A DNA stretch of 64,000 nucleotides, from positions 1-64,000 of the forward strand of contig JAFXZF010000100.1 of assembly GCA_017541365.1 (NCBI GenBank), read 5' to 3'. Position numbers and translations under genes: made by a program. A model generated the notes under the pieces. It was given only the letters and a program-made list of their open reading frames with translations, was not told the origin of the DNA and did not search any database. Shown in pieces: positions 1-64,000 of this stretch; within the stretch, counting starts at the first letter, position 1; every line of letters begins with the position of its first letter. This DNA is from Prevotella sp. (GTDB taxonomy: Bacteria; Bacteroidota; Bacteroidia; Bacteroidales; Bacteroidaceae).

Positions 1-25
1 ATTCTTAATTCTTAATTTTTCTTAT

Positions 26-33
26 TACCTTTG
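26..33 (+). promoter_or_regulatory. -7 promoter box of priA
   Basis: TACCTTTG matches the Bacteroidota -7 consensus TAnnTTTG. Only 9 bases separate it from the ATG at 43, so the mRNA would start just before or at the start codon. Confidence 0.65.
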
Positions 34-42
34 CACGTACTT

Positions 43-2301
43 ATGCTATATGTCGATGTCATACTCCCCGTACCCCTCGACGGTTTGTTTACCTACTCCG
101 TGCCTACGGAGCAGGAGTCTCAGGTGCAGCCGTTCGTCAGGGTAGTGGTGCCATTTGGTATCACCAAGCGCCATATAGCCCTCGTGGTGAGAGTGCACCG
201 TGATGCCCCAGACTCCAGCATCACGGTAAAGCCCCTTATCTCCGTTCTTGATGCTAAGCCAGTCCTTTTGCCTCATCAGTACAAGCTATGGCAGTGGATA
301 AGTAGCTATTATATGTGCCCATTAGGCGATATCCTCGTTGCTGCCTTGCCTCAGGGTATGAAGAAGGAGGGTGCCTACCGACCACGAGTAGAGACATACA
401 TACGCATCGGCGATAGCTATCGTAACGAGCGCTCCATCCACAATGCCCTCGACATGCTATGCCGCTCTCCCAAGCAACTTGAGGTGTTTACTACTTATCT
501 ACAGCTGTCAGGGTTGGACAGTTCACAGTTCTCAGTTAAAGAGGTTACTCGCGAAGAACTCATCAACGCCTCTCATGCTACAGCTCCCATAGTCAAGGCT
601 TTGGTTGACAAGGGCTTCCTTATGCTATATGACAAGGAGGTGGGACGCCTCAACTCAACTGGAGAGGCTCATCCCGAGCGCATAAAGCCCCTCTCCCCTG
701 CACAGCAAGCAGCTTACGAAAGCCTGGACATCCAAGCCTCAAACCTTACTTCCCTCCTCCACGGTGTCACCTCTTCAGGCAAGACGGAGATATACATACA
801 CCTCATTCAGGAGGCTATAGACAGAGGAGAACAGGTGATGTACCTGTTGCCTGAGATAGCCTTGACCGTTCAGATGACGCAGAGGTTACAGCATGTATTT
901 GGCGACCGTTTAGGCATATACCACTCTAAATACTCTGATGCCGAGCGAGTGGAGATATGGCAGAAGCAGTTGTCAGACCATCCGTATGATGTAATACTCG
1001 GAGCACGCTCAGCTGTGTTCCTGCCTTACCAGCGACTGGGACTGGTTATAATCGATGAGGAACATGAGACTTCCTTTAAACAGCAAGACCCTGCACCTCG
1101 CTATCATGCCCGTTCTGTGGCTATGATGATGGCACAGTGGGCTAAGGCTCGGGTGGTACTGGGCACAGCTACTCCCTCTGCTGAGAGTTATTATAATGCA
1201 GTGCAAGGGAAATATCAACTTGTGGAGCTCAATCAACGATACAAAGATCTTAGGTTGCCCCAGATAAATGTTGTAGATACCAAGGACCTCTATCGCCGAA
1301 GGATCATGCGTAGCATTCTGTCACCTCAGCTTGAGACAGCCGTTCATGTGGCTCTTGACAGAGGTGAGCAGGCTATAATATTCCAAAACCGTCGAGGCTA
1401 TTCCCCTATCGTGGAGTGCCATCAGTGTGGTTGGTCGCCTCGCTGCCCTCATTGCGATGTCTCGCTCACTCACCACAAAACCACCGACACCCTCACCTGT
1501 CACTATTGTGGCTACACCGTGCGCATGCCCAAGACCTGTCCTGAGTGTGGCAATGTAGATCTGTATAATCGTGGGGCAGGCACAGAGAAGGTGGAGGACA
1601 TCATAACCGCAACTTTCCCCAAAGCTCGAGTGGCTCGCATGGACCTCGACACCACTTGCACCCGTAATGCCTACGAACGCATCATCGCTGAGTTTTCAAG
1701 CGGAAAGACCAACCTGCTCATCGGCACTCAGATGGTGACCAAGGGGCTCGACTTCGATAATGTCTCGGTAGTAGGCATACTGTCGGCTGACACTATGCTC
1801 AACCAACCCGATTTTCGTGCCTATGAGCATGCATTCATGATGATGACCCAGGTGGCTGGCAGAGCAGGCAGAAAGGGTAGGAGAGGACAGGTGATACTGC
1901 AGACTTCACGTCCAGACCTGCCTGTGATAAAGCATATCGTCGCTGGTGACTACAAGGCTTTCTTCTCCTCGTTGATAAGAGAACGCAAACTATTCCGCTA
2001 TCCCCCCTTCACTCGTCTTATCTACATCTATCTGAAGCACAAGGATGAGCACACTGTCGATACCGCTGCTATAGAACTGGGCAGTCGCCTGCGCCAGTCG
2101 TTTGCCGACCGTGTGTTGGGTCCCGACAAACCAGCCGTGGCACGCGTCAAGTCGCTGCACATACGCAAACTCATGCTTAAACTGGAAAACAATCTCAGCA
2201 TCACATCCACCCGTACAGCCATCAAACAGGCTGTCGCCACCATGATGCAAGATGCTCGTTATAAGTCTCTCCTTGTTTATTATGATGTTGACCCAGGGTA
2301 A
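43..2301 (+). CDS. priA: Primosomal protein N' (replication restart helicase PriA)
   Basis: PriA is a 3'-5' DNA helicase that recognises stalled forks and reloads the replisome. The 752-aa product has an N-terminal 3' DNA-binding domain, Walker A GVTSSGKTE near residue 240, the DEEH box (IIDEEHETS, near 340), and zinc-binding cysteine pairs (CHQCGW, CPHCD, CHYCGY, CPECG, about 465-510). The end matches the PriA C-terminal domain. An in-frame TTG at 31 lies inside the promoter, so I start at ATG 43, which gives MLYVDVILPVPL, the usual PriA beginning. The segment around residues 160-166 is encoded by a short repeat resembling spacer DNA elsewhere in the window (519-541). The gene is alone on this strand, followed by a 263-bp repeat-bearing spacer. 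Confidence 0.95.
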   Translation: MLYVDVILPVPLDGLFTYSVPTEQESQVQPFVRVVVPFGITKRHIALVVRVHRDAPDSSITVKPLISVLDAKPVLLPHQYKLWQWISSYYMCPLGDILVAALPQGMKKEGAYRPRVETYIRIGDSYRNERSIHNALDMLCRSPKQLEVFTTYLQLSGLDSSQFSVKEVTREELINASHATAPIVKALVDKGFLMLYDKEVGRLNSTGEAHPERIKPLSPAQQAAYESLDIQASNLTSLLHGVTSSGKTEIYIHLIQEAIDRGEQVMYLLPEIALTVQMTQRLQHVFGDRLGIYHSKYSDAERVEIWQKQLSDHPYDVILGARSAVFLPYQRLGLVIIDEEHETSFKQQDPAPRYHARSVAMMMAQWAKARVVLGTATPSAESYYNAVQGKYQLVELNQRYKDLRLPQINVVDTKDLYRRRIMRSILSPQLETAVHVALDRGEQAIIFQNRRGYSPIVECHQCGWSPRCPHCDVSLTHHKTTDTLTCHYCGYTVRMPKTCPECGNVDLYNRGAGTEKVEDIITATFPKARVARMDLDTTCTRNAYERIIAEFSSGKTNLLIGTQMVTKGLDFDNVSVVGILSADTMLNQPDFRAYEHAFMMMTQVAGRAGRKGRRGQVILQTSRPDLPVIKHIVAGDYKAFFSSLIRERKLFRYPPFTRLIYIYLKHKDEHTVDTAAIELGSRLRQSFADRVLGPDKPAVARVKSLHIRKLMLKLENNLSITSTRTAIKQAVATMMQDARYKSLLVYYDVDPG

Positions 2302-2368
2302 AGATAACAGTTTCCGCGATACCTCACACCGCTTTAAAATGCAAAGGTTATGCTTCTGCTCAAAATTA

Positions 2369-2431
2369 ACTAGTTAATTTCGTAAATTTACTAGTTAATC
2401 TTTAAAATTTACTAGTTAATTTATGATAGAA
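2369..2431 (+). repeat. Three tandem 21-bp repeats with ACTAGTTAAT core
   Basis: ACTAGTTAAT begins at 2369, 2390 and 2411, exactly 21 bp apart, with AT-rich filler. The first copy sits in the perfect palindrome TTAACTAGTTAA. The spacing equals two helical turns, so all copies face the same side of the DNA. It lies upstream of the FabK-like gene promoter and could be an operator array; the rest of the 2302-2543 spacer shows nothing else recognisable. Confidence 0.85.
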
Positions 2432-2543
2432 TCTTGGCTTCCGTGATTTAAAGCATATGCAATAAGCTTGAAAAGCTATGCTATAATGCGACAAATGCAT
2501 GCATTTACGTATCAAAAGATTTGGAGAAAAGAAAAATAATGCT

Positions 2544-2551
2544 TACTTTTG
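2544..2551 (+). promoter_or_regulatory. -7 promoter box of the FabK-like gene
   Basis: TACTTTTG fits TAnnTTTG and lies 13 bases before the ATG at 2565. It argues against the longer reading frame starting at 2499. Confidence 0.6.
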
Positions 2552-2564
2552 CAGGAAAAATAAG

Positions 2565-3506
2565 ATGAACAGAATAAAAGAAATATTTGGTATCGAAGTG
2601 CCAGTGATAGCTGGCGGAATGGCGTGGTGCAGCGGTTGGCGGTTGGCTGCCGCCGTGAGCAATGCTGGTGGACTGGGCTTGATAGGCGCAGGCACGATGA
2701 CGGTGGACTTGCTGCGTGAACATATAAGAAAGGTAAAGGCGGCAACGGATAAGCCGTGGGGCATAAACCTACCGCTGATGTATCCGCAGATAGACTCGCT
2801 CATCGAGATGATTATAGAGGAGGGATGTAAGATAGTATTCACATCGGCTGGCAGTCCTAAGAAATATACTCAGCGCTTTCACGATGCTGGCATGACGGTG
2901 GCTCATGTGGTGAGCTCGAGCAAGTTTGCCAAGAAATGCGAGGAGGCTGGTGTGGATGTCGTAGTGGCTGAGGGATTTGAGGCTGGTGGGCATAATGGAA
3001 AGGAAGAAACGACCACTATGTGCCTTATACCGCAGGTGAGAAAGGCCACCACTCTGCCTCTCATTGCTGCGGGCGGCATAGCATCGGGCGAGGCTTGCCT
3101 TGCTGCTCAGGTTCTTGGTGCGGAGGGCGTGCAGATAGGTACTCTCTTTGCCTTATCGGAGGAGAGCAGCGCGCATGAGAATTTCAAGATGGCGTGCACA
3201 AAGCTGGAGGAAGGCGACACGATGCTGTGCCTGAAGAAACTGGCGCCTTCACGCTTGGTGAAGAACGGACTATACACTCGCCTTGCTGAAGCTGAGGCAA
3301 AGGGTGCCGAGGTGCCTGAGCTGCTTGGGATACTTGGTGAGAAGTCAACTCGTCGTGGCATATTCGATGGTGATACGGAGAACGGCGAGATGGAGATAGG
3401 ACAGATAGCGAGTGCTATAAAGAAGGTGGAGCCAGTGAGCGTGATAATGCAGCGGCTCATCACGGAATACAGTGATGCCAAGAATAGATTGTGGGCAAAA
3501 GTCTGA
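2565..3506 (+). CDS. FabK-like enoyl-ACP reductase / nitronate monooxygenase family flavoprotein
   Basis: This 313-aa TIM-barrel FMN protein belongs to the NPD/FabK family. It has the N-terminal VIAGGMAW segment, the [18 protein letters not shown] motif near residue 150, and the phosphate-binding [28 protein letters not shown] region written here as positions about 175-205. FabK enzymes reduce enoyl-ACP in fatty acid synthesis; nitronate monooxygenases share the fold. The EAGGH-G...TT pattern favours FabK, but the substrate cannot be fixed from sequence. The frame is open from 2499, yet the promoter box at 2544 lies inside that extension, so ATG 2565 is chosen. lptB follows after 55 bp. A FabI gene lies 3 kb away, so the cell may have two enoyl reductases. 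Confidence 0.8.
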
Positions 3507-3517
3507 TATAAGCATAA

Positions 3518-3555
3518 TTTTCAATTCTCAATTCTCAATTCTCAATTTTCATTTA
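3518..3555 (+). repeat. Short tandem repeat (TTCTCAA units) in the lptB spacer
   Basis: Heptamers of the form TTCTCAA are repeated three times between the FabK-like gene and lptB, followed by AATTTTCATTT. Similar short repeats of other sequence fill many spacers in this window. Confidence 0.7.
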
Positions 3556-3561
3556 AAGGAA

Positions 3562-4305
3562 ATGTCAACACTCAGAAGCGAGGGCTTAGTAAAGATATAC
3601 GGAAAGAGAACTGTGGTGAACGATGTGTCGTTCAGCGTGAATCAGGGAGAGATAGTGGGACTGCTGGGGCCTAATGGGGCTGGCAAGACGACGTCATTCT
3701 ACATGACTACGGGACTGGTGGTGCCTAATGCTGGACATGTGTATATCGACGACCAGGATATAACGTCGATGGCAGTGTATGAGCATGCGCGTAATGGTGT
3801 GGGCTACTTGCCTCAGGAGGCGAGCGTCTTTCGTAAGATGTCGGTGGAGGACAATATCATGTCGGTTCTCGAGATGACGGGTAAACCAAAGGCGTATCGT
3901 GATGAGAAACTGGAGAGCTTGATAAATGAGTTTTCGCTGCAGAAGGTACGCAAGAACCTGGGCGACCGCCTGTCAGGCGGTGAGCGACGCAGGACGGAGA
4001 TAGCACGCTGCCTCGCCATTGAGCCGAAGTTTATTATGCTCGACGAACCCTTTGCCGGCGTTGACCCTATCGCTGTGGAGGAGATACAGAATGTGGTATG
4101 GCACCTGAAACATCGCAATATCGGCATACTCATCACAGACCATAACGTACATGAGACACTCAACATCACGGATCGTGCCTACTTGCTTTTTGAAGGGCGC
4201 ATACTATTTCATGGCACTCCTGACGAGCTTGCCTCTAATCAGATAGTGAAGGAGAAGTACCTTGGTACTAACTTCGTACTGCAGAAGAAGACTTTTCAGT
4301 TGTAG
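3562..4305 (+). CDS. lptB: LPS export ABC transporter ATP-binding protein LptB
   Basis: The 247-aa protein is the ATPase of the LptBFG complex that extracts lipopolysaccharide from the inner membrane for transport to the outer membrane. Walker A is GPNGAGKTT, the Q-loop is [18 protein letters not shown] (typical of LptB), the ABC signature is LSGGERRR, Walker B is [13 protein letters not shown] and the switch histidine is in ILITDHNV. Length and order of motifs match LptB. I start at ATG 3562, preceded by AAAGGA; the frame is open from 3472 but that part reads through the spacer repeat. It probably shares the promoter of the upstream FabK-like gene. Confidence 0.93.
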
Positions 4306-4376
4306 AACAGTTCGTTATATCAAAATAACTGCGTAACGGTATAACGAAAAAAAAGAAAATAAAACAGAAATGAAAA

Positions 4377-4408
4377 ATGCTCCAAGAGTCTCACGACTAT
4401 TGGAGCAT
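4377..4408 (-). terminator. Terminator hairpin of the candidate ncRNA
   Basis: A 9-bp stem ATGCTCCAA/TTGGAGCAT with inner AGTC-GTGA-GACT, read on the minus strand and followed by TTTTCATTTC. The T-rich side is on the minus strand, so it does not serve lptB well. Confidence 0.6.
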
Positions 4409-4504
4409 TTAAAGTATGTTTAACTAAAACCTTTTCTAAAAGAAAGAAGTATCTCACGATGCTTCTCGTTATCCAAGAGCTAAACAATCTTTCTAACCTA
4501 ATAA

Positions 4505-4702
4505 CTAAAACCTAAATCTATTATATATCTACTAACCTAAACAATCTAATTTTATCAATTCGACAGTCTGTCGGGTAGGGTGGTCTCTCTCGACCTTTCC
4601 CTTGCCCTCTGACTCTGTCTCTTGTTATCCTTCCTTTACAATCTTTTTCCTAACTTTGCTAAAACCTAAATCAATCTATTTTTCTACTAACCTAAACAAT
4701 CT
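4505..4702 (-). repeat. Imperfect tandem duplication, period about 155 bp
   Basis: CTAAAACCTAAATC occurs at 4505-4518 and 4659-4672, and ACTAACCTAAACAATCT at 4531-4547 and 4686-4702 (plus-strand reading). Downstream on the minus strand each copy has a GGATAAC followed by a GA-rich run. The two copies lie inside the candidate ncRNA. Confidence 0.8.
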
Positions 4703-4751
4703 TTGCTATACTTTTTGACAGTCGCAAGGTTTTTATTTCCTTTTGACAATG

Positions 4752-4782
4752 CAAAGGTACGACGAAATAATTGTGTGCGCAA
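4752..4782 (-). promoter_or_regulatory. Minus-strand promoter of the candidate ncRNA
   Basis: TTG at 4782-4780 and TACCTTTG at 4759-4752, spacing 20. The palindrome at 4771-4786 overlaps the -33 element. Confidence 0.6.
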
Positions 4783-4786
4783 ACAA
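4771..4786. promoter_or_regulatory. Palindrome TTGTGTGCGCAAACAA, possible operator
   Basis: A 16-bp palindrome with one mismatched pair and a central CG-containing core, overlapping the -33 box of the ncRNA promoter. Related sites occur at 8814-8827 and 15439-15452. LacI/GalR-type repressors often use such CG-centred palindromes; the regulator is not in the window. Confidence 0.4.
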
Positions 4787-4895
4787 TTTTAAAGAAAATA
4801 TCGAAAAACGACGCTATAATTGATATTTATCAACGACTGTGCACGCACACAGGTGTAAAATGGGAGTTTTTGGTGCGTTTTTGGGTAATATTGGT

Positions 4896-4939
4896 AAAAA
4901 GCCCTTTCTGCTTGATATAAAACAAGTGCAGAAAGGGCT
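4896..4939 (-). terminator. Terminator of the fabI - PurF-like operon
   Basis: A perfect 12-bp stem (AGCCCTTTCTGC at 4900-4911, GCAGAAAGGGCT at 4928-4939) followed on the minus strand by a run of T. It lies 80 bases after the PurF-like stop codon. Confidence 0.85.
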
Positions 4940-5018
4940 ATAATTCGATTGTTCCAGTTGCATTCTATACGTGATTACTATATATATATTATAATAATGT
5001 ATAGAATGTTTATGGTGC

Positions 5019-6491
5019 TTATTTCAGGGTGTATGATGATGAACCATCAAAGCAGTGGGTGCACACTTGGCATTTTGGTAAGCCTATGGCCTCGATGATG
5101 GTTTCAAGCTTGGAGAATTTGAGAGAGTCTATGTTGAGGCGCTTTGCTATCTCTTTCACCATTGCCTTGTATTCGGGCGAGTCGGTCTTGGCATATTGTT
5201 GCAGACGCTCTTCTGGTATGCTGATGCTCTCAGTCTTGTCGGCATCGGCGAGCATGGTAGCCTTCTCCTTGCCAGTCTCAAGATCCATGATGACACGGCG
5301 TGCTATTAGTTCGAGTTCGCTCTTGGATGCAGAGAAGTTGATGAAGGGACATCCCCATATCAGTGGTGGACAGGCGATGCGGAAGTGTGCCTCCTTGGCA
5401 CCCAGTTCCTTGAGTATCTTGGTGTTCTCCCTGAGTTGGGTACCACGAACGATGGAGTCATCACAGAAGAGGCAGCGCTTACCTTCGAGCATGGCTCTGT
5501 TGGGGATAAGCTTCATCTTTGCCACCAGGTTGCGTGTCTCCTGATTGGTGGGCATGAAAGAGCGTGGCCATGTAGGGGTGTACTTTGATATGCATCGCTG
5601 ATAGGGCACTCCGTGGCCTGCTGCATAGCCTGTTGCCATGCCCAATCCTGAGTCGGGGATGCCGCCGGCATTATCTACCTCCGTATCATCCTCCTTACCC
5701 ATGACGTAGCCAGTCTGGTAGCGCATCTCCTCTACGTTCTTGCCCTCGTAGAATGATGTGGGGAAACCATAGTATATCCACAGGAAGGAGCACACCTGCA
5801 TATTCTTCTCTGCTGGACGAAGGGTCTCCATATTGTCGGCTGTGAGGCGTACAATCTCGCCTGGTCCGACGTAGTGACTTATCTCATATCCCAGATTAGG
5901 GAATGCTGTGGACTCCGACGTAGCTGCCATGGCACCGTCTTTCTTGCCTATGACGATAGGAGTGCGTCCCCAGAAATCGCGTGCTGCAATGATACTGTCT
6001 TCAGTGAGTATGAGCATGGAGCACGAACCCTTTATGGTCTTATACACATTCTCTATGCCCTCTACAAAGTCCTTGCCCTTGATGATGAGCAATCCTACGA
6101 GTTCGGTGGGATTGATCCTGCCTGATGAGAATTCACTCAGCACCATATTTTGGCCAAGCAGGTGATCCGCCACTTCCTCGGCATTGTTTATCTTGCCGAC
6201 AGTGACGAGGGCAAATCGTCCGAGGTGTGAGTTCATGAGCAATGGCTGTGCGTCGGTATCGCTAATTACGCCGATGCCCTTCTCGCCGAAGAAACGTGGT
6301 AGCTCGTCTTCAAACTTAGTGCGGAAATAGGTGCTCTGCAGGTTGTGTATAGATCTGCGGAAGCCCTGCGTCTCTTTGCTGAATGTAGCCATACCGCCAC
6401 GCTTGGTGCCAAGGTGTGACTGATAGTCTATGCCGTAGAAAAGTTCCTCTACGCATCTTTTGTGTTGTATAGTTCCGAAAAAACCGCCCAT
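5019..6491 (-). CDS. PurF-like amidophosphoribosyltransferase paralogue lacking the catalytic N-terminal cysteine
   Basis: The 490-aa protein has the class II glutamine amidotransferase fold followed by a PRPP-binding phosphoribosyltransferase domain, as in PurF, which makes phosphoribosylamine in the first step of purine synthesis. The PRPP loop is clear (CDDSIVRGTQL, near 345-355). Cysteines resembling the iron-sulphur ligands of Bacillus-type PurF are present: CSFLWIYY, IACPPLIWGC and CQVCTHC at the end. However the protein begins MGGFFGTIQ instead of MCG, so the nucleophilic cysteine for glutamine hydrolysis is missing. As I recall, close Bacteroidota relatives share this start, so it is probably a stable paralogue rather than a damaged gene; it may use free ammonia or have another role. 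It follows fabI by 6 bp and shares its promoter. Confidence 0.8.
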   Translation of the reverse strand: MGGFFGTIQHKRCVEELFYGIDYQSHLGTKRGGMATFSKETQGFRRSIHNLQSTYFRTKFEDELPRFFGEKGIGVISDTDAQPLLMNSHLGRFALVTVGKINNAEEVADHLLGQNMVLSEFSSGRINPTELVGLLIIKGKDFVEGIENVYKTIKGSCSMLILTEDSIIAARDFWGRTPIVIGKKDGAMAATSESTAFPNLGYEISHYVGPGEIVRLTADNMETLRPAEKNMQVCSFLWIYYGFPTSFYEGKNVEEMRYQTGYVMGKEDDTEVDNAGGIPDSGLGMATGYAAGHGVPYQRCISKYTPTWPRSFMPTNQETRNLVAKMKLIPNRAMLEGKRCLFCDDSIVRGTQLRENTKILKELGAKEAHFRIACPPLIWGCPFINFSASKSELELIARRVIMDLETGKEKATMLADADKTESISIPEERLQQYAKTDSPEYKAMVKEIAKRLNIDSLKFSKLETIIEAIGLPKCQVCTHCFDGSSSYTLK

Positions 6492-6497
6492 CTTTGT

Positions 6498-7364
6498 TTA
6501 TCCGTAAATTATCTTGCCTGTTTCTTTATCTGTGTTTTCTGGTATGAATGACTTGTTGTACTGTGTCATGCCTCGCAGGGACATACCCATGTTGGAGAAA
6601 CCGCCGTCATGGAAGAGTGTCTGCATTGTAACCTTCTTGGTGAGGTCGGAGAAGAGTGTCATGCAGTAGTCTGCGCAGTCATCAGCGCTGGCATTGCCGA
6701 GTGGTGACATGCGGTCGGCAAAGTCGAGCATGCCATCAAATCCCTTGATGCCGCCACCTGCCGTAGTGAGTGTGGGTGACTGTGATATACAGTTGACTCT
6801 GACATGTTTCTCTCTGCCGTAGATATATCCGAACGAGCGTGTGATAGACTCCAGCAGTGCCTTGGCATCGGCCATGTCATTGTAACCGAAGAAGGTGCGA
6901 TGGCTCGCAACATAGGTGAGTGCCACGATGCTTCCATATTCTGCTATGGCATCGAGTTTCTTTGCCACCTGTATCATCTTATGGAATGATATTGCTGAGA
7001 TATCGAGGGTCTTGTCAAGGAATCCGTAATCAAGGTCGTCATATGTACGCTTCTTGCGCATGTTGACAGACATGGCGCAAGAGTGGAGCACAAAGTCCAC
7101 CTGTCCGCCGAGTGCCTCCATCGCCTCTTTGAAGAGGTTTTCAAGGTCTGCCACACTGGTAGCATCAGCAGGTATCACTGCCTTGGCGTTGGTTTTCTTT
7201 GCCAATTCGTCGAGAGTACCCATGCGGATAGCTACTGCTGTATTTGTGAGTACTATCTCAGCGCCTTCTTCTACAGCGCGTTCTGCCACCTTCCATGCGA
7301 TGGACTGTTCGTTGAGTGCACCAAAGATGATGCCTTTCTTTCCTTTCAATAAATTGTATGCCAT
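6498..7364 (-). CDS. fabI: Enoyl-[acyl-carrier-protein] reductase, NADH type
   Basis: FabI catalyses the last reduction of each fatty acid elongation cycle. The 288-aa short-chain dehydrogenase-like protein has the FabI cofactor segment (IIFGALNEQSIAWKVAERA, residues 12-30), the FVLHSCAM loop, and the catalytic Y-x6-K written YNDMADAK near residue 160. The extended C-terminus (MGMSLRGMTQYNKSF) is usual in Bacteroidota. It is the first gene of a two-gene operon with the PurF-like gene and is transcribed divergently from a phosphopantetheinyl transferase, a second fatty-acid-related gene. Confidence 0.93.
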   Translation of the reverse strand: MAYNLLKGKKGIIFGALNEQSIAWKVAERAVEEGAEIVLTNTAVAIRMGTLDELAKKTNAKAVIPADATSVADLENLFKEAMEALGGQVDFVLHSCAMSVNMRKKRTYDDLDYGFLDKTLDISAISFHKMIQVAKKLDAIAEYGSIVALTYVASHRTFFGYNDMADAKALLESITRSFGYIYGREKHVRVNCISQSPTLTTAGGGIKGFDGMLDFADRMSPLGNASADDCADYCMTLFSDLTKKVTMQTLFHDGGFSNMGMSLRGMTQYNKSFIPENTDKETGKIIYG

Positions 7365-7435
7365 GCTATTGATAATATAAAAAAATGCCTGTCAATTATA
7401 AATAAGGTGGGAGGTCTGTGCACTAAATGCGATTG

Positions 7436-7466
7436 CAAAAATACAAAAAAACATTGAACTACACAA
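7436..7466 (-). promoter_or_regulatory. Promoter of fabI
   Basis: On the minus strand TATTTTTG (7443-7436) with TTG at 7466-7464, spacing 20. The -33 element lies in the left arm of the inverted repeat ACACAAAA(7461-7468)/TTTTGTGT(7480-7487), placed between the two divergent promoters. Confidence 0.6.
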
Positions 7467-7507
7467 AACTTTCTCACTTTTTTGTGTAACATTAAATAAG
7501 TTATTTG

Positions 7508-7515
7508 TAACTTTG
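7508..7515 (+). promoter_or_regulatory. -7 promoter box of the phosphopantetheinyl transferase gene
   Basis: TAACTTTG, 23 bases before ATG 7539. It faces the fabI promoter across about 65 bp. Confidence 0.6.
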
Positions 7516-7538
7516 CATTCGGTTTCTTCAACCACATC

Positions 7539-8126
7539 ATGATGCGCTACAAAATAATACACCCAGAAGAATACTCTGCCGAGCAAGTTGACGAGATTAT
7601 CGCCGCACTGCCTGCATGGCGTAGGGAGGAGTGTATGCGTTTCAAGCAGCGACAGGGACAGATGGAGAATGCCTTGGCGTATTGGCTATTGAGCGAGATG
7701 GTGGGCTACAAACCCGCTTTTGTGAGAGGAGAACATGGTAAGCCATCTATTAACGGTGACCTTACCCTTAACCATAATGTTAATTTCAATCTCTCACACT
7801 GCAAACGGGCTGTGGCTTGTATCGTAAGCGATGATGGTGAAGTGGGCATTGATGTGGAGAGTCTGGGCAGATACAAACCGCAGTTGGCGGAATACTGCAT
7901 GAGCGACGAGGAACAGAGACAGATAGTTGAGTCTGACGATCCAGATGGTGAGTTTACTATGCTATGGACCAAGAAGGAAGCGCTGTTAAAGATGACGGGA
8001 GAGGGGATAACCGACGACATGAAAAATTGTCTCACCAGTTCACGTGCTGAGGGGGTTGAGATAGAGAGTGGTATAAATAAGGAAAAAGGCTACGCATGGA
8101 GCGTGGCAAGTAAGATATGGCAATAA
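7539..8126 (+). CDS. 4'-phosphopantetheinyl transferase superfamily protein (Sfp-like)
   Basis: The 195-aa protein would transfer phosphopantetheine from CoA to a carrier-protein serine. The magnesium-binding motif GEVGIDVES is near residue 105, and the second signature WTKKEALLKMTGEGI is near residue 148. LSHCKRAVACIV matches the conserved segment before the first motif. Length is between the AcpS and Sfp types, closer to Sfp/HetI. Two ATGs are adjacent (7539, 7542); either could be used. It overlaps the next gene by 10 bp, so the two are probably translated together. Divergence from fabI fits a role with acyl carrier protein. Confidence 0.88.
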   Translation: MMRYKIIHPEEYSAEQVDEIIAALPAWRREECMRFKQRQGQMENALAYWLLSEMVGYKPAFVRGEHGKPSINGDLTLNHNVNFNLSHCKRAVACIVSDDGEVGIDVESLGRYKPQLAEYCMSDEEQRQIVESDDPDGEFTMLWTKKEALLKMTGEGITDDMKNCLTSSRAEGVEIESGINKEKGYAWSVASKIWQ

Positions 8127-8626
8127 TAAAGAAGATATACGGTAAGGCCCCCAAATGGGGTGATGGATGCTACTTCAGCGAGACGGCTGCTGTAGTGGGT
8201 GATGTGACGATGGGTGACGAGTGCTCAATATGGTTTAGTGCTGTGGTGAGGGGCGATGTGGCTCCTGTCACTATGGGCAATCGTTGTAATGTGCAGGACT
8301 GTGCCTGTGTGCATGTAACAAATACTACAGGTCCTACAGTAATGGAGGATGATGTCACCATAGGCCATAATGCTACGGTGCATGCTTGCACTTTGAGGAA
8401 AGGTTGCCTCATAGGTATGGGAGCTACGGTGCTTGACGGTGCCGATGTTGGCGAGGGTGCCATCATCGCTGCAGGTGCCTTGGTGCTTGGCGGCACAAAG
8501 GTGGGCGACCACGAGATATGGGGTGGGGTGCCTGCAAAGTTTATCAAGAAGACTGCTCCCGACCAGGCAGAGAGCTTTGCAGCTCACTATGCAAAGTATG
8601 CCAAGGATTATCTGACTGAAGAATAA
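8117..8626 (+). CDS. Gamma-carbonic anhydrase family hexapeptide protein
   Basis: A 169-aa left-handed beta-helix protein of the YrdA/CaiE/PaaY group. Hexapeptide repeats run through residues 15-140. The metal-ligand histidines of gamma-carbonic anhydrases are visible in CVHVTN and in TIGHNATVHAC. RGDVAPVTMG and the late WGGVPAKFIKK segment are also typical. The likely reaction is reversible hydration of CO2, though some family members have other or unknown roles. Its start overlaps the end of the transferase gene; a strong terminator follows. Confidence 0.88.
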   Translation: MAIIKKIYGKAPKWGDGCYFSETAAVVGDVTMGDECSIWFSAVVRGDVAPVTMGNRCNVQDCACVHVTNTTGPTVMEDDVTIGHNATVHACTLRKGCLIGMGATVLDGADVGEGAIIAAGALVLGGTKVGDHEIWGGVPAKFIKKTAPDQAESFAAHYAKYAKDYLTEE

Positions 8627-8666
8627 TAGTCTTGTAACTATAGCTGATAAGAATGGTAGAAAATAC

Positions 8667-8702
8667 AAAAAAGGCTCTTCTCATCACGAGAGGAGCCTTT
8701 TT
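8667..8702. terminator. Two-way terminator
   Basis: AAAAAGGCTC and GAGCCTTTTT flank a TCTC/GAGA inner stem. A and T runs on the two sides allow it to work for the carbonic anhydrase gene (plus) and the candidate RNA (minus). Confidence 0.85.
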
Positions 8703-8795
8703 GTTTATCCTTGTGTTTTCTATACTTTTACCTAAACGTGTTCTATTGAGGTTGGAACTTTTCTTCTTACTCACTATGATGTGAGCTGTGTTGTA
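8667..8795 (-). ncRNA. Candidate small RNA, about 130 nt
   Basis: A minus-strand promoter (TTG 8831-8829, 20 bases, TAATTTTG 8808-8801) would start a transcript near 8795 that ends at the two-way terminator. Nothing on this strand looks like a real gene. The terminator loop carries GTGA, as in the larger candidate RNA near 4.4 kb, and both contain a GGATAA segment. Evidence is promoter plus terminator only. Confidence 0.35.
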
Positions 8796-8800
8796 CGACG

Positions 8801-8831
8801 CAAAATTAGCAATTGTGTGCGTACACACCAA
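8801..8831 (-). promoter_or_regulatory. Minus-strand promoter of the candidate small RNA
   Basis: TTG(8831-8829)-20 bases-TAATTTTG(8808-8801). A TGTGTGC/GTACACA palindrome fills the spacer. Confidence 0.5.
8814..8827. promoter_or_regulatory. Palindrome TGTGTGCGTACACA, possible operator
   Basis: Arms TGTGTGC and GTACACA pair with one mismatch. It lies between the -33 and -7 boxes of a minus-strand promoter and is related to the sites at 4771 and 15439. Confidence 0.4.
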
Positions 8832-8893
8832 ACGATTTTCATGTTTTTTTATTTTTTTCTTAAGTTTTTTGATGAAAATCAATTGTTTTTTAT

Positions 8894-8901
8894 TATCTTT
8901 G
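8894..8901 (+). promoter_or_regulatory. -7 promoter box of the GSCFA gene
   Basis: TATCTTTG with only 5 bases before ATG 8907, so the transcript probably begins at or next to the start codon. Confidence 0.65.
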
Positions 8902-8906
8902 CACAA

Positions 8907-9695
8907 ATGCTTCTTCAAACAAAAGTAGAAATACACAAAGCATCGTTTGAGATAACACCGACGGATAGGTTGTTGTTCGTCGGCTCTTGTTTTGCCGACA
9001 ATATCGGTAAACGATTCGCTGACAATAAGTTTCGTGCCGTGACAAACCCCTACGGCGTGATGTACAACCCCGCGAGCGTCATGCATACTATAGATAAGGT
9101 GAACGAGAATTTCGACGTGGCAGTGCTCACCCTCGGCACCAACCATGTGTATATACTCAAAGAGACGGGGCAGATAGTAGATAACTGCAGGAAAATGCCT
9201 CAAAAACTATTTGAAGAATGCGAGCTGACAGTGGATGAGTGTGAGGGATATCTCCGTAAGGCTATGCAGAGGCTAAGGGAGCGGAATGCTGACGTGAAGG
9301 TGATAATAACCGTCAGCCCTATCAGATATGCAAAGTATGGGTATCACGGAAGCAGACTGTCAAAGGCGACCTTGTTGCTCGCTGCAGAGAGGCTGGTGAA
9401 AGACGGTGGGGTGGAGTATTTCCCTGCCTATGAGATAATGAACGACGAACTAAGAGATTACAGATTTTATGAACCGGACATGCTTCATCCATCCACTCAG
9501 GCAGTGGACTACATTTATGAACGATTTAAGGAGGTATTCTTCAGCAAAGATGCTACACAAATGGAGAAGGAATGGCAACCCATCAGCCAAGCACTGAGGC
9601 ACCGCCCCTTCAGTCCTGAGAGCGAAGAGTATAGGTCTTTTCTCGAAAAAGCCAAGAACGACGAGCAACGTTTTATAGAGAAATGGAGATTATAA
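8907..9695 (+). CDS. GSCFA domain-containing protein
   Basis: The 262-aa protein carries the motif that names its family, GSCFADNIGKRF near residues 26-37, followed by TNPYGVMYNPASV and LGTNHVYI. GSCFA proteins are SGNH-hydrolase-like; the late DMLHPSTQAVDYI segment fits an Asp-His catalytic pair. Substrate unknown. The frame is open from 8781, but the promoter box at 8894 rules that out and ATG 8907 is used. No Shine-Dalgarno fits in the 5 bases between promoter and ATG. It overlaps the biotin ligase gene by 13 bp. Confidence 0.85.
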   Translation: MLLQTKVEIHKASFEITPTDRLLFVGSCFADNIGKRFADNKFRAVTNPYGVMYNPASVMHTIDKVNENFDVAVLTLGTNHVYILKETGQIVDNCRKMPQKLFEECELTVDECEGYLRKAMQRLRERNADVKVIITVSPIRYAKYGYHGSRLSKATLLLAAERLVKDGGVEYFPAYEIMNDELRDYRFYEPDMLHPSTQAVDYIYERFKEVFFSKDATQMEKEWQPISQALRHRPFSPESEEYRSFLEKAKNDEQRFIEKWRL

Positions 9696-10411
9696 AACTC
9701 ACCGACATACCCTCAACCAATGACTACCTGCTGGAGCTTAACACTGACAGGGAAATATGTGCCGTGACTGACTATCAGTCTGCTGGCAAAGGCATGGATA
9801 CTAATACGTGGGAGAGTGAGAAAGGCAAAAACCTGCTGTTCTCCTTATTAGTTCACCCTACCTGGCTTCCCATACAGGAACAGTATATCATGTCGATGGC
9901 AGAGGCTCTGGCAGTGGTGGCTTCTCTGCGACGATATGTGGAGGGGACTGGTGCCGAGGTTCTTATCAAGTGGCCTAATGATATTTACCTGGGCGACAGA
10001 AAACTCAGTGGCACACGTATAGATGCCAATCTACAGGGGAGTACGATACGTGATATGGTTATCGGCACGGGTATCAACATCAATCAAACCACCTTCTCAG
10101 ACAAAGTGCCCAATCCTGTTTCTCTCAAACAGGTGACAAATAAGACGTATGACGTCGAGGAAATTCTTGACAGCATATTAGCAAACTTCTACGAGTATCA
10201 CGAGTTGCTACATAATGGCGGAAAAGAAGATATTATACGCAAATATCACGAGAAATTGTATCGCCGTGAGGGATTCCATAGATATGAGGATGGAGCGGGG
10301 GAGTTTGAGGCCGAACTGGTCGAGGTCTCCGCAAATGGCATCATGACGCTAAGACGTAAAGATGGCATTCTCAGTTCATACGAATTTAAAGAGGTGAGAT
10401 TCCTAATGTAG
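9683..10411 (+). CDS. birA: Biotin--[acetyl-CoA-carboxylase] ligase, class I
   Basis: The 242-aa protein attaches biotin to the carboxyl carrier protein of acetyl-CoA carboxylase. The biotinyl-AMP loop is SAGKGMDTNTWES (usually GRGRxGRxW) near residue 32, followed by the catalytic KWPNDIYLGDRKLSG near residue 95 and IGTGININ. It lacks the N-terminal DNA-binding domain of the E. coli repressor type, so it should be enzyme only. The start is inside the end of the GSCFA gene, which suggests translational coupling. A 74-bp AT-rich spacer with short ATAACGAAAT-like repeats follows. Confidence 0.9.
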   Translation: MEIIKLTDIPSTNDYLLELNTDREICAVTDYQSAGKGMDTNTWESEKGKNLLFSLLVHPTWLPIQEQYIMSMAEALAVVASLRRYVEGTGAEVLIKWPNDIYLGDRKLSGTRIDANLQGSTIRDMVIGTGININQTTFSDKVPNPVSLKQVTNKTYDVEEILDSILANFYEYHELLHNGGKEDIIRKYHEKLYRREGFHRYEDGAGEFEAELVEVSANGIMTLRRKDGILSSYEFKEVRFLM

Positions 10412-10485
10412 AAATAACGAAATACTGAAATATCAAAATAACACAATAACGAACAAAACAAAACAAAAAAAATAAAGAAAGCACT

Positions 10486-11193
10486 ATGAAGTTTAAAAGG
10501 ATTTTACTTAAGCTCTCAGGCGAGAGCCTTCAGGGAGAACAGGGGTATGGTATCGACGTAAACCGTCTCAACGACTATGCTCGTCAGATTAAGGAGATAG
10601 CCGATATGGGCGTTGAGATAGGCATCGTCATCGGTGGTGGCAATATCTTTCGTGGGCTGTCAGGCGCAGGCAAGGGCTTTGACCGTGTGAAGGGCGACCA
10701 GATGGGTATGTGTGCTACGGTAATCAACTCGCTCGGCCTGTCATCAGCCCTCGGTGCCATAGGTCAGAAGAACCGCGTGCTGACAGCTATCCGTATGGAA
10801 CCCATAGGCGAGTTTTATACCAAGTGGAAGGCTATTGAGGCTATGCAACAGGGCGAGGTGGTCATCATGAGTGGTGGCACGGGAAATCCATATTTCACCA
10901 CTGATACAGGTTCCTCTCTGCGTGGCATAGAGATAGAGGCCGATGTGATGCTGAAAGGTACACGTGTTGATGGCATCTATACTGCTGACCCCGAGAAAGA
11001 CCCTACGGCAACGAAGTTCCATGATATAACCTACCAGGACGTCATAGCAAAGGGGTTGAAGGTGATGGATGTCACCGCCACAGCTATGTGTATGCAGAAT
11101 AACCTGCCCATCTACGTGTTCAACATGGACATTGTAGGCAACCTCAAGAAGGTGATGGAAGGTGAAGAAATTGGCACTCTTGTGCATAATTAG
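10486..11193 (+). CDS. pyrH: UMP kinase
   Basis: PyrH phosphorylates UMP to UDP with ATP in pyrimidine nucleotide synthesis. The 235-aa amino-acid-kinase-family protein has KLSGESL at the start, the glycine-rich IGGGNIFRG near residue 47, the GDQMGM segment, and GTRVDGIYTADPEKDP near 160. Length is normal. An AAAGAAAG purine run precedes the ATG. The following nucleoside kinase starts 30 bp later, so both pyrimidine-related genes may be co-transcribed. Confidence 0.95.
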   Translation: MKFKRILLKLSGESLQGEQGYGIDVNRLNDYARQIKEIADMGVEIGIVIGGGNIFRGLSGAGKGFDRVKGDQMGMCATVINSLGLSSALGAIGQKNRVLTAIRMEPIGEFYTKWKAIEAMQQGEVVIMSGGTGNPYFTTDTGSSLRGIEIEADVMLKGTRVDGIYTADPEKDPTATKFHDITYQDVIAKGLKVMDVTATAMCMQNNLPIYVFNMDIVGNLKKVMEGEEIGTLVHN

Positions 11194-11223
11194 TTCACAG
11201 TTTACAATTCATAGTTCACAGTT

Positions 11224-12669
11224 ATGAGAAGAGAGTACGTTCGCACCTTGTTCCTTATACTTTGTAAGGCTGTGCACGACCTATATCCAGAGGGGAGCAT
11301 AAAGATAATGTTTCCTGTGAGCAACGGCTATTACTGCGAACTGCAGATAGGCGAAGTGCTGAGTCCGGAGATTGTTGCCGACATACGCCATCGTATGCGT
11401 GATATAATAAAGAAGGATATCCCGATAGTTGCCCATAAGAAACCCAAAGAGGAGGTTCTCAAGGTCTTTGAGGGAGATGAGTCTAAGATACGCCTGATGG
11501 AGAGTCTCAACACCAAGACGTTGCGCTATTGCTCGCTTGACGGCTATAACGACACCTTCTACAACTATATGTTGTCGAGTACGGGTGAGGTGAAGTTGTT
11601 TGGTTTGGAGTTGTACTATAATGGTATGCTGCTGCGTGTGCCTGATTCTAATGACCCAAAGAAACTGGGCAAGTATATACGTCAGGACAAGATGTTTGAT
11701 GTCTTTATGTCAAACCACAGATGGCAGAATCGTATGGGTATCAGCAATGTCGGTACGCTTAATAAAGCCATCGAGGCCGGATATAGTTCACAACTTATAA
11801 CGGTATTTGAGGCGATGCAGGAGAAGAATCTGTCCAGGATAGCCGATGATATCGCTTCTCGTCCTGATGTTAGGGTGATACTTATAGCTGGTCCTTCAAG
11901 CAGCGGTAAGACCACAACGTGCAAACGACTGTCCGTTCAGATGGTGGTAAACGGTGTGTATCCCAAACAGATTTCAATGGATGACTATTATGTTGACCGT
12001 GAACTCTCACCTCGTGACGAAAACGGAGATTACGACTTTGAGTCCATCCATGCTCTCAATCTTAACCTTTTCAATGAACATGTCAATGCTCTCATAAACG
12101 GGGAGGCAGTAGAACTGCCACGTTACAATTTTAAGACTGGTAAGAGCGAGAAGTCAGGTAAGATGATGAAGTTGGAGAAAGACGAGATGCTCCTGATAGA
12201 AGGCATCCACGCCCTCAATCCCGAATTAACTGCTGATATACCTCAACGTCAGATATATCGTCTCTACGCATCAGCGCTAACGACGATAACGCTTGATGAT
12301 CACAACTACATACCCACGACGGATAATCGTCTCTTGCGTCGTATGGTTCGTGATCATAAGTATCGTGGTACATCGGCTGAGACGACGTTGGAGCGTTGGT
12401 CGTCAGTGCGTAGGGGAGAAGACAAGTGGATATTCCCTTATCAAGAGAATGCCGATGCCGTGTTTAATACCGCATTGTTGTTTGAACTTGCGGTGCTTAA
12501 ACCTCAGGCAGAGCCTCTCTTGGCAGCAGTTCATAAGGGTTCACCCATGTACGATGAGGCAAAGCGGCTCAGAAGTTTCCTGCGCCATGTTGTCCCCATG
12601 TCGGAGGAACAGGTTCCTCCTACCTCACTTCTTAGAGAGTTTCTTGGTGGCAGTAGTTTTGAGTATTAA
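11224..12669 (+). CDS. Uridine kinase-like nucleoside kinase, apparently lacking the N-terminal TGS part
   Basis: The 481-aa protein has a C-terminal P-loop kinase domain of the uridine kinase/phosphoribulokinase type: Walker A IAGPSSSGKTTTCKRL near residue 220 and ISMDDYYVD after it. The N-terminal part resembles the second additional domain of threonyl-tRNA synthetases (VSNGYYCEL, HRMRDIIKKDIPI). Homologues I know of in Bacteroidota begin with a further TGS-like stretch of about 70 residues; here the first residues (RREYVRTLFLILC) align with the segment after it, and the upstream DNA is a short repeat spacer with no room for more. The precise substrate is uncertain. Confidence 0.83.
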   Translation: MRREYVRTLFLILCKAVHDLYPEGSIKIMFPVSNGYYCELQIGEVLSPEIVADIRHRMRDIIKKDIPIVAHKKPKEEVLKVFEGDESKIRLMESLNTKTLRYCSLDGYNDTFYNYMLSSTGEVKLFGLELYYNGMLLRVPDSNDPKKLGKYIRQDKMFDVFMSNHRWQNRMGISNVGTLNKAIEAGYSSQLITVFEAMQEKNLSRIADDIASRPDVRVILIAGPSSSGKTTTCKRLSVQMVVNGVYPKQISMDDYYVDRELSPRDENGDYDFESIHALNLNLFNEHVNALINGEAVELPRYNFKTGKSEKSGKMMKLEKDEMLLIEGIHALNPELTADIPQRQIYRLYASALTTITLDDHNYIPTTDNRLLRRMVRDHKYRGTSAETTLERWSSVRRGEDKWIFPYQENADAVFNTALLFELAVLKPQAEPLLAAVHKGSPMYDEAKRLRSFLRHVVPMSEEQVPPTSLLREFLGGSSFEY

Positions 12670-12680
12670 GGTGTTAATTC

Positions 12681-12711
12681 TTGCATAGTCCAAAATAAAT
12701 TGTTACCTTTG
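12681..12711 (+). promoter_or_regulatory. Promoter of glnN
   Basis: TTG at 12681-12683 and TACCTTTG at 12704-12711, spacing 20, leaving a leader of about 28 bases. Confidence 0.65.
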
Positions 12712-12744
12712 CATCAAATTTTTAAAAAAGATTAGCATTACTAT

Positions 12745-14931
12745 ATGGCAAAACTAAGATTCCAGATGGTTGGCGAGGCTTTCAGGAAGCAGCCGCTTGA
12801 CGTTCCCACACCATCAGAACGCCCCTCCGAATTCTTTGCGAAGTACGTGTTCAACAAAGCAAAGATGCAGAAGTATCTCCCCAAGGAGGCCTATGACAAG
12901 ATGATGGATGTCATCGACAATGGTGCTCCTCTTGACCGTGCTACAGCTGACATGGCGGCAGAGGGTATGAAGAAGTGGGCTATGGAACTTGGTGTGACTC
13001 ATTGTACACACTGGTTTCAGCCTCTCACCGACACGACTGCCGAGAAGCACGATGCCTTTGTGGAGCATGATGGCAAGGGTGGTATGATAGAGCGTTTTGA
13101 GGGTAAGTCGCTCGTGCAGCAGGAGCCTGATGCCTCATCTTTCCCTTCTGGTGGCATACGCTCTACCTTCGAGGCACGCGGATATTCTGCCTGGGATCCA
13201 ACATCGCCAGTATTTGTCATCGGCGATACACTGATGATACCCACCGTGTTTATATCATATACTGGTGAGGCACTTGACTACAAGACACCATTGCTCAAGT
13301 CACTGCGCGCCATCAATGAGGCGGCAACAGCTGTCGTTGAATATTTCAATCCTGAGGTAAAGAAAGTTATCTCCAACCTTGGTTGGGAACAGGAGTATTT
13401 CCTCATCGATGAGGGTTTGTACTCAGCACGTCCTGACCTCCTGCTCACAGGTAGGACACTGATGGGTCACTCCTCTGCCAAAGACCAACAGATGGACGAC
13501 CATTACTTTGGTTCTATACCAGAGCGTGTGGCTGCCTTTATGAAAGACCTTGAGATACAGGCTCTCGAACTTGGCATACCTTGCAAGACACGTCATAACG
13601 AGGTGGCACCCAACCAGTTTGAGCTTGCGCCAATCTATGAGGAGATGAATCTCGCCATAGACCACAATATGCTTATCATGTCACTCATGAAGAAGGTGGC
13701 GCGTAAGCATGGATTCCGTTGCCTGCTTCATGAGAAACCATTCGACGGCGTCAATGGTTCTGGTAAGCACAACAACTGGTCTCTTGCCACCGACACGGGC
13801 ATACTGCTCCATGCACCAGGCAAAGATGACCTCAGCAACCTGCGTTTCGTCACCTTTGTAGTGGAGACGCTGATGGGTGTGTATAAGCACAACGGATTGC
13901 TTAAGGCATCCATCATGAGTGCCACCAACGCCCACCGTCTGGGTGGTCACGAGGCACCTCCTGTCATCGTCAGCTCTTTCCTCGGCCGTCAGCTCACTGA
14001 GATACTCGATCACCTCGAGAATTCCTCTGACGACACCATTGCCATAGCAGGCAAGGCGGGACTAAAACTCGATATCCCATCCATCCCAGAGTTGCTTATC
14101 GACAATACCGACCGCAACCGTACCTCACCATTCGCCTTTACGGGTAACAGGTTTGAGTTCCGTGCGCCAGGTAGTGAGGCCAACTGCGCTTCGGCTATGA
14201 TAGCCCTCAACAGTGCCGTTGCCGAGGCATTGGTAAGTTTCAAGAAGCGTGTTGATGCTTTGATAGTAGGTGGCAAAGAGAAAAATGCAGCCATCATAGC
14301 AGTACTGCGAGAGGATATCAAGGAGTGCAAACCGATACGTTTCGATGGCAACGGATATAGTGACGAGTGGAAGGTAGAAGCAGAGCGTCGTGGTCTCGAT
14401 GTGGAGACTTCATGTCCCGTTATCTTCGACCGTTACCTTGACAAGTCGTCCATCGATATGTTTGAGTCGCTCAATGTCATGACACGTAAGGAACTCGAGG
14501 CTCGCAACGAGATAAAGTGGGAGACATACACCAAGAAAGTACAGATAGAGGCACGCATCTTTGGTGATCTTTCTATCAATCATATCATACCACAGGTGGT
14601 GGGCTATCAAACCAAACTCGCTGAGAACGTTGCTGCACTGAAATCCATACTTCCTACCGAGCAATTCAAGACTCTCGCAGCATCCAACCTTGCACTTATC
14701 TCCGAGATAGCAGAACGCATAAAAGCTATTGAGGAAGGTTGTACGGCACTTACCGAAGCACGTAAGGTGGCAAACAAGGTGGAGGAAGCTCGCGAGCGTG
14801 CCATCCGCTATCACGACACCGTAGCACCGCTTATGACAGAGATACGATATCACATCGACAAACTCGAAGCAAAGGTTGACGATGAGGTGTGGACCCTGCC
14901 AAAGTATCGCGAGATGCTGTTTATGAGGTAA
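12745..14931 (+). CDS. glnN: Glutamine synthetase type III
   Basis: GSIII makes glutamine from glutamate, ammonia and ATP. The 728-aa length and the GSIII-specific N-terminal region separate it from the shorter type I and II enzymes. Conserved pieces include WEQEYFLID (near 215), HNEVAPNQFELAPIYEE (near 290), the glycine-rich NGSGKHNNWSL (near 340), and the NRTSPFAFTGNRFEFRAPGS active-site stretch (near 455-475). The C-terminal NHIIPQVVGYQ segment is also typical. It has its own promoter. The gene on the other strand converges 12 bp after the stop. Confidence 0.96.
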   Translation: MAKLRFQMVGEAFRKQPLDVPTPSERPSEFFAKYVFNKAKMQKYLPKEAYDKMMDVIDNGAPLDRATADMAAEGMKKWAMELGVTHCTHWFQPLTDTTAEKHDAFVEHDGKGGMIERFEGKSLVQQEPDASSFPSGGIRSTFEARGYSAWDPTSPVFVIGDTLMIPTVFISYTGEALDYKTPLLKSLRAINEAATAVVEYFNPEVKKVISNLGWEQEYFLIDEGLYSARPDLLLTGRTLMGHSSAKDQQMDDHYFGSIPERVAAFMKDLEIQALELGIPCKTRHNEVAPNQFELAPIYEEMNLAIDHNMLIMSLMKKVARKHGFRCLLHEKPFDGVNGSGKHNNWSLATDTGILLHAPGKDDLSNLRFVTFVVETLMGVYKHNGLLKASIMSATNAHRLGGHEAPPVIVSSFLGRQLTEILDHLENSSDDTIAIAGKAGLKLDIPSIPELLIDNTDRNRTSPFAFTGNRFEFRAPGSEANCASAMIALNSAVAEALVSFKKRVDALIVGGKEKNAAIIAVLREDIKECKPIRFDGNGYSDEWKVEAERRGLDVETSCPVIFDRYLDKSSIDMFESLNVMTRKELEARNEIKWETYTKKVQIEARIFGDLSINHIIPQVVGYQTKLAENVAALKSILPTEQFKTLAASNLALISEIAERIKAIEEGCTALTEARKVANKVEEARERAIRYHDTVAPLMTEIRYHIDKLEAKVDDEVWTLPKYREMLFMR

Positions 14932-14943
14932 ACAGCTGCTTTC

Positions 14944-15270
14944 TTAAGCGAAGATATATTTACGCCACGCATAGTGACGGCGCAGAGAGGGATAGTCTAT
15001 GTCCCTCTCTTTTTCGTATGCCTCGCGCTCAAATGATATATTACGGTAAGCCGCATCCTTGTTGCGGTATATGATGAGTTTCACCACCCACTCCACAAGG
15101 TACCATATATAAAAAGGTATATACAGCATCTCCCTTTGTTGCATGGAGTGGATATATTCGTGACGCTTCTCCCTATCATCGAGTTTGCTACGGGAAAAGA
15201 TCACGCCGCACAGGTTAATAGCAGTGTAACCCTTCATCAGCGGCAGTGACGATATGTGTATAATCTTCAT
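14944..15270 (-). CDS. Small conserved membrane-associated protein with HExxH motif
   Basis: The 108-aa protein carries HEYIH near residue 41, the zinc-binding pattern of many metalloproteases, then a hydrophobic stretch (YIPFYIWYLVEWVVKLIIY) and ISFEREAYEKE, where a glutamate could be a third metal ligand. I recall similar short proteins across Bacteroidota, with the same HExxH - IPFYIWY - NISFEREAY layout, but no known function. ATG 15270 is chosen over 15279 because a TAACTTTG promoter box lies at 15284-15277, leaving a leader of at most a few bases. Protease activity is inference only. Confidence 0.75.
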   Translation of the reverse strand: MKIIHISSLPLMKGYTAINLCGVIFSRSKLDDREKRHEYIHSMQQREMLYIPFYIWYLVEWVVKLIIYRNKDAAYRNISFEREAYEKERDIDYPSLRRHYAWRKYIFA

Positions 15271-15276
15271 TGAGTG

Positions 15277-15284
15277 CAAAGTTA
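15277..15284 (-). promoter_or_regulatory. -7 promoter box of the HExxH gene
   Basis: TAACTTTG on the minus strand, 6 bases before ATG 15270; another case of almost no leader. Confidence 0.6.
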
Positions 15285-15387
15285 CTTTATTTTTTACAGT
15301 TTACAGTTTAGAGTTTACTGTTTTTCTGCTCGAAATCTAAAAATAAGTTAATTGTGTACGAAAACATTAATTTTTCTTGATATATGT

Positions 15388-15418
15388 TTGGTAAATACAT
15401 TTAATTTTGGTAACTTTG
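15388..15418 (+). promoter_or_regulatory. Promoter of the first pectate lyase gene
   Basis: TTG at 15388-15390 and TAACTTTG at 15411-15418, spacing 20. The leader to ATG 15651 is about 225 bases, the longest in this window. Confidence 0.65.
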
Positions 15419-15438
15419 CCCACAAATTAGTTAAAAAT

Positions 15439-15452
15439 TGTGCGCGAGCACA
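15439..15452. promoter_or_regulatory. Palindrome TGTGCGCGAGCACA, possible operator
   Basis: Arms TGTGC and GCACA pair perfectly around GCGA. It lies about 20 bases after the expected transcription start of the first pectate lyase gene, where a bound repressor would block elongation. A weaker related site, TGTGTACGAAAACA, lies about 25 bases upstream of the -33 element. Confidence 0.4.
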
Positions 15453-15523
15453 GTTTCCTTAACAGAAAAATAAGCTAACCAGGCTTTGATTGACTACAGA
15501 CTATACTTTTACTAACTTAGGAC

Positions 15524-15572
15524 ACACTACTATTTTTACAATCGCTAACTAGGTAACACTACTATTTTTACA
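15524..15572 (+). repeat. Direct repeat of 17 bp in the pectate lyase leader
   Basis: ACACTACTATTTTTACA occurs at 15524-15540 and 15556-15572. The rest of the leader up to 15650 is AT-rich without a recognisable riboswitch. Confidence 0.75.
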
Positions 15573-15650
15573 TTCATCATTTGAGGCTATTTACCAAGCT
15601 AACGACAACTAACATTAATATTTTTTTACTAACTAACTACTTTAAGACGT

Positions 15651-18600
15651 ATGAGAAAGTGTTTACTTTCAGGAGCTTTGACTATGCTCTTGATGCTTGT
15701 AGCTACAGTAGCTAAGGCAAGTGTTACAATCACCGCATCAGGCGGTTGGTTTGAATCAGCTTACGTGGAGTTCACGCCAGATGGTTCATCTTACTACAAT
15801 GTTTATTACTCTACCAACAAGTCATCTTGGACAAAGATTGACGACCAACTCGTGCGCAAGTATAGTTCTTCTAAGGGACGTGCTGACGTATTGGGCATCA
15901 CTGCTGGTACATATTATATAAAGGTGGCATCAGTGAACTCAAGCGGTTCTGAGACTTCTAACACTGTTTCTGGTGCTCTCACCGTAAAGGCTCACGACCG
16001 TGCAGGTTTCGCTCATCTCAACTGGTCAAAGGGTGTTGGTGCTTACAGTAACTCAGGTACACTGAAGAGTGGCGCCAACATTCTCTATATCACCAAGAGC
16101 AATGCCAAGACAGTCACCATGACCGTGCCTACGGCTACTAACAAGACAGCTTCTTTCACAGGTCTCCAGACCATCATCGATGCCTGGACCAAGGCTTACT
16201 CTAAGGGTTGGTCTTCTGCTCCTCTTGATATCCGTATCCTTGGCACACTCTCTTATGCTGACATGGATAAGTTCAGCTCTTCTGCTGAGGGCATACAGAT
16301 CAAGGGCGCTTCTGCATACGCTGACTGTCCTATCACCATCGAAGGTGTGGGTAACGACGCTGTAGTCCACGGCTTCGGCTTCCTCGTTCGCAACCTCACC
16401 GACCTTGAGTTGCGCAACTTTGCCATCATGGACTGTCTTGACGACTGTGTTTCAATGGATACAAGCAACTCTCACATCTGGGTTCACAACCTTGATCTCT
16501 TCTATGGTCAGGCAGGTTCTGATGCAGACCAGAAGAAAGGCGACGGCACCGTTGACCTCAAGGGCGACTCTAAGTATATCACAATCTCTTACAACCACTT
16601 CTGGGATAGTGGTAAGTCTTCACTCTGCGGTATGAAGAGCGAGACAGGTCCTAACTATATCACATATCACCACAACTGGTTCGATCACTCTGATTCACGT
16701 CACCCACGTATCCGTACCATGTCTGTTCACGTATATAACAATTACTTTGACGGCAACTCTAAGTACGGTGTCGGTGCTACATACGGCTCAAGCTGTTTCG
16801 TTGACCGCAACTACTTCCGCAACTGTAAGTACCCAATGATGTCTTCTATGCAGGGTTCTGACGCAGCAGGCGACGGCACATTCTCAAGCGAGAACGGCGG
16901 TATGATTAAGGCTTACGGCAACTACATCACAGGTGCGAAGTCTCTCTATGTTCAGTCTGGCTATTCTTCAAGCGTTGCTGAGGCTTCAGCTATCACCAAC
17001 ACCGCTTCTCAGTCATTCGACTGCTACGTAGTGTCAAGCCCATCTACCACAGTGCCTTCTTCTTACAAGACTGTTAAGGGCAGCACCTCTTATGACAACT
17101 TTGACACCAACTCTTCACTTATGTACTCTTACAGCGCAGAGAATGCTTCAAGCGTTCCTACTACCGTTAAGGGCACATACGGCGCTGGTCGTCTGCAGCA
17201 CGGTTCTTACCAATATACATTCTCAAGCTCTGAGGACGACAACTACGCAGTTATCACAGCTCTCAAGAGCGCTGTTGAGAACTATAAGAGCGGTTCATAC
17301 TACGTAGGTGTTACATCAAGCATGTACTTCAAGAGCGGTGTTATCACAGACTCAGCAGTTTCTTCTGGCTCAACAACAGTAGTTGAAACTCCAACAGCAG
17401 CTTCTGCTCCATCTATTTCAGTAGGTTCTTACACAGTTGGCAAGGGTTATGCTGTAACACTCTCCGGTTCTGACTCTGGTGCTTCTTACTACTACTCTAC
17501 CGATGGCAGCAACTACACTCAGGGCACATCATTCTATGCTACAGGCTGCACAGTATATGCTTACGCTACTCTCGGTTCTTCTGACACCAAGTCAAATGTT
17601 GTCAGCAAGACAGTGTCAAGCGCACCATACGCTACAACACCAACCATCACGGCAACAGCTAACAGCGATCAGACACAATATACTGTTACTATCACTTCTG
17701 AGAGTGGTGCTACAATTTACTACACCACTAACGGTTCTACACCTACCACCAGCAGCTCTAAATACAGTTCAGCTCTTACTATTACTTCAAGTTGCACTGT
17801 TAAGGCTCTCGCTGTAGTATCTAATAAGGAGAACTCTTCAGTAGCTTCTAAGTCTATCACTGTTCAGCAGGCTTCTTCTGGTTCATCTTCAAGCTCAAGT
17901 AGCAGCTCTTCTTCATCATCAGCAAATGAGGTGTGCTCATTCACAGGTTCTAAGCCTTCAGTTAGCTACGTTACCGTAAGCGGCAACTACTCAACCTCTA
18001 AAGGCAGCGTGACCTACAACGGCACAACTTACAAGACCTGCGTTAAGATGGAGTCAAGCACAAAGGTCGTATTCACCCTCTCTGCTGAGGCTGACGTAAC
18101 CTTCGTGTTCGGTGGTTCTACATCTGCCGCAAGCAAGGCATTCAAGCTCAACGGCACTACTTACACTCTCGGCACTGACGGCACACTCACCAAGACACTC
18201 TCTGCTGGTACCTACACCATCACCAAGAGCGCTTCCATCAACCTCTTTGCCATCGACTTCGCTTACGCAGCCGAGGACCCAACCACATGGAACTTCTCTG
18301 AGTTCACCTCTACTGTGACACTCGCAGGCAGCAACTATACATATTCTTACAATGGCTTGACACTCGTAGGCAACACCTCTTCAAGCTACACTAAGGACTA
18401 TGTCAACAAGAACGGTTTCCGTTGCAATGGCGCTTCTTCTTCAAGCATCCGTCACATCAAGTATACTCCGACATCCAACGGTACTCTCACTGTGAAGTTT
18501 GCTTCCAACAACACTTCTGACCTCGCTCGTACATCAGCTATCGGCACAGCAGTAGGTTCACCAATCGTAACCGCTTCTTGCAGCGCAGGCACGATGACGG

Positions 18601-18848
18601 CAAACGTAAAGGCAGGCACTACTTACTACATCTACTTCGTAAGCGGCGGTCAGACCATTAAGAGCATCACCATGACTCCTGGTGCTACAGCAAATGCTTT
18701 CGACCTTGACTTCGACGATGCAACGGTTATCAACGCAGTTGATGCTGAGGCTCCAACTAAGCAGGTTGGCAAGAAGATGTTCGTTGGCGGCAAGCTCGTT
18801 ATCTTCAAGGACGGTAAGAAGTTTAATGCTGCAGGACAGGAGATGTAA
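15651..18848 (+). CDS. Secreted multidomain pectate lyase (PL1)
   Basis: The 1065-aa protein would cleave polygalacturonate by beta-elimination outside the cell. A signal peptide covers residues 1-23. A fibronectin-like domain follows (about 25-115), then a PL1 beta-helix (about 150-450) with VHGFGF..., IWVHNLDLFYG, DGTVDLKGDSKYITISYNHF, YHHNWFDHSDSRHPRIR (catalytic arginine region near 350) and VHVYNNYFDG. After it come a chitobiase-type C-terminal domain (TIYYTTNGSTPT near 690), a serine-rich linker (742-758), and two beta-rich modules that may bind sugars. The end, GKKMFVGGKLVIFKDGKKFNAAGQEM split over two pieces, resembles the tails of secreted Prevotella proteins, perhaps a T9SS signal. 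A terminator follows. Confidence 0.9.
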   Translation: MRKCLLSGALTMLLMLVATVAKASVTITASGGWFESAYVEFTPDGSSYYNVYYSTNKSSWTKIDDQLVRKYSSSKGRADVLGITAGTYYIKVASVNSSGSETSNTVSGALTVKAHDRAGFAHLNWSKGVGAYSNSGTLKSGANILYITKSNAKTVTMTVPTATNKTASFTGLQTIIDAWTKAYSKGWSSAPLDIRILGTLSYADMDKFSSSAEGIQIKGASAYADCPITIEGVGNDAVVHGFGFLVRNLTDLELRNFAIMDCLDDCVSMDTSNSHIWVHNLDLFYGQAGSDADQKKGDGTVDLKGDSKYITISYNHFWDSGKSSLCGMKSETGPNYITYHHNWFDHSDSRHPRIRTMSVHVYNNYFDGNSKYGVGATYGSSCFVDRNYFRNCKYPMMSSMQGSDAAGDGTFSSENGGMIKAYGNYITGAKSLYVQSGYSSSVAEASAITNTASQSFDCYVVSSPSTTVPSSYKTVKGSTSYDNFDTNSSLMYSYSAENASSVPTTVKGTYGAGRLQHGSYQYTFSSSEDDNYAVITALKSAVENYKSGSYYVGVTSSMYFKSGVITDSAVSSGSTTVVETPTAASAPSISVGSYTVGKGYAVTLSGSDSGASYYYSTDGSNYTQGTSFYATGCTVYAYATLGSSDTKSNVVSKTVSSAPYATTPTITATANSDQTQYTVTITSESGATIYYTTNGSTPTTSSSKYSSALTITSSCTVKALAVVSNKENSSVASKSITVQQASSGSSSSSSSSSSSSSANEVCSFTGSKPSVSYVTVSGNYSTSKGSVTYNGTTYKTCVKMESSTKVVFTLSAEADVTFVFGGSTSAASKAFKLNGTTYTLGTDGTLTKTLSAGTYTITKSASINLFAIDFAYAAEDPTTWNFSEFTSTVTLAGSNYTYSYNGLTLVGNTSSSYTKDYVNKNGFRCNGASSSSIRHIKYTPTSNGTLTVKFASNNTSDLARTSAIGTAVGSPIVTASCSAGTMTANVKAGTTYYIYFVSGGQTIKSITMTPGATANAFDLDFDDATVINAVDAEAPTKQVGKKMFVGGKLVIFKDGKKFNAAGQEM

Positions 18849-18874
18849 AAACTCTCTATCATACGTTTAACAGG

Positions 18875-18913
18875 CGGGGCAACCGAAATATTATACGGTT
18901 GTCCCGTATTTTT
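18875..18913 (+). terminator. Terminator after the first pectate lyase gene
   Basis: Stem CGGGGCAACCG/CGGTTGTCCCG (one G-T pair) followed by TATTTTT. Confidence 0.8.
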
Positions 18914-18979
18914 ACATTTCTCACAGTTAATAAAATATAAAACTCTTGCCCAAAAGTTAGGAAGTATATACAAAATTCT

Positions 18980-18987
18980 TATCTTTG
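18980..18987 (+). promoter_or_regulatory. -7 promoter box of the second pectate lyase gene
   Basis: TATCTTTG, about 50 bases before ATG 19039. It overlaps the in-frame upstream ATG at 18985, so that ATG is not used. Confidence 0.6.
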
Positions 18988-19038
18988 TACATTGATACTA
19001 CTTACCGAACGATAAACAAAAATCTATATAAGAACATT

Positions 19039-22000
19039 ATGAAACGTTTCTTTCTCTCAGGCGTCATTTCGCTACTCCTGATGTTAATGGGACTCTCAGC
19101 TCATGCCATCTCGTTCAATGCACAAGCCGGATGGTTGGAGTCTGCTTATGTCGAGTTTACTCTTGACAGCACTTGTGACGGATACAACGTCTATTATTCT
19201 ACCAACCAGTCATCATGGACCAAGATTGATGCAGCACTCGTGCGTAGGTACACCTCTTACGGACGTGCTGATGTTGTAGGCCTTTCTGCAGGAAACTATT
19301 ATGTTAAGGTAGTGCCCACAAAGAGTGGTACCGAACAGACCTCCAAGGCTATAATCTCCAACCAGCTCTCCGTGCAGGCTCACGACCGTTCTGGTTTTGC
19401 TTTCACGGGTTCTCAGATGCCTGGTGCCTACCAGTCTAACGGTACTCTTAAGAGCAACGCCATAGTTGTCTATGTCACCGAGACAAACAAAAACTCCGTT
19501 GAGGCAAGTATCACATATACCAGTAAGGGTGTAGCACAGACGGCGACGGGTATCCTCGCCATCCTCACGGCTTACAAGAAGGGCTATGAGACACGTCCGC
19601 TCTGTATTCGTGTCATAGGCAATGTTACGGACAACAACTTCAACTTCCTCGATTTTACCAACGGCAATGCTGCAACAGCCATCGATGCTGCTGCCGACTA
19701 CAAGGGTGACCTTATGATCACATCCAACAAAAGGGACCTTGGCGGTGTCACCATCGAGGGTATAGGTAAGGATGCCGTTGCTAATGGCTGGGGTATTCGT
19801 TTCAAAGGACTCAACTATGGTGAGGTACGCAACCTCGGCTTCATGAACTGTAACTCTGACGAGGGTGACGATGTAGGCCTGCAGCAGGACAACAACTATT
19901 GTTGGGTGCACCATTGCGATATGTTCTATGGCAATGCTGGTTCCGATAAGGACCAGGTAAAGGGTGATGGCGCACTTGACTGTAAGAAGTCCAACTATAT
20001 CACTTTCTCTTACAACCGTTTCTGGGATTGTGGCAAGTGTAACCTGCTCGGACTCTCAGAGGGCACCGTGAGCTATGCTTCCTCACCTTATTATATCACA
20101 TACCACCACAACTGGTATGACCACTCTGACTCACGTCATCCACGTTGCCGTTACTACAACGCCCACGTGTATAACAACTACTACGATGGAAATGCCAAGT
20201 ACGGCGCAGGTTCTACTCTCGGTTCTTCAGTTTTCATGGAGGGCAACTACTTCCGCAACTGTAAGTACCCAATGATGACCTCCATGCAGGGTTCTGATGT
20301 CTATGCAGGCGGTACTACTCGTGATACCAAGAACAACCCTACTTTCTCAAGCGAGAATGGTGGTTTTATCAAGGCATACAACAACTACATGACGGGTAGC
20401 TACACCTTCATCCCTTATGGTGCTTCTACATACACCTTGAAGGGTTCTTCTACCTCCGTTGGCAGTATCGATACCAATCAGGATTTTGATGCCTATGTGG
20501 TGACAAGCCGTAATACCACGATACCAAGCAATATCACCTCTTATGCAGGTGGCAACTACTACTCTAATTTTGATACGTCACTGCCTTACACTTACACTGC
20601 CCAGGAGCCTGCCGCTGCCATGTCGACAATCACGGGCACATACGGAGCAGGACGTATGCAGCATGGTGACTTCTCATGGACATTCTCAAGTTCCGATGAC
20701 ACGTCCTATGATGTTAATGACGCTCTCAAGTCGGCACTCACCAACTATACCAACTCTTCATACGTTGGTCTCTTCAGCGACGACACCTCTTCAAGCGGTG
20801 GGGGAGACGAGCCCGAGACACCTACCAGTTCTACTGATGCTACGCTGTCAAGTCTTACTGTGACAGGCTATTCTCTCTCTTTCTCTTCAAGTACTACGTC
20901 CTATAGCGTGACTCTGCCTTATGATGCGGAGTCTGCTCCTACCGTGTCAGCTGTAGCTAACAACAGCAATGCTACCGTAAGCATTAAGCAGGCTACCTCT
21001 ACCACAGGCAGCGCTACCGTGACGGTTACTGCAGAGGATGGCACCACCAAGATGATTTATACGGTGCAGTTCTCTCTCGGTTCCGAACCAGCACCTTCTG
21101 GCTCTACTATCACCAGCGCTATGACGCTTAATATCGGCGATGGCACCAATGCCTACAAGAGTTACCTCACAGGCACCTACAACACCTCTACATCATGCAG
21201 TGCCACCTACGGCAGTGCAAGCAATACCTCTCTCAGTATCAAGATGGAGTCATCAACGAGTATCTCGTTCACCATTACCAAAGCATTCACCATGACTTTT
21301 GTGGCTGATGCCAGTCAGACGGCGAGCTTCAAACTCGATGGCACTACCGTAGCAGCATCATCTGGCAATATGGTATCAGTAAATGTTGCTGCAGGCACTC
21401 ATACGCTTACCAAGAGTGGTGCGGTAAAGATGTGCTTCCTCGACTTTGCCGATGTTGAGGAGGAGGAAGAGCCAGTTGTAGAGTCAGACGATGCTACATT
21501 GAGCGTTCTCAACGTGGCAGGCTACTCTCTCGACCCTGCGTTTACTGCCCAGACAACGGTTTATTCTCTTGAACTGATGGCAGGAACGACAGAATTGCCA
21601 GCTATCACGGCAACGGCTAACGACTCCAAGGCGACGGTGACTATCGATACCGAGTCATGCACTCCTGCTGGTCAGGTAGTGGTAAAGGTGACGGCAGAGA
21701 ATGGCGACACCAAGAACTACTATATCAATGTAACCGTAGCTACTGCTTACTACAATGTTTCTGCAGCAGCAGGTGCTGGCGGTGCGGCGTCTGTCTCTCC
21801 TTCAGGTTCTGTTGCCGAGGGCACTCAAGTAACCTTCACCGCTACGCCTAACTCAGGTTATGTTTTCACTCAGTGGAGCGACAACTCCACCGACAACCCT
21901 CATGCCGTGACGGTTTCTGGCGACCTTACACTCACAGCATCGTTTACGGCACAGAGTTCCGGCGGCAACATACTGTTCTCTGCTAACATCGCGACTGCTC

Positions 22001-23421
22001 CGACTGAGGCGGTTACCGTTCCTATATCAAGTTCCGTTGATTTGTCTGACTATGCTACGATAACGGGTGGCACAATGACATTCTACAATAAGAGAACCGA
22101 TAAATCTCAAGATGTCATTGTCGCAGGCGCTACCAATATGAGTGTTGGTTCAGGAAAGAACTATTTCGCTATTGCGCTCAATTCGGCGTTGGCTGAGGGT
22201 GATGTCATATCCTTCACCACTCCTGACAGTCACGAATTGAATATCAACACCAGTAGCACTTCTTCCAGCGGTGGTATCACCACCTCATCACAGTCATATA
22301 CTGTGACAGGTTCCGATGCGTTGGTAGGTCAGACTGCTATCTATGTGTGGCGTAATGTAGGTTCCGGAACTACCAATTTCAACAACTTCACCATCACCCG
22401 TGAAGATTCTTCTGCACCAGAGGCAAGCACTGATGCCACCCTTTCCGACCTCAGGGTTAATGGAACGACGGTTGACGGCTTCTCTGCTTCCACTACTATC
22501 TACAATGTAGTACTTCCCGTAGGCACAACGAGTGTTCCTACCGTTGCTGCTACAAAGAACGATAGCGGTGCGAGCGTAAGCATTACTCAGGCTTCTTCTA
22601 CCTCTGGTACCGCTTCTGTAGTGGTGACAGCAGAGGATGGCACTACGCAGAAGACCTATGTGGTAAACTTCTCTGTGTCAACAAAGCTTACTCTTAATGA
22701 TGATGCAAACTACGTGGCTGGCACCTTCGCAGCAGGCGATGTCACCTACGTACGTTCTACCACGAGTGGCAAGTACGGTTCCTTCTGTCTGCCGTTAGAC
22801 TTCAATACGGAGGCTGCTTCAGGCATAGCAAAATTCTATGCACCTATCAATATAGCGATATACAATACTTCTACCCACAAGTTGCGTATATTCCTTGCTC
22901 TGCAGAGTGGCACTATTCCTGCTGGCACACCGTTCATTGCTCTCTTCAATGGCACGACAAGTGTCACTAATAGTGCTGAGGTGACCTTCACCACCACCAT
23001 GAGCAATCCTGCTCCCACCGTACTTGATATCTTCGACTCTACAGGTTCCGATGGCGCACTGCTCGAGAATGAGGACCTCACTGTGACGTGGAACGGCACC
23101 TACGTGACAACTCCAAGAGTCGATGGCATGAAGTCGTTCAAGAGCAACGGCGACTTTGGCGAGCACACCGCTTCCACACTTGCCCCATTCCGTGCGTACA
23201 TCGTGTCAAGTTCTGCTTCTAACAACGATGTTATAGACATCGAACTCACCCTTGTTGATGAAACTGCAATAGCAGGCATTATGTCAGCAGCTAAGAAAAA
23301 GAGCGTGAATGTATATTCTGTAGAGGGCAGACTGGTCAAGAAGGGCGTGTCATATACGTCAGCACTCGACGGACTCGCTCCTGGAGTATATATTGTCAAT
23401 GGTAATAAGGTCGTAAAATAA
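19039..23421 (+). CDS. Secreted multidomain pectate lyase (PL1) with T9SS sorting tail
   Basis: The 1460-aa protein starts with a signal peptide (MKRFFLSGVISLLLMLMGLSAHA) and a fibronectin-like domain much like that of the preceding lyase. The PL1 beta-helix (about 150-480) has CWVHHCDMFYG, YITFSYNRFWDCG and SDSRHPRCR (near 364). Then come a cadherin-like beta-sandwich (597-684), a possible binding module (690-803), a second cadherin-like unit (817-902), an InlB-type repeat (904-972), an unnamed module ending WRNVGSGTTNFNNFTITR (975-1120), and a third cadherin-like unit. The tail VNVYSVEGRLVKKG...LAPGVYIV is a T9SS type A sorting domain, so the protein should be exported across the outer membrane. 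The next lyase starts 21 bp downstream and is probably co-transcribed. Confidence 0.92.
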   Translation: MKRFFLSGVISLLLMLMGLSAHAISFNAQAGWLESAYVEFTLDSTCDGYNVYYSTNQSSWTKIDAALVRRYTSYGRADVVGLSAGNYYVKVVPTKSGTEQTSKAIISNQLSVQAHDRSGFAFTGSQMPGAYQSNGTLKSNAIVVYVTETNKNSVEASITYTSKGVAQTATGILAILTAYKKGYETRPLCIRVIGNVTDNNFNFLDFTNGNAATAIDAAADYKGDLMITSNKRDLGGVTIEGIGKDAVANGWGIRFKGLNYGEVRNLGFMNCNSDEGDDVGLQQDNNYCWVHHCDMFYGNAGSDKDQVKGDGALDCKKSNYITFSYNRFWDCGKCNLLGLSEGTVSYASSPYYITYHHNWYDHSDSRHPRCRYYNAHVYNNYYDGNAKYGAGSTLGSSVFMEGNYFRNCKYPMMTSMQGSDVYAGGTTRDTKNNPTFSSENGGFIKAYNNYMTGSYTFIPYGASTYTLKGSSTSVGSIDTNQDFDAYVVTSRNTTIPSNITSYAGGNYYSNFDTSLPYTYTAQEPAAAMSTITGTYGAGRMQHGDFSWTFSSSDDTSYDVNDALKSALTNYTNSSYVGLFSDDTSSSGGGDEPETPTSSTDATLSSLTVTGYSLSFSSSTTSYSVTLPYDAESAPTVSAVANNSNATVSIKQATSTTGSATVTVTAEDGTTKMIYTVQFSLGSEPAPSGSTITSAMTLNIGDGTNAYKSYLTGTYNTSTSCSATYGSASNTSLSIKMESSTSISFTITKAFTMTFVADASQTASFKLDGTTVAASSGNMVSVNVAAGTHTLTKSGAVKMCFLDFADVEEEEEPVVESDDATLSVLNVAGYSLDPAFTAQTTVYSLELMAGTTELPAITATANDSKATVTIDTESCTPAGQVVVKVTAENGDTKNYYINVTVATAYYNVSAAAGAGGAASVSPSGSVAEGTQVTFTATPNSGYVFTQWSDNSTDNPHAVTVSGDLTLTASFTAQSSGGNILFSANIATAPTEAVTVPISSSVDLSDYATITGGTMTFYNKRTDKSQDVIVAGATNMSVGSGKNYFAIALNSALAEGDVISFTTPDSHELNINTSSTSSSGGITTSSQSYTVTGSDALVGQTAIYVWRNVGSGTTNFNNFTITREDSSAPEASTDATLSDLRVNGTTVDGFSASTTIYNVVLPVGTTSVPTVAATKNDSGASVSITQASSTSGTASVVVTAEDGTTQKTYVVNFSVSTKLTLNDDANYVAGTFAAGDVTYVRSTTSGKYGSFCLPLDFNTEAASGIAKFYAPINIAIYNTSTHKLRIFLALQSGTIPAGTPFIALFNGTTSVTNSAEVTFTTTMSNPAPTVLDIFDSTGSDGALLENEDLTVTWNGTYVTTPRVDGMKSFKSNGDFGEHTASTLAPFRAYIVSSSASNNDVIDIELTLVDETAIAGIMSAAKKKSVNVYSVEGRLVKKGVSYTSALDGLAPGVYIVNGNKVVK
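22021..22200 (+). repeat. Module shared with the next gene, copy 1
   Basis: Differs at only 5 of 180 positions from 25801-25980 in the following lyase gene; similarity continues on both sides at lower level. Confidence 0.9.
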
Positions 23422-23442
23422 TCAACAATACATAATAAGAGT

Positions 23443-26400
23443 ATGAAATCATTTAAGTATAACATATTCTCCTTGTTCTGCATCATTGCATTGTCAGTCT
23501 ATTCTCTGACTGCTGTGGCAGGTGCACAGGGCTATAAGTCAAGTTCGTTCGGACAGTGTGGTACCGTTACAGGCGGTGGTAATGCTACCCCCACGCTTGT
23601 CTCTACGGCATCAGCCTTAACAAACGCATTGAGTGCCAGTGGCTCTGCAGTTATTATCATAACCCAGAACATAGAGATGCCTTACACCAGTGTCAAGGTA
23701 ACAAATAAGACTATCCTTGCTCTTCCTGGCGTGAAACTGTATTCTAATGAGCAGACAGCTTCTACATCGGGCATACTCTATTTTAAGTCGGGTTCTAACA
23801 ATGTCATTATGCGTAACCTCACCTTTGAAGGTCCTGGCGCATACGACTGTGACGGTAGAGATAACCTCTGTTTTGATGGTGCAACAAACATCTGGGTGGA
23901 CCACTGTGATTTCCAGGATGGTTGTGACGGTAACTTCGACAATAAGGGCAATACCGATAACATCACCATCTCTTGGTGTCGCTTCCGTTATCTGAAGTCT
24001 CCAAAGGCTGGTGGCTCTGGCGGTACTGACGACCACCGCTTCACCAACCTCATCGGTTCATCTTCTTCTGCAAAGCCTACCGACGGTGCCTACACCATGA
24101 CATGGGCTTACTGTTGGTGGGACAATGGATGTAAGGAGCGTATGCCACGTGTGCGTAATGCCGACCTCCACATGCTCAACTGCGTATGGACATCTTCTGT
24201 GGCAAACTACTATGTAGGGCCTGAGAATGCTCGCGTACGTTTCGACGGCTGTTACTTTGGTTCACTTGGTGCAAGCAAGATATTCAAGAGCTATGGCGGT
24301 ACCAACGCGGCAAAGTACAACAACTGTTATAGTGCTGCCGGTGCTTCGCTCAGCGACTCCAATACCTCAAACCTTGCAAGCATATCCTATTCTTACGACG
24401 TACTTTCTCCGTCAGTGGCTTATTCCAATGTCACCAACACCACATACGGTGCAGGTGCTACCTTGAATATCACCACGGCAGGTGTCATCACCGAGGGCGA
24501 CGGCTCGTCTGGCGGTGGTTCTACGTCTAATACAAAGACCGTCTCTGTCTCAGCAGGCGAGGGTGGTGTGGCTTCCGTTTCAAAAACAAGCGTCACCTCT
24601 GGCACCAGTGTCACTTTCACTGCTACCCCTTCTTCGGGCTATGAGTTTGTAAAGTGGACCAACAATGCTGGTACAACAGTAAGCACCAATAACCCTTACA
24701 CAACAACCATCACCGAGGATACCTCGCTGAAGGCTAATTTCGCTTCCAATACGGCATGTGACATCACAGCTGCCACCATCAACGGTTCTGCTGCTGCTAT
24801 CAGCGGCACTACTGTCAAGGCTACCATACCTTATACTGCAGGAACCTCTATTCCTGTAGTGCTCACCCTCTCGTCAGGTGCTACGAGCAGTGTCGGCACG
24901 AGTTTCAATATGACCCTGGGCTCTGCTGCTGGTTCCACAGCCAACAGGACGGTAGTGGTGACAGCCAAGAACGGCACCACCACCAAGTCATACACCATCA
25001 CCCTCACCCGTGCTGCTAATGCTACGTTGCTTGAGGTCAATGGTTCGAGTGTCGCTGCAGGTGGTACCTTCACGGGTAGCACGTGTACCACGAGTGTTAA
25101 GTTTACTGGCACTACGGAGGTAAGCGACGGTTCCGACCTGTCACCTCTTTCTTCTTCTTCGGGCACGGTGTATCGTAGTTCTGATGCCACGAGCATCACT
25201 CTCGGACTCACCAGCACCTCTGCATCGCAGATTGTCTTTGGTGCTTGCTCCTCTGGTTCGTCAGAGCGCACCGTCACTGGCGTGAGTGTCAATGGCACCG
25301 CTCTCACCGAGGGCACCGACTATACCGTTGAGGGCACGGTGGAAAACAAGTCAACCGTTTATCGTGTCACCATCTCTGGTCTCAGCGTCAGCGAGGGCAG
25401 TAGTGTCACCATCAATACGAGTGGCAACACCCACTACTACTACTTCGAGGTTACACCTAACACGAAGAGTACTGACGCCACACTGAGCGGTCTCTCTGTC
25501 AACGGCACTGCAGTGTCAGGTTTTGCAGCCGAGACGACCTCCTACAATGTGGAACTGCCTGCTGGTACTACGAGCGTGCCTACCGTTACCTATACCCTTA
25601 ACGACTCCAAGGCCTCTGCCGTAAAGTCCAATGCGTCTGCCCTTCCAGGCTCTACCACCGTCACGGTGACTGCTGAGGACGGTACTACACAGAAGGTTTA
25701 CACCATTAACTTCACCGTTGCTTCAAGTGACCCAAGTGGTGATGGCGAGACGATATTCTCGGCTAATATTACGACGGCTCCGTCTGAGGCGGTTACTGTT
25801 GCTATATCAAGTTCCGTTGATTTGTCTGCCTATGCTACGATAACGGGTGGCACAATGACATTCTACAATAAGAGAACCGATAAATCTCAGGATGTCATTG
25901 TCGCAGGCGCTACCAATATGAGTGTTGGTTCAGGAAAGAACTATTTCGCTATTTCGCTCAATTCGGCATTGGCTGAGGGTGATGTCATATCCTTCACCAC
26001 TCCTGACAGCCACGAACTGACTATAAATTCCAGCAGCTCTTCTTCCAGCGATGGTATCACCACCTCATCACAGTCATATACTGTGACGAGCTCCGATGCG
26101 TTGGTAGATCAGACTGCTATCTATGTTTGGCGTAATGTAAGTACAGGAACGACCAACTTCAACAACTTCACCATCACCCGTGGTGGAAGCTCTACACCTG
26201 TTACTCCTAAGAGCAGTGTGTGCACGCTGTCTGACCTCAAGAGCGGTGGCACTACGGTCAGTGGTTTCTCTGCCAACACCACCTCTTACAATATAGAGCT
26301 TCCTGAGGGCACCACGTCAGTGCCTGCCGTCGTGGCTACATGTACCGACTCCAATGCTTCTGCATCAGTGTCTTACGGCAATATCAGCAACAATGCTGCC

Positions 26401-29001
26401 ACCACCACTGTTACGGTGACTGCAGAGGATGGCACTACGACAAAGACATACTCTATCCATTATACCGTGGCTGAGACAGTAGTGATTACCACCTACAGCG
26501 TATCAGCTACTGCAGGTGCTGGCGGTTCTGCGTTTGTATCGCCTTCTGGCACTGTCGTTTCTGGTTCTCAGGTGACCTTCACAGCTACGGCTTCATCCGG
26601 CTATACCTTCGCCAACTGGACCAGCGGTTCTAATGTGGTTAGTTCTTCGGCTTCTTATTCTACGACCGTAACCTCCAACCTCGCACTGACGGCAAATTTC
26701 ACCAAGCAGAGTGATACGTCAGGCAGAAACTGGAACGTTGACGGCTTCGCTGCATACGCTGGCACACCAAGCACAGCCCACTATCACGAGGGTGGCACCA
26801 CTGGCGGTGCAGGCGGTAAGGTAGTATATGCCAGCAACTTCACCGAGCTGCAGGCTTACCTGCAGTCCAACAACCCCTACATCATCCTCGTTGACCACGA
26901 CATCACCACAGGTGTCACGGCTTACGTCGATGACCTCTCTACAGGTAAGTTGTGCGACAGCCAGGATGGTTCTGAGGGGGTTGCTTCCACCTACGGCGAG
27001 CGTATCATGGTACAGAGTAACAAGACTCTCATAGGTATCGCCGACGCTAACGGCAATGCTCCGCTCTTCTCACGCATCACGTTCAACCTGCAGTGTGCTC
27101 ACAACGTGATAATACGCAACTGCCGCTTCACCATGAATGGTGTGCCTATCCTCAAGAGCGGTGAGAACAAGATTGTGGCAATGCGCGAAGGAGTGGCTAC
27201 ACAGGTGGGCGACCCTGACTGTATCGGCATACAGGCTGATGCCAACTCAGCATCCACCGACTCCGGCTCACACATCTGGATTGACCACTGTGAGTTCTTC
27301 AACGGCAATGCCACCAACGTGGACCGTTATGACGGACTTGTCGATATCAAGAATAACGTGCAGTGGGTAACCCTCTCATATAACTATTTCCACGATCACT
27401 ACAAGGCATGTCTCTTTGGTAAGGGCGACAGCGACAACTACGACCGTACCATCACCATGCACCACAATTTCTTTGACAATATCGTGGGGTCACGTCTGCC
27501 ACTGCAGCGCTACGGCCATCTGCACTACATGAACAACTACATTTACAATGCTCAGGATGGTTACGACCTGCGTACTGGTGCCATAGGCTATGTCGATGCC
27601 TGCTACTTCAAGGACTCAAAGGCTCCGCTGCGACTGCGTGGTGAGGGTACTACCAATATCAATACCAATGTGCAGTACAGCATCGTCTATGACAATTGTA
27701 AGCGTGTCATTAACAACAGCAACTTTACCTACACCAATGCACCGTCAAACTACGATGAGGAATATACGTGGGTATCAGGTGGAGGCACCAATTCCAACAC
27801 ATGGTTGCCAACGCAGACATGGAGCGGCTACTTCGTCAATAATCACGACCCTGTTGCTGACGTTCCTACCGTCTGCCAGAACTACTCCGGCGCAGGCAAG
27901 GTGGTGCTGTGGGATGCCTACACAACCAACATACCTGCTGAGGACCTCGATGAGTTCAAGGCAGCAGCAGCCAATAGCTCATACTCTTGCTACAACGTCG
28001 ATGGCAGCAAGTTCGTGGCAGAAGCTACGGAGGCTGACTCTTACGACGTCAAGTTCTACAGCCAGGGTTCGCAGATAGGTTCTACACAGTCTGTTGCAAG
28101 TGGTTCTTACGCTACTGCACCTGCTGACCCGTCACGTGAGGGCTACACCTTCGGCGGTTGGTCAACAGACGGCGGTCCTACCGCAGTCAACGTAGCAACC
28201 TACGCCATCACCGCTGCAACCAATTTCTACGCTATCTGGACGGAGAATACTTCAGAAGTAGGCAATGAACTGGAGCTCACCGATGATGCCAACTACGTGG
28301 CAGGTACCTATGCAGCAGGTCACGTAACCTACTCTCGCGTTACCGCGAGTGGCAAGTACGGTTCCTTCTGTCTGCCGTTCGACTTCAACATCTCTGAGGC
28401 AACGTGTATCAATAAGGTGTACGTACCAGTCGATATAGCCCTGTATAACACCACAACAGGCAAGTTGCAGATATTCCTCAAGAATGCTACCGGCACCATT
28501 TCGGCAGGCACTCCGTTCGTCGCCCTTCTCAATGGTACCACGAGCATCACCAATAGCGCAGAGGTTACCATAGCCTCCACCATGAGCAATCCTCCTGCAC
28601 AGGCCTTCAGGGTATTCAACACAGATGGTTCTGACGGCGCACTGCTTGAGAATGAGGACCTCACCGTGACGTGGAACGGCACTTACGTGACCACTCCAAT
28701 GGTAGATGGCATGAAGTCGTTCAACACCAAGGGCGACTTTGGCGACCACACCGCTTCCACCATCGCCGCCTTCCGTGCATACATCGTATCAAGTTCTGCC
28801 TCTAACAACAATGCTATAGACATCGAACTGGTGTACGATGGTGTGACATCCGTTTACAGCGTCACGTCAGCAGCAGTCGGCAAGGTGGACGTATATTCAG
28901 CAGAGGGCAGACTGGTAAGGAGACAGGTGTCTTCCGAGTCAGCACTCGACGGACTCGCTCCAGGAGTATATGTCATAAGTGGCAAGAAATATGTTAAATA
29001 A
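23443..29001 (+). CDS. Secreted pectate lyase with two PL1 domains and T9SS sorting tail
   Basis: The 1852-aa protein has a signal peptide (1-27) and two separate PL1 beta-helices. The first (about 40-340) shows IWVDHCDFQDG, NITISWCRF and ERMPRVRNAD (near 233). The second (about 1096-1486) shows IWIDHCEFFNG, VDIKNNVQWVTLSYNYFHDH and SRLPLQRYG (near 1351). Both keep the R-x-P-x-x-R active-site pattern. Between them lie InlB-type repeats, cadherin-like units and the module shared with the preceding gene (about 768-912). A third InlB-type repeat (YTFGGWSTDGG) precedes the C-terminal region, which ends VDVYSAEGRLVRR...LAPGVYVI, a T9SS type A sorting tail. Second gene of an operon with the 1460-aa lyase; a 50-aa peptide gene follows after 14 bp. 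Confidence 0.92.
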   Translation: MKSFKYNIFSLFCIIALSVYSLTAVAGAQGYKSSSFGQCGTVTGGGNATPTLVSTASALTNALSASGSAVIIITQNIEMPYTSVKVTNKTILALPGVKLYSNEQTASTSGILYFKSGSNNVIMRNLTFEGPGAYDCDGRDNLCFDGATNIWVDHCDFQDGCDGNFDNKGNTDNITISWCRFRYLKSPKAGGSGGTDDHRFTNLIGSSSSAKPTDGAYTMTWAYCWWDNGCKERMPRVRNADLHMLNCVWTSSVANYYVGPENARVRFDGCYFGSLGASKIFKSYGGTNAAKYNNCYSAAGASLSDSNTSNLASISYSYDVLSPSVAYSNVTNTTYGAGATLNITTAGVITEGDGSSGGGSTSNTKTVSVSAGEGGVASVSKTSVTSGTSVTFTATPSSGYEFVKWTNNAGTTVSTNNPYTTTITEDTSLKANFASNTACDITAATINGSAAAISGTTVKATIPYTAGTSIPVVLTLSSGATSSVGTSFNMTLGSAAGSTANRTVVVTAKNGTTTKSYTITLTRAANATLLEVNGSSVAAGGTFTGSTCTTSVKFTGTTEVSDGSDLSPLSSSSGTVYRSSDATSITLGLTSTSASQIVFGACSSGSSERTVTGVSVNGTALTEGTDYTVEGTVENKSTVYRVTISGLSVSEGSSVTINTSGNTHYYYFEVTPNTKSTDATLSGLSVNGTAVSGFAAETTSYNVELPAGTTSVPTVTYTLNDSKASAVKSNASALPGSTTVTVTAEDGTTQKVYTINFTVASSDPSGDGETIFSANITTAPSEAVTVAISSSVDLSAYATITGGTMTFYNKRTDKSQDVIVAGATNMSVGSGKNYFAISLNSALAEGDVISFTTPDSHELTINSSSSSSSDGITTSSQSYTVTSSDALVDQTAIYVWRNVSTGTTNFNNFTITRGGSSTPVTPKSSVCTLSDLKSGGTTVSGFSANTTSYNIELPEGTTSVPAVVATCTDSNASASVSYGNISNNAATTTVTVTAEDGTTTKTYSIHYTVAETVVITTYSVSATAGAGGSAFVSPSGTVVSGSQVTFTATASSGYTFANWTSGSNVVSSSASYSTTVTSNLALTANFTKQSDTSGRNWNVDGFAAYAGTPSTAHYHEGGTTGGAGGKVVYASNFTELQAYLQSNNPYIILVDHDITTGVTAYVDDLSTGKLCDSQDGSEGVASTYGERIMVQSNKTLIGIADANGNAPLFSRITFNLQCAHNVIIRNCRFTMNGVPILKSGENKIVAMREGVATQVGDPDCIGIQADANSASTDSGSHIWIDHCEFFNGNATNVDRYDGLVDIKNNVQWVTLSYNYFHDHYKACLFGKGDSDNYDRTITMHHNFFDNIVGSRLPLQRYGHLHYMNNYIYNAQDGYDLRTGAIGYVDACYFKDSKAPLRLRGEGTTNINTNVQYSIVYDNCKRVINNSNFTYTNAPSNYDEEYTWVSGGGTNSNTWLPTQTWSGYFVNNHDPVADVPTVCQNYSGAGKVVLWDAYTTNIPAEDLDEFKAAAANSSYSCYNVDGSKFVAEATEADSYDVKFYSQGSQIGSTQSVASGSYATAPADPSREGYTFGGWSTDGGPTAVNVATYAITAATNFYAIWTENTSEVGNELELTDDANYVAGTYAAGHVTYSRVTASGKYGSFCLPFDFNISEATCINKVYVPVDIALYNTTTGKLQIFLKNATGTISAGTPFVALLNGTTSITNSAEVTIASTMSNPPAQAFRVFNTDGSDGALLENEDLTVTWNGTYVTTPMVDGMKSFNTKGDFGDHTASTIAAFRAYIVSSSASNNNAIDIELVYDGVTSVYSVTSAAVGKVDVYSAEGRLVRRQVSSESALDGLAPGVYVISGKKYVK
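25801..25980 (+). repeat. Module shared with the previous gene, copy 2
   Basis: Near-identical to 22021-22200 (5 differences in 180), far closer than the rest of the two genes, which points to recent copying or gene conversion. Confidence 0.9.
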
Positions 29002-29015
29002 AACTTTATAAAACT

Positions 29016-29168
29016 ATGGTGAAGAAAGATTATGTAAGTCCAGATGCGAAGGTTGTAAAGATTGATTCGTATTGCATGTTGGGAAACGAGAGCGGAATAG
29101 GCGAAGGCGCCTCTCTCGACCTCGATTTCGAGGAGACACCAGAAGAAACGAACCTTATCCAGGAGTAA
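29016..29168 (+). CDS. Short peptide (50 aa), unknown function
   Basis: The ATG lies 14 bp after the lyase stop codon. The product begins MVKKDYVSPDAKVVKIDSYC, continues MLGNESGIGEG and ends in an acidic tail (LDLDFEETPEETNLIQE). Short Bacteroidota peptides with a K-x-Y-x-x-P-x-x-x-V-x-x-I start and a hydrophobic L-x-x-S-G segment are known to me as unannotated genes next to secreted proteins; this one fits that layout loosely. It has no signal peptide or membrane helix. Position in the operon suggests co-expression with the lyases. A hairpin 38 bp after its stop probably ends the operon. Confidence 0.6.
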   Translation: MVKKDYVSPDAKVVKIDSYCMLGNESGIGEGASLDLDFEETPEETNLIQE

Positions 29169-29205
29169 TAAGCGTGCCGATTTCCAGGCTCACCAACAAC
29201 AGCAA

Positions 29206-29242
29206 ATCACCCCATGCAGGCTCATGTCCTACATGGGGTGAT
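29206..29242 (+). terminator. Probable terminator hairpin after the pectate lyase operon
   Basis: Perfect 11-bp stem ATCACCCCATG/CATGGGGTGAT with a 15-base loop; only a loose T-rich run follows. The remaining spacer to 29700 holds ATTGACAAAATGA twice (about 29412 and 29454) and no convincing gene. Confidence 0.6.
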
Positions 29243-29703
29243 AGTGGTTACTTTTACACAGTCTGCAGGAGCACTGCTTCTGCATGTGGAGGCACTGCAT
29301 CTGCACTTGGAAGTTCAAGGTGTAATTTTTGTTACTTTAATTTTGTTATTTCAGGTCGCCATGTCGAATGTACCCGCATGACGGAAACGGGGTGCTTTAG
29401 CAAATTATCAAATTGACAAAATGAGAATAAAAATTATGATTTCAGTTACCATATTGACAAAATGATAGGTGCACTGGGCTGTGGAGCTCGGTGCATTTTT
29501 TATGCGACAAGGAAATGCCGCGATTTGACATTTCATGAGTACTTGAAATTGAGACGGATTATGGTACGAGAACGAAAAAACGGATAGAAGTTTTTCAATA
29601 TTTCGGGGCTATTTTACCCTGTTTTATCAAAAAAACACATATATTTAACATTCTTTAATAAAAATTACCCCCCCGCCTATGCTAATATGTCATAAATAAT
29701 GTG

Positions 29704-29711
29704 TAATTTTG
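29704..29711 (+). promoter_or_regulatory. -7 promoter box of the first giant gene
   Basis: TAATTTTG, 12 bases before ATG 29724. The alternative TTG start at 29709 lies inside the box. Confidence 0.6.
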
Positions 29712-29723
29712 CAGTGTAATCAA

Positions 29724-32700
29724 ATGGCATTGAATAGACACGAAGTAAAAAAAACACAGAGAATGCGACGTCTGTTGGCGATATTATATTGTGGTATCAT
29801 CGCCGCTGTGGTGCACGCTCAGAGCACACTGATAATAGGCGGCAATGTTTACGGAGGAGGTAACAACGGTGATACTGGCGGCAGTAGTAAGGTAAACATC
29901 TACGGCGGCGACATACATCATGTATATGGCGGAGCACGAATGGCTGACGTCGGCGGCAGTGCATTTGTGAATATCGATGGTGCGAACAGTCTTGCGTCTT
30001 ATATCATCATCGACCAGGTTTGCGGTGGTAATGATATCTCGGGTCACATAGGCTCGTCTGGCGCTCTCCCTGACGAACTGACGCAGAAGACCGCTTGCGG
30101 CATCGACAGCACATGGAACACCTTCGTGCGCACTTCTTCAGGTACAGGAGTAGGCGCGACGAAGATATTCATCGGTCGTGTCTTTGGCGGCGGCAATGGC
30201 GACTATAACTATTCTTTTACGCGCGCGACGGGTATTTACTCTATCACGGACAAGAAGACGGGTGAAGTGATAGCAACTTCGGATGCTGAATTCTATGTGC
30301 CTGATGTTGCGAAGACTTATTTGGAGATTCTTGGCGGTACCATCGACCAGCTCTATGGTGGCGGTAATAATGCCACTATCACTGACAGTACGGTTATCTG
30401 CTTCGATAACACCAGTACGGTGGTGACAAGCATAGAGGATTCTGTTGGTAATGAACTCCTTACTCATGCTCGTCTGCACAGAATGGGGGTCAACACTGCT
30501 ACGTCTTATGTCAGCAGTACTGATTTCCAGGTAGGTCGCTGCTATGGTGGCAACAATCTGGCTGAGATGCACATCCAGCCTAAGTGGTTCCTCAATGACG
30601 GTGGCATACGCCATCTCTATAGCGGTGGTAACCGTGGTGATATGACCAGTCCTTACGGTCTGCTGCTCGAAATTCCAGCTACCTCAACCATCAAGGTTGA
30701 CAACCTCTATGGCGGCTGTCGTATGGCTGATGTCAAACCTACCGTCAACGGCGAATACAAGCCTGTTGCCAACCTTCCAGGCTATAACTTCCCACCTGAG
30801 CTCTCTGCCCGTGTGCTTGTCAAGGGTGGAGACATCAATCATGTCTATGGCGGCAACGATATCACCGGCCGAGTATATGGCGGTAGTGCCGTAGGTATCT
30901 ACACCTCAGTGCGTGGCGACGTCTATGGCGGAGGTAACGGTTCTTACCCTTATACCGACAACGATAAGCTTCAGAACACCCTCGAATATGGCGACCTGTA
31001 CTACGAGCCGGGCGCTAACTCAGCAGAGGCTCTTAACAACTTCCGTCCTAATGCCGAGCAGGTGTCTATACGTCTGGCTGGTGAAAGTGCTGAAAATCCT
31101 ACCTACATCGGTGGTTCAGTATATTGCGGTGGTAACAGTGCCTCACTCAAGACCAACAAGTCAAAGCCAAAGGTGGAGCTGAAGATAGGCTCTTACGTTG
31201 TTGCCGAGAATGTGTTCCTTGGCAATAACGGAGAAAATATCATAAAGTATAATGCAAAAGACAAGGACGAGGAAGGTCACGATGCTCCTGGTACGCCAGA
31301 GGGTGTGCTCTACACTATGCAGAGAACCGACATCCCAGAGTTGGAAGGCACCAAGTTCAGTTCGCTCAACCTTGAGACTCCTGCCACCTTCGAGGCATAC
31401 ATGCAGGGTGTTGCAATGCCATTGTTGCCAAACGTGGTGTTTGACGACGAGGCTAAGGGCGACCCAGAGACATACATCCCTTATACAGCGCTCATCGGCT
31501 CATTCTTCTGCGGTGGTAATGTGGGTAGTATGTCGGCTCCTGGCACCATTGACCTCAACGATGTCAACTCTGTCCGTATATATAATAAGTTCGTAGGCGG
31601 ATGTAATGATGCCTATGTGCCAGCCCACGCTGGTTTCAATGCAGAGTGTAACGGCGGATTCACCGTAGAGTCTCATCCTAAGATTAATGTTAACCTTAAC
31701 GGTCTGAAGCTCTGCCCGCTTAAGCTCGAAAGAGACCTCGACGGCAAGCCTACAGGAATGGCTTGGAATCTTGATGAGACTACTTACAGTACGAAGCGTT
31801 ACGTAGGTGCCAATATCTATGGCGGATGCTACAACAGCGGACATATCAACGGCGATGTGGTAATCAACATCAATGAATCTACCGTAAATAAGCAGAAACT
31901 CTTTGAGGATGATTACTTCAATATCTTTGGCGAAGAAACTGACGTGCGGTTACCCAAAGCCGGCGTTAGCTTCGATGAGCAGCGCGAGGAGATATTCATC
32001 ACCAGTCTGGGCATCTTCGGTGCAGGCTATGGTTTGGACTCCGAGATTTGGGGTTCTACCACCCTCAACTTCAACAACGGCTATAACTTCCTCGTATTCG
32101 GTGGAGGTGAGAAGGGTGCTGTAGGTAAGAAGAACGGTGAAGGCAATTACGTCTATGATGCCAAATACAGCACATACGTCAACCTGAAGGGTACCAACGC
32201 AGGCACAGCCGACGGTACCAACATCCCTGCAGCAGAGTATATCTATGCAGGCGGTTTCGAGGGGCTCGTGGCTGGCGACACCTACATGAACCTTGGCAAC
32301 GGACGCGTCAACGCTTCCTTCGGTGGATCATGTAACGCTGACATTCTCGGTCATGCTGAGACCATCATTGGTAAGGGCGGCTACCCTTACGTAGTGGAAG
32401 ACGTATATGGAGCTAACGACCTCGGCGGACGCATCAGGGGTGAGGCTGACTTTAAATCTAAGGTGCGCGAGGGCGCGCGCGCGTTGATGCACAACGGTGG
32501 TGCTCCTGCCACGGCATCCGCTTACGTAGAATACCTACAGGGACGGGTCCGCAACATCTTTGGCGGCTGTTATGGTAAGTACGATTATTCTATAAGAGAG
32601 GGAAAACCAGCTTACAAGGATACAATCAATGTTGACGTAGATGGATATGTAAGACAAGTCCTCGCTCCTTACATTCCAAATGCCTTCGTATATGTGCATC

Positions 32701-35700
32701 CAGAACAGAATGTCAACAACAGCGTAGCTGGTATATTCGGTGCAGGTGAGGGCGATACCAACTATGGAGATGACGGCAAGACTCCAAAGGGTTCCGACCC
32801 TATAGGCGATATGCTGCAAGACCGCAGCTATGTGCTCGTGGATATCCCGGAGGGCTACCTCAACCTCAAGAGCACAGATATATATGGTGCCGGCTCGTAC
32901 AACGGAGTAGGTATGTGGATTCCTAAGGCTACAGCCGACGCTCCTGCTACTGCCGACCAGGCTTCGGCTATCGTTGATCTTATCAGTGGTGATATAAGCG
33001 CAGCCCATGGTGGTGGTTATGAAGAGGGACTCACACGCCGAACAGTGGTCAACGTGCCTGAAGGCTCTATCGTCAAGGCAGACAAGATATTCGGTGGTGC
33101 AGAGGGAACATCGGTTCACAAAGTGTGTGACGTATATGAGAGTCACGTAAACTACAATAGTGAGACGGCTACAGCAGGCACTCTCTATGGTGGTAACGAT
33201 GCTTTCCGCCAGACACTGTATGCTCACGTTGACGTAACCACACCAGTATGGTCTGACAAGGCTAAGGGCTACAAGGCTACAGTATATGGTTCAGGCTACG
33301 GTCTCGACACATGGGCTAACTACACCGAGGTGAACCTCAAGCCAAATGCTAACCCAGAGAAGGATGGCGCAATAGTATATGAGGTATATGGTGGTGGCGA
33401 GATGGGTCGTGTTGCTAATGTTGCCACTGCAGCAAAGGTAGCTGATGTCAGTGGCAGCAGTCTGCCAGACCTGCCTAACGGCTATGGTGATGCAGAGCAC
33501 CACGCAACAGGCTTGGCTGACGCTATGGCAAAAGTGCGTCTCGACGGCTTGAAGCACAACACCAACGTACTCATCCATAAGGGTGCTACAGTAGAGAACT
33601 ACGCCTATGGCGGCGGTCGTGGCTATGACGACGAAAACTTCGGCGACGGCGACGTAAACGGTACTACATACATAGCCCTCATGGGTGGTACGGTGAAGAA
33701 GGATATCTATGCAGCAGGCACCATAGGTGCTGTGCTCGACGAGTTCGGCGGTCTCACCGACTATAGAGACGAACCATTTGTAGCCGATGCTACAGCCTAC
33801 ATAGCGGGCGGTTCTACCCGTAACGTCTATGGCGGCGGCTGGAAGGGCAGCGTAGGTAAGCATAAGAAGCAGGAAGGAGATGTATGGGTAGATGCAGCTA
33901 TCAGCGATATACCTGACGGCTCTACCGTAATTGACATCCCAGGCACAACCCACGTATATGTGGGCATACGCAATGACCAGAGCGATGCTAACAAACTTGC
34001 AACCGTGAAGGCTGTATTGGGTGAGAGTGCTACTCTGAGCGACTACGGTTTCTATGCAGGTGTGCCAACCGTTCAGCGTAACGTATATGGCGGTGGTGAA
34101 GGTGGTGCAGTGTTTGGCACTACTAACGTAGAACAGAACTATGGCTATATAGGTTATGTATATAATGAATCAGAGGATAAATACGAGGAGAAACTCGATG
34201 ATGAGACCTGGACAGACCACGTAGGTAAGAATCGTCTGTTAGGTAGTGGTAACATCTTCGGCGGTGGATATATCGACAACAGTAGTGTTGACTCCACCAA
34301 CGTGAAGATGTATGGCGGCTATGTACGTAACAGTCTCTTCGGTGGTGGCGAGATCGCTGCTATCGGACGTGGTGACGTTACCGTCGGTGGCTATCAGAAC
34401 AGTGAGCGCATCCTCAACCAGATATATAAATATGGTAAGACACAGGTGGAGCTGATTAACGGCAACGTGCTGCGTGACGTCTTCGCTGGCGGTAAAGGTT
34501 ACGACAACCTCGGCAGGGTAGGTACCCTCTACACCGACGGCTATGTATTCGGACAGACTGAGGCTCACGTTCATGGCGGTATTGTAGGTACTGCAGAAAA
34601 CTATGACGAAGGCTACGGCAACGTATTCGGCGGTGGCGACCTCGGCTATGTCTATGGTAAAGGTCATCGTGACACCGTGCATCCCGGACCTTCACCTGAC
34701 CACTTCTACTATGTTGATGGCGAAGGTCACTGGACTGAGGACTGTAAGGTGGTAGTAGAGCCTTGGGCACAGGTGAAGGCAGATAGCGTAACCATCGGTG
34801 GTGACACTTACAATGAGTACGAATATGTGCCAACGGACAAGTTGAACCTCCTGAAGGGTAAGAACGATGACGTTGACAAGTATATTTGGGCTAAGCTCGA
34901 CGATAGCGGTATCATTATCCGTAACGCTGTCTTTGGTGGTGGTAACGTAGCAGACGGTTCTGAAAAGGTGTATGCTAACACCAAGACCGTCTTCGGTAAT
35001 GTGACTGCAGCAGTGCGTGACGTATATCGCAGAGACCTCATCACCATTGGTACTGAGCACGTCGGCGGACTCTATGGCGGTGGTAACCTCTCGCTCGTTG
35101 ACGGCTATCGTGAGCTGCATATAGCCAACTACGGTACTGACTACTACGGTTTGCAACAGGAAATCTCAATGGATCAGTATAACAACCTGACCGACCGTGA
35201 GCGTGCTTATTTCCGTCTGCGCTATACCTGTAAGCAGACATATCCTGGAGGCAAGGATTCTCAGGGTATCACTTACGAGGGACACAGTAAGGGCGAAGAG
35301 ATATTCGATGAAGAATATAACATGCTGCCTGAAGGATTTAAGACTGGGGAGTACTGGAGTCAGGATGGTGTCTGCTCTATCTATGCAGGCAGACTGCTTA
35401 ACACCTTGCAGCGTGCCGATCTCGTAGGTGTGCTTGGCTCGCGTATGGTGCTGCAGGGAGCTCCTGACCGTGTAACCGACGTGCAGGATAAGCAGAACTA
35501 TACCATCAACCGTATAGGTGAACTGTCACTGAAGAAGACTATATCACCAGCTGGCGAACTTGATGAGACTAACAAGGAGCACGGCAACTACTTCGGCATC
35601 TACAGTATGGTGAACTACTTAGGTAACCTTACCAGTGACGTGCTGATGAGTGAGACACGTACTACAGACTCAGAAGATGCTGATGGCAAGAGTTATCACG

Positions 35701-38700
35701 ACTGGAAGGCATACAACAAGACCAACAAAAAACGTAACACTGCTACATGTCACAACCAGGTGGCATTGGCTTCAGGTGTGTTCCTCGAACTGGTTAAAGA
35801 ACCAGAGTCAGGCTCTGCTACGGAGAAGAACTACGGCTACATCACTGGTGTGGTAGAGCTCGACCTTATCAATGCTAAGGCTGACGCTATAGGTGGTGGC
35901 TATGTATATGCTAAGAATGAGCATGGTGCACGTTCTGACTCTGGCGAGACATTGACAACATTGTCTCCATATAACACAAGTGCAGGTCTTCGTACATATA
36001 GGATGTACACATATAATGAGAACTCTCTTGAGGATATACAGACATCAGGTAACTTCATACATGGTAAGAAGAAGACCATTATCGACGACTGTTACCCACA
36101 CAACCTTGCGTATGATGTAACCAAGAGCCCGTACTCAAAGGCTCACTACTGGTATATCAAGGGTAGCATATACATCTATGACCAGATTATAAACGCATAT
36201 ACAGGTGCACCAACAGCATATACTAAGGAGACTCATATACCTGTCACCATCACTGCTGGCGCTCACGGTCAGCTGAAACTGGTTGACATTAAGCAGAACA
36301 AGTATGCTTACTACAACCCTGACGGTGTTACTCCTCTTAGTGCAAGTGACACTATCAAGGTAAACAATAATAGTGTGTCATTCGGCAGAAATGACGTAAT
36401 AAGCTATTGGGACTGGAGTCAGTTGCCAGCTACCGAGCGGGTTCTCTTCGTAGATACTACATACGTTCAAATTGTAGAAAACGAAGTAACAGCTGTTGCA
36501 CTGGAGCCTGGCGAGGGTACAGGATGGCACATGTCTAACAACATCAGCCACAACACTGGTTATGTGCTCGACTTCAAGATGGATACACCTCCTGCTTGGA
36601 ATACATGGTACTCAGAGATAGAAGGCACGGATTCGGCTAGTACTGCAAGATATGACGGTATGGATGCTTCCACAAAGGCTCGCTATATTCCAGGTCCTAC
36701 ATACAGCACCAGCGAGGGTGGAGTATTCGGTCAGCGCACTTATACTGTTGGAGAGATTGTTCCTTACGATGTGGTTAACAGTTACCATGATCCTGGTACA
36801 ACTGGCCAGGCAAAAGTAGAAGTTGCTTATGTGGCATCTGAGGCTGTAAGCTACGAATATGATGATACTCCGAAGAGCGTAAGTGCCGGAACACCTATCC
36901 CATATTCAGAGTGGGACGCTATCACTGACGCCGCGGTAAAGAATAAGTTCGGCACAGCCAAGATGTGTATAAGCACATTGAGACTGAATGAACAGACATA
37001 CATAGTATATGGTGACCTGCTCAATGCTACAGACATTGCTACGCTGAAGACGGCATTCCCAAGCCAGACAGCGGCTATAGATGCTGCACTCACTCCTGCT
37101 CACGTATGTTCTTCAGAGGGACTGTATGGCGGTACAAGCTACGCTGCAGGAAACAAGTATGATGCAATCAAGGGTTGGGCTTCACTGACCTCAGGAGACC
37201 GTGCAAAGAATAAGTTCTCATTCAACTACGACGGTCTTGACGTGCTTATAGATCCTAAGTACTCAGGCGATATGAGTAAGTATCATCATCCGTATGATCA
37301 GACGCAGTCGGTAGAATACGTGGCAATCTACAATGGCGCCGAAGATTACGTTTCACCAGCAGGTGAACTCAACAAAACAATTCATGTGGGTGATACATTG
37401 TCACGTACTGAGTACGAGACACTTTGGAATGAGAAGTATCACTACACTGCTGTGGTTGTATCAACGACCGAGGAAACTGGTGATGACTACTATATAGCCA
37501 AGAAGGACTTCGCCCGTGGTAATATAGCTTACGCTAAGGGACAGGTAATACCTTCTGGCACATACCGCGCCCTCTCTGCAGACGAGCGTACCGAACTGAT
37601 TCAGGTTCTCACGTTTACTAACACAACGGAAAATCCTGTTACCTATTACTATTGTCGCGATAACTATGATGGTCAAACATCAGTAACCAATCGCAATGAT
37701 GGTGGAACGGTTGACACTGACGATCATGGCACTGGTACAAACGTAGAGGCGGGCTGGGTTATCGATGCTACCGATTTTGGTAGGTTGAAGAACAACCAGT
37801 TGAACTATCTCATCAAGGGTGAAGAGCCTACGGAGTCTTCTACTCTCTATGTTAGCCGCGAAAGCAACATTGAGGATCTCTCTAAGGAGAAGATTATCTC
37901 TGTGATGTATCAATACACCTACAATGAGAGTGGTGACGACAGCAGCGAGTCAACACTCGTCAACGAGATGCACATCGTCAATGTTCACATCAAGTTTGAG
38001 AGTGGTGCACCTATCATCGAGCCGCTGCTGCCACCAGCAACAGTATTGCCTGGCACTACAGTGGGTATGAACCAGCCAAAGGTAACACCGGGAGCTTACG
38101 AACTCATCGGTGGCGGATGGGAGATATACAGCAACGAGACGGATGCTAACCTGCATCGCAACGGTCAGGAGTATATCAACAACAACACACCTATGTACTG
38201 GTATCAGGATGATTACTACGTATCTTACTACGCTAAGAGCTACATGGGTAAGACATACTCTAACCCTGTGCAGTTCTCTGTTGCCAACTATCACGACCTC
38301 AAGACCGTGCTGGAGGCTAAGGAGCATCACTATTACATCGACCATCAGGATGCACACATCGGAGGAAAGAAGCGTCGTCCAAAGATTTATATCAATGACT
38401 ACAGCGCTACAAGTGAGAACGGTCTCGACCTCTTGAAGAATCTCTATGATTTGAGCCTCATCACTAAGTCAACGCCTGGCACTACCTTCAATGGCGATAC
38501 CATCAAGAGTGGTACGTTCAACGGTCATCTGCTGCTCAACAGCAGAGTGGCAGGTGCCAATGACCTTGACATCATCTTCCGTACCAACATCAGGCATTCT
38601 GCCCATTGGACGTCAATCGGTGATGAAACCCATTGCTTCGGAGGCAACATTCATGGTGACGGTCACTATGTGAGCGCACTTGACAACTCGCTCTTCGGCA

Positions 38701-40928
38701 AGCTCTGCGGTCATGTCTATAACCTCGGCGTGATGGGTACGTTTACGGGAGGCGGTATAGCTGACGTTGCTGATAACAGTGGTTCTGCCGAGAACTGTTG
38801 GATAAAGACCAGTGGCACACCGGCAGCTAATACCAAGGCTGTAATCGGCAGCTACAACAGCATTGACCAGGTGAAGAACTGTTACTACCCGGGTAACGAA
38901 GCCTTTGACACCACCGCTCCTGCTGCTGCAATGAAAGCTTCGAAGACGGATTTCTACTATGGTGACGTGGCATACCGCCTGAACCGCCAGTACCTGCTCA
39001 GCCGTTACAACCACAACAAACCGGCATTAGAGGCTGTGGCAACAGATACGGCATACATAGTTGAACGCTATGGTAATCCTGACTTCCTCTATGCTGACGG
39101 CACGATACCTGAAGAGGTGAATACGGATCGTGAGAAGAAGAACCCAAGTACTGGAGAACCAGAGAAAGACCCGATTACTGGCGAACAGCTCTATGTTCCT
39201 CTCTATCCATACGACTACATCTTCTTCGGACAGGCTCTGAACTACGGACATGTAGAGGGTCTCACACATCAGGATGTTCCATCACCAATAGTGAAGGAGA
39301 ATGACGTGATAGAGACTGGCGATACGGGTAACAGAGTTTATCGTGCTCCTGCTTACTTCCGCAACGATACGATTAGCAAGGTTTACTTCAATCCGTATGC
39401 TGTCTTTGCAAAGACTAATGCAGCTGAATCAGAAGTTATTCATCAGGGCTTGACGGCAGTGGACTTCACAGGCTATGACGATGCGTTCGTCGGTTCTACG
39501 GGTGCTGCGAAGTCATACGGCAACGGCACTGTAGATGGTAAGTTCTTCCCACCATTGCTCGATGTTGATGAGGTATCACACATCAGCAACTACGGCCTCA
39601 CCAAGAACCTGCTCGTATATACCGAGCGGGCAGAGACAGGCGAGAGTGCTTCTGTGGCAGGTAAGACGGGTAGGGCAGCACAGTTGTCACTCGTTGAACC
39701 GGCATTCGATACGTCAGACAGCTATGGCAGCGTAGCCGCTAAGGATGAGGCATTCGTCAATGGTCACTGGGTATATAGAGATGCTGATGCCGATGGAATC
39801 GCCTACGGTGCATCCAACGACCATCTGCTCATAGACAAGAATGACTTCTGGGCTCCTATCAGCTATACTTTTGATGGCAGCTCACGCATGTGGTACCAGC
39901 GCACACCTGACACCTTCGCAGGTCTGAACACTGGTTGGGAGTCTGTCGTTCTGCCGTTCACCGTGCTGACAGTAAGCACTCACCAAAAGGGTGAGCTGAC
40001 TCACTTCTACGGCAATGACAACGACGGCAAGATTGGTCACGAATACTGGCTGCGTAAATATACGGCGATAGCAACAGGTGACGAGGCTAACACCATGAAG
40101 GCTACCTTCACACGTCCAGCCAAGGGCGAGGGTGAGGGCGCATACGACATGGTGTATGAAAACACCTTCCTGTGGGATGCACTTCACAGCGCTATATCCG
40201 ACGGACAGAATACGTACTATAGCGTAAGTCACACCTACGATGACTATCCACTGCAGCAACAGGCTACACCTTATATTATAGGTTTCCCAGGCAAGGCATT
40301 CTATGAGTTTGACCTCAGTGGCGAGTGGACGGCACCACGTTGTCCGTTAGGCTTCGAGCGTCAGACGGTGACCTTCGCTTCTCACACTGGTGTCACCATC
40401 CGCAAGAGTGATGTTGATATGAACGATGAAGAGATAATTAAGACGTATGGTAACTACACCTTCACTCCAAGTTATCTCAATGAGGAGATTGCTGCAGGTA
40501 CACAAAACTATGTGATGGCTGCAGATGGCAGCAAGTACGTCAAGGTACCAGCAGAAGGTGATGCAACACCTATATTACCATTCCGTGCTTACTTCGCTAA
40601 GACTGGTAACAGCGGTGATGCAATCAGCATCCTCTTTACCGATGCAGAGGATATGCCAGACGTGACGCCTGACAACCCAGAACCAGAAATCACTCCGCAG
40701 GGAGAGGTGAAGCGTGGCATAACCTTCACTCCTGGCGTAGGCACCATCACCACAAAGTCAACCCTCGACGAACCTCGCGTGATACTCGTATATGGTGTAA
40801 GCGGCGCACTCGTCAAGGCATTCGACATCAAGCCTAACGCTACTGTCACCATCTACGTGCCTTCAGGTTTGGTATATGCCATCCGCACAGTCTCTGGCGA
40901 CTACAGCAGCAAGCTGTTGGTAAGGTGA
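29724..40928 (+). CDS. Giant secreted repeat protein A (3734 aa), V-Y-G-G-G repeats
   Basis: An N-terminal signal peptide (hydrophobic LLAILYCGIIAAVVHAQ, ending near residue 33) is followed by a long array up to about residue 1790. Its units follow G-x-V-x-I-x-G-G-x-I-x-x-V-Y/F-G-G-G, for example NVYGGGNNGDTGG and KVNIYGGDIHHVYGGA. Regular strands with glycine turns suggest a beta-solenoid. Residues about 1800-2660 hold another repeat with a Y-x-x-L...R-x-x-F core. A GLUG-like stretch (about 2945-3050) follows. The end, ILVYGVSGALVKAFDI...YAIRTVSGDYSSKLLVR, resembles a T9SS sorting domain, so surface or extracellular location is likely. No catalytic motif is seen. Function unknown; possible roles are adhesion, matrix or substrate binding. 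It is followed after 45 bp by a second giant gene. Confidence 0.85.
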   Translation: MALNRHEVKKTQRMRRLLAILYCGIIAAVVHAQSTLIIGGNVYGGGNNGDTGGSSKVNIYGGDIHHVYGGARMADVGGSAFVNIDGANSLASYIIIDQVCGGNDISGHIGSSGALPDELTQKTACGIDSTWNTFVRTSSGTGVGATKIFIGRVFGGGNGDYNYSFTRATGIYSITDKKTGEVIATSDAEFYVPDVAKTYLEILGGTIDQLYGGGNNATITDSTVICFDNTSTVVTSIEDSVGNELLTHARLHRMGVNTATSYVSSTDFQVGRCYGGNNLAEMHIQPKWFLNDGGIRHLYSGGNRGDMTSPYGLLLEIPATSTIKVDNLYGGCRMADVKPTVNGEYKPVANLPGYNFPPELSARVLVKGGDINHVYGGNDITGRVYGGSAVGIYTSVRGDVYGGGNGSYPYTDNDKLQNTLEYGDLYYEPGANSAEALNNFRPNAEQVSIRLAGESAENPTYIGGSVYCGGNSASLKTNKSKPKVELKIGSYVVAENVFLGNNGENIIKYNAKDKDEEGHDAPGTPEGVLYTMQRTDIPELEGTKFSSLNLETPATFEAYMQGVAMPLLPNVVFDDEAKGDPETYIPYTALIGSFFCGGNVGSMSAPGTIDLNDVNSVRIYNKFVGGCNDAYVPAHAGFNAECNGGFTVESHPKINVNLNGLKLCPLKLERDLDGKPTGMAWNLDETTYSTKRYVGANIYGGCYNSGHINGDVVININESTVNKQKLFEDDYFNIFGEETDVRLPKAGVSFDEQREEIFITSLGIFGAGYGLDSEIWGSTTLNFNNGYNFLVFGGGEKGAVGKKNGEGNYVYDAKYSTYVNLKGTNAGTADGTNIPAAEYIYAGGFEGLVAGDTYMNLGNGRVNASFGGSCNADILGHAETIIGKGGYPYVVEDVYGANDLGGRIRGEADFKSKVREGARALMHNGGAPATASAYVEYLQGRVRNIFGGCYGKYDYSIREGKPAYKDTINVDVDGYVRQVLAPYIPNAFVYVHPEQNVNNSVAGIFGAGEGDTNYGDDGKTPKGSDPIGDMLQDRSYVLVDIPEGYLNLKSTDIYGAGSYNGVGMWIPKATADAPATADQASAIVDLISGDISAAHGGGYEEGLTRRTVVNVPEGSIVKADKIFGGAEGTSVHKVCDVYESHVNYNSETATAGTLYGGNDAFRQTLYAHVDVTTPVWSDKAKGYKATVYGSGYGLDTWANYTEVNLKPNANPEKDGAIVYEVYGGGEMGRVANVATAAKVADVSGSSLPDLPNGYGDAEHHATGLADAMAKVRLDGLKHNTNVLIHKGATVENYAYGGGRGYDDENFGDGDVNGTTYIALMGGTVKKDIYAAGTIGAVLDEFGGLTDYRDEPFVADATAYIAGGSTRNVYGGGWKGSVGKHKKQEGDVWVDAAISDIPDGSTVIDIPGTTHVYVGIRNDQSDANKLATVKAVLGESATLSDYGFYAGVPTVQRNVYGGGEGGAVFGTTNVEQNYGYIGYVYNESEDKYEEKLDDETWTDHVGKNRLLGSGNIFGGGYIDNSSVDSTNVKMYGGYVRNSLFGGGEIAAIGRGDVTVGGYQNSERILNQIYKYGKTQVELINGNVLRDVFAGGKGYDNLGRVGTLYTDGYVFGQTEAHVHGGIVGTAENYDEGYGNVFGGGDLGYVYGKGHRDTVHPGPSPDHFYYVDGEGHWTEDCKVVVEPWAQVKADSVTIGGDTYNEYEYVPTDKLNLLKGKNDDVDKYIWAKLDDSGIIIRNAVFGGGNVADGSEKVYANTKTVFGNVTAAVRDVYRRDLITIGTEHVGGLYGGGNLSLVDGYRELHIANYGTDYYGLQQEISMDQYNNLTDRERAYFRLRYTCKQTYPGGKDSQGITYEGHSKGEEIFDEEYNMLPEGFKTGEYWSQDGVCSIYAGRLLNTLQRADLVGVLGSRMVLQGAPDRVTDVQDKQNYTINRIGELSLKKTISPAGELDETNKEHGNYFGIYSMVNYLGNLTSDVLMSETRTTDSEDADGKSYHDWKAYNKTNKKRNTATCHNQVALASGVFLELVKEPESGSATEKNYGYITGVVELDLINAKADAIGGGYVYAKNEHGARSDSGETLTTLSPYNTSAGLRTYRMYTYNENSLEDIQTSGNFIHGKKKTIIDDCYPHNLAYDVTKSPYSKAHYWYIKGSIYIYDQIINAYTGAPTAYTKETHIPVTITAGAHGQLKLVDIKQNKYAYYNPDGVTPLSASDTIKVNNNSVSFGRNDVISYWDWSQLPATERVLFVDTTYVQIVENEVTAVALEPGEGTGWHMSNNISHNTGYVLDFKMDTPPAWNTWYSEIEGTDSASTARYDGMDASTKARYIPGPTYSTSEGGVFGQRTYTVGEIVPYDVVNSYHDPGTTGQAKVEVAYVASEAVSYEYDDTPKSVSAGTPIPYSEWDAITDAAVKNKFGTAKMCISTLRLNEQTYIVYGDLLNATDIATLKTAFPSQTAAIDAALTPAHVCSSEGLYGGTSYAAGNKYDAIKGWASLTSGDRAKNKFSFNYDGLDVLIDPKYSGDMSKYHHPYDQTQSVEYVAIYNGAEDYVSPAGELNKTIHVGDTLSRTEYETLWNEKYHYTAVVVSTTEETGDDYYIAKKDFARGNIAYAKGQVIPSGTYRALSADERTELIQVLTFTNTTENPVTYYYCRDNYDGQTSVTNRNDGGTVDTDDHGTGTNVEAGWVIDATDFGRLKNNQLNYLIKGEEPTESSTLYVSRESNIEDLSKEKIISVMYQYTYNESGDDSSESTLVNEMHIVNVHIKFESGAPIIEPLLPPATVLPGTTVGMNQPKVTPGAYELIGGGWEIYSNETDANLHRNGQEYINNNTPMYWYQDDYYVSYYAKSYMGKTYSNPVQFSVANYHDLKTVLEAKEHHYYIDHQDAHIGGKKRRPKIYINDYSATSENGLDLLKNLYDLSLITKSTPGTTFNGDTIKSGTFNGHLLLNSRVAGANDLDIIFRTNIRHSAHWTSIGDETHCFGGNIHGDGHYVSALDNSLFGKLCGHVYNLGVMGTFTGGGIADVADNSGSAENCWIKTSGTPAANTKAVIGSYNSIDQVKNCYYPGNEAFDTTAPAAAMKASKTDFYYGDVAYRLNRQYLLSRYNHNKPALEAVATDTAYIVERYGNPDFLYADGTIPEEVNTDREKKNPSTGEPEKDPITGEQLYVPLYPYDYIFFGQALNYGHVEGLTHQDVPSPIVKENDVIETGDTGNRVYRAPAYFRNDTISKVYFNPYAVFAKTNAAESEVIHQGLTAVDFTGYDDAFVGSTGAAKSYGNGTVDGKFFPPLLDVDEVSHISNYGLTKNLLVYTERAETGESASVAGKTGRAAQLSLVEPAFDTSDSYGSVAAKDEAFVNGHWVYRDADADGIAYGASNDHLLIDKNDFWAPISYTFDGSSRMWYQRTPDTFAGLNTGWESVVLPFTVLTVSTHQKGELTHFYGNDNDGKIGHEYWLRKYTAIATGDEANTMKATFTRPAKGEGEGAYDMVYENTFLWDALHSAISDGQNTYYSVSHTYDDYPLQQQATPYIIGFPGKAFYEFDLSGEWTAPRCPLGFERQTVTFASHTGVTIRKSDVDMNDEEIIKTYGNYTFTPSYLNEEIAAGTQNYVMAADGSKYVKVPAEGDATPILPFRAYFAKTGNSGDAISILFTDAEDMPDVTPDNPEPEITPQGEVKRGITFTPGVGTITTKSTLDEPRVILVYGVSGALVKAFDIKPNATVTIYVPSGLVYAIRTVSGDYSSKLLVR

Positions 40929-40978
40929 TAGATTATAGGTGATAGATTATAGATGATAGATAATAGATAAGAGATGAT
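40926..40978 (+). repeat. GATAGATTATAG-type tandem repeat between the giant genes
   Basis: Units of 10-14 bases (GATAGATTATAGGT, GATAGATTATAGAT, GATAGATAATAG) run from the stop codon of the first giant gene to the start of the second. A related repeat occupies the spacer at 55652-55704. Confidence 0.8.
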
Positions 40979-43900
40979 AGAGAAGATTATAACATTTTTG
41001 GGCAAAGAGTCCCCCTATACAGGGGGATTTAGAGGGTCCTTAATTTTAGTCCTCCTGCTTCTCGCAGTGGGCACTAAGGCATGGGCGGATGACTACTCAG
41101 GAACGTACTATATAGCCAATCACAATAGTGGCAGTTACTCCGATGGTTCAAACGATAACTTCTACATGGTGCCAGCCAAAGACCCTCAGCAGACGAACTA
41201 TAATGATGCCTATTATTCGGCGAATTACAGTCTCACAAAGGGTGACCCAGAAACACCATTCATTACGACCTATAAGACCGTTCGTGACAACAACTCTATC
41301 TGGCAGATAGTGTCTGCTGGTGGTGGCTATTACTATATCAAGCACTGGCTTACGGGCAAGTATCTTATTTACATGCCTGCATATACAGGCACTAAAATTC
41401 AAAGAAAAGCTGTCCATCTTGTTGCTACTGATACTCCAGATAATTTTGACTCTAAGTTTGACATTCAGGTCAGTAGTACAGGCGTATCAATACGCCCGAT
41501 AAGCCTATCCTCAGGTAATCGTTACCTTAATCCTGCCAGTGGTAACAAAACTACTTATTATGGTCAGAATCCTCCAGACTACTATGGTGGTTTGGTAGGT
41601 GTATATAACAGCGCTACTGATGGTGGCTCTATTTGGTATTTGGAAGATGCAGTGCTACCGCCATCATTCAGTGTCAGTGCTTCTGGCGATATTTCAATAA
41701 CAGCAGAGGATGGTACGACCATATATTACACCACTAATGGCACAACACCCACAACATCAAGCACCGAATACAGTGGTGCCATCACTCCAACAGCAGGAAT
41801 GACAGCCATCAAGGCTATTGCTGCTCGCACAAGTGATACCAGCAAAAAGTCGAATGCCGTGAGTCTGCCATTGCACACCTACACCTATTATATTATTAAC
41901 CGTGCTGGCGACATAGCCATAAAGAAAGAGGTGACACAGTCTGAGGGTAAGACTCTCAGCACCATAGAGGATATTCCTGCTGACATCCGCAGTAGCTATC
42001 TCGCTGATGAGTCTGCATCTTTCTATTCTTTCAGCGAACCTTACACATCTATTGACCAGTTGACAGATGAGGTAGAAATTACCGAAACTCCGTCGGCAAA
42101 TGCTCCCATATACGTAACATATACCACAGATCATCTCTCAGAGAAATTCTTACATCTGCGTGGCGCTCGTGCTTTCAATATCAAGAATCTGAGTAATGAA
42201 TGTGCTTATGATGGTAATAATGGCACTCTTGCCTATGAGAATGCTAACAACACCCAACCTTCTCACTTGTGGAACATAGGTGGCAGTGAAGACCCTTATG
42301 ATGTGCAGATAAAGAATGTTGACACAGAGCATCGCTATCTCGTGTTCTCAACACCTCCTACACTCGCTCTCGCTGCTACTGCAACCACTAAGTTCATCAT
42401 TATGGCTGGTAGTGCAAATGGTGATGGTTCTACCTATGAGCAGATAAAACTCATGGCTGTCACAGGAACTGGTGCTAATGATTTCTCAAAGGCAGAGGTT
42501 AAGGTATATAATGTAAATTTATCCTTTACATACAAACTCATTGACCGTAAAGGAAAACTTATTGAGAGCATTTCAAATAACGAGTCAGAGTTGAAGTTGC
42601 CTAACGAATGGATAAGTCCGTTGGTTTCAGAATACCATTTCTACAGGACTGCAAGTATTGATGGTGACACTTACACCTTAAGCAACCCTGTTACCAGTAC
42701 ATTCGATGTGGGAAGCGGAAATTCAATATATGTAAACTACGATGTCAGCGATAGGATTGACCTTGACGGTCTGAATAGCCTGAACGTTGAGGACAAGGAC
42801 AATAAGACCTACATGCTGAGATTCCTTGATGGTGAGAATTTTTATCAGGAGAATGGCAGTGATGGCATTATGACAGAAAAACGTAAGGCTGTATATCCTT
42901 ACAACAATGGTGATGTCACCCTCTATGTGTATGGTAATGAGCGTTGGGATGCTCAGTTGGCACAGGGCGCCAGCACCCGTTCTCGTTGGCTTTGGTATAT
43001 AGAGCCAGCGAACAATCCTGCAAACAAGGCAGAACTTGACCCGTACCATGTAAATATAGTATCTTATCAAGATCATATTTTTAAAGATAAAGATGGTAAT
43101 GAGTTAGGTAGATATCGCTCCTTCCTGCGCACATATAAGCCAGAAGGATATGCTAATGTTGTGACAAGCGTAATCAACAGCAATCCTCTTACTAATGGAG
43201 GTAATTATGGTGACGCCCCTTATACCGATCTTGCCACAGAATATATGATTCTTGGTACGTCGAGCCACACTCGTCTTGTTACGTTCAGTGCTGTCGAGGG
43301 TGAACGTCGTACTGTCAACAGCTTCGAGCAATATTGGAAGAACAGACCTACGGTACAAGGAATATTGTCATCAGGAAACAAGGTGACGACAGAAGGACGC
43401 AATGTGACACTTACATCTGCGCAGAAGACAGAGATAGCGGAAGAAGGCTGGCATGTTTATACAGCATGGGCATATTCTGCTCCATGGATAAACAATAAGT
43501 CTGGTACTACAGAGACTAATAAGCAATACCTGAATGAAGAGCATGCCTTCCAGACCATCAGTATGGGTACAGGAAACTTTGTATTTGAGGAAGTAAGCCT
43601 TGAACCACAGGTGATTCTTTTAGACAATCACGGATGGGAAGTGGTGCGTATTCCTCTCTCAAAGACTGACATATTGAGTACCTATAACAGCCCTATGGTC
43701 GAGCAATACCAGTGGTATTCTACATCAGATAAAGTTCCAGGCTATCATAAGTATAATGTAAGTGGGGACCCTGCCCGTACAACCACGTCGCTCTCTGACG
43801 TATCAGGTGTTCCGGAGAAAGCACCTGACTACTATGTCACCTATACGGTTAAATCACGCTATGCTACGGCATATAAGGGTGCCGCTAAGGCAGCTGACAC

Positions 43901-46900
43901 CAAGGCTTCAGCCTACCTGTTGAAGCAGGGTGGTAAATATGCCAAGACCTCAGGCTCAACCATTGACAAGACCGATGCGCCTGCCGAAGATGTTCCAGAA
44001 GATATGCAGTGGTACCTGAAACCTAACTTCGACATCGACCGCGAGATGGGTTATATATATCAGGGTGAGACTGGTGCTAATGAATCTGCGAAGACTAAGG
44101 ATGCTACTGAGCAAGACTATTATGATGCTGGCAAAAACGGTTTCGACCCATATAATGTTCAGATACAGAACAGGGAGTACGATAAGCGTTACTTTACTAC
44201 CAACTCTTCTGCAATGTCGCTTAATAGTGGTATATGGACAGGTAACTCTACTCAGGTAATTATGCAGAACCTTAATGTCAAGCAACATGCTACGGGGTAT
44301 GACCAGACAACGCTCAACATCACCAATGCTACCTTCATGGTGGTGAGCGATGCCAACGGCAATATGCGCTTCATGCCACGTTTTGACAATACGAAGGTGA
44401 CGAACAAGGATGGAAGCGACAATCCTTTCAGAGAACTCGAAACGCAGGCTGCTGCTGCGACAACAGACGATGAAGGCAATGGTGCACAGACTCTGTGGTT
44501 AGAATTAGTCCCAGAAGCTAAGGAGATACACAGTTCATCAGAGATGACGGAGATGAATGGTCACTACATCCTTGCTGATGACTTCACTTTTGATTCCGAC
44601 TTCACCTCTCTTGGCACACCTTCTGCACCTTTCACAGGTACTATTGATGGACAACTTAACATTATAAGTAGTCCAGGTAAGGCAATAGTAGCATACGCAA
44701 ATGGAGCCCAGATATATAATCTGATACTTGATAATGTTAGTATCACGAGTGGAGGCGACCATGTAGGTGCTATATGTAATGTGGCAGATGGAAGTACACG
44801 CATATACAACTGTGGTGTAAATGGTGGTGAGATTGGTGGAACTACAAATGTGGGTGGTATCGTAGGAAAACTTGCTGGTACATCTCGTGTCATCAACTGT
44901 TACAGTTATGCTAATATTACTAGTGGCACCAACAGAGCAGGCATTGTGGGCAATAACACTGTTGCTTCTACTCAGAGCAGTTTGACCACTATGATTATGA
45001 ACTGTATGTTCTATGGTGACATCTCTAATGGTGGCACAATATCACCAATCTATGGCGGCACGGAAATAAACAATGTCGCTGGTGGTATGAATAACTATAA
45101 CTACTATCGTTACAGATCACGTTATAGTGTAGAGAAACAAATCAAAATATACAATAGAGCATTGGCGATGGAAGAGAAGTTCATCAATCGCTTCGAACGC
45201 TATCGTCTGTTGCTCAACAGTAATAAGAAACTGGCTGCAAAGTATCTAGGTATTGAACCAAATGAACTGGCAAAATGGGTACTTGAAACTGCTGACAGGT
45301 CTATTGCCGAGCCAAAGCCATATCCTGTTTTGAAGAAGCAAGGACAGTATCCATCTATCATTAACTATGATGCAGAGAATGCTCCAGACAGTACTTCGGT
45401 AGGACGCCTGAATGGTGGAAAGCTGGGAAAGACACTCGATGTAACCATTTATACGAAGAGCCAAAAGACCACAGGCGGACAGTCCTGGCCTACGGCTTCA
45501 GGAAGTGACGTGTTTACAACCAGCCTTACGCTGATTCGTACAGATAAAGACACAGTACGCTATAACTTCAACTATGATAAGGTACAGTTGCCTTACTATA
45601 ATGATATAGGTACGGGTAACTATACTGAAAACCGTGTGGTGACAGGCTGGAAGATTGTCAGCATCACACCTGATACTCCAGGTGCATATAGCGCAGCTGA
45701 TGAATGGGGCGGTTACAACTTTGCCGACCGCAAATGCACCAATAAGGATAAGTATAGCGTAAGTGGTCGTGTATTCTCACAGGGTGCTTACTGGGATGTG
45801 CCCGAGGGCGTGACGGCTATTACCATTGAGCCTTACTGGGCTATAGCCAACTATGTGTCTGATGATAAGTATGATGTTATATATCAACAAACAGGATCAG
45901 GCGGTAGCAGAAATTACGTGTCACAAGGTTTTGGATTGTTTGGTACGCAATATTCTAATAATACAGACATAGAGATATATGGTGATGGTAACAAGCAGAA
46001 AGTATATACCAGTATAGGCAATGCCCTTGCAGGTTTTGATAATACGAGCAAAACTGTATATGATCAGGCAGTGGTGTTAGTGGGTAATGTGCATCAGGCG
46101 GGAGCTCCCACAAATGCTGTGATACCTTATACGCTCATGTCGATTGATATGAACCATGATAATGAGCCTGACTATAGTTATATATTCGGACATAAAGACA
46201 GACAACCTATATCGCCTATCCGCTATGACTTCCTCAACATAATGGGTATAGCAGAGGCTCAGATACCTAATGGAGCAACAATTTTACGTAACGTGTCAAT
46301 TTTTAATCCTTTGGGTTGGTTTGAGATTACTAATACTTGTGTGGTTAATTTCTCACAGTTCGAATATGATAACAGCAACAAAAATGGAAAGTCGTCAGCT
46401 CCTTTAATACTTCTTGGAGGTACTTTTGAACAGTTCGTTTCTACAAAGGAAGCAACGCTTGACTTCACAAATAAAAAAACTCAGTATATACATGTAGGTG
46501 GCAATGCGTGGTTTGCAAAATTCGGTAATGGAACACATAGTGATGGAACAAAGTTTACACCTCATATACCTATCTCGGTAACGGGCGGAGATTATGATGA
46601 GTTCTATCTGTCAGGTACTTTTCAGCCAAACATAACTAATATGCAATCTGACAATGCGGAGTGTTATATCAGTGGAGGTCGTTTCGGTGAAATGGCTGGT
46701 GCTTCTTTGGAAGCAATCTGGGGTGATGTACGATGGGATATAGACTGGGCGGATATAACGAACTTCTATGGTGGAGGCGTGAATGCTGTAAATCCTATCA
46801 CTGGTAATATTAGGGTTGACATGACTCGTAGTCATGTAGAACGTTATTGTGGCGGTCCTAAGTTTGGTGATATGTCAGTAAATAAGACTGTTACAACTAA

Positions 46901-49900
46901 TGCCACCGATTGTACCTTCGGCACTTACTTTGGAGCAGGATATGGAGGTAATTCATATAACAGAGTAAAATATCGTGACGAAGCAGAAAAAGAGCCAGCC
47001 ACATACCAAGAGCTTTATGCAACAGACCGTGGTAATTATTATGATGGAGGAACTACAGATGCGCAAAGCGGCAAAAACTATGGTAAAAAAGGTAAGGGTG
47101 TAGCTACAGACTTTGACTATGAGTATTTTATTTGGTCAACAGGTCAAACAGGTGCACGTTTCTATGTGCAGTTCGTTACGTTCTCACTAGCTACTACACT
47201 TGGTGTAAGTTCCAATCTGACAGACTGTACAGTAACAGGCAATTTCTATGGTGGCGGTAGTTTGGGTAAGGTTGATGGTCCTGCCACTTCTATCCTGACA
47301 GGTTGTACAGTCAAGGGCAATGTGTTCGGTGCAGGATATTCTGCTACTCTCCCAAAGATAGGTGTTCGTAATATTCCAGCATTCAAATCAGGCAAAGAAC
47401 CTCAGAAGAATATGAATATCGGTATGTTTGAGCCTGGCGAGATAAATGATACTGTACAGTATGAATGGCAACAGGTTCCTAGTATGCCTGCAAATGGTGC
47501 TGCTGGCATGGAAAGTACTTCGGCAGGTAAGTATGTATATACCGACGAAGACCTCTCAACTCTTGGAACCGTAACAGGTGATGTCACTCTGACTCTTAAT
47601 AATACTACGGTGGGTAGTGATGCTGATACCACTCTGGATCAGGGTAATGTCTTTGGCGGCGGAGAGGAGTCAAGCGTAGAAGGTAATACTACGGTGACTA
47701 TCTCTGGTGGCAATATATATGGCAGCGTATTCGGTGGAGGTGATATAGGCTCTGTGGGAAATTTCACCCTTGCTGATGCAACCTACCATGCCGCACATCC
47801 CGATGTGGCTGTAGGCAAACCTATAACTTGTGCCGCAAACACGGGTAAGTGTACTGTGACTGTCACGGGTGCAGCCAATATAGGCCATGACAACATGCAG
47901 ATGCCTGATGACTGGGGACACGTGTTCGGTGCAGGACGTGGTACTACAAGCCACGAGAAAGCTGAAAAGGTAGGTGGTAATATCGACCATGTGGCGTATG
48001 TTGATACTACTGAGGTGACAATAGGCGTACTGAATGCTGCTATTGATGCATCACCGCTCATCAAGGCTTCTGTATATGGCGGCAGTGAGAACGGTCACGT
48101 GCTGCATGGCACAAAAGTCGTGATAAACAGTGGTCAGATAGGTGTTGGCAAGAACATAGGTCGTCGCTATACCGCAGAAGAGTGGAGTAGTGGCAATCAG
48201 TTGGCTCCTTGCGCAAGCTGGGACTACGTAGAGAATGGTGATGTGTATGACCCATACGCTCCGGAAGGAGGATGGGGTGATCCGAAACTGCAGCCGGGTA
48301 ATACGACGGCTACCGACGGACATACTTATTATGGTAATGTGTTCGGTGGAGGCTCTGGCGTAATTCCTGTTGGCGCAGGCGAATGGCAGCGTGCCTCCGG
48401 ACTGGTAGAGGGCTCTACCAAGGTGATTATTAACGGCGGCCATATCCTGACAAGTGTCTATGGAGGTAATGAGCAGACTGATGTACTTGGCGAGACTTCT
48501 GTCGAGATGAATGGTGGCACAGTGGGTGTGCCTCGTGACAGTACAACCATAATGACTAACCCTGCTATCTGTTATGTATTTGGTGCAGGTAAGGGTGATA
48601 AACGTACTGCGTTCAACACATGGACGAACGTGGCGAAGTCTAACGTAACCATCAAGGGCGGCACCATCTATGGCTCTGTATATGGCGGTGGCGAGGATGG
48701 TCACGTGCTTGGCGATGCTGTAACCTCCATAGAGCAGGCAAATGAAAAGACAGTAATCATAGGATGTAACGGTAAGTCGGGCTATGACGGCAACGTGTTC
48801 GGTGGCGGTCAGGGTTCTGTTACAGCACTTACCGCTGGTGTAGTAGGTGGCAACGTTGACCTCAAGATAAAGAAGGGTCTTATGTATGGTTCTGTATATG
48901 GCGGAGGCAGACTGGCTTCTGTGGGAACCCACTTCGAGGCTCCTGACGATCCTAACTATGGTGAACTGAATAATGATGGCGGCGTGGGTAAGCACGGCAA
49001 CATATCAGTGAACCTGACTGGTGGTACGATACACCGTAATGTATTCGGTGGCGGTATGGGTACCCAGGCTGAAGTGGAGAATAAGGACAGATTGGGTATC
49101 TCAAGAAACGTATGGCTGAATCTTAACAAGGGTGTTGAAACCACAGGCGTGAAGGGCTGCGTGGTTAAGGGCAGCATATTCGGCTGTAACAATATGAACG
49201 CATCGCCTAAGGGCAAGGTTACGGTACACGTGTATGCTACGCAGAACGATGCCGCGACACAGATAACAAATGATGGAGAAGTGACTACTGCCAAGGTCGA
49301 TGGACGCTATGACGTGCAGGCTGTATATGGCGGCGGTAACATGGCGGCATACGTGCCCGATACGCTGGAAACGGCTTCTACCATCGTAATAATCGATGGT
49401 TGTGACCGTACCAGCATCAAACAGGTGTATGGCGGTGGTAACGCTGCATCGACACCTGGTACGAGCGTAACCGTCAACGGCACATACGAGATTGAAGAGG
49501 TGTTTGGCGGTGGTAATGGTAAGGATGCCATAACCATAAATGGTGTGACTAAGGATAATCCTGGTGCTAACGTGGGCTTCTACGACTATTCAGCAGTGGA
49601 AGACCAGTATCCTACCAAGGAGGACCGTGAGACGGATGAATTCGTCAATACTTACGTATATGGCACTGGCGCTGCCTCTGTGAATATCTACGGCGGAAAG
49701 ATACACCGTGTGTTTGGTGGTTCCAATACCAAGGGTAACGTGAAATCGACGGCTATAACACTGCTCGACGAAAGCAGTGGCTGTGATTTCTGCGTGGATG
49801 AGGCTTACGGTGGCGGTAAGAGTGCACCGATGGATGCCGAGGCTCGACTGCTGATGGCTTGTATCCCAGGATTGCAGGCAGTATATGGTGGTGCTGAGGC

Positions 49901-50606
49901 TGCCGATGTACATGGTGATGTGACGCTGAACATTACCAACGGAACATTCAAGCGTGTGTTTGGTGGCAACAACAAGAGCGGTACCATCAGCGGCGCCATA
50001 AAGGTGAACATCGAAGAGGTAGGCTGTCGTCCTATCATCATAGGCGAACTCTATGGTGGTGGTAACCTTGCTCCTTACTCTGTAAAGGGATATAATGATG
50101 ATGGTTCTATCAAGGAGGAAGGTGCAGATATCTATGCTGACCCGCAGGTAAACCTCAAAGCATTTACCAGCATAGGAAGTGTATATGGAGGTGGATATGG
50201 TGCTTCAGCCATTATGGTGGGCAGCCCGACGGTTAACATCAATGAGGTGGTGGGTACTCCAACCAATTATCCTACTACAGGCAAGTTCGACGAGACGGGT
50301 TACAAGGGTGATACCATCACGGTGGATGACCACGAGGTGATACTCCCTGCTCATGTTAAGACAAAGATTGGTGCCATCGGCAAGGTATTCGGTGGAGGTA
50401 ATGCAGCCCAAGTTAAGGGTAGCGCCACTGTCAATATCGGCAATCTGAGCACCATCGACTTTGAATCTACTGGTGCAGGTGAGGAAACACCACGCACAGG
50501 CGTTGATGTAATTGGCGCAGACATTCGAGGCAACGTTTATGGAGGCGGCGATGCAGCCGAGGTAACTGGTGACACCAAAGTGAACATAGGAAGGAAGTCG
50601 GAGTAA
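40974..50606 (+). CDS. Giant secreted repeat protein B (3210 aa), V-Y-G-G-G repeats at the C-terminus
   Basis: After MIEKIITFLGK and a segment encoded by a palindromic element (ESPYTGGFRG) comes a signal sequence core LILVLLLLAVGTKAWA. Residues about 40-225 resemble a ricin-type beta-trefoil (YYIKHWLTGKYL, SIWYLED). A chitobiase-type domain (TIYYTTNGTTPT) follows. Three long related modules fill about 300-1090, each with a I-D-R/N-x-G-type start and a YDVQIKN or YNVQIQN segment. A GLUG-like stretch (1190-1375) and a short helical part precede an array of VYGGG/VFGGG units from about residue 1880 to the end. Unlike protein A it ends inside the array (TGDTKVNIGRKSE) with no sorting tail. Probably secreted, function unknown; likely co-transcribed with A. 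Confidence 0.83.
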   Translation: MIEKIITFLGKESPYTGGFRGSLILVLLLLAVGTKAWADDYSGTYYIANHNSGSYSDGSNDNFYMVPAKDPQQTNYNDAYYSANYSLTKGDPETPFITTYKTVRDNNSIWQIVSAGGGYYYIKHWLTGKYLIYMPAYTGTKIQRKAVHLVATDTPDNFDSKFDIQVSSTGVSIRPISLSSGNRYLNPASGNKTTYYGQNPPDYYGGLVGVYNSATDGGSIWYLEDAVLPPSFSVSASGDISITAEDGTTIYYTTNGTTPTTSSTEYSGAITPTAGMTAIKAIAARTSDTSKKSNAVSLPLHTYTYYIINRAGDIAIKKEVTQSEGKTLSTIEDIPADIRSSYLADESASFYSFSEPYTSIDQLTDEVEITETPSANAPIYVTYTTDHLSEKFLHLRGARAFNIKNLSNECAYDGNNGTLAYENANNTQPSHLWNIGGSEDPYDVQIKNVDTEHRYLVFSTPPTLALAATATTKFIIMAGSANGDGSTYEQIKLMAVTGTGANDFSKAEVKVYNVNLSFTYKLIDRKGKLIESISNNESELKLPNEWISPLVSEYHFYRTASIDGDTYTLSNPVTSTFDVGSGNSIYVNYDVSDRIDLDGLNSLNVEDKDNKTYMLRFLDGENFYQENGSDGIMTEKRKAVYPYNNGDVTLYVYGNERWDAQLAQGASTRSRWLWYIEPANNPANKAELDPYHVNIVSYQDHIFKDKDGNELGRYRSFLRTYKPEGYANVVTSVINSNPLTNGGNYGDAPYTDLATEYMILGTSSHTRLVTFSAVEGERRTVNSFEQYWKNRPTVQGILSSGNKVTTEGRNVTLTSAQKTEIAEEGWHVYTAWAYSAPWINNKSGTTETNKQYLNEEHAFQTISMGTGNFVFEEVSLEPQVILLDNHGWEVVRIPLSKTDILSTYNSPMVEQYQWYSTSDKVPGYHKYNVSGDPARTTTSLSDVSGVPEKAPDYYVTYTVKSRYATAYKGAAKAADTKASAYLLKQGGKYAKTSGSTIDKTDAPAEDVPEDMQWYLKPNFDIDREMGYIYQGETGANESAKTKDATEQDYYDAGKNGFDPYNVQIQNREYDKRYFTTNSSAMSLNSGIWTGNSTQVIMQNLNVKQHATGYDQTTLNITNATFMVVSDANGNMRFMPRFDNTKVTNKDGSDNPFRELETQAAAATTDDEGNGAQTLWLELVPEAKEIHSSSEMTEMNGHYILADDFTFDSDFTSLGTPSAPFTGTIDGQLNIISSPGKAIVAYANGAQIYNLILDNVSITSGGDHVGAICNVADGSTRIYNCGVNGGEIGGTTNVGGIVGKLAGTSRVINCYSYANITSGTNRAGIVGNNTVASTQSSLTTMIMNCMFYGDISNGGTISPIYGGTEINNVAGGMNNYNYYRYRSRYSVEKQIKIYNRALAMEEKFINRFERYRLLLNSNKKLAAKYLGIEPNELAKWVLETADRSIAEPKPYPVLKKQGQYPSIINYDAENAPDSTSVGRLNGGKLGKTLDVTIYTKSQKTTGGQSWPTASGSDVFTTSLTLIRTDKDTVRYNFNYDKVQLPYYNDIGTGNYTENRVVTGWKIVSITPDTPGAYSAADEWGGYNFADRKCTNKDKYSVSGRVFSQGAYWDVPEGVTAITIEPYWAIANYVSDDKYDVIYQQTGSGGSRNYVSQGFGLFGTQYSNNTDIEIYGDGNKQKVYTSIGNALAGFDNTSKTVYDQAVVLVGNVHQAGAPTNAVIPYTLMSIDMNHDNEPDYSYIFGHKDRQPISPIRYDFLNIMGIAEAQIPNGATILRNVSIFNPLGWFEITNTCVVNFSQFEYDNSNKNGKSSAPLILLGGTFEQFVSTKEATLDFTNKKTQYIHVGGNAWFAKFGNGTHSDGTKFTPHIPISVTGGDYDEFYLSGTFQPNITNMQSDNAECYISGGRFGEMAGASLEAIWGDVRWDIDWADITNFYGGGVNAVNPITGNIRVDMTRSHVERYCGGPKFGDMSVNKTVTTNATDCTFGTYFGAGYGGNSYNRVKYRDEAEKEPATYQELYATDRGNYYDGGTTDAQSGKNYGKKGKGVATDFDYEYFIWSTGQTGARFYVQFVTFSLATTLGVSSNLTDCTVTGNFYGGGSLGKVDGPATSILTGCTVKGNVFGAGYSATLPKIGVRNIPAFKSGKEPQKNMNIGMFEPGEINDTVQYEWQQVPSMPANGAAGMESTSAGKYVYTDEDLSTLGTVTGDVTLTLNNTTVGSDADTTLDQGNVFGGGEESSVEGNTTVTISGGNIYGSVFGGGDIGSVGNFTLADATYHAAHPDVAVGKPITCAANTGKCTVTVTGAANIGHDNMQMPDDWGHVFGAGRGTTSHEKAEKVGGNIDHVAYVDTTEVTIGVLNAAIDASPLIKASVYGGSENGHVLHGTKVVINSGQIGVGKNIGRRYTAEEWSSGNQLAPCASWDYVENGDVYDPYAPEGGWGDPKLQPGNTTATDGHTYYGNVFGGGSGVIPVGAGEWQRASGLVEGSTKVIINGGHILTSVYGGNEQTDVLGETSVEMNGGTVGVPRDSTTIMTNPAICYVFGAGKGDKRTAFNTWTNVAKSNVTIKGGTIYGSVYGGGEDGHVLGDAVTSIEQANEKTVIIGCNGKSGYDGNVFGGGQGSVTALTAGVVGGNVDLKIKKGLMYGSVYGGGRLASVGTHFEAPDDPNYGELNNDGGVGKHGNISVNLTGGTIHRNVFGGGMGTQAEVENKDRLGISRNVWLNLNKGVETTGVKGCVVKGSIFGCNNMNASPKGKVTVHVYATQNDAATQITNDGEVTTAKVDGRYDVQAVYGGGNMAAYVPDTLETASTIVIIDGCDRTSIKQVYGGGNAASTPGTSVTVNGTYEIEEVFGGGNGKDAITINGVTKDNPGANVGFYDYSAVEDQYPTKEDRETDEFVNTYVYGTGAASVNIYGGKIHRVFGGSNTKGNVKSTAITLLDESSGCDFCVDEAYGGGKSAPMDAEARLLMACIPGLQAVYGGAEAADVHGDVTLNITNGTFKRVFGGNNKSGTISGAIKVNIEEVGCRPIIIGELYGGGNLAPYSVKGYNDDGSIKEEGADIYADPQVNLKAFTSIGSVYGGGYGASAIMVGSPTVNINEVVGTPTNYPTTGKFDETGYKGDTITVDDHEVILPAHVKTKIGAIGKVFGGGNAAQVKGSATVNIGNLSTIDFESTGAGEETPRTGVDVIGADIRGNVYGGGDAAEVTGDTKVNIGRKSE
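41006..41040 (+). repeat. Palindromic REP-like element inside the giant B gene
   Basis: CCCCCT-ATAC-AGGGGG followed by ATTTAGAGGG, read in frame as SPYTGGFRG just before the signal core. The sequence type is like dispersed palindromes found in many genomes. Confidence 0.6.
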
Positions 50607-50622
50607 AAAAAGTTACTTTTTC

Positions 50623-50653
50623 TTTGCAGTGTAAAAAAAAGATTGTACATTTG
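50623..50653 (+). promoter_or_regulatory. Promoter of the fifth pectate lyase domain gene
   Basis: TTTG at 50623-50626 and TACATTTG at 50646-50653, spacing 19; leader about 15-20 bases. Confidence 0.65.
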
Positions 50654-50674
50654 CAGGCGAAAACGTAAAACCTA

Positions 50675-52297
50675 ATGAGACAGAATATGAAGAGACTTTC
50701 AATCTTGATAGCGGTGCTATGTGTTATGACCCAGGGTGTTCAGGCACAGTTTGCATCGGCACCGGCATTCCCTGGCGCTGAGGGCTACGGACGCTACACC
50801 ACGGGTGGCAGAGGTGGTAAGGTGATTCATGTGACTCGTCTGGATGACTACATAGACAACGCTGAGTACAGCGAGGCGAAGACAAAGGACGACCGCAAGC
50901 AGTACGAGGGTACGCTGCGCTATGCGCTGAGCGAGAGGGGTCCTCGCATTGTGGTGTTCGACGTGGCTGGCACGATAGAGCTGAAATGTCCGCTGCGCAT
51001 CAAGGAGAACGATGTGACGATACTGGGACAGACGGCACCTGGTGACGGCATCTGCCTGAAGAACTATACTGTGGGCATCAATGCTAACAACGTGATAATA
51101 CGCTATATACGTTGTCGTATGGGTGATGAGGGTAAGCGTTACTGGAAGGGTGACGAGAAACTCGCTAACCCAGCCTTTGAGGATGACGCGATGAACTCAT
51201 ACCACAAGGACGGTCAGGAGTGCAGCAACATCATCATCGACCACTGCTCGCTGTCATGGTGTGTGGATGAGTGCGGCACGTTCTATGGCAACAAGGAGTT
51301 CACACTGCAGTGGTGCATACTGTCGGAGTCACTGCGTATGTCGGTGCACGACAAGGGTGCTCACGGATATGGTGGTATATGGGGTGGTGCACAGGCAACT
51401 TTCCACCACAACCTGCTGGCTGACCACGACTCACGCAACCCACGCTTCGACCATGGTTACGTAAACTCACTGCCTGGTCCTGTGGACTATATTAATAATG
51501 TGGTGTATAACTGGGGCAGCAACTCCAGCTACGGTGGTGAGACATTCGCCGACGCTGAGGCGAAGAAGTTCAACATGGTAAACAACTACTACAAGGCGGG
51601 TCCTGCCACGAAGCAGAACACCAAGTCACGCCTGCTCAATCCAACGGCATACTGTGGCAACTGCAACAAAGCGAAGCCTGCTGACGTAAAGCCAGGACAA
51701 TTCTATATGAAGGGCAACGTGGCTGAGGGATTCCCCGTTGTAGCTAAGAACAACTATGCTACGGCGGCTATCGCTTTCGACAAAAAGAGTGGTGTGCCTC
51801 CGATTGCTAAGATGTATGAGCTCTTCGCTCATGGTGAGGCTCCGTTCCCAGCTCTCGATGGCAAGTTCGGCTATAACACGGTGAGCACGCAGACGGCAGA
51901 GAAGGCATTTGAGAAGGTACTTGCCCATGCTGGCGCATCATACAAGCGTGATGCAGTGGATGAGCGTGTGACAAGCGAGGCAAAGTCGGGCACATACAAA
52001 TATGAGGGCTCGCACGGCTCTACGGGTGGTATGATTGATACCCCAAGTGATGTAGGCGGATGGCCAGTGCTCAAGGGTACCGCAGAACTTGACAGCGATA
52101 AGGACGGCATACCTGACAGTTGGGAGAAGGCTCACGGCCTCGACCCAAATGCTGATAATGCTGCTACCTTCACCCTCGACAAGAAGGGCTACTACACCGA
52201 CCTCGAAGTGTATGCCAACTACCTTGTACAGGACATCACAAAGGCTGAGCGTGCCGACACAAAGGTGACATTTGAAGAGTATTATCCGATAAAGTAA
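50675..52297 (+). CDS. Pectate lyase (PL1), single domain, secreted
   Basis: The 540-aa protein has a signal peptide (MKRLSILIAVLCVMTQGVQAQ from residue 5, cleaved near 25; split here: core LSILIAVLCVMTQG). The start FPGAEGYGRYTTGGRGGK is the hallmark of this PL1 subfamily. The beta-helix shows GTLRYALSERGPRIVVFDVAG, IIIDHCSLSWCVDE and HDSRNPRFDHGY; the second arginine of R-x-P-x-x-R is replaced, as is usual in this subfamily. Near the C-terminus a calcium-binding thrombospondin type 3-like piece, DSDKDGIPDSWEKAHG, is present. There is no T9SS tail, so it may be periplasmic or processed differently from the three large lyases. It has its own promoter and a strong terminator. Confidence 0.93.
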   Translation: MRQNMKRLSILIAVLCVMTQGVQAQFASAPAFPGAEGYGRYTTGGRGGKVIHVTRLDDYIDNAEYSEAKTKDDRKQYEGTLRYALSERGPRIVVFDVAGTIELKCPLRIKENDVTILGQTAPGDGICLKNYTVGINANNVIIRYIRCRMGDEGKRYWKGDEKLANPAFEDDAMNSYHKDGQECSNIIIDHCSLSWCVDECGTFYGNKEFTLQWCILSESLRMSVHDKGAHGYGGIWGGAQATFHHNLLADHDSRNPRFDHGYVNSLPGPVDYINNVVYNWGSNSSYGGETFADAEAKKFNMVNNYYKAGPATKQNTKSRLLNPTAYCGNCNKAKPADVKPGQFYMKGNVAEGFPVVAKNNYATAAIAFDKKSGVPPIAKMYELFAHGEAPFPALDGKFGYNTVSTQTAEKAFEKVLAHAGASYKRDAVDERVTSEAKSGTYKYEGSHGSTGGMIDTPSDVGGWPVLKGTAELDSDKDGIPDSWEKAHGLDPNADNAATFTLDKKGYYTDLEVYANYLVQDITKAERADTKVTFEEYYPIK

Positions 52298-52336
52298 CAA
52301 ATAAAGCCTCCCTTCGGGGAGGCTTTATTTGTTTTA
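52297..52336. terminator. Two-way terminator between the lyase and homoserine dehydrogenase genes
   Basis: ATAAAGCCTCCC-TTCG-GGGAGGCTTTAT, perfect and flanked by A and T runs. It serves both converging genes. Confidence 0.92.
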
Positions 52337-53524
52337 TACGTTGACTATATCGAGCACATCGGCAAATACACCTGCGGCGGTGACGCCGGCACCTGCGCCG
52401 TAACCTCGTATCATCATGGGGTGGGGGGCATAGCGCTCGGTGTGGAGCATCACGATGTTGTTGCTACCCTCGAGTTTGGCAAAGGGAGTGTCAAGTCCAA
52501 CCTTCTCGAGGCTTACGGAGCATTTAACAGAGTTCAAACGCTCGCTGGTGCGAGCTGGTTCAAGAGGTTCAAGAGCTCCTTCGGAGCGGTTCAAGGGGTT
52601 CCAGTTCCCGTTCCCGTTAACGTTCCCGTTAACTTCCAGCTTCGCTATAAACCTCAGGCACTGCCCATTTTCCTCTACTTCTTTACGCAGAGCCTCAAAA
52701 TAAGGGTTGAGTCGGGGGAGGTTCGCCCAGAAGTCGTCGAGTGTGCCGTCGAAGTATTCCTGTGGCACGAAGAGGTTCTTTTCTACATCCTCCTGGCTTA
52801 CATCATAACCAGCCTCACGGGCGAGGATGACGAGTTTGCGTATCACGTCGATGCCTGAGAGGTCGATGCGTGGGTCGGGTTCGGAGAAGCGTTCTTCTTT
52901 TGCCCTCTTGACGGCATCGGAGAAGGTGACGTCCTTGCTTATGGTATTGAAGATGAAGTTGAGCGTGCCGCTGAGCACTGCCTCAATCTTTACTATCCTG
53001 TCGCCAGACTTTACGAGGTCGTCAATGGTATGTATCACGGGCAGTCCGGCGCCCACGTTTGTCTCATAGTTGTATTTCACGCCGTTCTTTACGGCTGTTT
53101 CCTTCAGTTTGCGATAGGCATCAATGTCACCTGCAGCAGCTACCTTGTTGGCACATACGATAGAGATGCTGGCATCGAGAAAATCCTGATAGAGACTGGC
53201 TATCTCATGACTGGCGGTGCAGTCAACAAACACCATGTTGCCCTCCACCTCTCGGCGCATCTGTAGCACGCCATCGCGGATGGCCTCAATGCTCGATTTC
53301 GGAGCTTTGCTGAAAGTTTCGCGAAACCTGTCCATCGAGAAGTCCGTGAGGTCGAGCCCCTCCTTGTCCATAAGGATGTTGAAGATATCCACAATGCCGA
53401 CGATCTGCATGTTGAGGTTGCGTGTTCTGAGCAGCCATTCCTGCTGCTGTGCCATCTGTTGCAGGAGTGCTCCGCCAACGGTACCAGTGCCGCAAAGCAC
53501 CACTTTAAGTGTCTTTTGCTTCAT
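52334..53524 (-). CDS. Homoserine dehydrogenase, stand-alone, with an in-frame repeat insertion
   Basis: The enzyme reduces aspartate semialdehyde to homoserine for threonine and methionine synthesis. The 396-aa protein has the NAD(P)-binding GTGTVGGALL, the ANKVAAA loop, NYETNVGAGLPVIHTI, SGTLNFIFNTIS and the catalytic EPDPRIDLSGIDVIRKLVILARE. It resembles the C-terminal half of fused aspartokinase-homoserine dehydrogenase, but no kinase half is present here. Near residue 305 about 30-35 residues (NGNVNGNGNW...RTSERLN) interrupt the normal sequence between FIAKLE and KCSVSLEKV; the DNA there consists of hexamer repeats and small hairpins. ATG 53524 lies 9 bases after its promoter box; the upstream TTG at 53536 lies in the box. 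Confidence 0.9.
   Translation of the reverse strand: MKQKTLKVVLCGTGTVGGALLQQMAQQQEWLLRTRNLNMQIVGIVDIFNILMDKEGLDLTDFSMDRFRETFSKAPKSSIEAIRDGVLQMRREVEGNMVFVDCTASHEIASLYQDFLDASISIVCANKVAAAGDIDAYRKLKETAVKNGVKYNYETNVGAGLPVIHTIDDLVKSGDRIVKIEAVLSGTLNFIFNTISKDVTFSDAVKRAKEERFSEPDPRIDLSGIDVIRKLVILAREAGYDVSQEDVEKNLFVPQEYFDGTLDDFWANLPRLNPYFEALRKEVEENGQCLRFIAKLEVNGNVNGNGNWNPLNRSEGALEPLEPARTSERLNSVKCSVSLEKVGLDTPFAKLEGSNNIVMLHTERYAPHPMMIRGYGAGAGVTAAGVFADVLDIVNV
52532..52633 (-). repeat. In-frame repeat insertion in the homoserine dehydrogenase gene
   Basis: Plus-strand hexamers GTTCAA, GTTCCC and GTTAAC alternate with hairpins GCTCGC-TGGT-GCGAGC (52540-52555) and GCTCC-TTC-GGAGC (52575-52587). GGGAACGGGAAC copies also occur in spacers at 57901-57914 and 62001-62024. 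Confidence 0.75.
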
Positions 53525-53533
53525 AATTGAGCA

Positions 53534-53541
53534 CAAAGGTA
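53534..53541 (-). promoter_or_regulatory. -7 promoter box of homoserine dehydrogenase
   Basis: TACCTTTG on the minus strand, 9 bases before ATG 53524. The rest of this spacer is an ATTATGAATT-type short repeat. Confidence 0.6.
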
Positions 53542-53581
53542 CAAAATAATTCTGAATTATGAATTATGAATTGTGAATTAT

Positions 53582-55648
53582 TTACAGGTGTATATCCAAC
53601 GGCACAGTGACTTTCAGACAAATGTTGCGCCCCATCGCATGTATGGTGTAGCGATTGCCTGTTTCCTCATCTATGACATACTTCAGTCGGCTGAGATGAT
53701 TTTGATACACCTTGTCAAAGAGGTTCTGACAGGTGAGCGACAGCTGTATGCAGTTGTGTCCCAATATGTGGAGGTCCATCCCTGCCGAGAGGTTGACTAT
53801 GCCGTAGTCTGGGGTTGGTGTCTCAGTATCATCGGAATAGTAATATTTGTCTTGTCTTAGGTTGTACTCCATGCTCGCAGATACGTATGTCCTGCGACAT
53901 ACGCCGTGTGCGAAGTCATGGAAGAGGTATTTTGCGCTGACGTTCCATCGTGGAGCAGGCATCTTGGGTAAGTCTTTACACTCAAGTGCACTACCCAAGA
54001 ATCTACCCCTTACGAAAGAGAAGGTGTTTTCGATGTGTAATTGTTCTATAGGGTGTACGTCTATACCTACCTCACCTCCTATCAGGCTGGCATTGCCTTG
54101 ATTATATTTGAACTCTGGCACATCATCTCGCCAGTTGCCTGTGCGAGCCAGGAATACGTAGTTGCTTATCCTGTTCCAGAAGAGTGATGCCTGCAGGCTT
54201 ACGTGCTGCGTGGTGTAGTCCAGTCCCAAGTCGGTCTGAAAGCTGTGCTCTGATTTCAGACTGTGGTTGCCTACTTCATATTGGAAGGTGCCCTCGTGCT
54301 CTCCGTCAGCACATAGCTCGCTTACCGTTGGTGCTCTGAATCCGCTTGCTACGTTGAGGCGCAGGTTTAATTGGTCGGTAACGTTCCACACAGTGCCTAT
54401 GCTACCAGACATGCCGTTGAAGCTCTTCCTTATTCCTCCCAAACCGTATTCGTCAGAGTTGAAAGCATTGAGCCAGCGACGATCTATGCGCATACCGCCA
54501 GAGATGTGCCAATCGCCCAGTTTCTTGCCTGCTGTTACGAAACCACCCACGTCAAAGAGACGGTAGTCAGGTATCAGTGCTTCTTCGCCTTCATTCTTGT
54601 TCTGTTGCCACATGCCTCCTATGCCTACGGCAAGTTTCCAAGGTTCGGCAAGAGTCTCTCTGCCGATGCTCCACTGGTATTTTATGTCATAGTTGATGGT
54701 GTTGAGACGCATGGCAATGGCAACATCCTCGGCTGTTTCAAATTCTCGGCGGTAGTTGTTTTGGTAACCTACTATGGCGAGCAGTTTGCCATTGCCAATA
54801 TTCCATTGGTTATCGCTTACCACCTTTGTGTGTCTTATCTTCTGGAAGGCGTTCTCTTCACCTATTATGCCAGGCTTGATGTTTACGTTAGAGAAGCGCA
54901 GCAGCGAGTGTCCCCACTGTCTTTCTGTGCCCAACATGCCAACTATGTTTCTCTCGTCAAACCATGAGTTCTGCACCTTGCTATCGTGGTCGTTCTTGTA
55001 GTTTTGGGCATCCTTGTTGTTGTAATGCCAATTCCATATCCATTTACCACCGTTGTTGCCATCTTTCAATGCGCCAGCAAAGCCAATGTGGTAGTTGCGC
55101 ATATTGTTGTTGGTTTGGTATTCTCCACCCATCTTCACCTGCATAGTGCCAGCATCGAGGCTTGGTTCGGGGTGCAATATCATCACGCCGGCTATGGCGT
55201 CAGAGCCGTACATCAGTGAGGCAGGACCTTTTAGGACCTCCACCGAGTGTACTCCTTCGTCATCAACTTCCAGTCCATGTTCATCGCCCCACTGCTGACC
55301 CTCTTGGCGGATGCCCTGTTCTACTGTCACCACACGGTTGTAACCCAAACCACGTATTACGGGCTTGGAAATGCCAGCACCTGTTGTTATCTGTGCCAGT
55401 CCAGGCTTGTGGCTTATTTGGTCAACTATGTTTGAGCCTGAAAGTGTGTTTAGTTCACGAGGTGTAACAACCATGAATGGTGAAGGACTGTCCTTAAGCC
55501 TCTGAGTGCCTGTTATGCCCTGCACCGTCACCTCTGATAATATAGCTTCTTTCAGGGGGTCTATGCTGTCTGTGTCTAATGAGCTGTGTTCATGTTGCGC
55601 CCATGCATTCAGTGGAAGCAATAATGCAATTATAATAAATTTGTTCAT
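53582..55648 (-). CDS. TonB-dependent outer-membrane receptor
   Basis: The 688-aa protein has a signal peptide (MNKFIIIALLLPLNAWA), a plug domain (about 40-150, with LSGSNIVDQISHKPG, PVIRGLGYNRVVTVEQGIR, VEVLKGPASLMYGSDAIAGV) and a C-terminal beta-barrel ending in the short aromatic-hydrophobic strand ICLKVTVPLDIHL. No carboxypeptidase-like N-terminal extension is present, so it is not a SusC type. The mature N-terminus is His-rich (QHEHSS), and the plug resembles metal or siderophore receptors such as ZnuD-like proteins; substrate not certain. It follows the plug-type protein gene after 58 bp of tandem repeat and is probably co-transcribed. Confidence 0.9.
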   Translation of the reverse strand: MNKFIIIALLLPLNAWAQHEHSSLDTDSIDPLKEAILSEVTVQGITGTQRLKDSPSPFMVVTPRELNTLSGSNIVDQISHKPGLAQITTGAGISKPVIRGLGYNRVVTVEQGIRQEGQQWGDEHGLEVDDEGVHSVEVLKGPASLMYGSDAIAGVMILHPEPSLDAGTMQVKMGGEYQTNNNMRNYHIGFAGALKDGNNGGKWIWNWHYNNKDAQNYKNDHDSKVQNSWFDERNIVGMLGTERQWGHSLLRFSNVNIKPGIIGEENAFQKIRHTKVVSDNQWNIGNGKLLAIVGYQNNYRREFETAEDVAIAMRLNTINYDIKYQWSIGRETLAEPWKLAVGIGGMWQQNKNEGEEALIPDYRLFDVGGFVTAGKKLGDWHISGGMRIDRRWLNAFNSDEYGLGGIRKSFNGMSGSIGTVWNVTDQLNLRLNVASGFRAPTVSELCADGEHEGTFQYEVGNHSLKSEHSFQTDLGLDYTTQHVSLQASLFWNRISNYVFLARTGNWRDDVPEFKYNQGNASLIGGEVGIDVHPIEQLHIENTFSFVRGRFLGSALECKDLPKMPAPRWNVSAKYLFHDFAHGVCRRTYVSASMEYNLRQDKYYYSDDTETPTPDYGIVNLSAGMDLHILGHNCIQLSLTCQNLFDKVYQNHLSRLKYVIDEETGNRYTIHAMGRNICLKVTVPLDIHL

Positions 55649-55651
55649 CCG

Positions 55652-55704
55652 TTATCCTTACTCCTTAATCTATAATCTATAATCTGTCATCTATAATCTG
55701 TCAT
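55652..55704 (-). repeat. GATTATAGATGACA-type tandem repeat between two genes
   Basis: Read on the minus strand, GACAGATTATAGAT units fill the spacer between the plug-type gene and the receptor gene. It is the same repeat type as at 40926-40978. Confidence 0.8.
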
Positions 55705-55706
55705 TA

Positions 55707-57434
55707 TTACCTAATACTTTTCTCCACGTGCAACGGCTTGCCCTCGGGCGTGAAGCCATCGATGTGCACGGTATAACTGCCGTCGTCGCCTTTCGCCTTG
55801 CGTTCCCCCATAACCTTTGCCACGATAACCATGAGGGTTGTCTTGTCCTTTATTGTCAGATTGGAGTTCCAATATACCACAGGCCATGCTTGGTCAGCAG
55901 CAGGCTGATGGAACTTCTTATACTTCTGGTAGCCCAGTGGAAACACCATCTTCAGTGCAGCCGAGCGCGATGTGTTGCGTAGGTCGGCACCCTCCTTGAG
56001 AGTGATGCAGACAGCAGCATTGCCACGTCCAAATCCTGTCAGCATCATGGCATCTTCAGGCTTCAGCAGGTCTATGCGCTCTATTATCTCCATGGGATAC
56101 GACATTGCCACCATGCTGCCTACCGATGGCATGCCGTCCATATCGTCATCATCGTCAAAACCCTCCTCTATGCCGTCAACGAAGAAGCGCAGCGGTTTGT
56201 TGCGGTAGCACAGCACCCCGTTTATCATCCTCACTCCAGGCATGCGCATCAAAGCTGACTCCAGGTCGTATATACCTCGGTTCATCAGTTCATCAGCCAT
56301 CATCGTCCTCTCTGCAAAATGCTGGTAAGTCTCCGTAATCTTTTCACGTTTCTTTCCCCTCACCTCTATCTCCTCAAGCATCTGCGTATTGGCAAGGTCG
56401 ATGGTGCTCGATACTATCTTCATCTCCGATGGTACCTCGCTCTCGCGGCTGAAATAGTGGGGTAGGGCAGGCAGGTGGCTCACCCTCTCCGGCAGGCTGT
56501 CGCCGTCAAGTGTGATGTTCTCCATACGAGTGCGCTTCCCCTTCTTTGCAGAGATAAACACCACGGTGCTGTCTGGCAGGTCGAAGCCAGAGAACTCAAA
56601 TCGTCCGTCGCTTCCCGTTATGCGTGCCTCCGTAATCTTCTTCGTTGGCACCACGAGGCTCACCCTTACTCCCTCCTGCGGTTTCTTGGTGCTTATGTTG
56701 CCATACACCGTGCCAGATATCGTCTGTCCCAGTTCGTAAGGCATAGTGGGTGAGTACAGCCTCTGCGACTTCTTTATATCGTCAAGGGTAAAAAGGTCCG
56801 GCTGATGCTCTAATGACCACACAATGCTTGATGTAGAGTCGGCCCTGCACAGACGGTCGGCGGTAATCGACATCGCCACGTTAGAGCCGATGGGGACAAC
56901 GTCTGTTATTGGAAGTGTATCATGTATCTGCTCCCCTCTCTCCAAGAGAGGGGTAGGGGGTGAGTCTAGATTCCTCGGCAGCAATCCCCGTGATATATCC
57001 TTTGGGTTCATCACGTGCAGTCGTTTGCGGAAGAACATCTCCTCCGTAGTCCCCAGCATGTAGTATGTATAGGCAACGAGGGTGTAGTCGCCGCTTGTCA
57101 AGTCGGGAGGCATAGCGATGTAGCCCCTCATTCCCTTGCCTCTGTCCATCAGTTTTATGCGACTGCGCAGGTTGTCCGCCGCGTCGCGCAGCTCCACATA
57201 CACATATTTACTATGCGATGTCGTCACCCCTTTGCTGTTGCAGTCATATATCCACGCTCTCATCCTTGCCGTGTCGCCGGCAAGGTACAGGTCGCGGTCT
57301 GTCATCACATACACCTTCTCCTGCGGAAACATCTTACGTTGCCTCTCCAGCATGCTGGCATAGTCCTGTGCCATTGTCATGATGCACCATGTGAGACATA
57401 TCGCAGTCAGTATAATATGCTGTATTCTGTTCAT
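55707..57434 (-). CDS. Secreted protein with macroglobulin-like and TonB-plug domains, no barrel
   Basis: The 575-aa protein has a signal peptide (ICLTWCIMTMAQ). Residues about 40-140 look like an MG2-type macroglobulin domain (KVYVMTDRDLYLAGDTARM). A carboxypeptidase-regulatory-like beta-sandwich follows (SGTVYGNISTKKPQEGVRV, DGRFEFSGFDLPDS, about 235-310). A TonB-plug-like part (MLEEIEVRGKKRE ... DLESALMRMPGV ... RIDLLKPEDAMMLTGFG) comes next, but there is no room for a barrel. Such proteins are common in Bacteroidota and may act with an outer-membrane receptor; the receptor gene directly downstream supports this. The piece SPPTPLLERGE (near residue 160) comes from an inserted palindromic DNA element. 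Confidence 0.8.
   Translation of the reverse strand: MNRIQHIILTAICLTWCIMTMAQDYASMLERQRKMFPQEKVYVMTDRDLYLAGDTARMRAWIYDCNSKGVTTSHSKYVYVELRDAADNLRSRIKLMDRGKGMRGYIAMPPDLTSGDYTLVAYTYYMLGTTEEMFFRKRLHVMNPKDISRGLLPRNLDSPPTPLLERGEQIHDTLPITDVVPIGSNVAMSITADRLCRADSTSSIVWSLEHQPDLFTLDDIKKSQRLYSPTMPYELGQTISGTVYGNISTKKPQEGVRVSLVVPTKKITEARITGSDGRFEFSGFDLPDSTVVFISAKKGKRTRMENITLDGDSLPERVSHLPALPHYFSRESEVPSEMKIVSSTIDLANTQMLEEIEVRGKKREKITETYQHFAERTMMADELMNRGIYDLESALMRMPGVRMINGVLCYRNKPLRFFVDGIEEGFDDDDDMDGMPSVGSMVAMSYPMEIIERIDLLKPEDAMMLTGFGRGNAAVCITLKEGADLRNTSRSAALKMVFPLGYQKYKKFHQPAADQAWPVVYWNSNLTIKDKTTLMVIVAKVMGERKAKGDDGSYTVHIDGFTPEGKPLHVEKSIR
56931..56974 (-). repeat. Palindromic REP-like element inside the plug-type gene
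   Basis: CCCCTCTCT-CCA-AGAGAGGGG (56933-56953) followed by TAGGGGGTGAG, in frame and read as SPPTPLLERGE. This peptide signature is known from dispersed palindromes in other genomes. Confidence 0.75.
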
Positions 57435-57456
57435 GCTATAGTATCTAAATTTCTTG

Positions 57457-57464
57457 CAAAGGTA
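57457..57464 (-). promoter_or_regulatory. -7 promoter box of the plug-type/receptor operon
   Basis: TACCTTTG on the minus strand, 22 bases before ATG 57434. Confidence 0.6.
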
Positions 57465-57518
57465 CTAAAAATGAGTGCAATGACAAAATATATTTACAAA
57501 ATATAATAGGGTGTTTGG

Positions 57519-57607
57519 AAAAGATATCCTTTTAGGAGCTAAAAGGTATCCTTTAAGGGGCTAAAACATATCCTTTTGGGGGGCGAAAAGATATGCTTTT
57601 CGGTCAT
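57519..57607 (+). repeat. Four tandem 22-23-bp units with AAAAGATATCCTTTT-like palindromes
   Basis: Units start at 57519, 57541, 57563 and 57586. Each holds a near-palindrome of the form AAAAnATATnCTTTT (second copy GGTATCCTTT) followed by a G-rich tail. No unique spacers separate them, so it is not a CRISPR array. It lies between tRNA-Gln and the plug-type gene promoter. Confidence 0.85.
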
Positions 57608-57624
57608 GCTTTTGAATTGAAACA

Positions 57625-57662
57625 AAAAGAAAAATGCAACCTCCTAATTGTTAGGAAGTTGC
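57625..57662 (-). terminator. Terminator of tRNA-Gln
   Basis: Hairpin GCAACTTCCTAA-CAA-TTAGGAGGTTGC on the minus strand followed by ATTTTTCTTTTTG, 12 bases after the tRNA. Confidence 0.8.
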
Positions 57663-57673
57663 AAGCAGAAGAG

Positions 57674-57744
57674 TTGTCCTACGCGGATTCGAACCACGAC
57701 AAACAGAACCAAAACCTGTTGTGCTACCATTACACCATAGGACA
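57674..57744 (-). tRNA. tRNA-Gln (anticodon TTG)
   Basis: Read on the minus strand, acceptor arms TGTCCTA/TAGGACA pair perfectly, and GGTTCGAATCC forms the T loop. The anticodon arm ACAGG-TTTTGGT-TCTGT gives the anticodon TTG, reading CAA. The discriminator base is A and CCA is not encoded. It has its own promoter and terminator. Confidence 0.95.
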
Positions 57745-57805
57745 ATCCTATAAATATGACTGCCTATAAAGCCGACAGCGGGCTGCTATTCTTGTTTTGC
57801 GGCTG

Positions 57806-57835
57806 CAAAGATACAAAAAACGAGCGTAATAGCAA
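57806..57835 (-). promoter_or_regulatory. Promoter of tRNA-Gln
   Basis: On the minus strand TTG (57835-57833), 19 bases, TATCTTTG (57813-57806), about 60 bases upstream of the tRNA. A second box, TACCTTTG, lies at 57890-57883. Confidence 0.6.
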
Positions 57836-57923
57836 AATAAATTAATTTATTTTTGCATTACCGAGTGCATTATTACCTTATTCAAAGGTACGAAAAAATA
57901 ACGGGAACGGGAACAATCTCCAA

Positions 57924-59222
57924 TTATTTAACTGAAATGAGGTAATAATTTTTCTTGCCGCGCTGTGCGAGGATGTATTTGCCTGCGATAAGGTCAGCCT
58001 CGGTGAGTGGACGGTTTTGGTCAGTGAGTTTCTCCTTGTTGATGGAGACGCCACCGCCCTGTACCATCTTACGCATCTCGCCCTTTGAAGGGAATACCTT
58101 GCAGTCATCTCGAGTGAGTATCTCGATGGCTGGCTGTCCGAGCAGGTCCTTGCTGATAGCGAAGGTCTCTACACCCTCGAATACGTCGAGGAATGTCTGC
58201 TCATCAAGTTTCTCAAGGTTTTCCTTCGTTGACTTGCCGAAGAGTATGCCTGATGCCTCGATTGCTGCGTCGAGGTCTGCCTGAGAGTGAACGAGTACTG
58301 TGACTTCTTCAGCGAGGCGCTTCTGCAGTACACGACGTCCTGGATCTGCCTTATGCTCCTCTACGAGTGCATCGATGGTCTGCTTATCGAGACTGGTGAA
58401 TATCTTGATGTACTTCTCTGCGTCGTCGTCGCTGACGTTGAGCCAGAACTGATAGAACTTGTATGGTGAGGTGCGATTGCGGTCGAGCCAGATATTGCCT
58501 GACTCAGTCTTGCCAAACTTCTTGCCGTCGGCCTTGGTAATGAGTGGGCAGGTGAGGGCATAAGCCTCCTGGTCGTTGCCCAGGGTGCGACGTATGAGTT
58601 CGGTGCCTGTGGTCATGTTGCCCCACTGGTCGTTGCCGCCGAGCTGCATCTTGCAGTTCTTGGTCTGGTAGAGGTGCAGGAAGTCATAGCCCTGCAAGAG
58701 CTGGTAGGTGAACTCAGTGAAGGAAAGTCCGTCGCGTGCGGTGCCGTTGAGACGCTGCTGCACGGAGTCTTTTGCCATCATGTAGTTGACGGTGATATGC
58801 TTGCCCACGGTACGTGCGAAGTCGAGGAAGGTGAAGTCCTTCATCCAGTCGTAGTTGTTGACCATCTCTGCAGCATTGGGCTCCTTGGAGTCGAAGTCGA
58901 GGAACTTGGATACCTGCTTCTTGATGCACTCCTGATTGTGGTATAGTGTCTCGGAATCGAGCAGGTTGCGCTCCTGTGACTTGCCTGAGGGGTCGCCTAT
59001 CATGCCTGTGGCGCCGCCAACGAGGATGATGGGTTTGTGACCGCACTGCTGCAGATGACGCAGCATCATGATGCCACAGAGGTGGCCTATGTGTAGAGAG
59101 TCGGCGGTAGGGTCGGTGCCGAGGTATGCTGTCACCATCTCTTTCTGTAACAGCTCTTCTGCGCCTGGCATAACCTGTGCGAGCATGCCGCGCCATTTGA
59201 GTTCTTCGATGAAATTTTTCAT
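57924..59222 (-). CDS. tyrS: Tyrosyl-tRNA synthetase
   Basis: TyrS charges tRNA-Tyr with tyrosine. The 432-aa class I synthetase has the HIGH-type motif in SLHIGHL near residue 43, the tyrosine-pocket region [26 protein letters not shown] near 197, and the KMSKS counterpart KFGKTESGN near 236. An S4 RNA-binding domain at the C-terminus (about 365-432) ends with RGKKNYYLI. Length is normal. The upstream spacer (59241-59283) is a tandem CTATAGTG-type repeat. Confidence 0.96.
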
Positions 59223-59240
59223 TGTTATTTTGATTTTTAT

Positions 59241-59283
59241 ATAGTGCCTATAGTGGCTATAGTATCTATAGTGACTATAGTAA
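59241..59283 (-). repeat. CTATAGTG-type tandem repeat upstream of tyrS
   Basis: Units such as TGCCTATAG, TGGCTATAG, TATCTATAG and TGACTATAG in tandem between yidD and tyrS. Confidence 0.75.
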
Positions 59284-59295
59284 TATTATAGGATT

Positions 59296-59517
59296 CTATG
59301 GTACTGGGTCATACCCGCTGCCACCCCATGGATGGCATCTTAGTATTCGCTTGACGGCGAGCCATAGTCCCTTCAGTGGTCCGTGCTTGATGATTGCCTC
59401 CCTGGCATATTGTGAACAGGTGGGAGTGAAGCGACAGGAGGGGGGGGTGAAAGGGCTGATGCACGTCTGATAGAATGCTATGGGTGCTATGAGCAGTGCT
59501 GTCAGGATTTTGCGCAT
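59296..59517 (-). CDS. yidD: Membrane protein insertion efficiency factor YidD
   Basis: A 73-aa protein with the family pattern [27 protein letters not shown] and [12 protein letters not shown], here split at residues 16-42 and 62-73. YidD helps insertion of inner-membrane proteins with YidC. It overlaps rnpA by 16 bp, the usual arrangement. Confidence 0.95.
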
Positions 59518-59894
59518 GACTCGGTGACTCTTTGCAGCAGGTTGCGTACCTTGCCTGTGATGAAGCTTGAGGGGTAATGCCTACTATCGAGCCATATGAA
59601 TGCCATAGTGAGGGCTTTTCCTTCGGGCAACTGCAACAACTCCTTGTTGTTGCGGTATGCTTCGCGCAGCTGTCGCTTGATGCGGTTGCGGTCCACGGCG
59701 TGACGGAACTGTCTCTTGGGTACCGATATCATCATGGCAGTGGCGTGATCGTCGGTACTTATCATGCGATATACCATGCGCAGTGGATAGGCTGACAGGC
59801 TCCTGCTACCCTTGCCAGGCTCAAAGAGCTGATCGATGAGATAGTGGCTGCACAGCCTCTCGCTCTTTGACAATTGACAATTCGGGTGTTTCAT
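59502..59894 (-). CDS. rnpA: Ribonuclease P protein component
   Basis: The 130-aa basic protein assists RNase P RNA in trimming the 5' ends of tRNA precursors. The RNR signature is present as [17 protein letters not shown] near residues 66-82, and VPKRQF precedes it. Its end overlaps yidD. A 36-bp CTTTAAAC-type repeat spacer separates it from hemD. Confidence 0.94.
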
Positions 59895-59930
59895 AATGAA
59901 AACCTTAAACCTTTAAACCTTTAAACGCTC

Positions 59931-60680
59931 TCAGTCTTCCATCTCCTGCAGGAAGTGTCGCAGTGCTCCTGTCATGGATGGGTAGCGGTCGGTAGGCGCT
60001 TCGAGATGGAGGTCAAAGCCTGACTCGCGTGCTGCCTTGGCAGTAGAGGGCCCGAAGGTACCTATCATCAGTTTGTCGGACTTCATCTTGGGGAAATTTT
60101 CCTTCAGTGACTTGATGCCGGCAGGTGAGAAGAAGAGTGCCATGTCGTAGTCGAAGGCTTTTTTCTCCTCCTCGGTAAAGTCATTGCTGACGGTGCGGTA
60201 CATGACGCACTCTTGGTGGTTGAGCTCTTTGGAGTCGAGGAGTTTGGAGATGGAGTCGTTGGCAACACTGCTCAGCGGTACGAGGTATTTCTCTGTCTTG
60301 TGCTTGAGCATGGCGGGAATGAGGTCGTCGATCTTGCCTGTTGAACCGAAGAATATCTTGCGCTTGCGGTATGGTGCATACTTCTGTATGTAGAGTGCTA
60401 TTGTTTCGGTAACACAGAAATATTTTGTGGTTTCGGGCATGGTGATACGCATGTCCTTGGTGAGTTGAAAGAAGTGGTCGATGGCGTGGCGTGATGTGAA
60501 TACTATCGCCGTGTAGTTGGAGATATTTACCTTCTGCTGGCGAAACTCCTGTGCTGTCAATCCTTCAACTTTGATGAATGGACGGAATACGAGTTCTACG
60601 TCAAACTGCTTGGCTATCTCGTAGTATGGAGAGTTGCTGCTTGTGGGTTGTGGTTGTGATACGAGAATCTTTTTTACCAT
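59931..60680 (-). CDS. hemD: Uroporphyrinogen-III synthase family protein
   Basis: The 249-aa protein starts MVKKILVSQPQP and shows the family's low but typical conservation: FTSRHAIDHFF near 65, FFSPAGIKSLKENFP near 190, and IGTFGPSTAKAARESGF near 215. HemD cyclises hydroxymethylbilane in heme and corrin synthesis. No other tetrapyrrole genes are near, and Bacteroidota often carry this gene next to rnpA. It starts 9 bp after the DUF4271 gene; an internal promoter-like TACCTTTG lies at 60776-60769. Confidence 0.85.
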   Translation of the reverse strand: MVKKILVSQPQPTSSNSPYYEIAKQFDVELVFRPFIKVEGLTAQEFRQQKVNISNYTAIVFTSRHAIDHFFQLTKDMRITMPETTKYFCVTETIALYIQKYAPYRKRKIFFGSTGKIDDLIPAMLKHKTEKYLVPLSSVANDSISKLLDSKELNHQECVMYRTVSNDFTEEEKKAFDYDMALFFSPAGIKSLKENFPKMKSDKLMIGTFGPSTAKAARESGFDLHLEAPTDRYPSMTGALRHFLQEMED

Positions 60681-60689
60681 CGTTGGTGC

Positions 60690-61475
60690 TTAAATGTTAG
60701 TGCTTAGTGTGTTAGAGATTATTGCTAATATGCCTATTGTTAATGCGATGGGTACCGCTTCGAGGGTGCAAAGGTACAAAAAAAATCGCAAAAAACTGCC
60801 ATTTTTCTTGAAAAAGATGCAATACACCTTGTATAAATAGATAACTTTGGTGATTATGAATGCTCCAAGGAGTATATAGAGGCACGTTGTGGCGCTGCAT
60901 CCGAGAAAGAGGTACATGATGATGACGGGAAGCAGTAGTACGCTATCGAGGGCGAGAAAAAAATGCCGTTCGATGTTGCTCATACGCCGTTGTGAGAGAG
61001 CGAAGAAGGTGGCACCAACAACTCGTGTGGCAATAGCCCTGATCACCACATATAAGAAGTATGCGATGGCATATATGCCGATAACGACGTATCTGCCGGG
61101 CGCTGGATATGCTGTGATATGCCCCATCTCGATGCAGCAGGCATAGGTGAGGAGTGCTGCCAGCAGCATGCCTTGAAATATGAAGTAGTTGAGATATGAA
61201 GACTTCTTGATGGTCTCGCGCAGGGTATATGATTGTTCTGAAGGCGGATGCGACAGACTGTCCAGCTTGTACTGTATAAAAGGGAAGGCTATCTTGCCCG
61301 TGAAGAGTGAGATGATGGTCATCAGCAGGATGGCTGCGATGATATAGTCATCATTGTTTAGTGGGGTGGCAATGAGTTCGCCTGACTCACCTAAACTGCG
61401 TAGCGAGAGGTCTCCATGCCATAGTTGTGATGTGGCAGAAAAGAAATTATCGAATATGTTGGCAGGAGAGGGCAA
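60690..61475 (-). CDS. DUF4271 family membrane protein
   Basis: The 261-aa protein has about six hydrophobic segments (for example YIIAAILLMTIISLF, GMLLAALLTYACCI, VVIGIYAIAYFLYVVIRAI, VLLLPVIIMYLFLG, IPIALTIGILAII-like at the end). It matches by layout and context the DUF4271 proteins that precede hemD in Bacteroidota. Function unknown. The start MPSPANIFDN is the first ATG after the rpsO terminator. Confidence 0.8.
   Translation of the reverse strand: MPSPANIFDNFFSATSQLWHGDLSLRSLGESGELIATPLNNDDYIIAAILLMTIISLFTGKIAFPFIQYKLDSLSHPPSEQSYTLRETIKKSSYLNYFIFQGMLLAALLTYACCIEMGHITAYPAPGRYVVIGIYAIAYFLYVVIRAIATRVVGATFFALSQRRMSNIERHFFLALDSVLLLPVIIMYLFLGCSATTCLYILLGAFIITKVIYLYKVYCIFFKKNGSFLRFFLYLCTLEAVPIALTIGILAIISNTLSTNI
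60769..60776 (-). promoter_or_regulatory. Possible internal promoter for hemD
   Basis: TACCTTTG on the minus strand inside the 3' end of the DUF4271 gene, about 85 bases before the hemD ATG. Coding constraint could also explain it. Confidence 0.35.
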
Positions 61476-61517
61476 GGGGGAGAGAATGTAGAGTATAGAG
61501 TGTAAAGTGTAAAGGTT

Positions 61518-61553
61518 GAAAAAAAAACCGCAAAAGCTATTGTGCTTTTGCGG
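61518..61553 (-). terminator. Terminator of rpsO
   Basis: Stem CCGCAAAAGC/GCTTTTGCGG, 6-base loop, then nine or more T on the minus strand. Confidence 0.92.
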
Positions 61554-61580
61554 GGTATTTCTTTAGTCGTTATGATTTGA

Positions 61581-61850
61581 TTACTTACGGAGGCCGAGAG
61601 CCTTAACGATAGCACGATAACGATTGATGTCGCGGTCATAGAGGTAGTCGAGCAGTGCGCGGCGCTTACCTACGAGCTGTGTCAGTGAGCGTGCTGTGCG
61701 ATAGTCCTTGTGATTGGCCTTCAGATGCTCAGTGAGGTGCTTGATACGATAGGTGAAGAGTGCAATCTGGCTCTCAGCAGAACCTGTATCGGTAGCTGAC
61801 TTGCCATACTGTCCGAAGATCTCTGTCTTCTTTGCGTTGTCTAAATACAT
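61581..61850 (-). CDS. rpsO: 30S ribosomal protein S15
   Basis: The 89-aa protein has the S15 pattern: TGSAESQIALFTYRI (18-32), HLKANHKDYRTARSL, and GKRRALLDYL near 60. It binds 16S rRNA early in 30S assembly. The frame is open from 61949, but MYLDNAKK at 61850 gives the normal length. The promoter box at 61988 leaves a leader of about 125 bases, long enough for feedback control by S15, although no fold was proven. It is bounded by its own promoter and terminator. Confidence 0.96.
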   Translation of the reverse strand: MYLDNAKKTEIFGQYGKSATDTGSAESQIALFTYRIKHLTEHLKANHKDYRTARSLTQLVGKRRALLDYLYDRDINRYRAIVKALGLRK

Positions 61851-61980
61851 AATGTTGTTTTGAGTGTGTGACTGTAAGTGAGTAATTGATATTACTATCA
61901 CATATCTCTGATGCTCTTCCTGCCCAGTCACTTCAAGCAATGGAGACATCGTCGAATGCGGCTTTTCTTAAAAGCGGGTG

Positions 61981-61988
61981 CAAAATTA
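61981..61988 (-). promoter_or_regulatory. -7 promoter box of rpsO
   Basis: TAATTTTG on the minus strand, about 130 bases before ATG 61850. Directly upstream are GGGAACGGGAAC and GCTAACGTTAAC repeats. Confidence 0.55.
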
Positions 61989-62065
61989 CAAAAAAATAAC
62001 GGGAACGGGAACGCTAACGTTAACTTTTTTCAATTTTCAATTTTATTTTTTCAATTATTTAACAT

Positions 62066-64000
62066 TTATTCTTCAAAATATACCCTCTTTACACGGTTGC
62101 TGATACCTGTAAGGATTTCGTAGGGTATGGTTTGAAGTTTGTCGGAAAGAACGGTGACGGGGAGGTTGGTGCCAAATATCTCGACGCTGTCACCCTCCTT
62201 GCAGTTGATATCGGTAACATCGATCATGCATACGTCCATGCAGATATTGCCCACATACTCTGCCTTCTTGCCATTGACGAGACAGTATCCGTGGCGGTTG
62301 CCGAGATGTCGGTTGAGTCCGTCGGCATAGCCGATAGGTATGGCTGCTATGATGCTGTCGCGATCGAGTATGGTACGGCGTGAGTAACCTATGCTTTCGC
62401 CTGCCTTGACGTGGCGCAGTTGCAGTATGGTGGTCTTGAGCGAGGAGACATTGTGTATAATCTCGTTGGTGCGTGGGTTGATGCCATAGAGCCCCAATCC
62501 CAGTCGGCACATATCCATCTGACGCTCAGGGAAATGCTCTATGCCGGCACTGTTGCATATGTGGCGCAGTATATGGTGCGAGAATGCTGCCTGCAGGGCA
62601 TCGGCTCCCTTGGTGTAGATTTCAAACTGATGAGCTGAGAAATCGTCAAACGCATCGTCGTCGCTACCCACAAAGTGTGAGAACACGGAGCGTGGGATGA
62701 GGGCATTCTGATTTTTCAGATAGTCGATGAGGCGAGGCATGTCATCAACGGGATGGAAACCGAGGCGGCACATGCCCGTATCGAGTTTGATGTGTATGGG
62801 CCATCCTGTGATACCCTCCTTGCGTGCTGCCTTGCGAAGGGCATCGAGCAGGCGGAAGGAATAGACCTCGGGTTCGAGGTCGTAGTCAAACATGGTCTTG
62901 AAGGCTGTCATCTCGGGATTCATAATCATGATGTTGGCGGTGATGCCAGCCTTGCGTAGTGCTACGCCCTCGTCAGCCACTGCCACGGCGAGGTAATCTA
63001 CGCGGTGGTCCTGCAGTGTCTTGGCTATCTCCACTGCTCCTGCTCCGTAGCCGTCGGCCTTTATCATGCATACCAGTTTGGTGCCTCTCTTCATCTGGCT
63101 TCGATACCAGTTGAGATTGGCTACGACAGCTGACAGATTTACCTCAAGGGTGGTTTCGTGGACTTTCTCTACCAACTGGTCAGTGATGGTGTCAAAGGAG
63201 AAACGTCGTGCGCCCTTGATGAGTATCACCTCGTCGTGAAGGTTGGTGAAATCGCTTGAGTCGAGGAATGAAGCAGTATCGGCGTAGAAACGACTGTCGT
63301 CAATCTTTATGAGGTTGGCATTGTCCTTTAGTGCCTTGCCGATTCCTATAAACTTCTCTACTCCTCGGCTGACGATGAGGTCAGAAACCTGTCGATACAG
63401 TTCTCTCTCAGCTATGCCGCTCTGCTCTATGTCGCTGAGTATCAGGGTGCGTCGGCGCCCCTTGTGGTCAGGTCGCCGATGCATGAAGTCGAGTGCTATG
63501 TCGAGGCTTGCGAGGTCGGAGTTGTAGGAGTCATTGATGAGTGTACACCCATTGCGTCCCTCCTTTACCTCCAAGCGCATGGCGACGGGTTCGAGGAGCA
63601 TCATGCGCTCTGCCAGTTCCTCTTTGCTCAGTCCGAGGTACAGTGCTGCTACGGCGCATGTGATGGAGTTTTCAATCTCTGCCTCGCTGATATATGGCAG
63701 GGAGTAGGTGCCCTCTTCTCCTTCGTAGGTATATGTTATGCGTGTGGTGCCCCCTGCAGAGTTTTCGCAGGGTGTGGTCTCTATGTGGCTCACAAAGAAG
63801 GAGACTGTGCTGTCACTGAGCGACCAACTGAGTGTCTTGCCTCTGAAGGTGCTTCCCTTCAGTACTCGGAATGCTACATCGTTGTCGGCAGGGTAGATGA
63901 GAGCTTCACAGTTGCTGAAAAGTTGGAATTTTTCGCGGCACTTGTCCTCCAGTGAGTGGAAGTTCTCCTGATGGGCCAGTCCCAAACTGGTGAAGATGCC
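62066..64000 (-). CDS. Bifunctional MurF ligase / alanine racemase, 5' end outside the window
   Basis: The visible 640-odd residues hold the C-terminal part of MurF (UDP-MurNAc-tripeptide:D-Ala-D-Ala ligase; for example LINDSYNSDLASLDIAL and the FIGIGKAL region) fused to a full alanine racemase. The racemase part begins near VHETTLEVNLSAV. It has the PLP lysine in CMIKADGYGAG and the catalytic tyrosine region IGYSRRT, followed by AAIPIGYADG and NICMDVCMIDVT. One protein thus makes D-alanine and helps join D-Ala-D-Ala to the peptidoglycan precursor; this fusion is common in Bacteroidota. The codons to the window edge (GIFTSLGLAHQENF) stay in frame, so the gene continues beyond 64000. Confidence 0.94.
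   Translation of the reverse strand, partial: GIFTSLGLAHQENFHSLEDKCREKFQLFSNCEALIYPADNDVAFRVLKGSTFRGKTLSWSLSDSTVSFFVSHIETTPCENSAGGTTRITYTYEGEEGTYSLPYISEAEIENSITCAVAALYLGLSKEELAERMMLLEPVAMRLEVKEGRNGCTLINDSYNSDLASLDIALDFMHRRPDHKGRRRTLILSDIEQSGIAERELYRQVSDLIVSRGVEKFIGIGKALKDNANLIKIDDSRFYADTASFLDSSDFTNLHDEVILIKGARRFSFDTITDQLVEKVHETTLEVNLSAVVANLNWYRSQMKRGTKLVCMIKADGYGAGAVEIAKTLQDHRVDYLAVAVADEGVALRKAGITANIMIMNPEMTAFKTMFDYDLEPEVYSFRLLDALRKAARKEGITGWPIHIKLDTGMCRLGFHPVDDMPRLIDYLKNQNALIPRSVFSHFVGSDDDAFDDFSAHQFEIYTKGADALQAAFSHHILRHICNSAGIEHFPERQMDMCRLGLGLYGINPRTNEIIHNVSSLKTTILQLRHVKAGESIGYSRRTILDRDSIIAAIPIGYADGLNRHLGNRHGYCLVNGKKAEYVGNICMDVCMIDVTDINCKEGDSVEIFGTNLPVTVLSDKLQTIPYEILTGISNRVKRVYFEE

What the first reader, a model, noticed from the sequence alone, without database searches (positions are those of the whole stretch)
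29724..50606. Two adjacent giant proteins built from V-Y/F-G-G-G repeats
Together they fill 21 kb and about 6900 residues. Both carry long arrays of G-x-V-x-I-x-G-G-x-I-x-x-V-Y/F-G-G-G units, but in opposite places: protein A has them at the N-terminus and a T9SS-like tail, protein B has lectin-like and chitobiase-type domains first and the array at the C-terminus with no tail. The mirrored layout suggests two parts of one surface structure, perhaps pairing through the arrays. They sit among pectate lyases, which hints at pectin or plant-cell-wall attachment. I know of no characterised function for such arrays.
Basis: partly seen in the sequence, partly recalled or inferred. Interest (0 to 1): 0.75.

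Follow-up and report, generated by a model that had tools for sequence, protein, structure and literature searches.

The report
Giant surface fibre in matching pieces
Two neighbouring giant genes of a Prevotella-like bacterium appear to encode the outer half and the anchor half of one long beta-solenoid surface fibre, cut so that the open end of one piece would continue the open end of the other, and only the anchor half carries the known type of cell-surface sorting tail.

Summary
In detail: A (29766-40928) and B (40974-50606) carry V-Y/F-G-G-G arrays, at A's start and B's end. This is conserved, not a truncation: in 115 of 120 listed B homologues the last motif lies within 45 residues of the end, and all 120 listed A homologues begin with the array. 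Both array ends are predicted confidently as uncapped beta-solenoids. B-type ORFs follow A in 59 of 64 relatives' loci with enough sequence (some cut by contig ends); the other five genomes hold B-like sequence elsewhere. B is sometimes split again (stub + middle piece): matches of six of seven stubs end at residue 2261 of the window's B, and 13 of 14 stub loci but none of 40 long-array loci have a middle piece. Best reading: separately exported segments of one solenoid rejoin end to end, anchored by A. The joint, and how tail-less pieces cross the outer membrane, are inferred. The pectin link is not supported: the window's pectate-lyase genes recur near 1 of 29 A loci. The searches of an open-access library that I ran listed no description of such proteins.

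The parts
29766..40928 (+). Protein A, anchor segment (3720 aa; upstream ATG at 29724 possible)
   Evidence: ORF; 1960 homologues at E<=0.001 among 2039 scored, best 120 listed
29766..29819 (+). A signal peptide (residues 1-18, by eye)
   Evidence: sequence; predicted helix 2-16; poorly conserved, 1.21 bits, against 3.42 for the piece right after it
29820..29865 (+). A open start coil; 9 residues from the predicted mature start to the first motif in the window's A
   Evidence: strand 23-29 in the model; the distance is 7 in 103 of 117 scored homologues and 9-14 in 14
29820..35120 (+). A array region (residues 19-1785), irregular; residues 1-495 modelled as solenoid
   Evidence: motifs at 28-1722; model pLDDT 93.5, pTM 0.91
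35121..40478 (+). A middle and C-terminal regions, no Pfam family
   Evidence: shared with one-piece giant paralogues
40479..40925 (+). A C-terminal region with type IX type-A-like sorting tail
   Evidence: TIGR04183 matches this region in 3 of 3 relatives' A tested (one above the cut-off), not in the window's own
40974..50606 (+). Protein B, outer segment (3210 aa), the fused form of stub + middle piece
40974..41087 (+). B signal peptide (residues 1-38, no lipobox, by eye)
   Evidence: sequence
41664..41846 (+). Chitobiase C-terminal / Fn3-associated domain
   Evidence: PF13290 1.5e-10, PF13287 1.5e-9
44631..44825 (+). Weak match to the end of Peptidase_M26_N (below its cut-off)
   Evidence: PF05342, E 0.0025
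47241..50603 (+). B array (about residues 2090-3210)
   Evidence: residues 2720-3210 modelled, pLDDT 89.4, pTM 0.90
47754..47756 (+). Residue 2261, where the matches of separately encoded stubs of relatives end (break point about here, within some 10-15 residues)
   Evidence: 6 of 7 stubs' matches end at 2261, the seventh at 2262
50511..50603 (+). B open end coil; last strand 5 residues before the C-terminus, no tail

Best explanation
A and B are two separately exported segments of one continuous beta-solenoid surface fibre. B is the outer segment: binding-type domains, then a solenoid that ends open at its C-terminus. A is the inner segment: a solenoid that starts open at its mature N-terminus, then large unassigned domains and a type IX sorting tail. 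The last coil of B stacks on the first coil of A, so that their edge strands complete one solenoid, and A's tail leads the fibre through the type IX translocon and fixes it to the surface. In relatives the same fibre is made of three pieces (stub, middle, anchor). Shown: conserved complementary ends, neighbourhood and co-occurrence, fused and split forms with one break point. Inferred: the physical joint, travel of the tail-less pieces with A, and a role in attachment.
For: (1) Ends: the last motif lies within 45 residues of the end in 115 of 120 listed B homologues, within 14-23 in 99; A has 7 residues from mature start to first motif in 103 of 117 scored. 5+14+7 residues make 26, and coil spacings have a sharp lower edge at 25-26; for the window's own A the sum is 28. 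(2) Models: strand 23-29 right after A's signal peptide, strand 482-486 of 491 at B's end; pLDDT 93.5 and 89.4. End coils are as conserved as inner ones (3.42 and 3.23 bits). (3) Neighbourhood: B-type or array ORFs follow A on the same strand in 21 of 22 and 38 of 42 loci with usable sequence; the five others have B-like sequence elsewhere. All 23 genus genomes with a B middle-domain match at E<=1e-28 have A. (4) Fusion/fission: 13 of 14 stub loci, against 0 of 40 long-array loci, have a middle ORF that starts in array (Fisher 1.3e-11, but loci are related). Stub ends map to one place in two fused proteins for 6 of 7 stubs, in a third for 4 of 7, and to one place in the window's B. (5) Of 57 complete array ORFs that begin with other domains, 55 end in array, while 7 array-less neighbours of A carry a short-tail motif.
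Against: No interaction was measured or modelled as a complex. Tail-less export together with a tailed partner is not, to my knowledge, an established type IX route. The shared phase of all ends could reflect only that a solenoid must stop at a coil boundary. My count of no tail in 73 array-ending ORFs is partly circular: an end within 55 residues of the last motif leaves no room for a long tail, and only a short-tail motif was tested. Some loci have more array ends than starts (G015, L107, L111, L112). One stub (L106) has no middle piece. Some B proteins carry a Pro-rich extension after the last coil. The domain before the array in one-piece paralogues could not be linked to B's. The window's own A tail matched neither TIGR04183 nor PF18962.
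Confidence: 0.55

Rival explanations
1. A and B are independent surface or secreted proteins that share a solenoid repeat by descent and sit side by side because they serve one purpose; the arrays are spacers or ligand-binding stalks and never join.
For: The repeats are alike; extra array-ending proteins occur in some loci. The phase of the ends could be set by coil integrity alone.
Against: Does not explain why stub loci have a middle piece and long-array loci do not (13 of 14 against 0 of 40), nor fused forms with the same break point, nor open ends conserved like inner coils.
Confidence: 0.25
2. The array end of B is itself a new kind of type IX (or other) export and anchoring signal; B is exported on its own.
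For: The end is conserved (3.23 bits); B-type proteins have a signal peptide but no known sorting tail; SprA_N is found in 113 of 120 genus genomes.
Against: The end looks like the inner coils; proteins with array at their start still have an ordinary tail; B's last 100 aa match no CTD model.
Confidence: 0.13
3. The pair attaches cells to pectin, working with the neighbouring pectate lyases.
For: Three genes with pectate-lyase domains lie upstream; the 540-aa protein at 50675 resembles one by eye (no such Pfam match). In G001 and G010 other giant proteins have neighbours like the window's lyases.
Against: Near A/B the window's lyases recur only in G010, 15 kb beyond B, among 29 loci (upstream 8-19 kb read for 20 of them). 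No pectin-binding family in A or B.
Confidence: 0.07

Closest known systems
Type IX secretion cargo with type A C-terminal domain (TIGR04183 / PF18962)
   Same: A has a signal peptide and, in relatives, a tail matching TIGR04183; SprA_N in 113 of 120 genus genomes
   Different: B and middle pieces have a signal peptide but no known sorting tail; the abstracts that I saw (PMC12618676, PMC8545088) describe cargo as carrying its own CTD
Bactofilin BacM (PMC4372379; abstract and outline seen)
   Same: Beta-helix protein proposed to polymerise head to tail
   Different: A polymer of one small subunit inside the cell; here giant, different, exported pieces of apparently fixed order; no bactofilin family found by Pfam
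Ca2+-dependent beta-helical antifreeze protein 3p4g
   Different: No PDB sequence match for A or B; Foldseek E 0.11 or worse; a shared fold says nothing on function
Two-partner-secreted and autotransporter beta-helix adhesins (HMW1, HxuA, antigen 43; rows)
   Same: Long exported beta-solenoids
   Different: As recalled, one polypeptide with its own transporter or barrel; here two or three solenoid pieces and a type IX tail
Donor-strand fimbriae (recalled; PMC4789730 seen only in a search listing)
   Same: Tip, shaft and anchor subunits that complete each other's beta structure
   Different: Small subunits exchanging one strand; here whole solenoid ends would stack

Membership tests
Type IX type A cargo (protein A) | N-terminal Sec signal peptide | tested here: met
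   by eye in the sequence and predicted helix 2-16; no signal-peptide program was run
Type IX type A cargo (protein A) | C-terminal domain matching TIGR04183 or PF18962 | tested here: inconclusive
   window's own tail: no match at E<=1; 3 of 3 relatives' tails match TIGR04183 (3.4e-6 above cut-off; 1.8e-4 and 1.9e-4 below it); no PF18962 match in any of the four
Type IX type A cargo (protein A) | type IX translocon in the same genome | tested here: inconclusive
   own genome not held; SprA_N in 113 of 120 genus genomes and in 27 of the 28 with A, in G020 only a partial match
Type IX cargo (protein B) | C-terminal sorting domain | tested here: not met
   no Pfam or NCBIfam match at E<=1 in the last 100 aa
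Bactofilin | bactofilin domain | tested here: not met
   no such Pfam match in A or B at E<=0.1
Pectate lyase / pectin-binding protein | pectate-lyase or pectin-binding module | tested here: not met
   none in A or B; pectate-lyase domains in three upstream neighbours, CBM77 in two of them
Two-partner secretion exoprotein | N-terminal TPS domain | tested here: not met
   none in A or B by Pfam at E<=0.1
Beta-solenoid (fold class) | coiled parallel beta structure | tested here: met
   by prediction only: models of A 1-495 and B 2720-3210; beta-helix chains lead the second aligner's rows, Foldseek alone not significant

The most novel reading that the evidence does not exclude
A pilus-like fibre built from uncapped beta-solenoid segments: a tip with binding domains, in many species a separate shaft segment open at both ends (up to 6,789 aa), and an anchor segment with the only sorting tail. 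The segments stack end to end at one coil phase, and the tail-less ones ride through the type IX translocon on the anchor. Shaft segments might even repeat, giving fibres of variable length.
Probability: 0.3. Interest if true: 0.9.

Novelty: new variant of a known kind. Interest (0 to 1): 0.72.

Why it matters
If true, it is another principle of building a bacterial surface fibre (stacking of open solenoid ends, besides donor-strand exchange and pilin packing), it means that the type IX system can carry proteins without a sorting tail as passengers, and it gives a frame for some thousands of unnamed giant proteins of Prevotella-like bacteria. It is directly testable with two short protein fragments.

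Tried and rejected
Truncation or assembly error of B: rejected, the tail-less array end is conserved. Pectin attachment: not supported. Homology of B's pre-array domains with those of one-piece paralogues: not shown (hhalign with three of the five paralogues; one search was run with a wrong mode flag). A and B against PDB sequences: nothing at E<=0.01. Literature, judged from listings of titles and abstract starts: VYGGG/VFGGG as letters, 41 papers of which 15 were listed, none of these on such a repeat; four further searches listed nothing on such proteins; only open-access papers are held. A first tree lost most rows by a bad filter and was replaced. The Fisher value printed used 14/14 against 0/35; one search corrects it to 13/14 against 0/40, after dropping L110 (a frame shift by eye), counting L106 (stub without middle piece) and L133 (a head that my heuristic had called array-start; first motif at residue 1513). 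The tree label still holds L110. G076 (7 motifs, cut) is in neither group. Likeness of middle-piece ends to whole-B ends is expected by descent and not used as evidence. The capping of beta-helices against aggregation is recalled; the papers were seen only as a listing, bar PMC4372379.

Full report
What is there. Protein A (29766-40928 +; an ATG at 29724 is possible) and protein B (40974-50606 +) are 45 bases apart. Pfam finds nothing in A; NCBIfam finds only a weak match far below its cut-off; in B only CHB_HEX_C_1 and Fn3_assoc near 231-291 pass their cut-offs. Neighbours are three proteins with pectate-lyase domains upstream, a 540-aa protein with no strong Pfam match downstream, and mostly housekeeping genes. 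No whole genome is held for the window. The two named relatives found are a Prevotella MAG from yak reticulum and Prevotellaceae bacterium UBA2738.

The layout is conserved. Searches gave 2287 proteins like B (of 7995 scored) and 1960 like A (of 2039 scored); the best 120 of each were listed and their ends read. In 115 of the 120 B entries the last motif lies within 45 residues of the C-terminus, in 99 within 14-23. The five others (P0069, P0075, P0082, P0084, P0093), and at least P0030, P0045, P0046 and P0088 among the 115, end in residues that look frame-shifted or cut, by eye. None of the listed B ends shows a sorting tail by eye. All 120 A entries have a motif near the start; 117 could be scored, of which 103 have 7 residues from the presumed mature start (the residue after A in an AQ-type site) to the first motif and 14 have 9-14, the window's copy having 9. 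Nearly all A entries end in a G-V-Y-I-V ... K-like tail by eye; P0127 is a partial record. That region matches TIGR04183 in 3 of 3 relatives' A tested, once above the cut-off, but not in the window's own A. The A start piece and the B end coil are as conserved as inner pieces (3.42 and 3.23 bits; inner pieces 1.7 to 3.6), while the signal peptide is not (1.21).

Do A and B go together? In 120 genomes drawn from the genus of UBA2738, 39 matched the A probe; by place and ORF size 28 carry A itself (broken in G076 and G084), the other 11 are tails or one-piece paralogues. All 23 genomes with a match to B's middle domains at E<=1e-28 carry A (weaker, GLUG-like matches elsewhere left out; only three candidates per genome were scored). 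I read the surroundings of 29 A loci of that set. Seven end within about 1.1 kb of A; of the other 22, 21 have B-type ORFs downstream on the same strand, within about 5 kb (in G039, G069 C53 and G121 the contig ends before the array), and G118 has them on another contig. In the family sample 45 of 301 genomes matched, in the order sample 5 of 295, G001 counted in both. I fetched 47 stretches downstream of A from these; five are shorter than 5.5 kb. Of the 42 others, 38 have array ORF(s) downstream; L108 is counted on one motif at a contig end and L106 on a 320-aa ORF 8 kb on. L102, L125, L130 and L142 do not, but their genomes (G310, G397, G161, G623) and G118 hold B-like sequence elsewhere (in G161 a 264-aa fragment only), as do G009, G074 and G100, whose contigs end after A. 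G042, G097, G105 and G114 had no match; in them, too, the contig ends right after A.

Split and fused forms. By a heuristic the array ORFs at these loci and the window fall into: other domains first and array last, 55 complete; array at both ends, 8 (one, in L136, is a head by eye, leaving 7 middle pieces), and 9 array-first ones cut at the end (6 middle pieces, the A of G114, the head of L133, a frame-shifted piece of L110); array first and other sequence or tail last, 23; two that do not fit (an A with a longer start in G069 C53, and a 2507-aa ORF in L103); and 9 more cut at one end. Where the head has only a stub of array (five motifs or fewer), 13 of 14 loci also have a middle ORF with, by eye, its own signal peptide; where the head has a long array, none of 40 has (L110 left out; in L131-L134 the head runs out of the stretch; loci such as G034 and L113 are close kin). 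Matches of the seven stubs of G024, G069, G015 (two), G034, G020 and G118 end at one place in the fused proteins of G092 (1179-1181) and G085 (2424-2426) for six of seven, and in G052 (2354) for four of seven. In the window's B six end at 2261 and one at 2262, with 9-16 residues of stub left over (35 in G020). The start of one middle piece (G024) aligns to the same coil in fused G092. By eye the three fused proteins show no linker or relic signal peptide there. On a quick tree of 74 A rows, 46 of them only short C-terminal pieces, the split label (14 loci, L110 among them, against 36) needs 12 changes, at least 8 forced by supported branches, and is no more clustered than shuffled labels. Fission or fusion has thus happened repeatedly, unless genes moved between lineages.

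One-piece paralogues. Five ORFs, open frames of 4110-6307 aa (G001, G010, G003, G073, G113), carry A's middle and C-terminal parts after a long array in the same chain, with a tail by eye. A's residues from about 278 or 357 on match them, and there the array runs on upstream where A has its signal peptide. Pfam knows nothing in the N-terminal parts of two of them, and their pre-array domain could not be linked to B's. They support A's start as a cut through a longer array, not the B side.

Tails. Of 57 complete array ORFs that begin with other domains, 55 end in array. Seven array-less ORFs in the same stretches carry a motif that I wrote after the description of short CTDs in Prevotella intermedia (PMC11969387; abstract, passages and section 3.1 read), among them proteins with B's first domain in G037, G083 and G076. 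The tails of four neighbours (three of these seven, and one in G034) match no NCBIfam model, so they rest on the motif; array-less exported neighbours without it were not counted. None of 73 array-ending ORFs has the motif, but that count is partly circular. Within these limits, a domain joined to an array has no tail, and the same domain without an array has one: a hint that an array end replaces a tail.

Reading. I think B (or stub plus middle) and A are segments of one solenoid that rejoin end to end, A being the anchor. BacM (PMC4372379, abstract and outline) is a precedent for head-to-tail joining of beta-helices. Type IX cargo is described as carrying its own CTD (PMC12618676, abstract and outline), so export of B with A would be new; whether the pieces meet in the periplasm or outside is open. 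The order tip-middle-anchor follows from the ends; the ligand is unknown.

Pectin. The window's pectate-lyase genes were sought by tblastn (E<=1e-12) around 29 A loci, with 8-19 kb upstream of A for 20 of them. Only G010 has them, 15 kb beyond B. Against my negative, a one-piece giant and another kind of giant protein in G001 and G010 do have pectate-lyase-like neighbours.

Noticed in passing
L065, L066, L067, L068, L073: One-piece giants (open frames 4,110-6,307 aa): array in the middle, A-type C-terminal half, sorting tail by eye; N-terminal parts look GLUG-like by eye but match no Pfam family in the two tested. In G001 and G010 followed by a gene like the window's pectate lyases.
   Followed up: partly
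L069, L070, L071, L072: A further giant family (2,953 to over 4,650 aa) shares B's second domain region (about 300-1180) without an array; in G001 and G010 next to a gene like the window's 50675 ORF.
   Followed up: no
window 40929-40973: The gap between A and B looks like a degenerate short tandem repeat (by eye).
   Followed up: no
window 50675-52297: 540-aa exported protein that looks like a pectate lyase by eye but has only a sub-threshold TSP3 match in Pfam.
   Followed up: no
L029, L030, L031 with L032 (genome G069): One genome with three separate A-B loci, one of them of the split kind.
   Followed up: no
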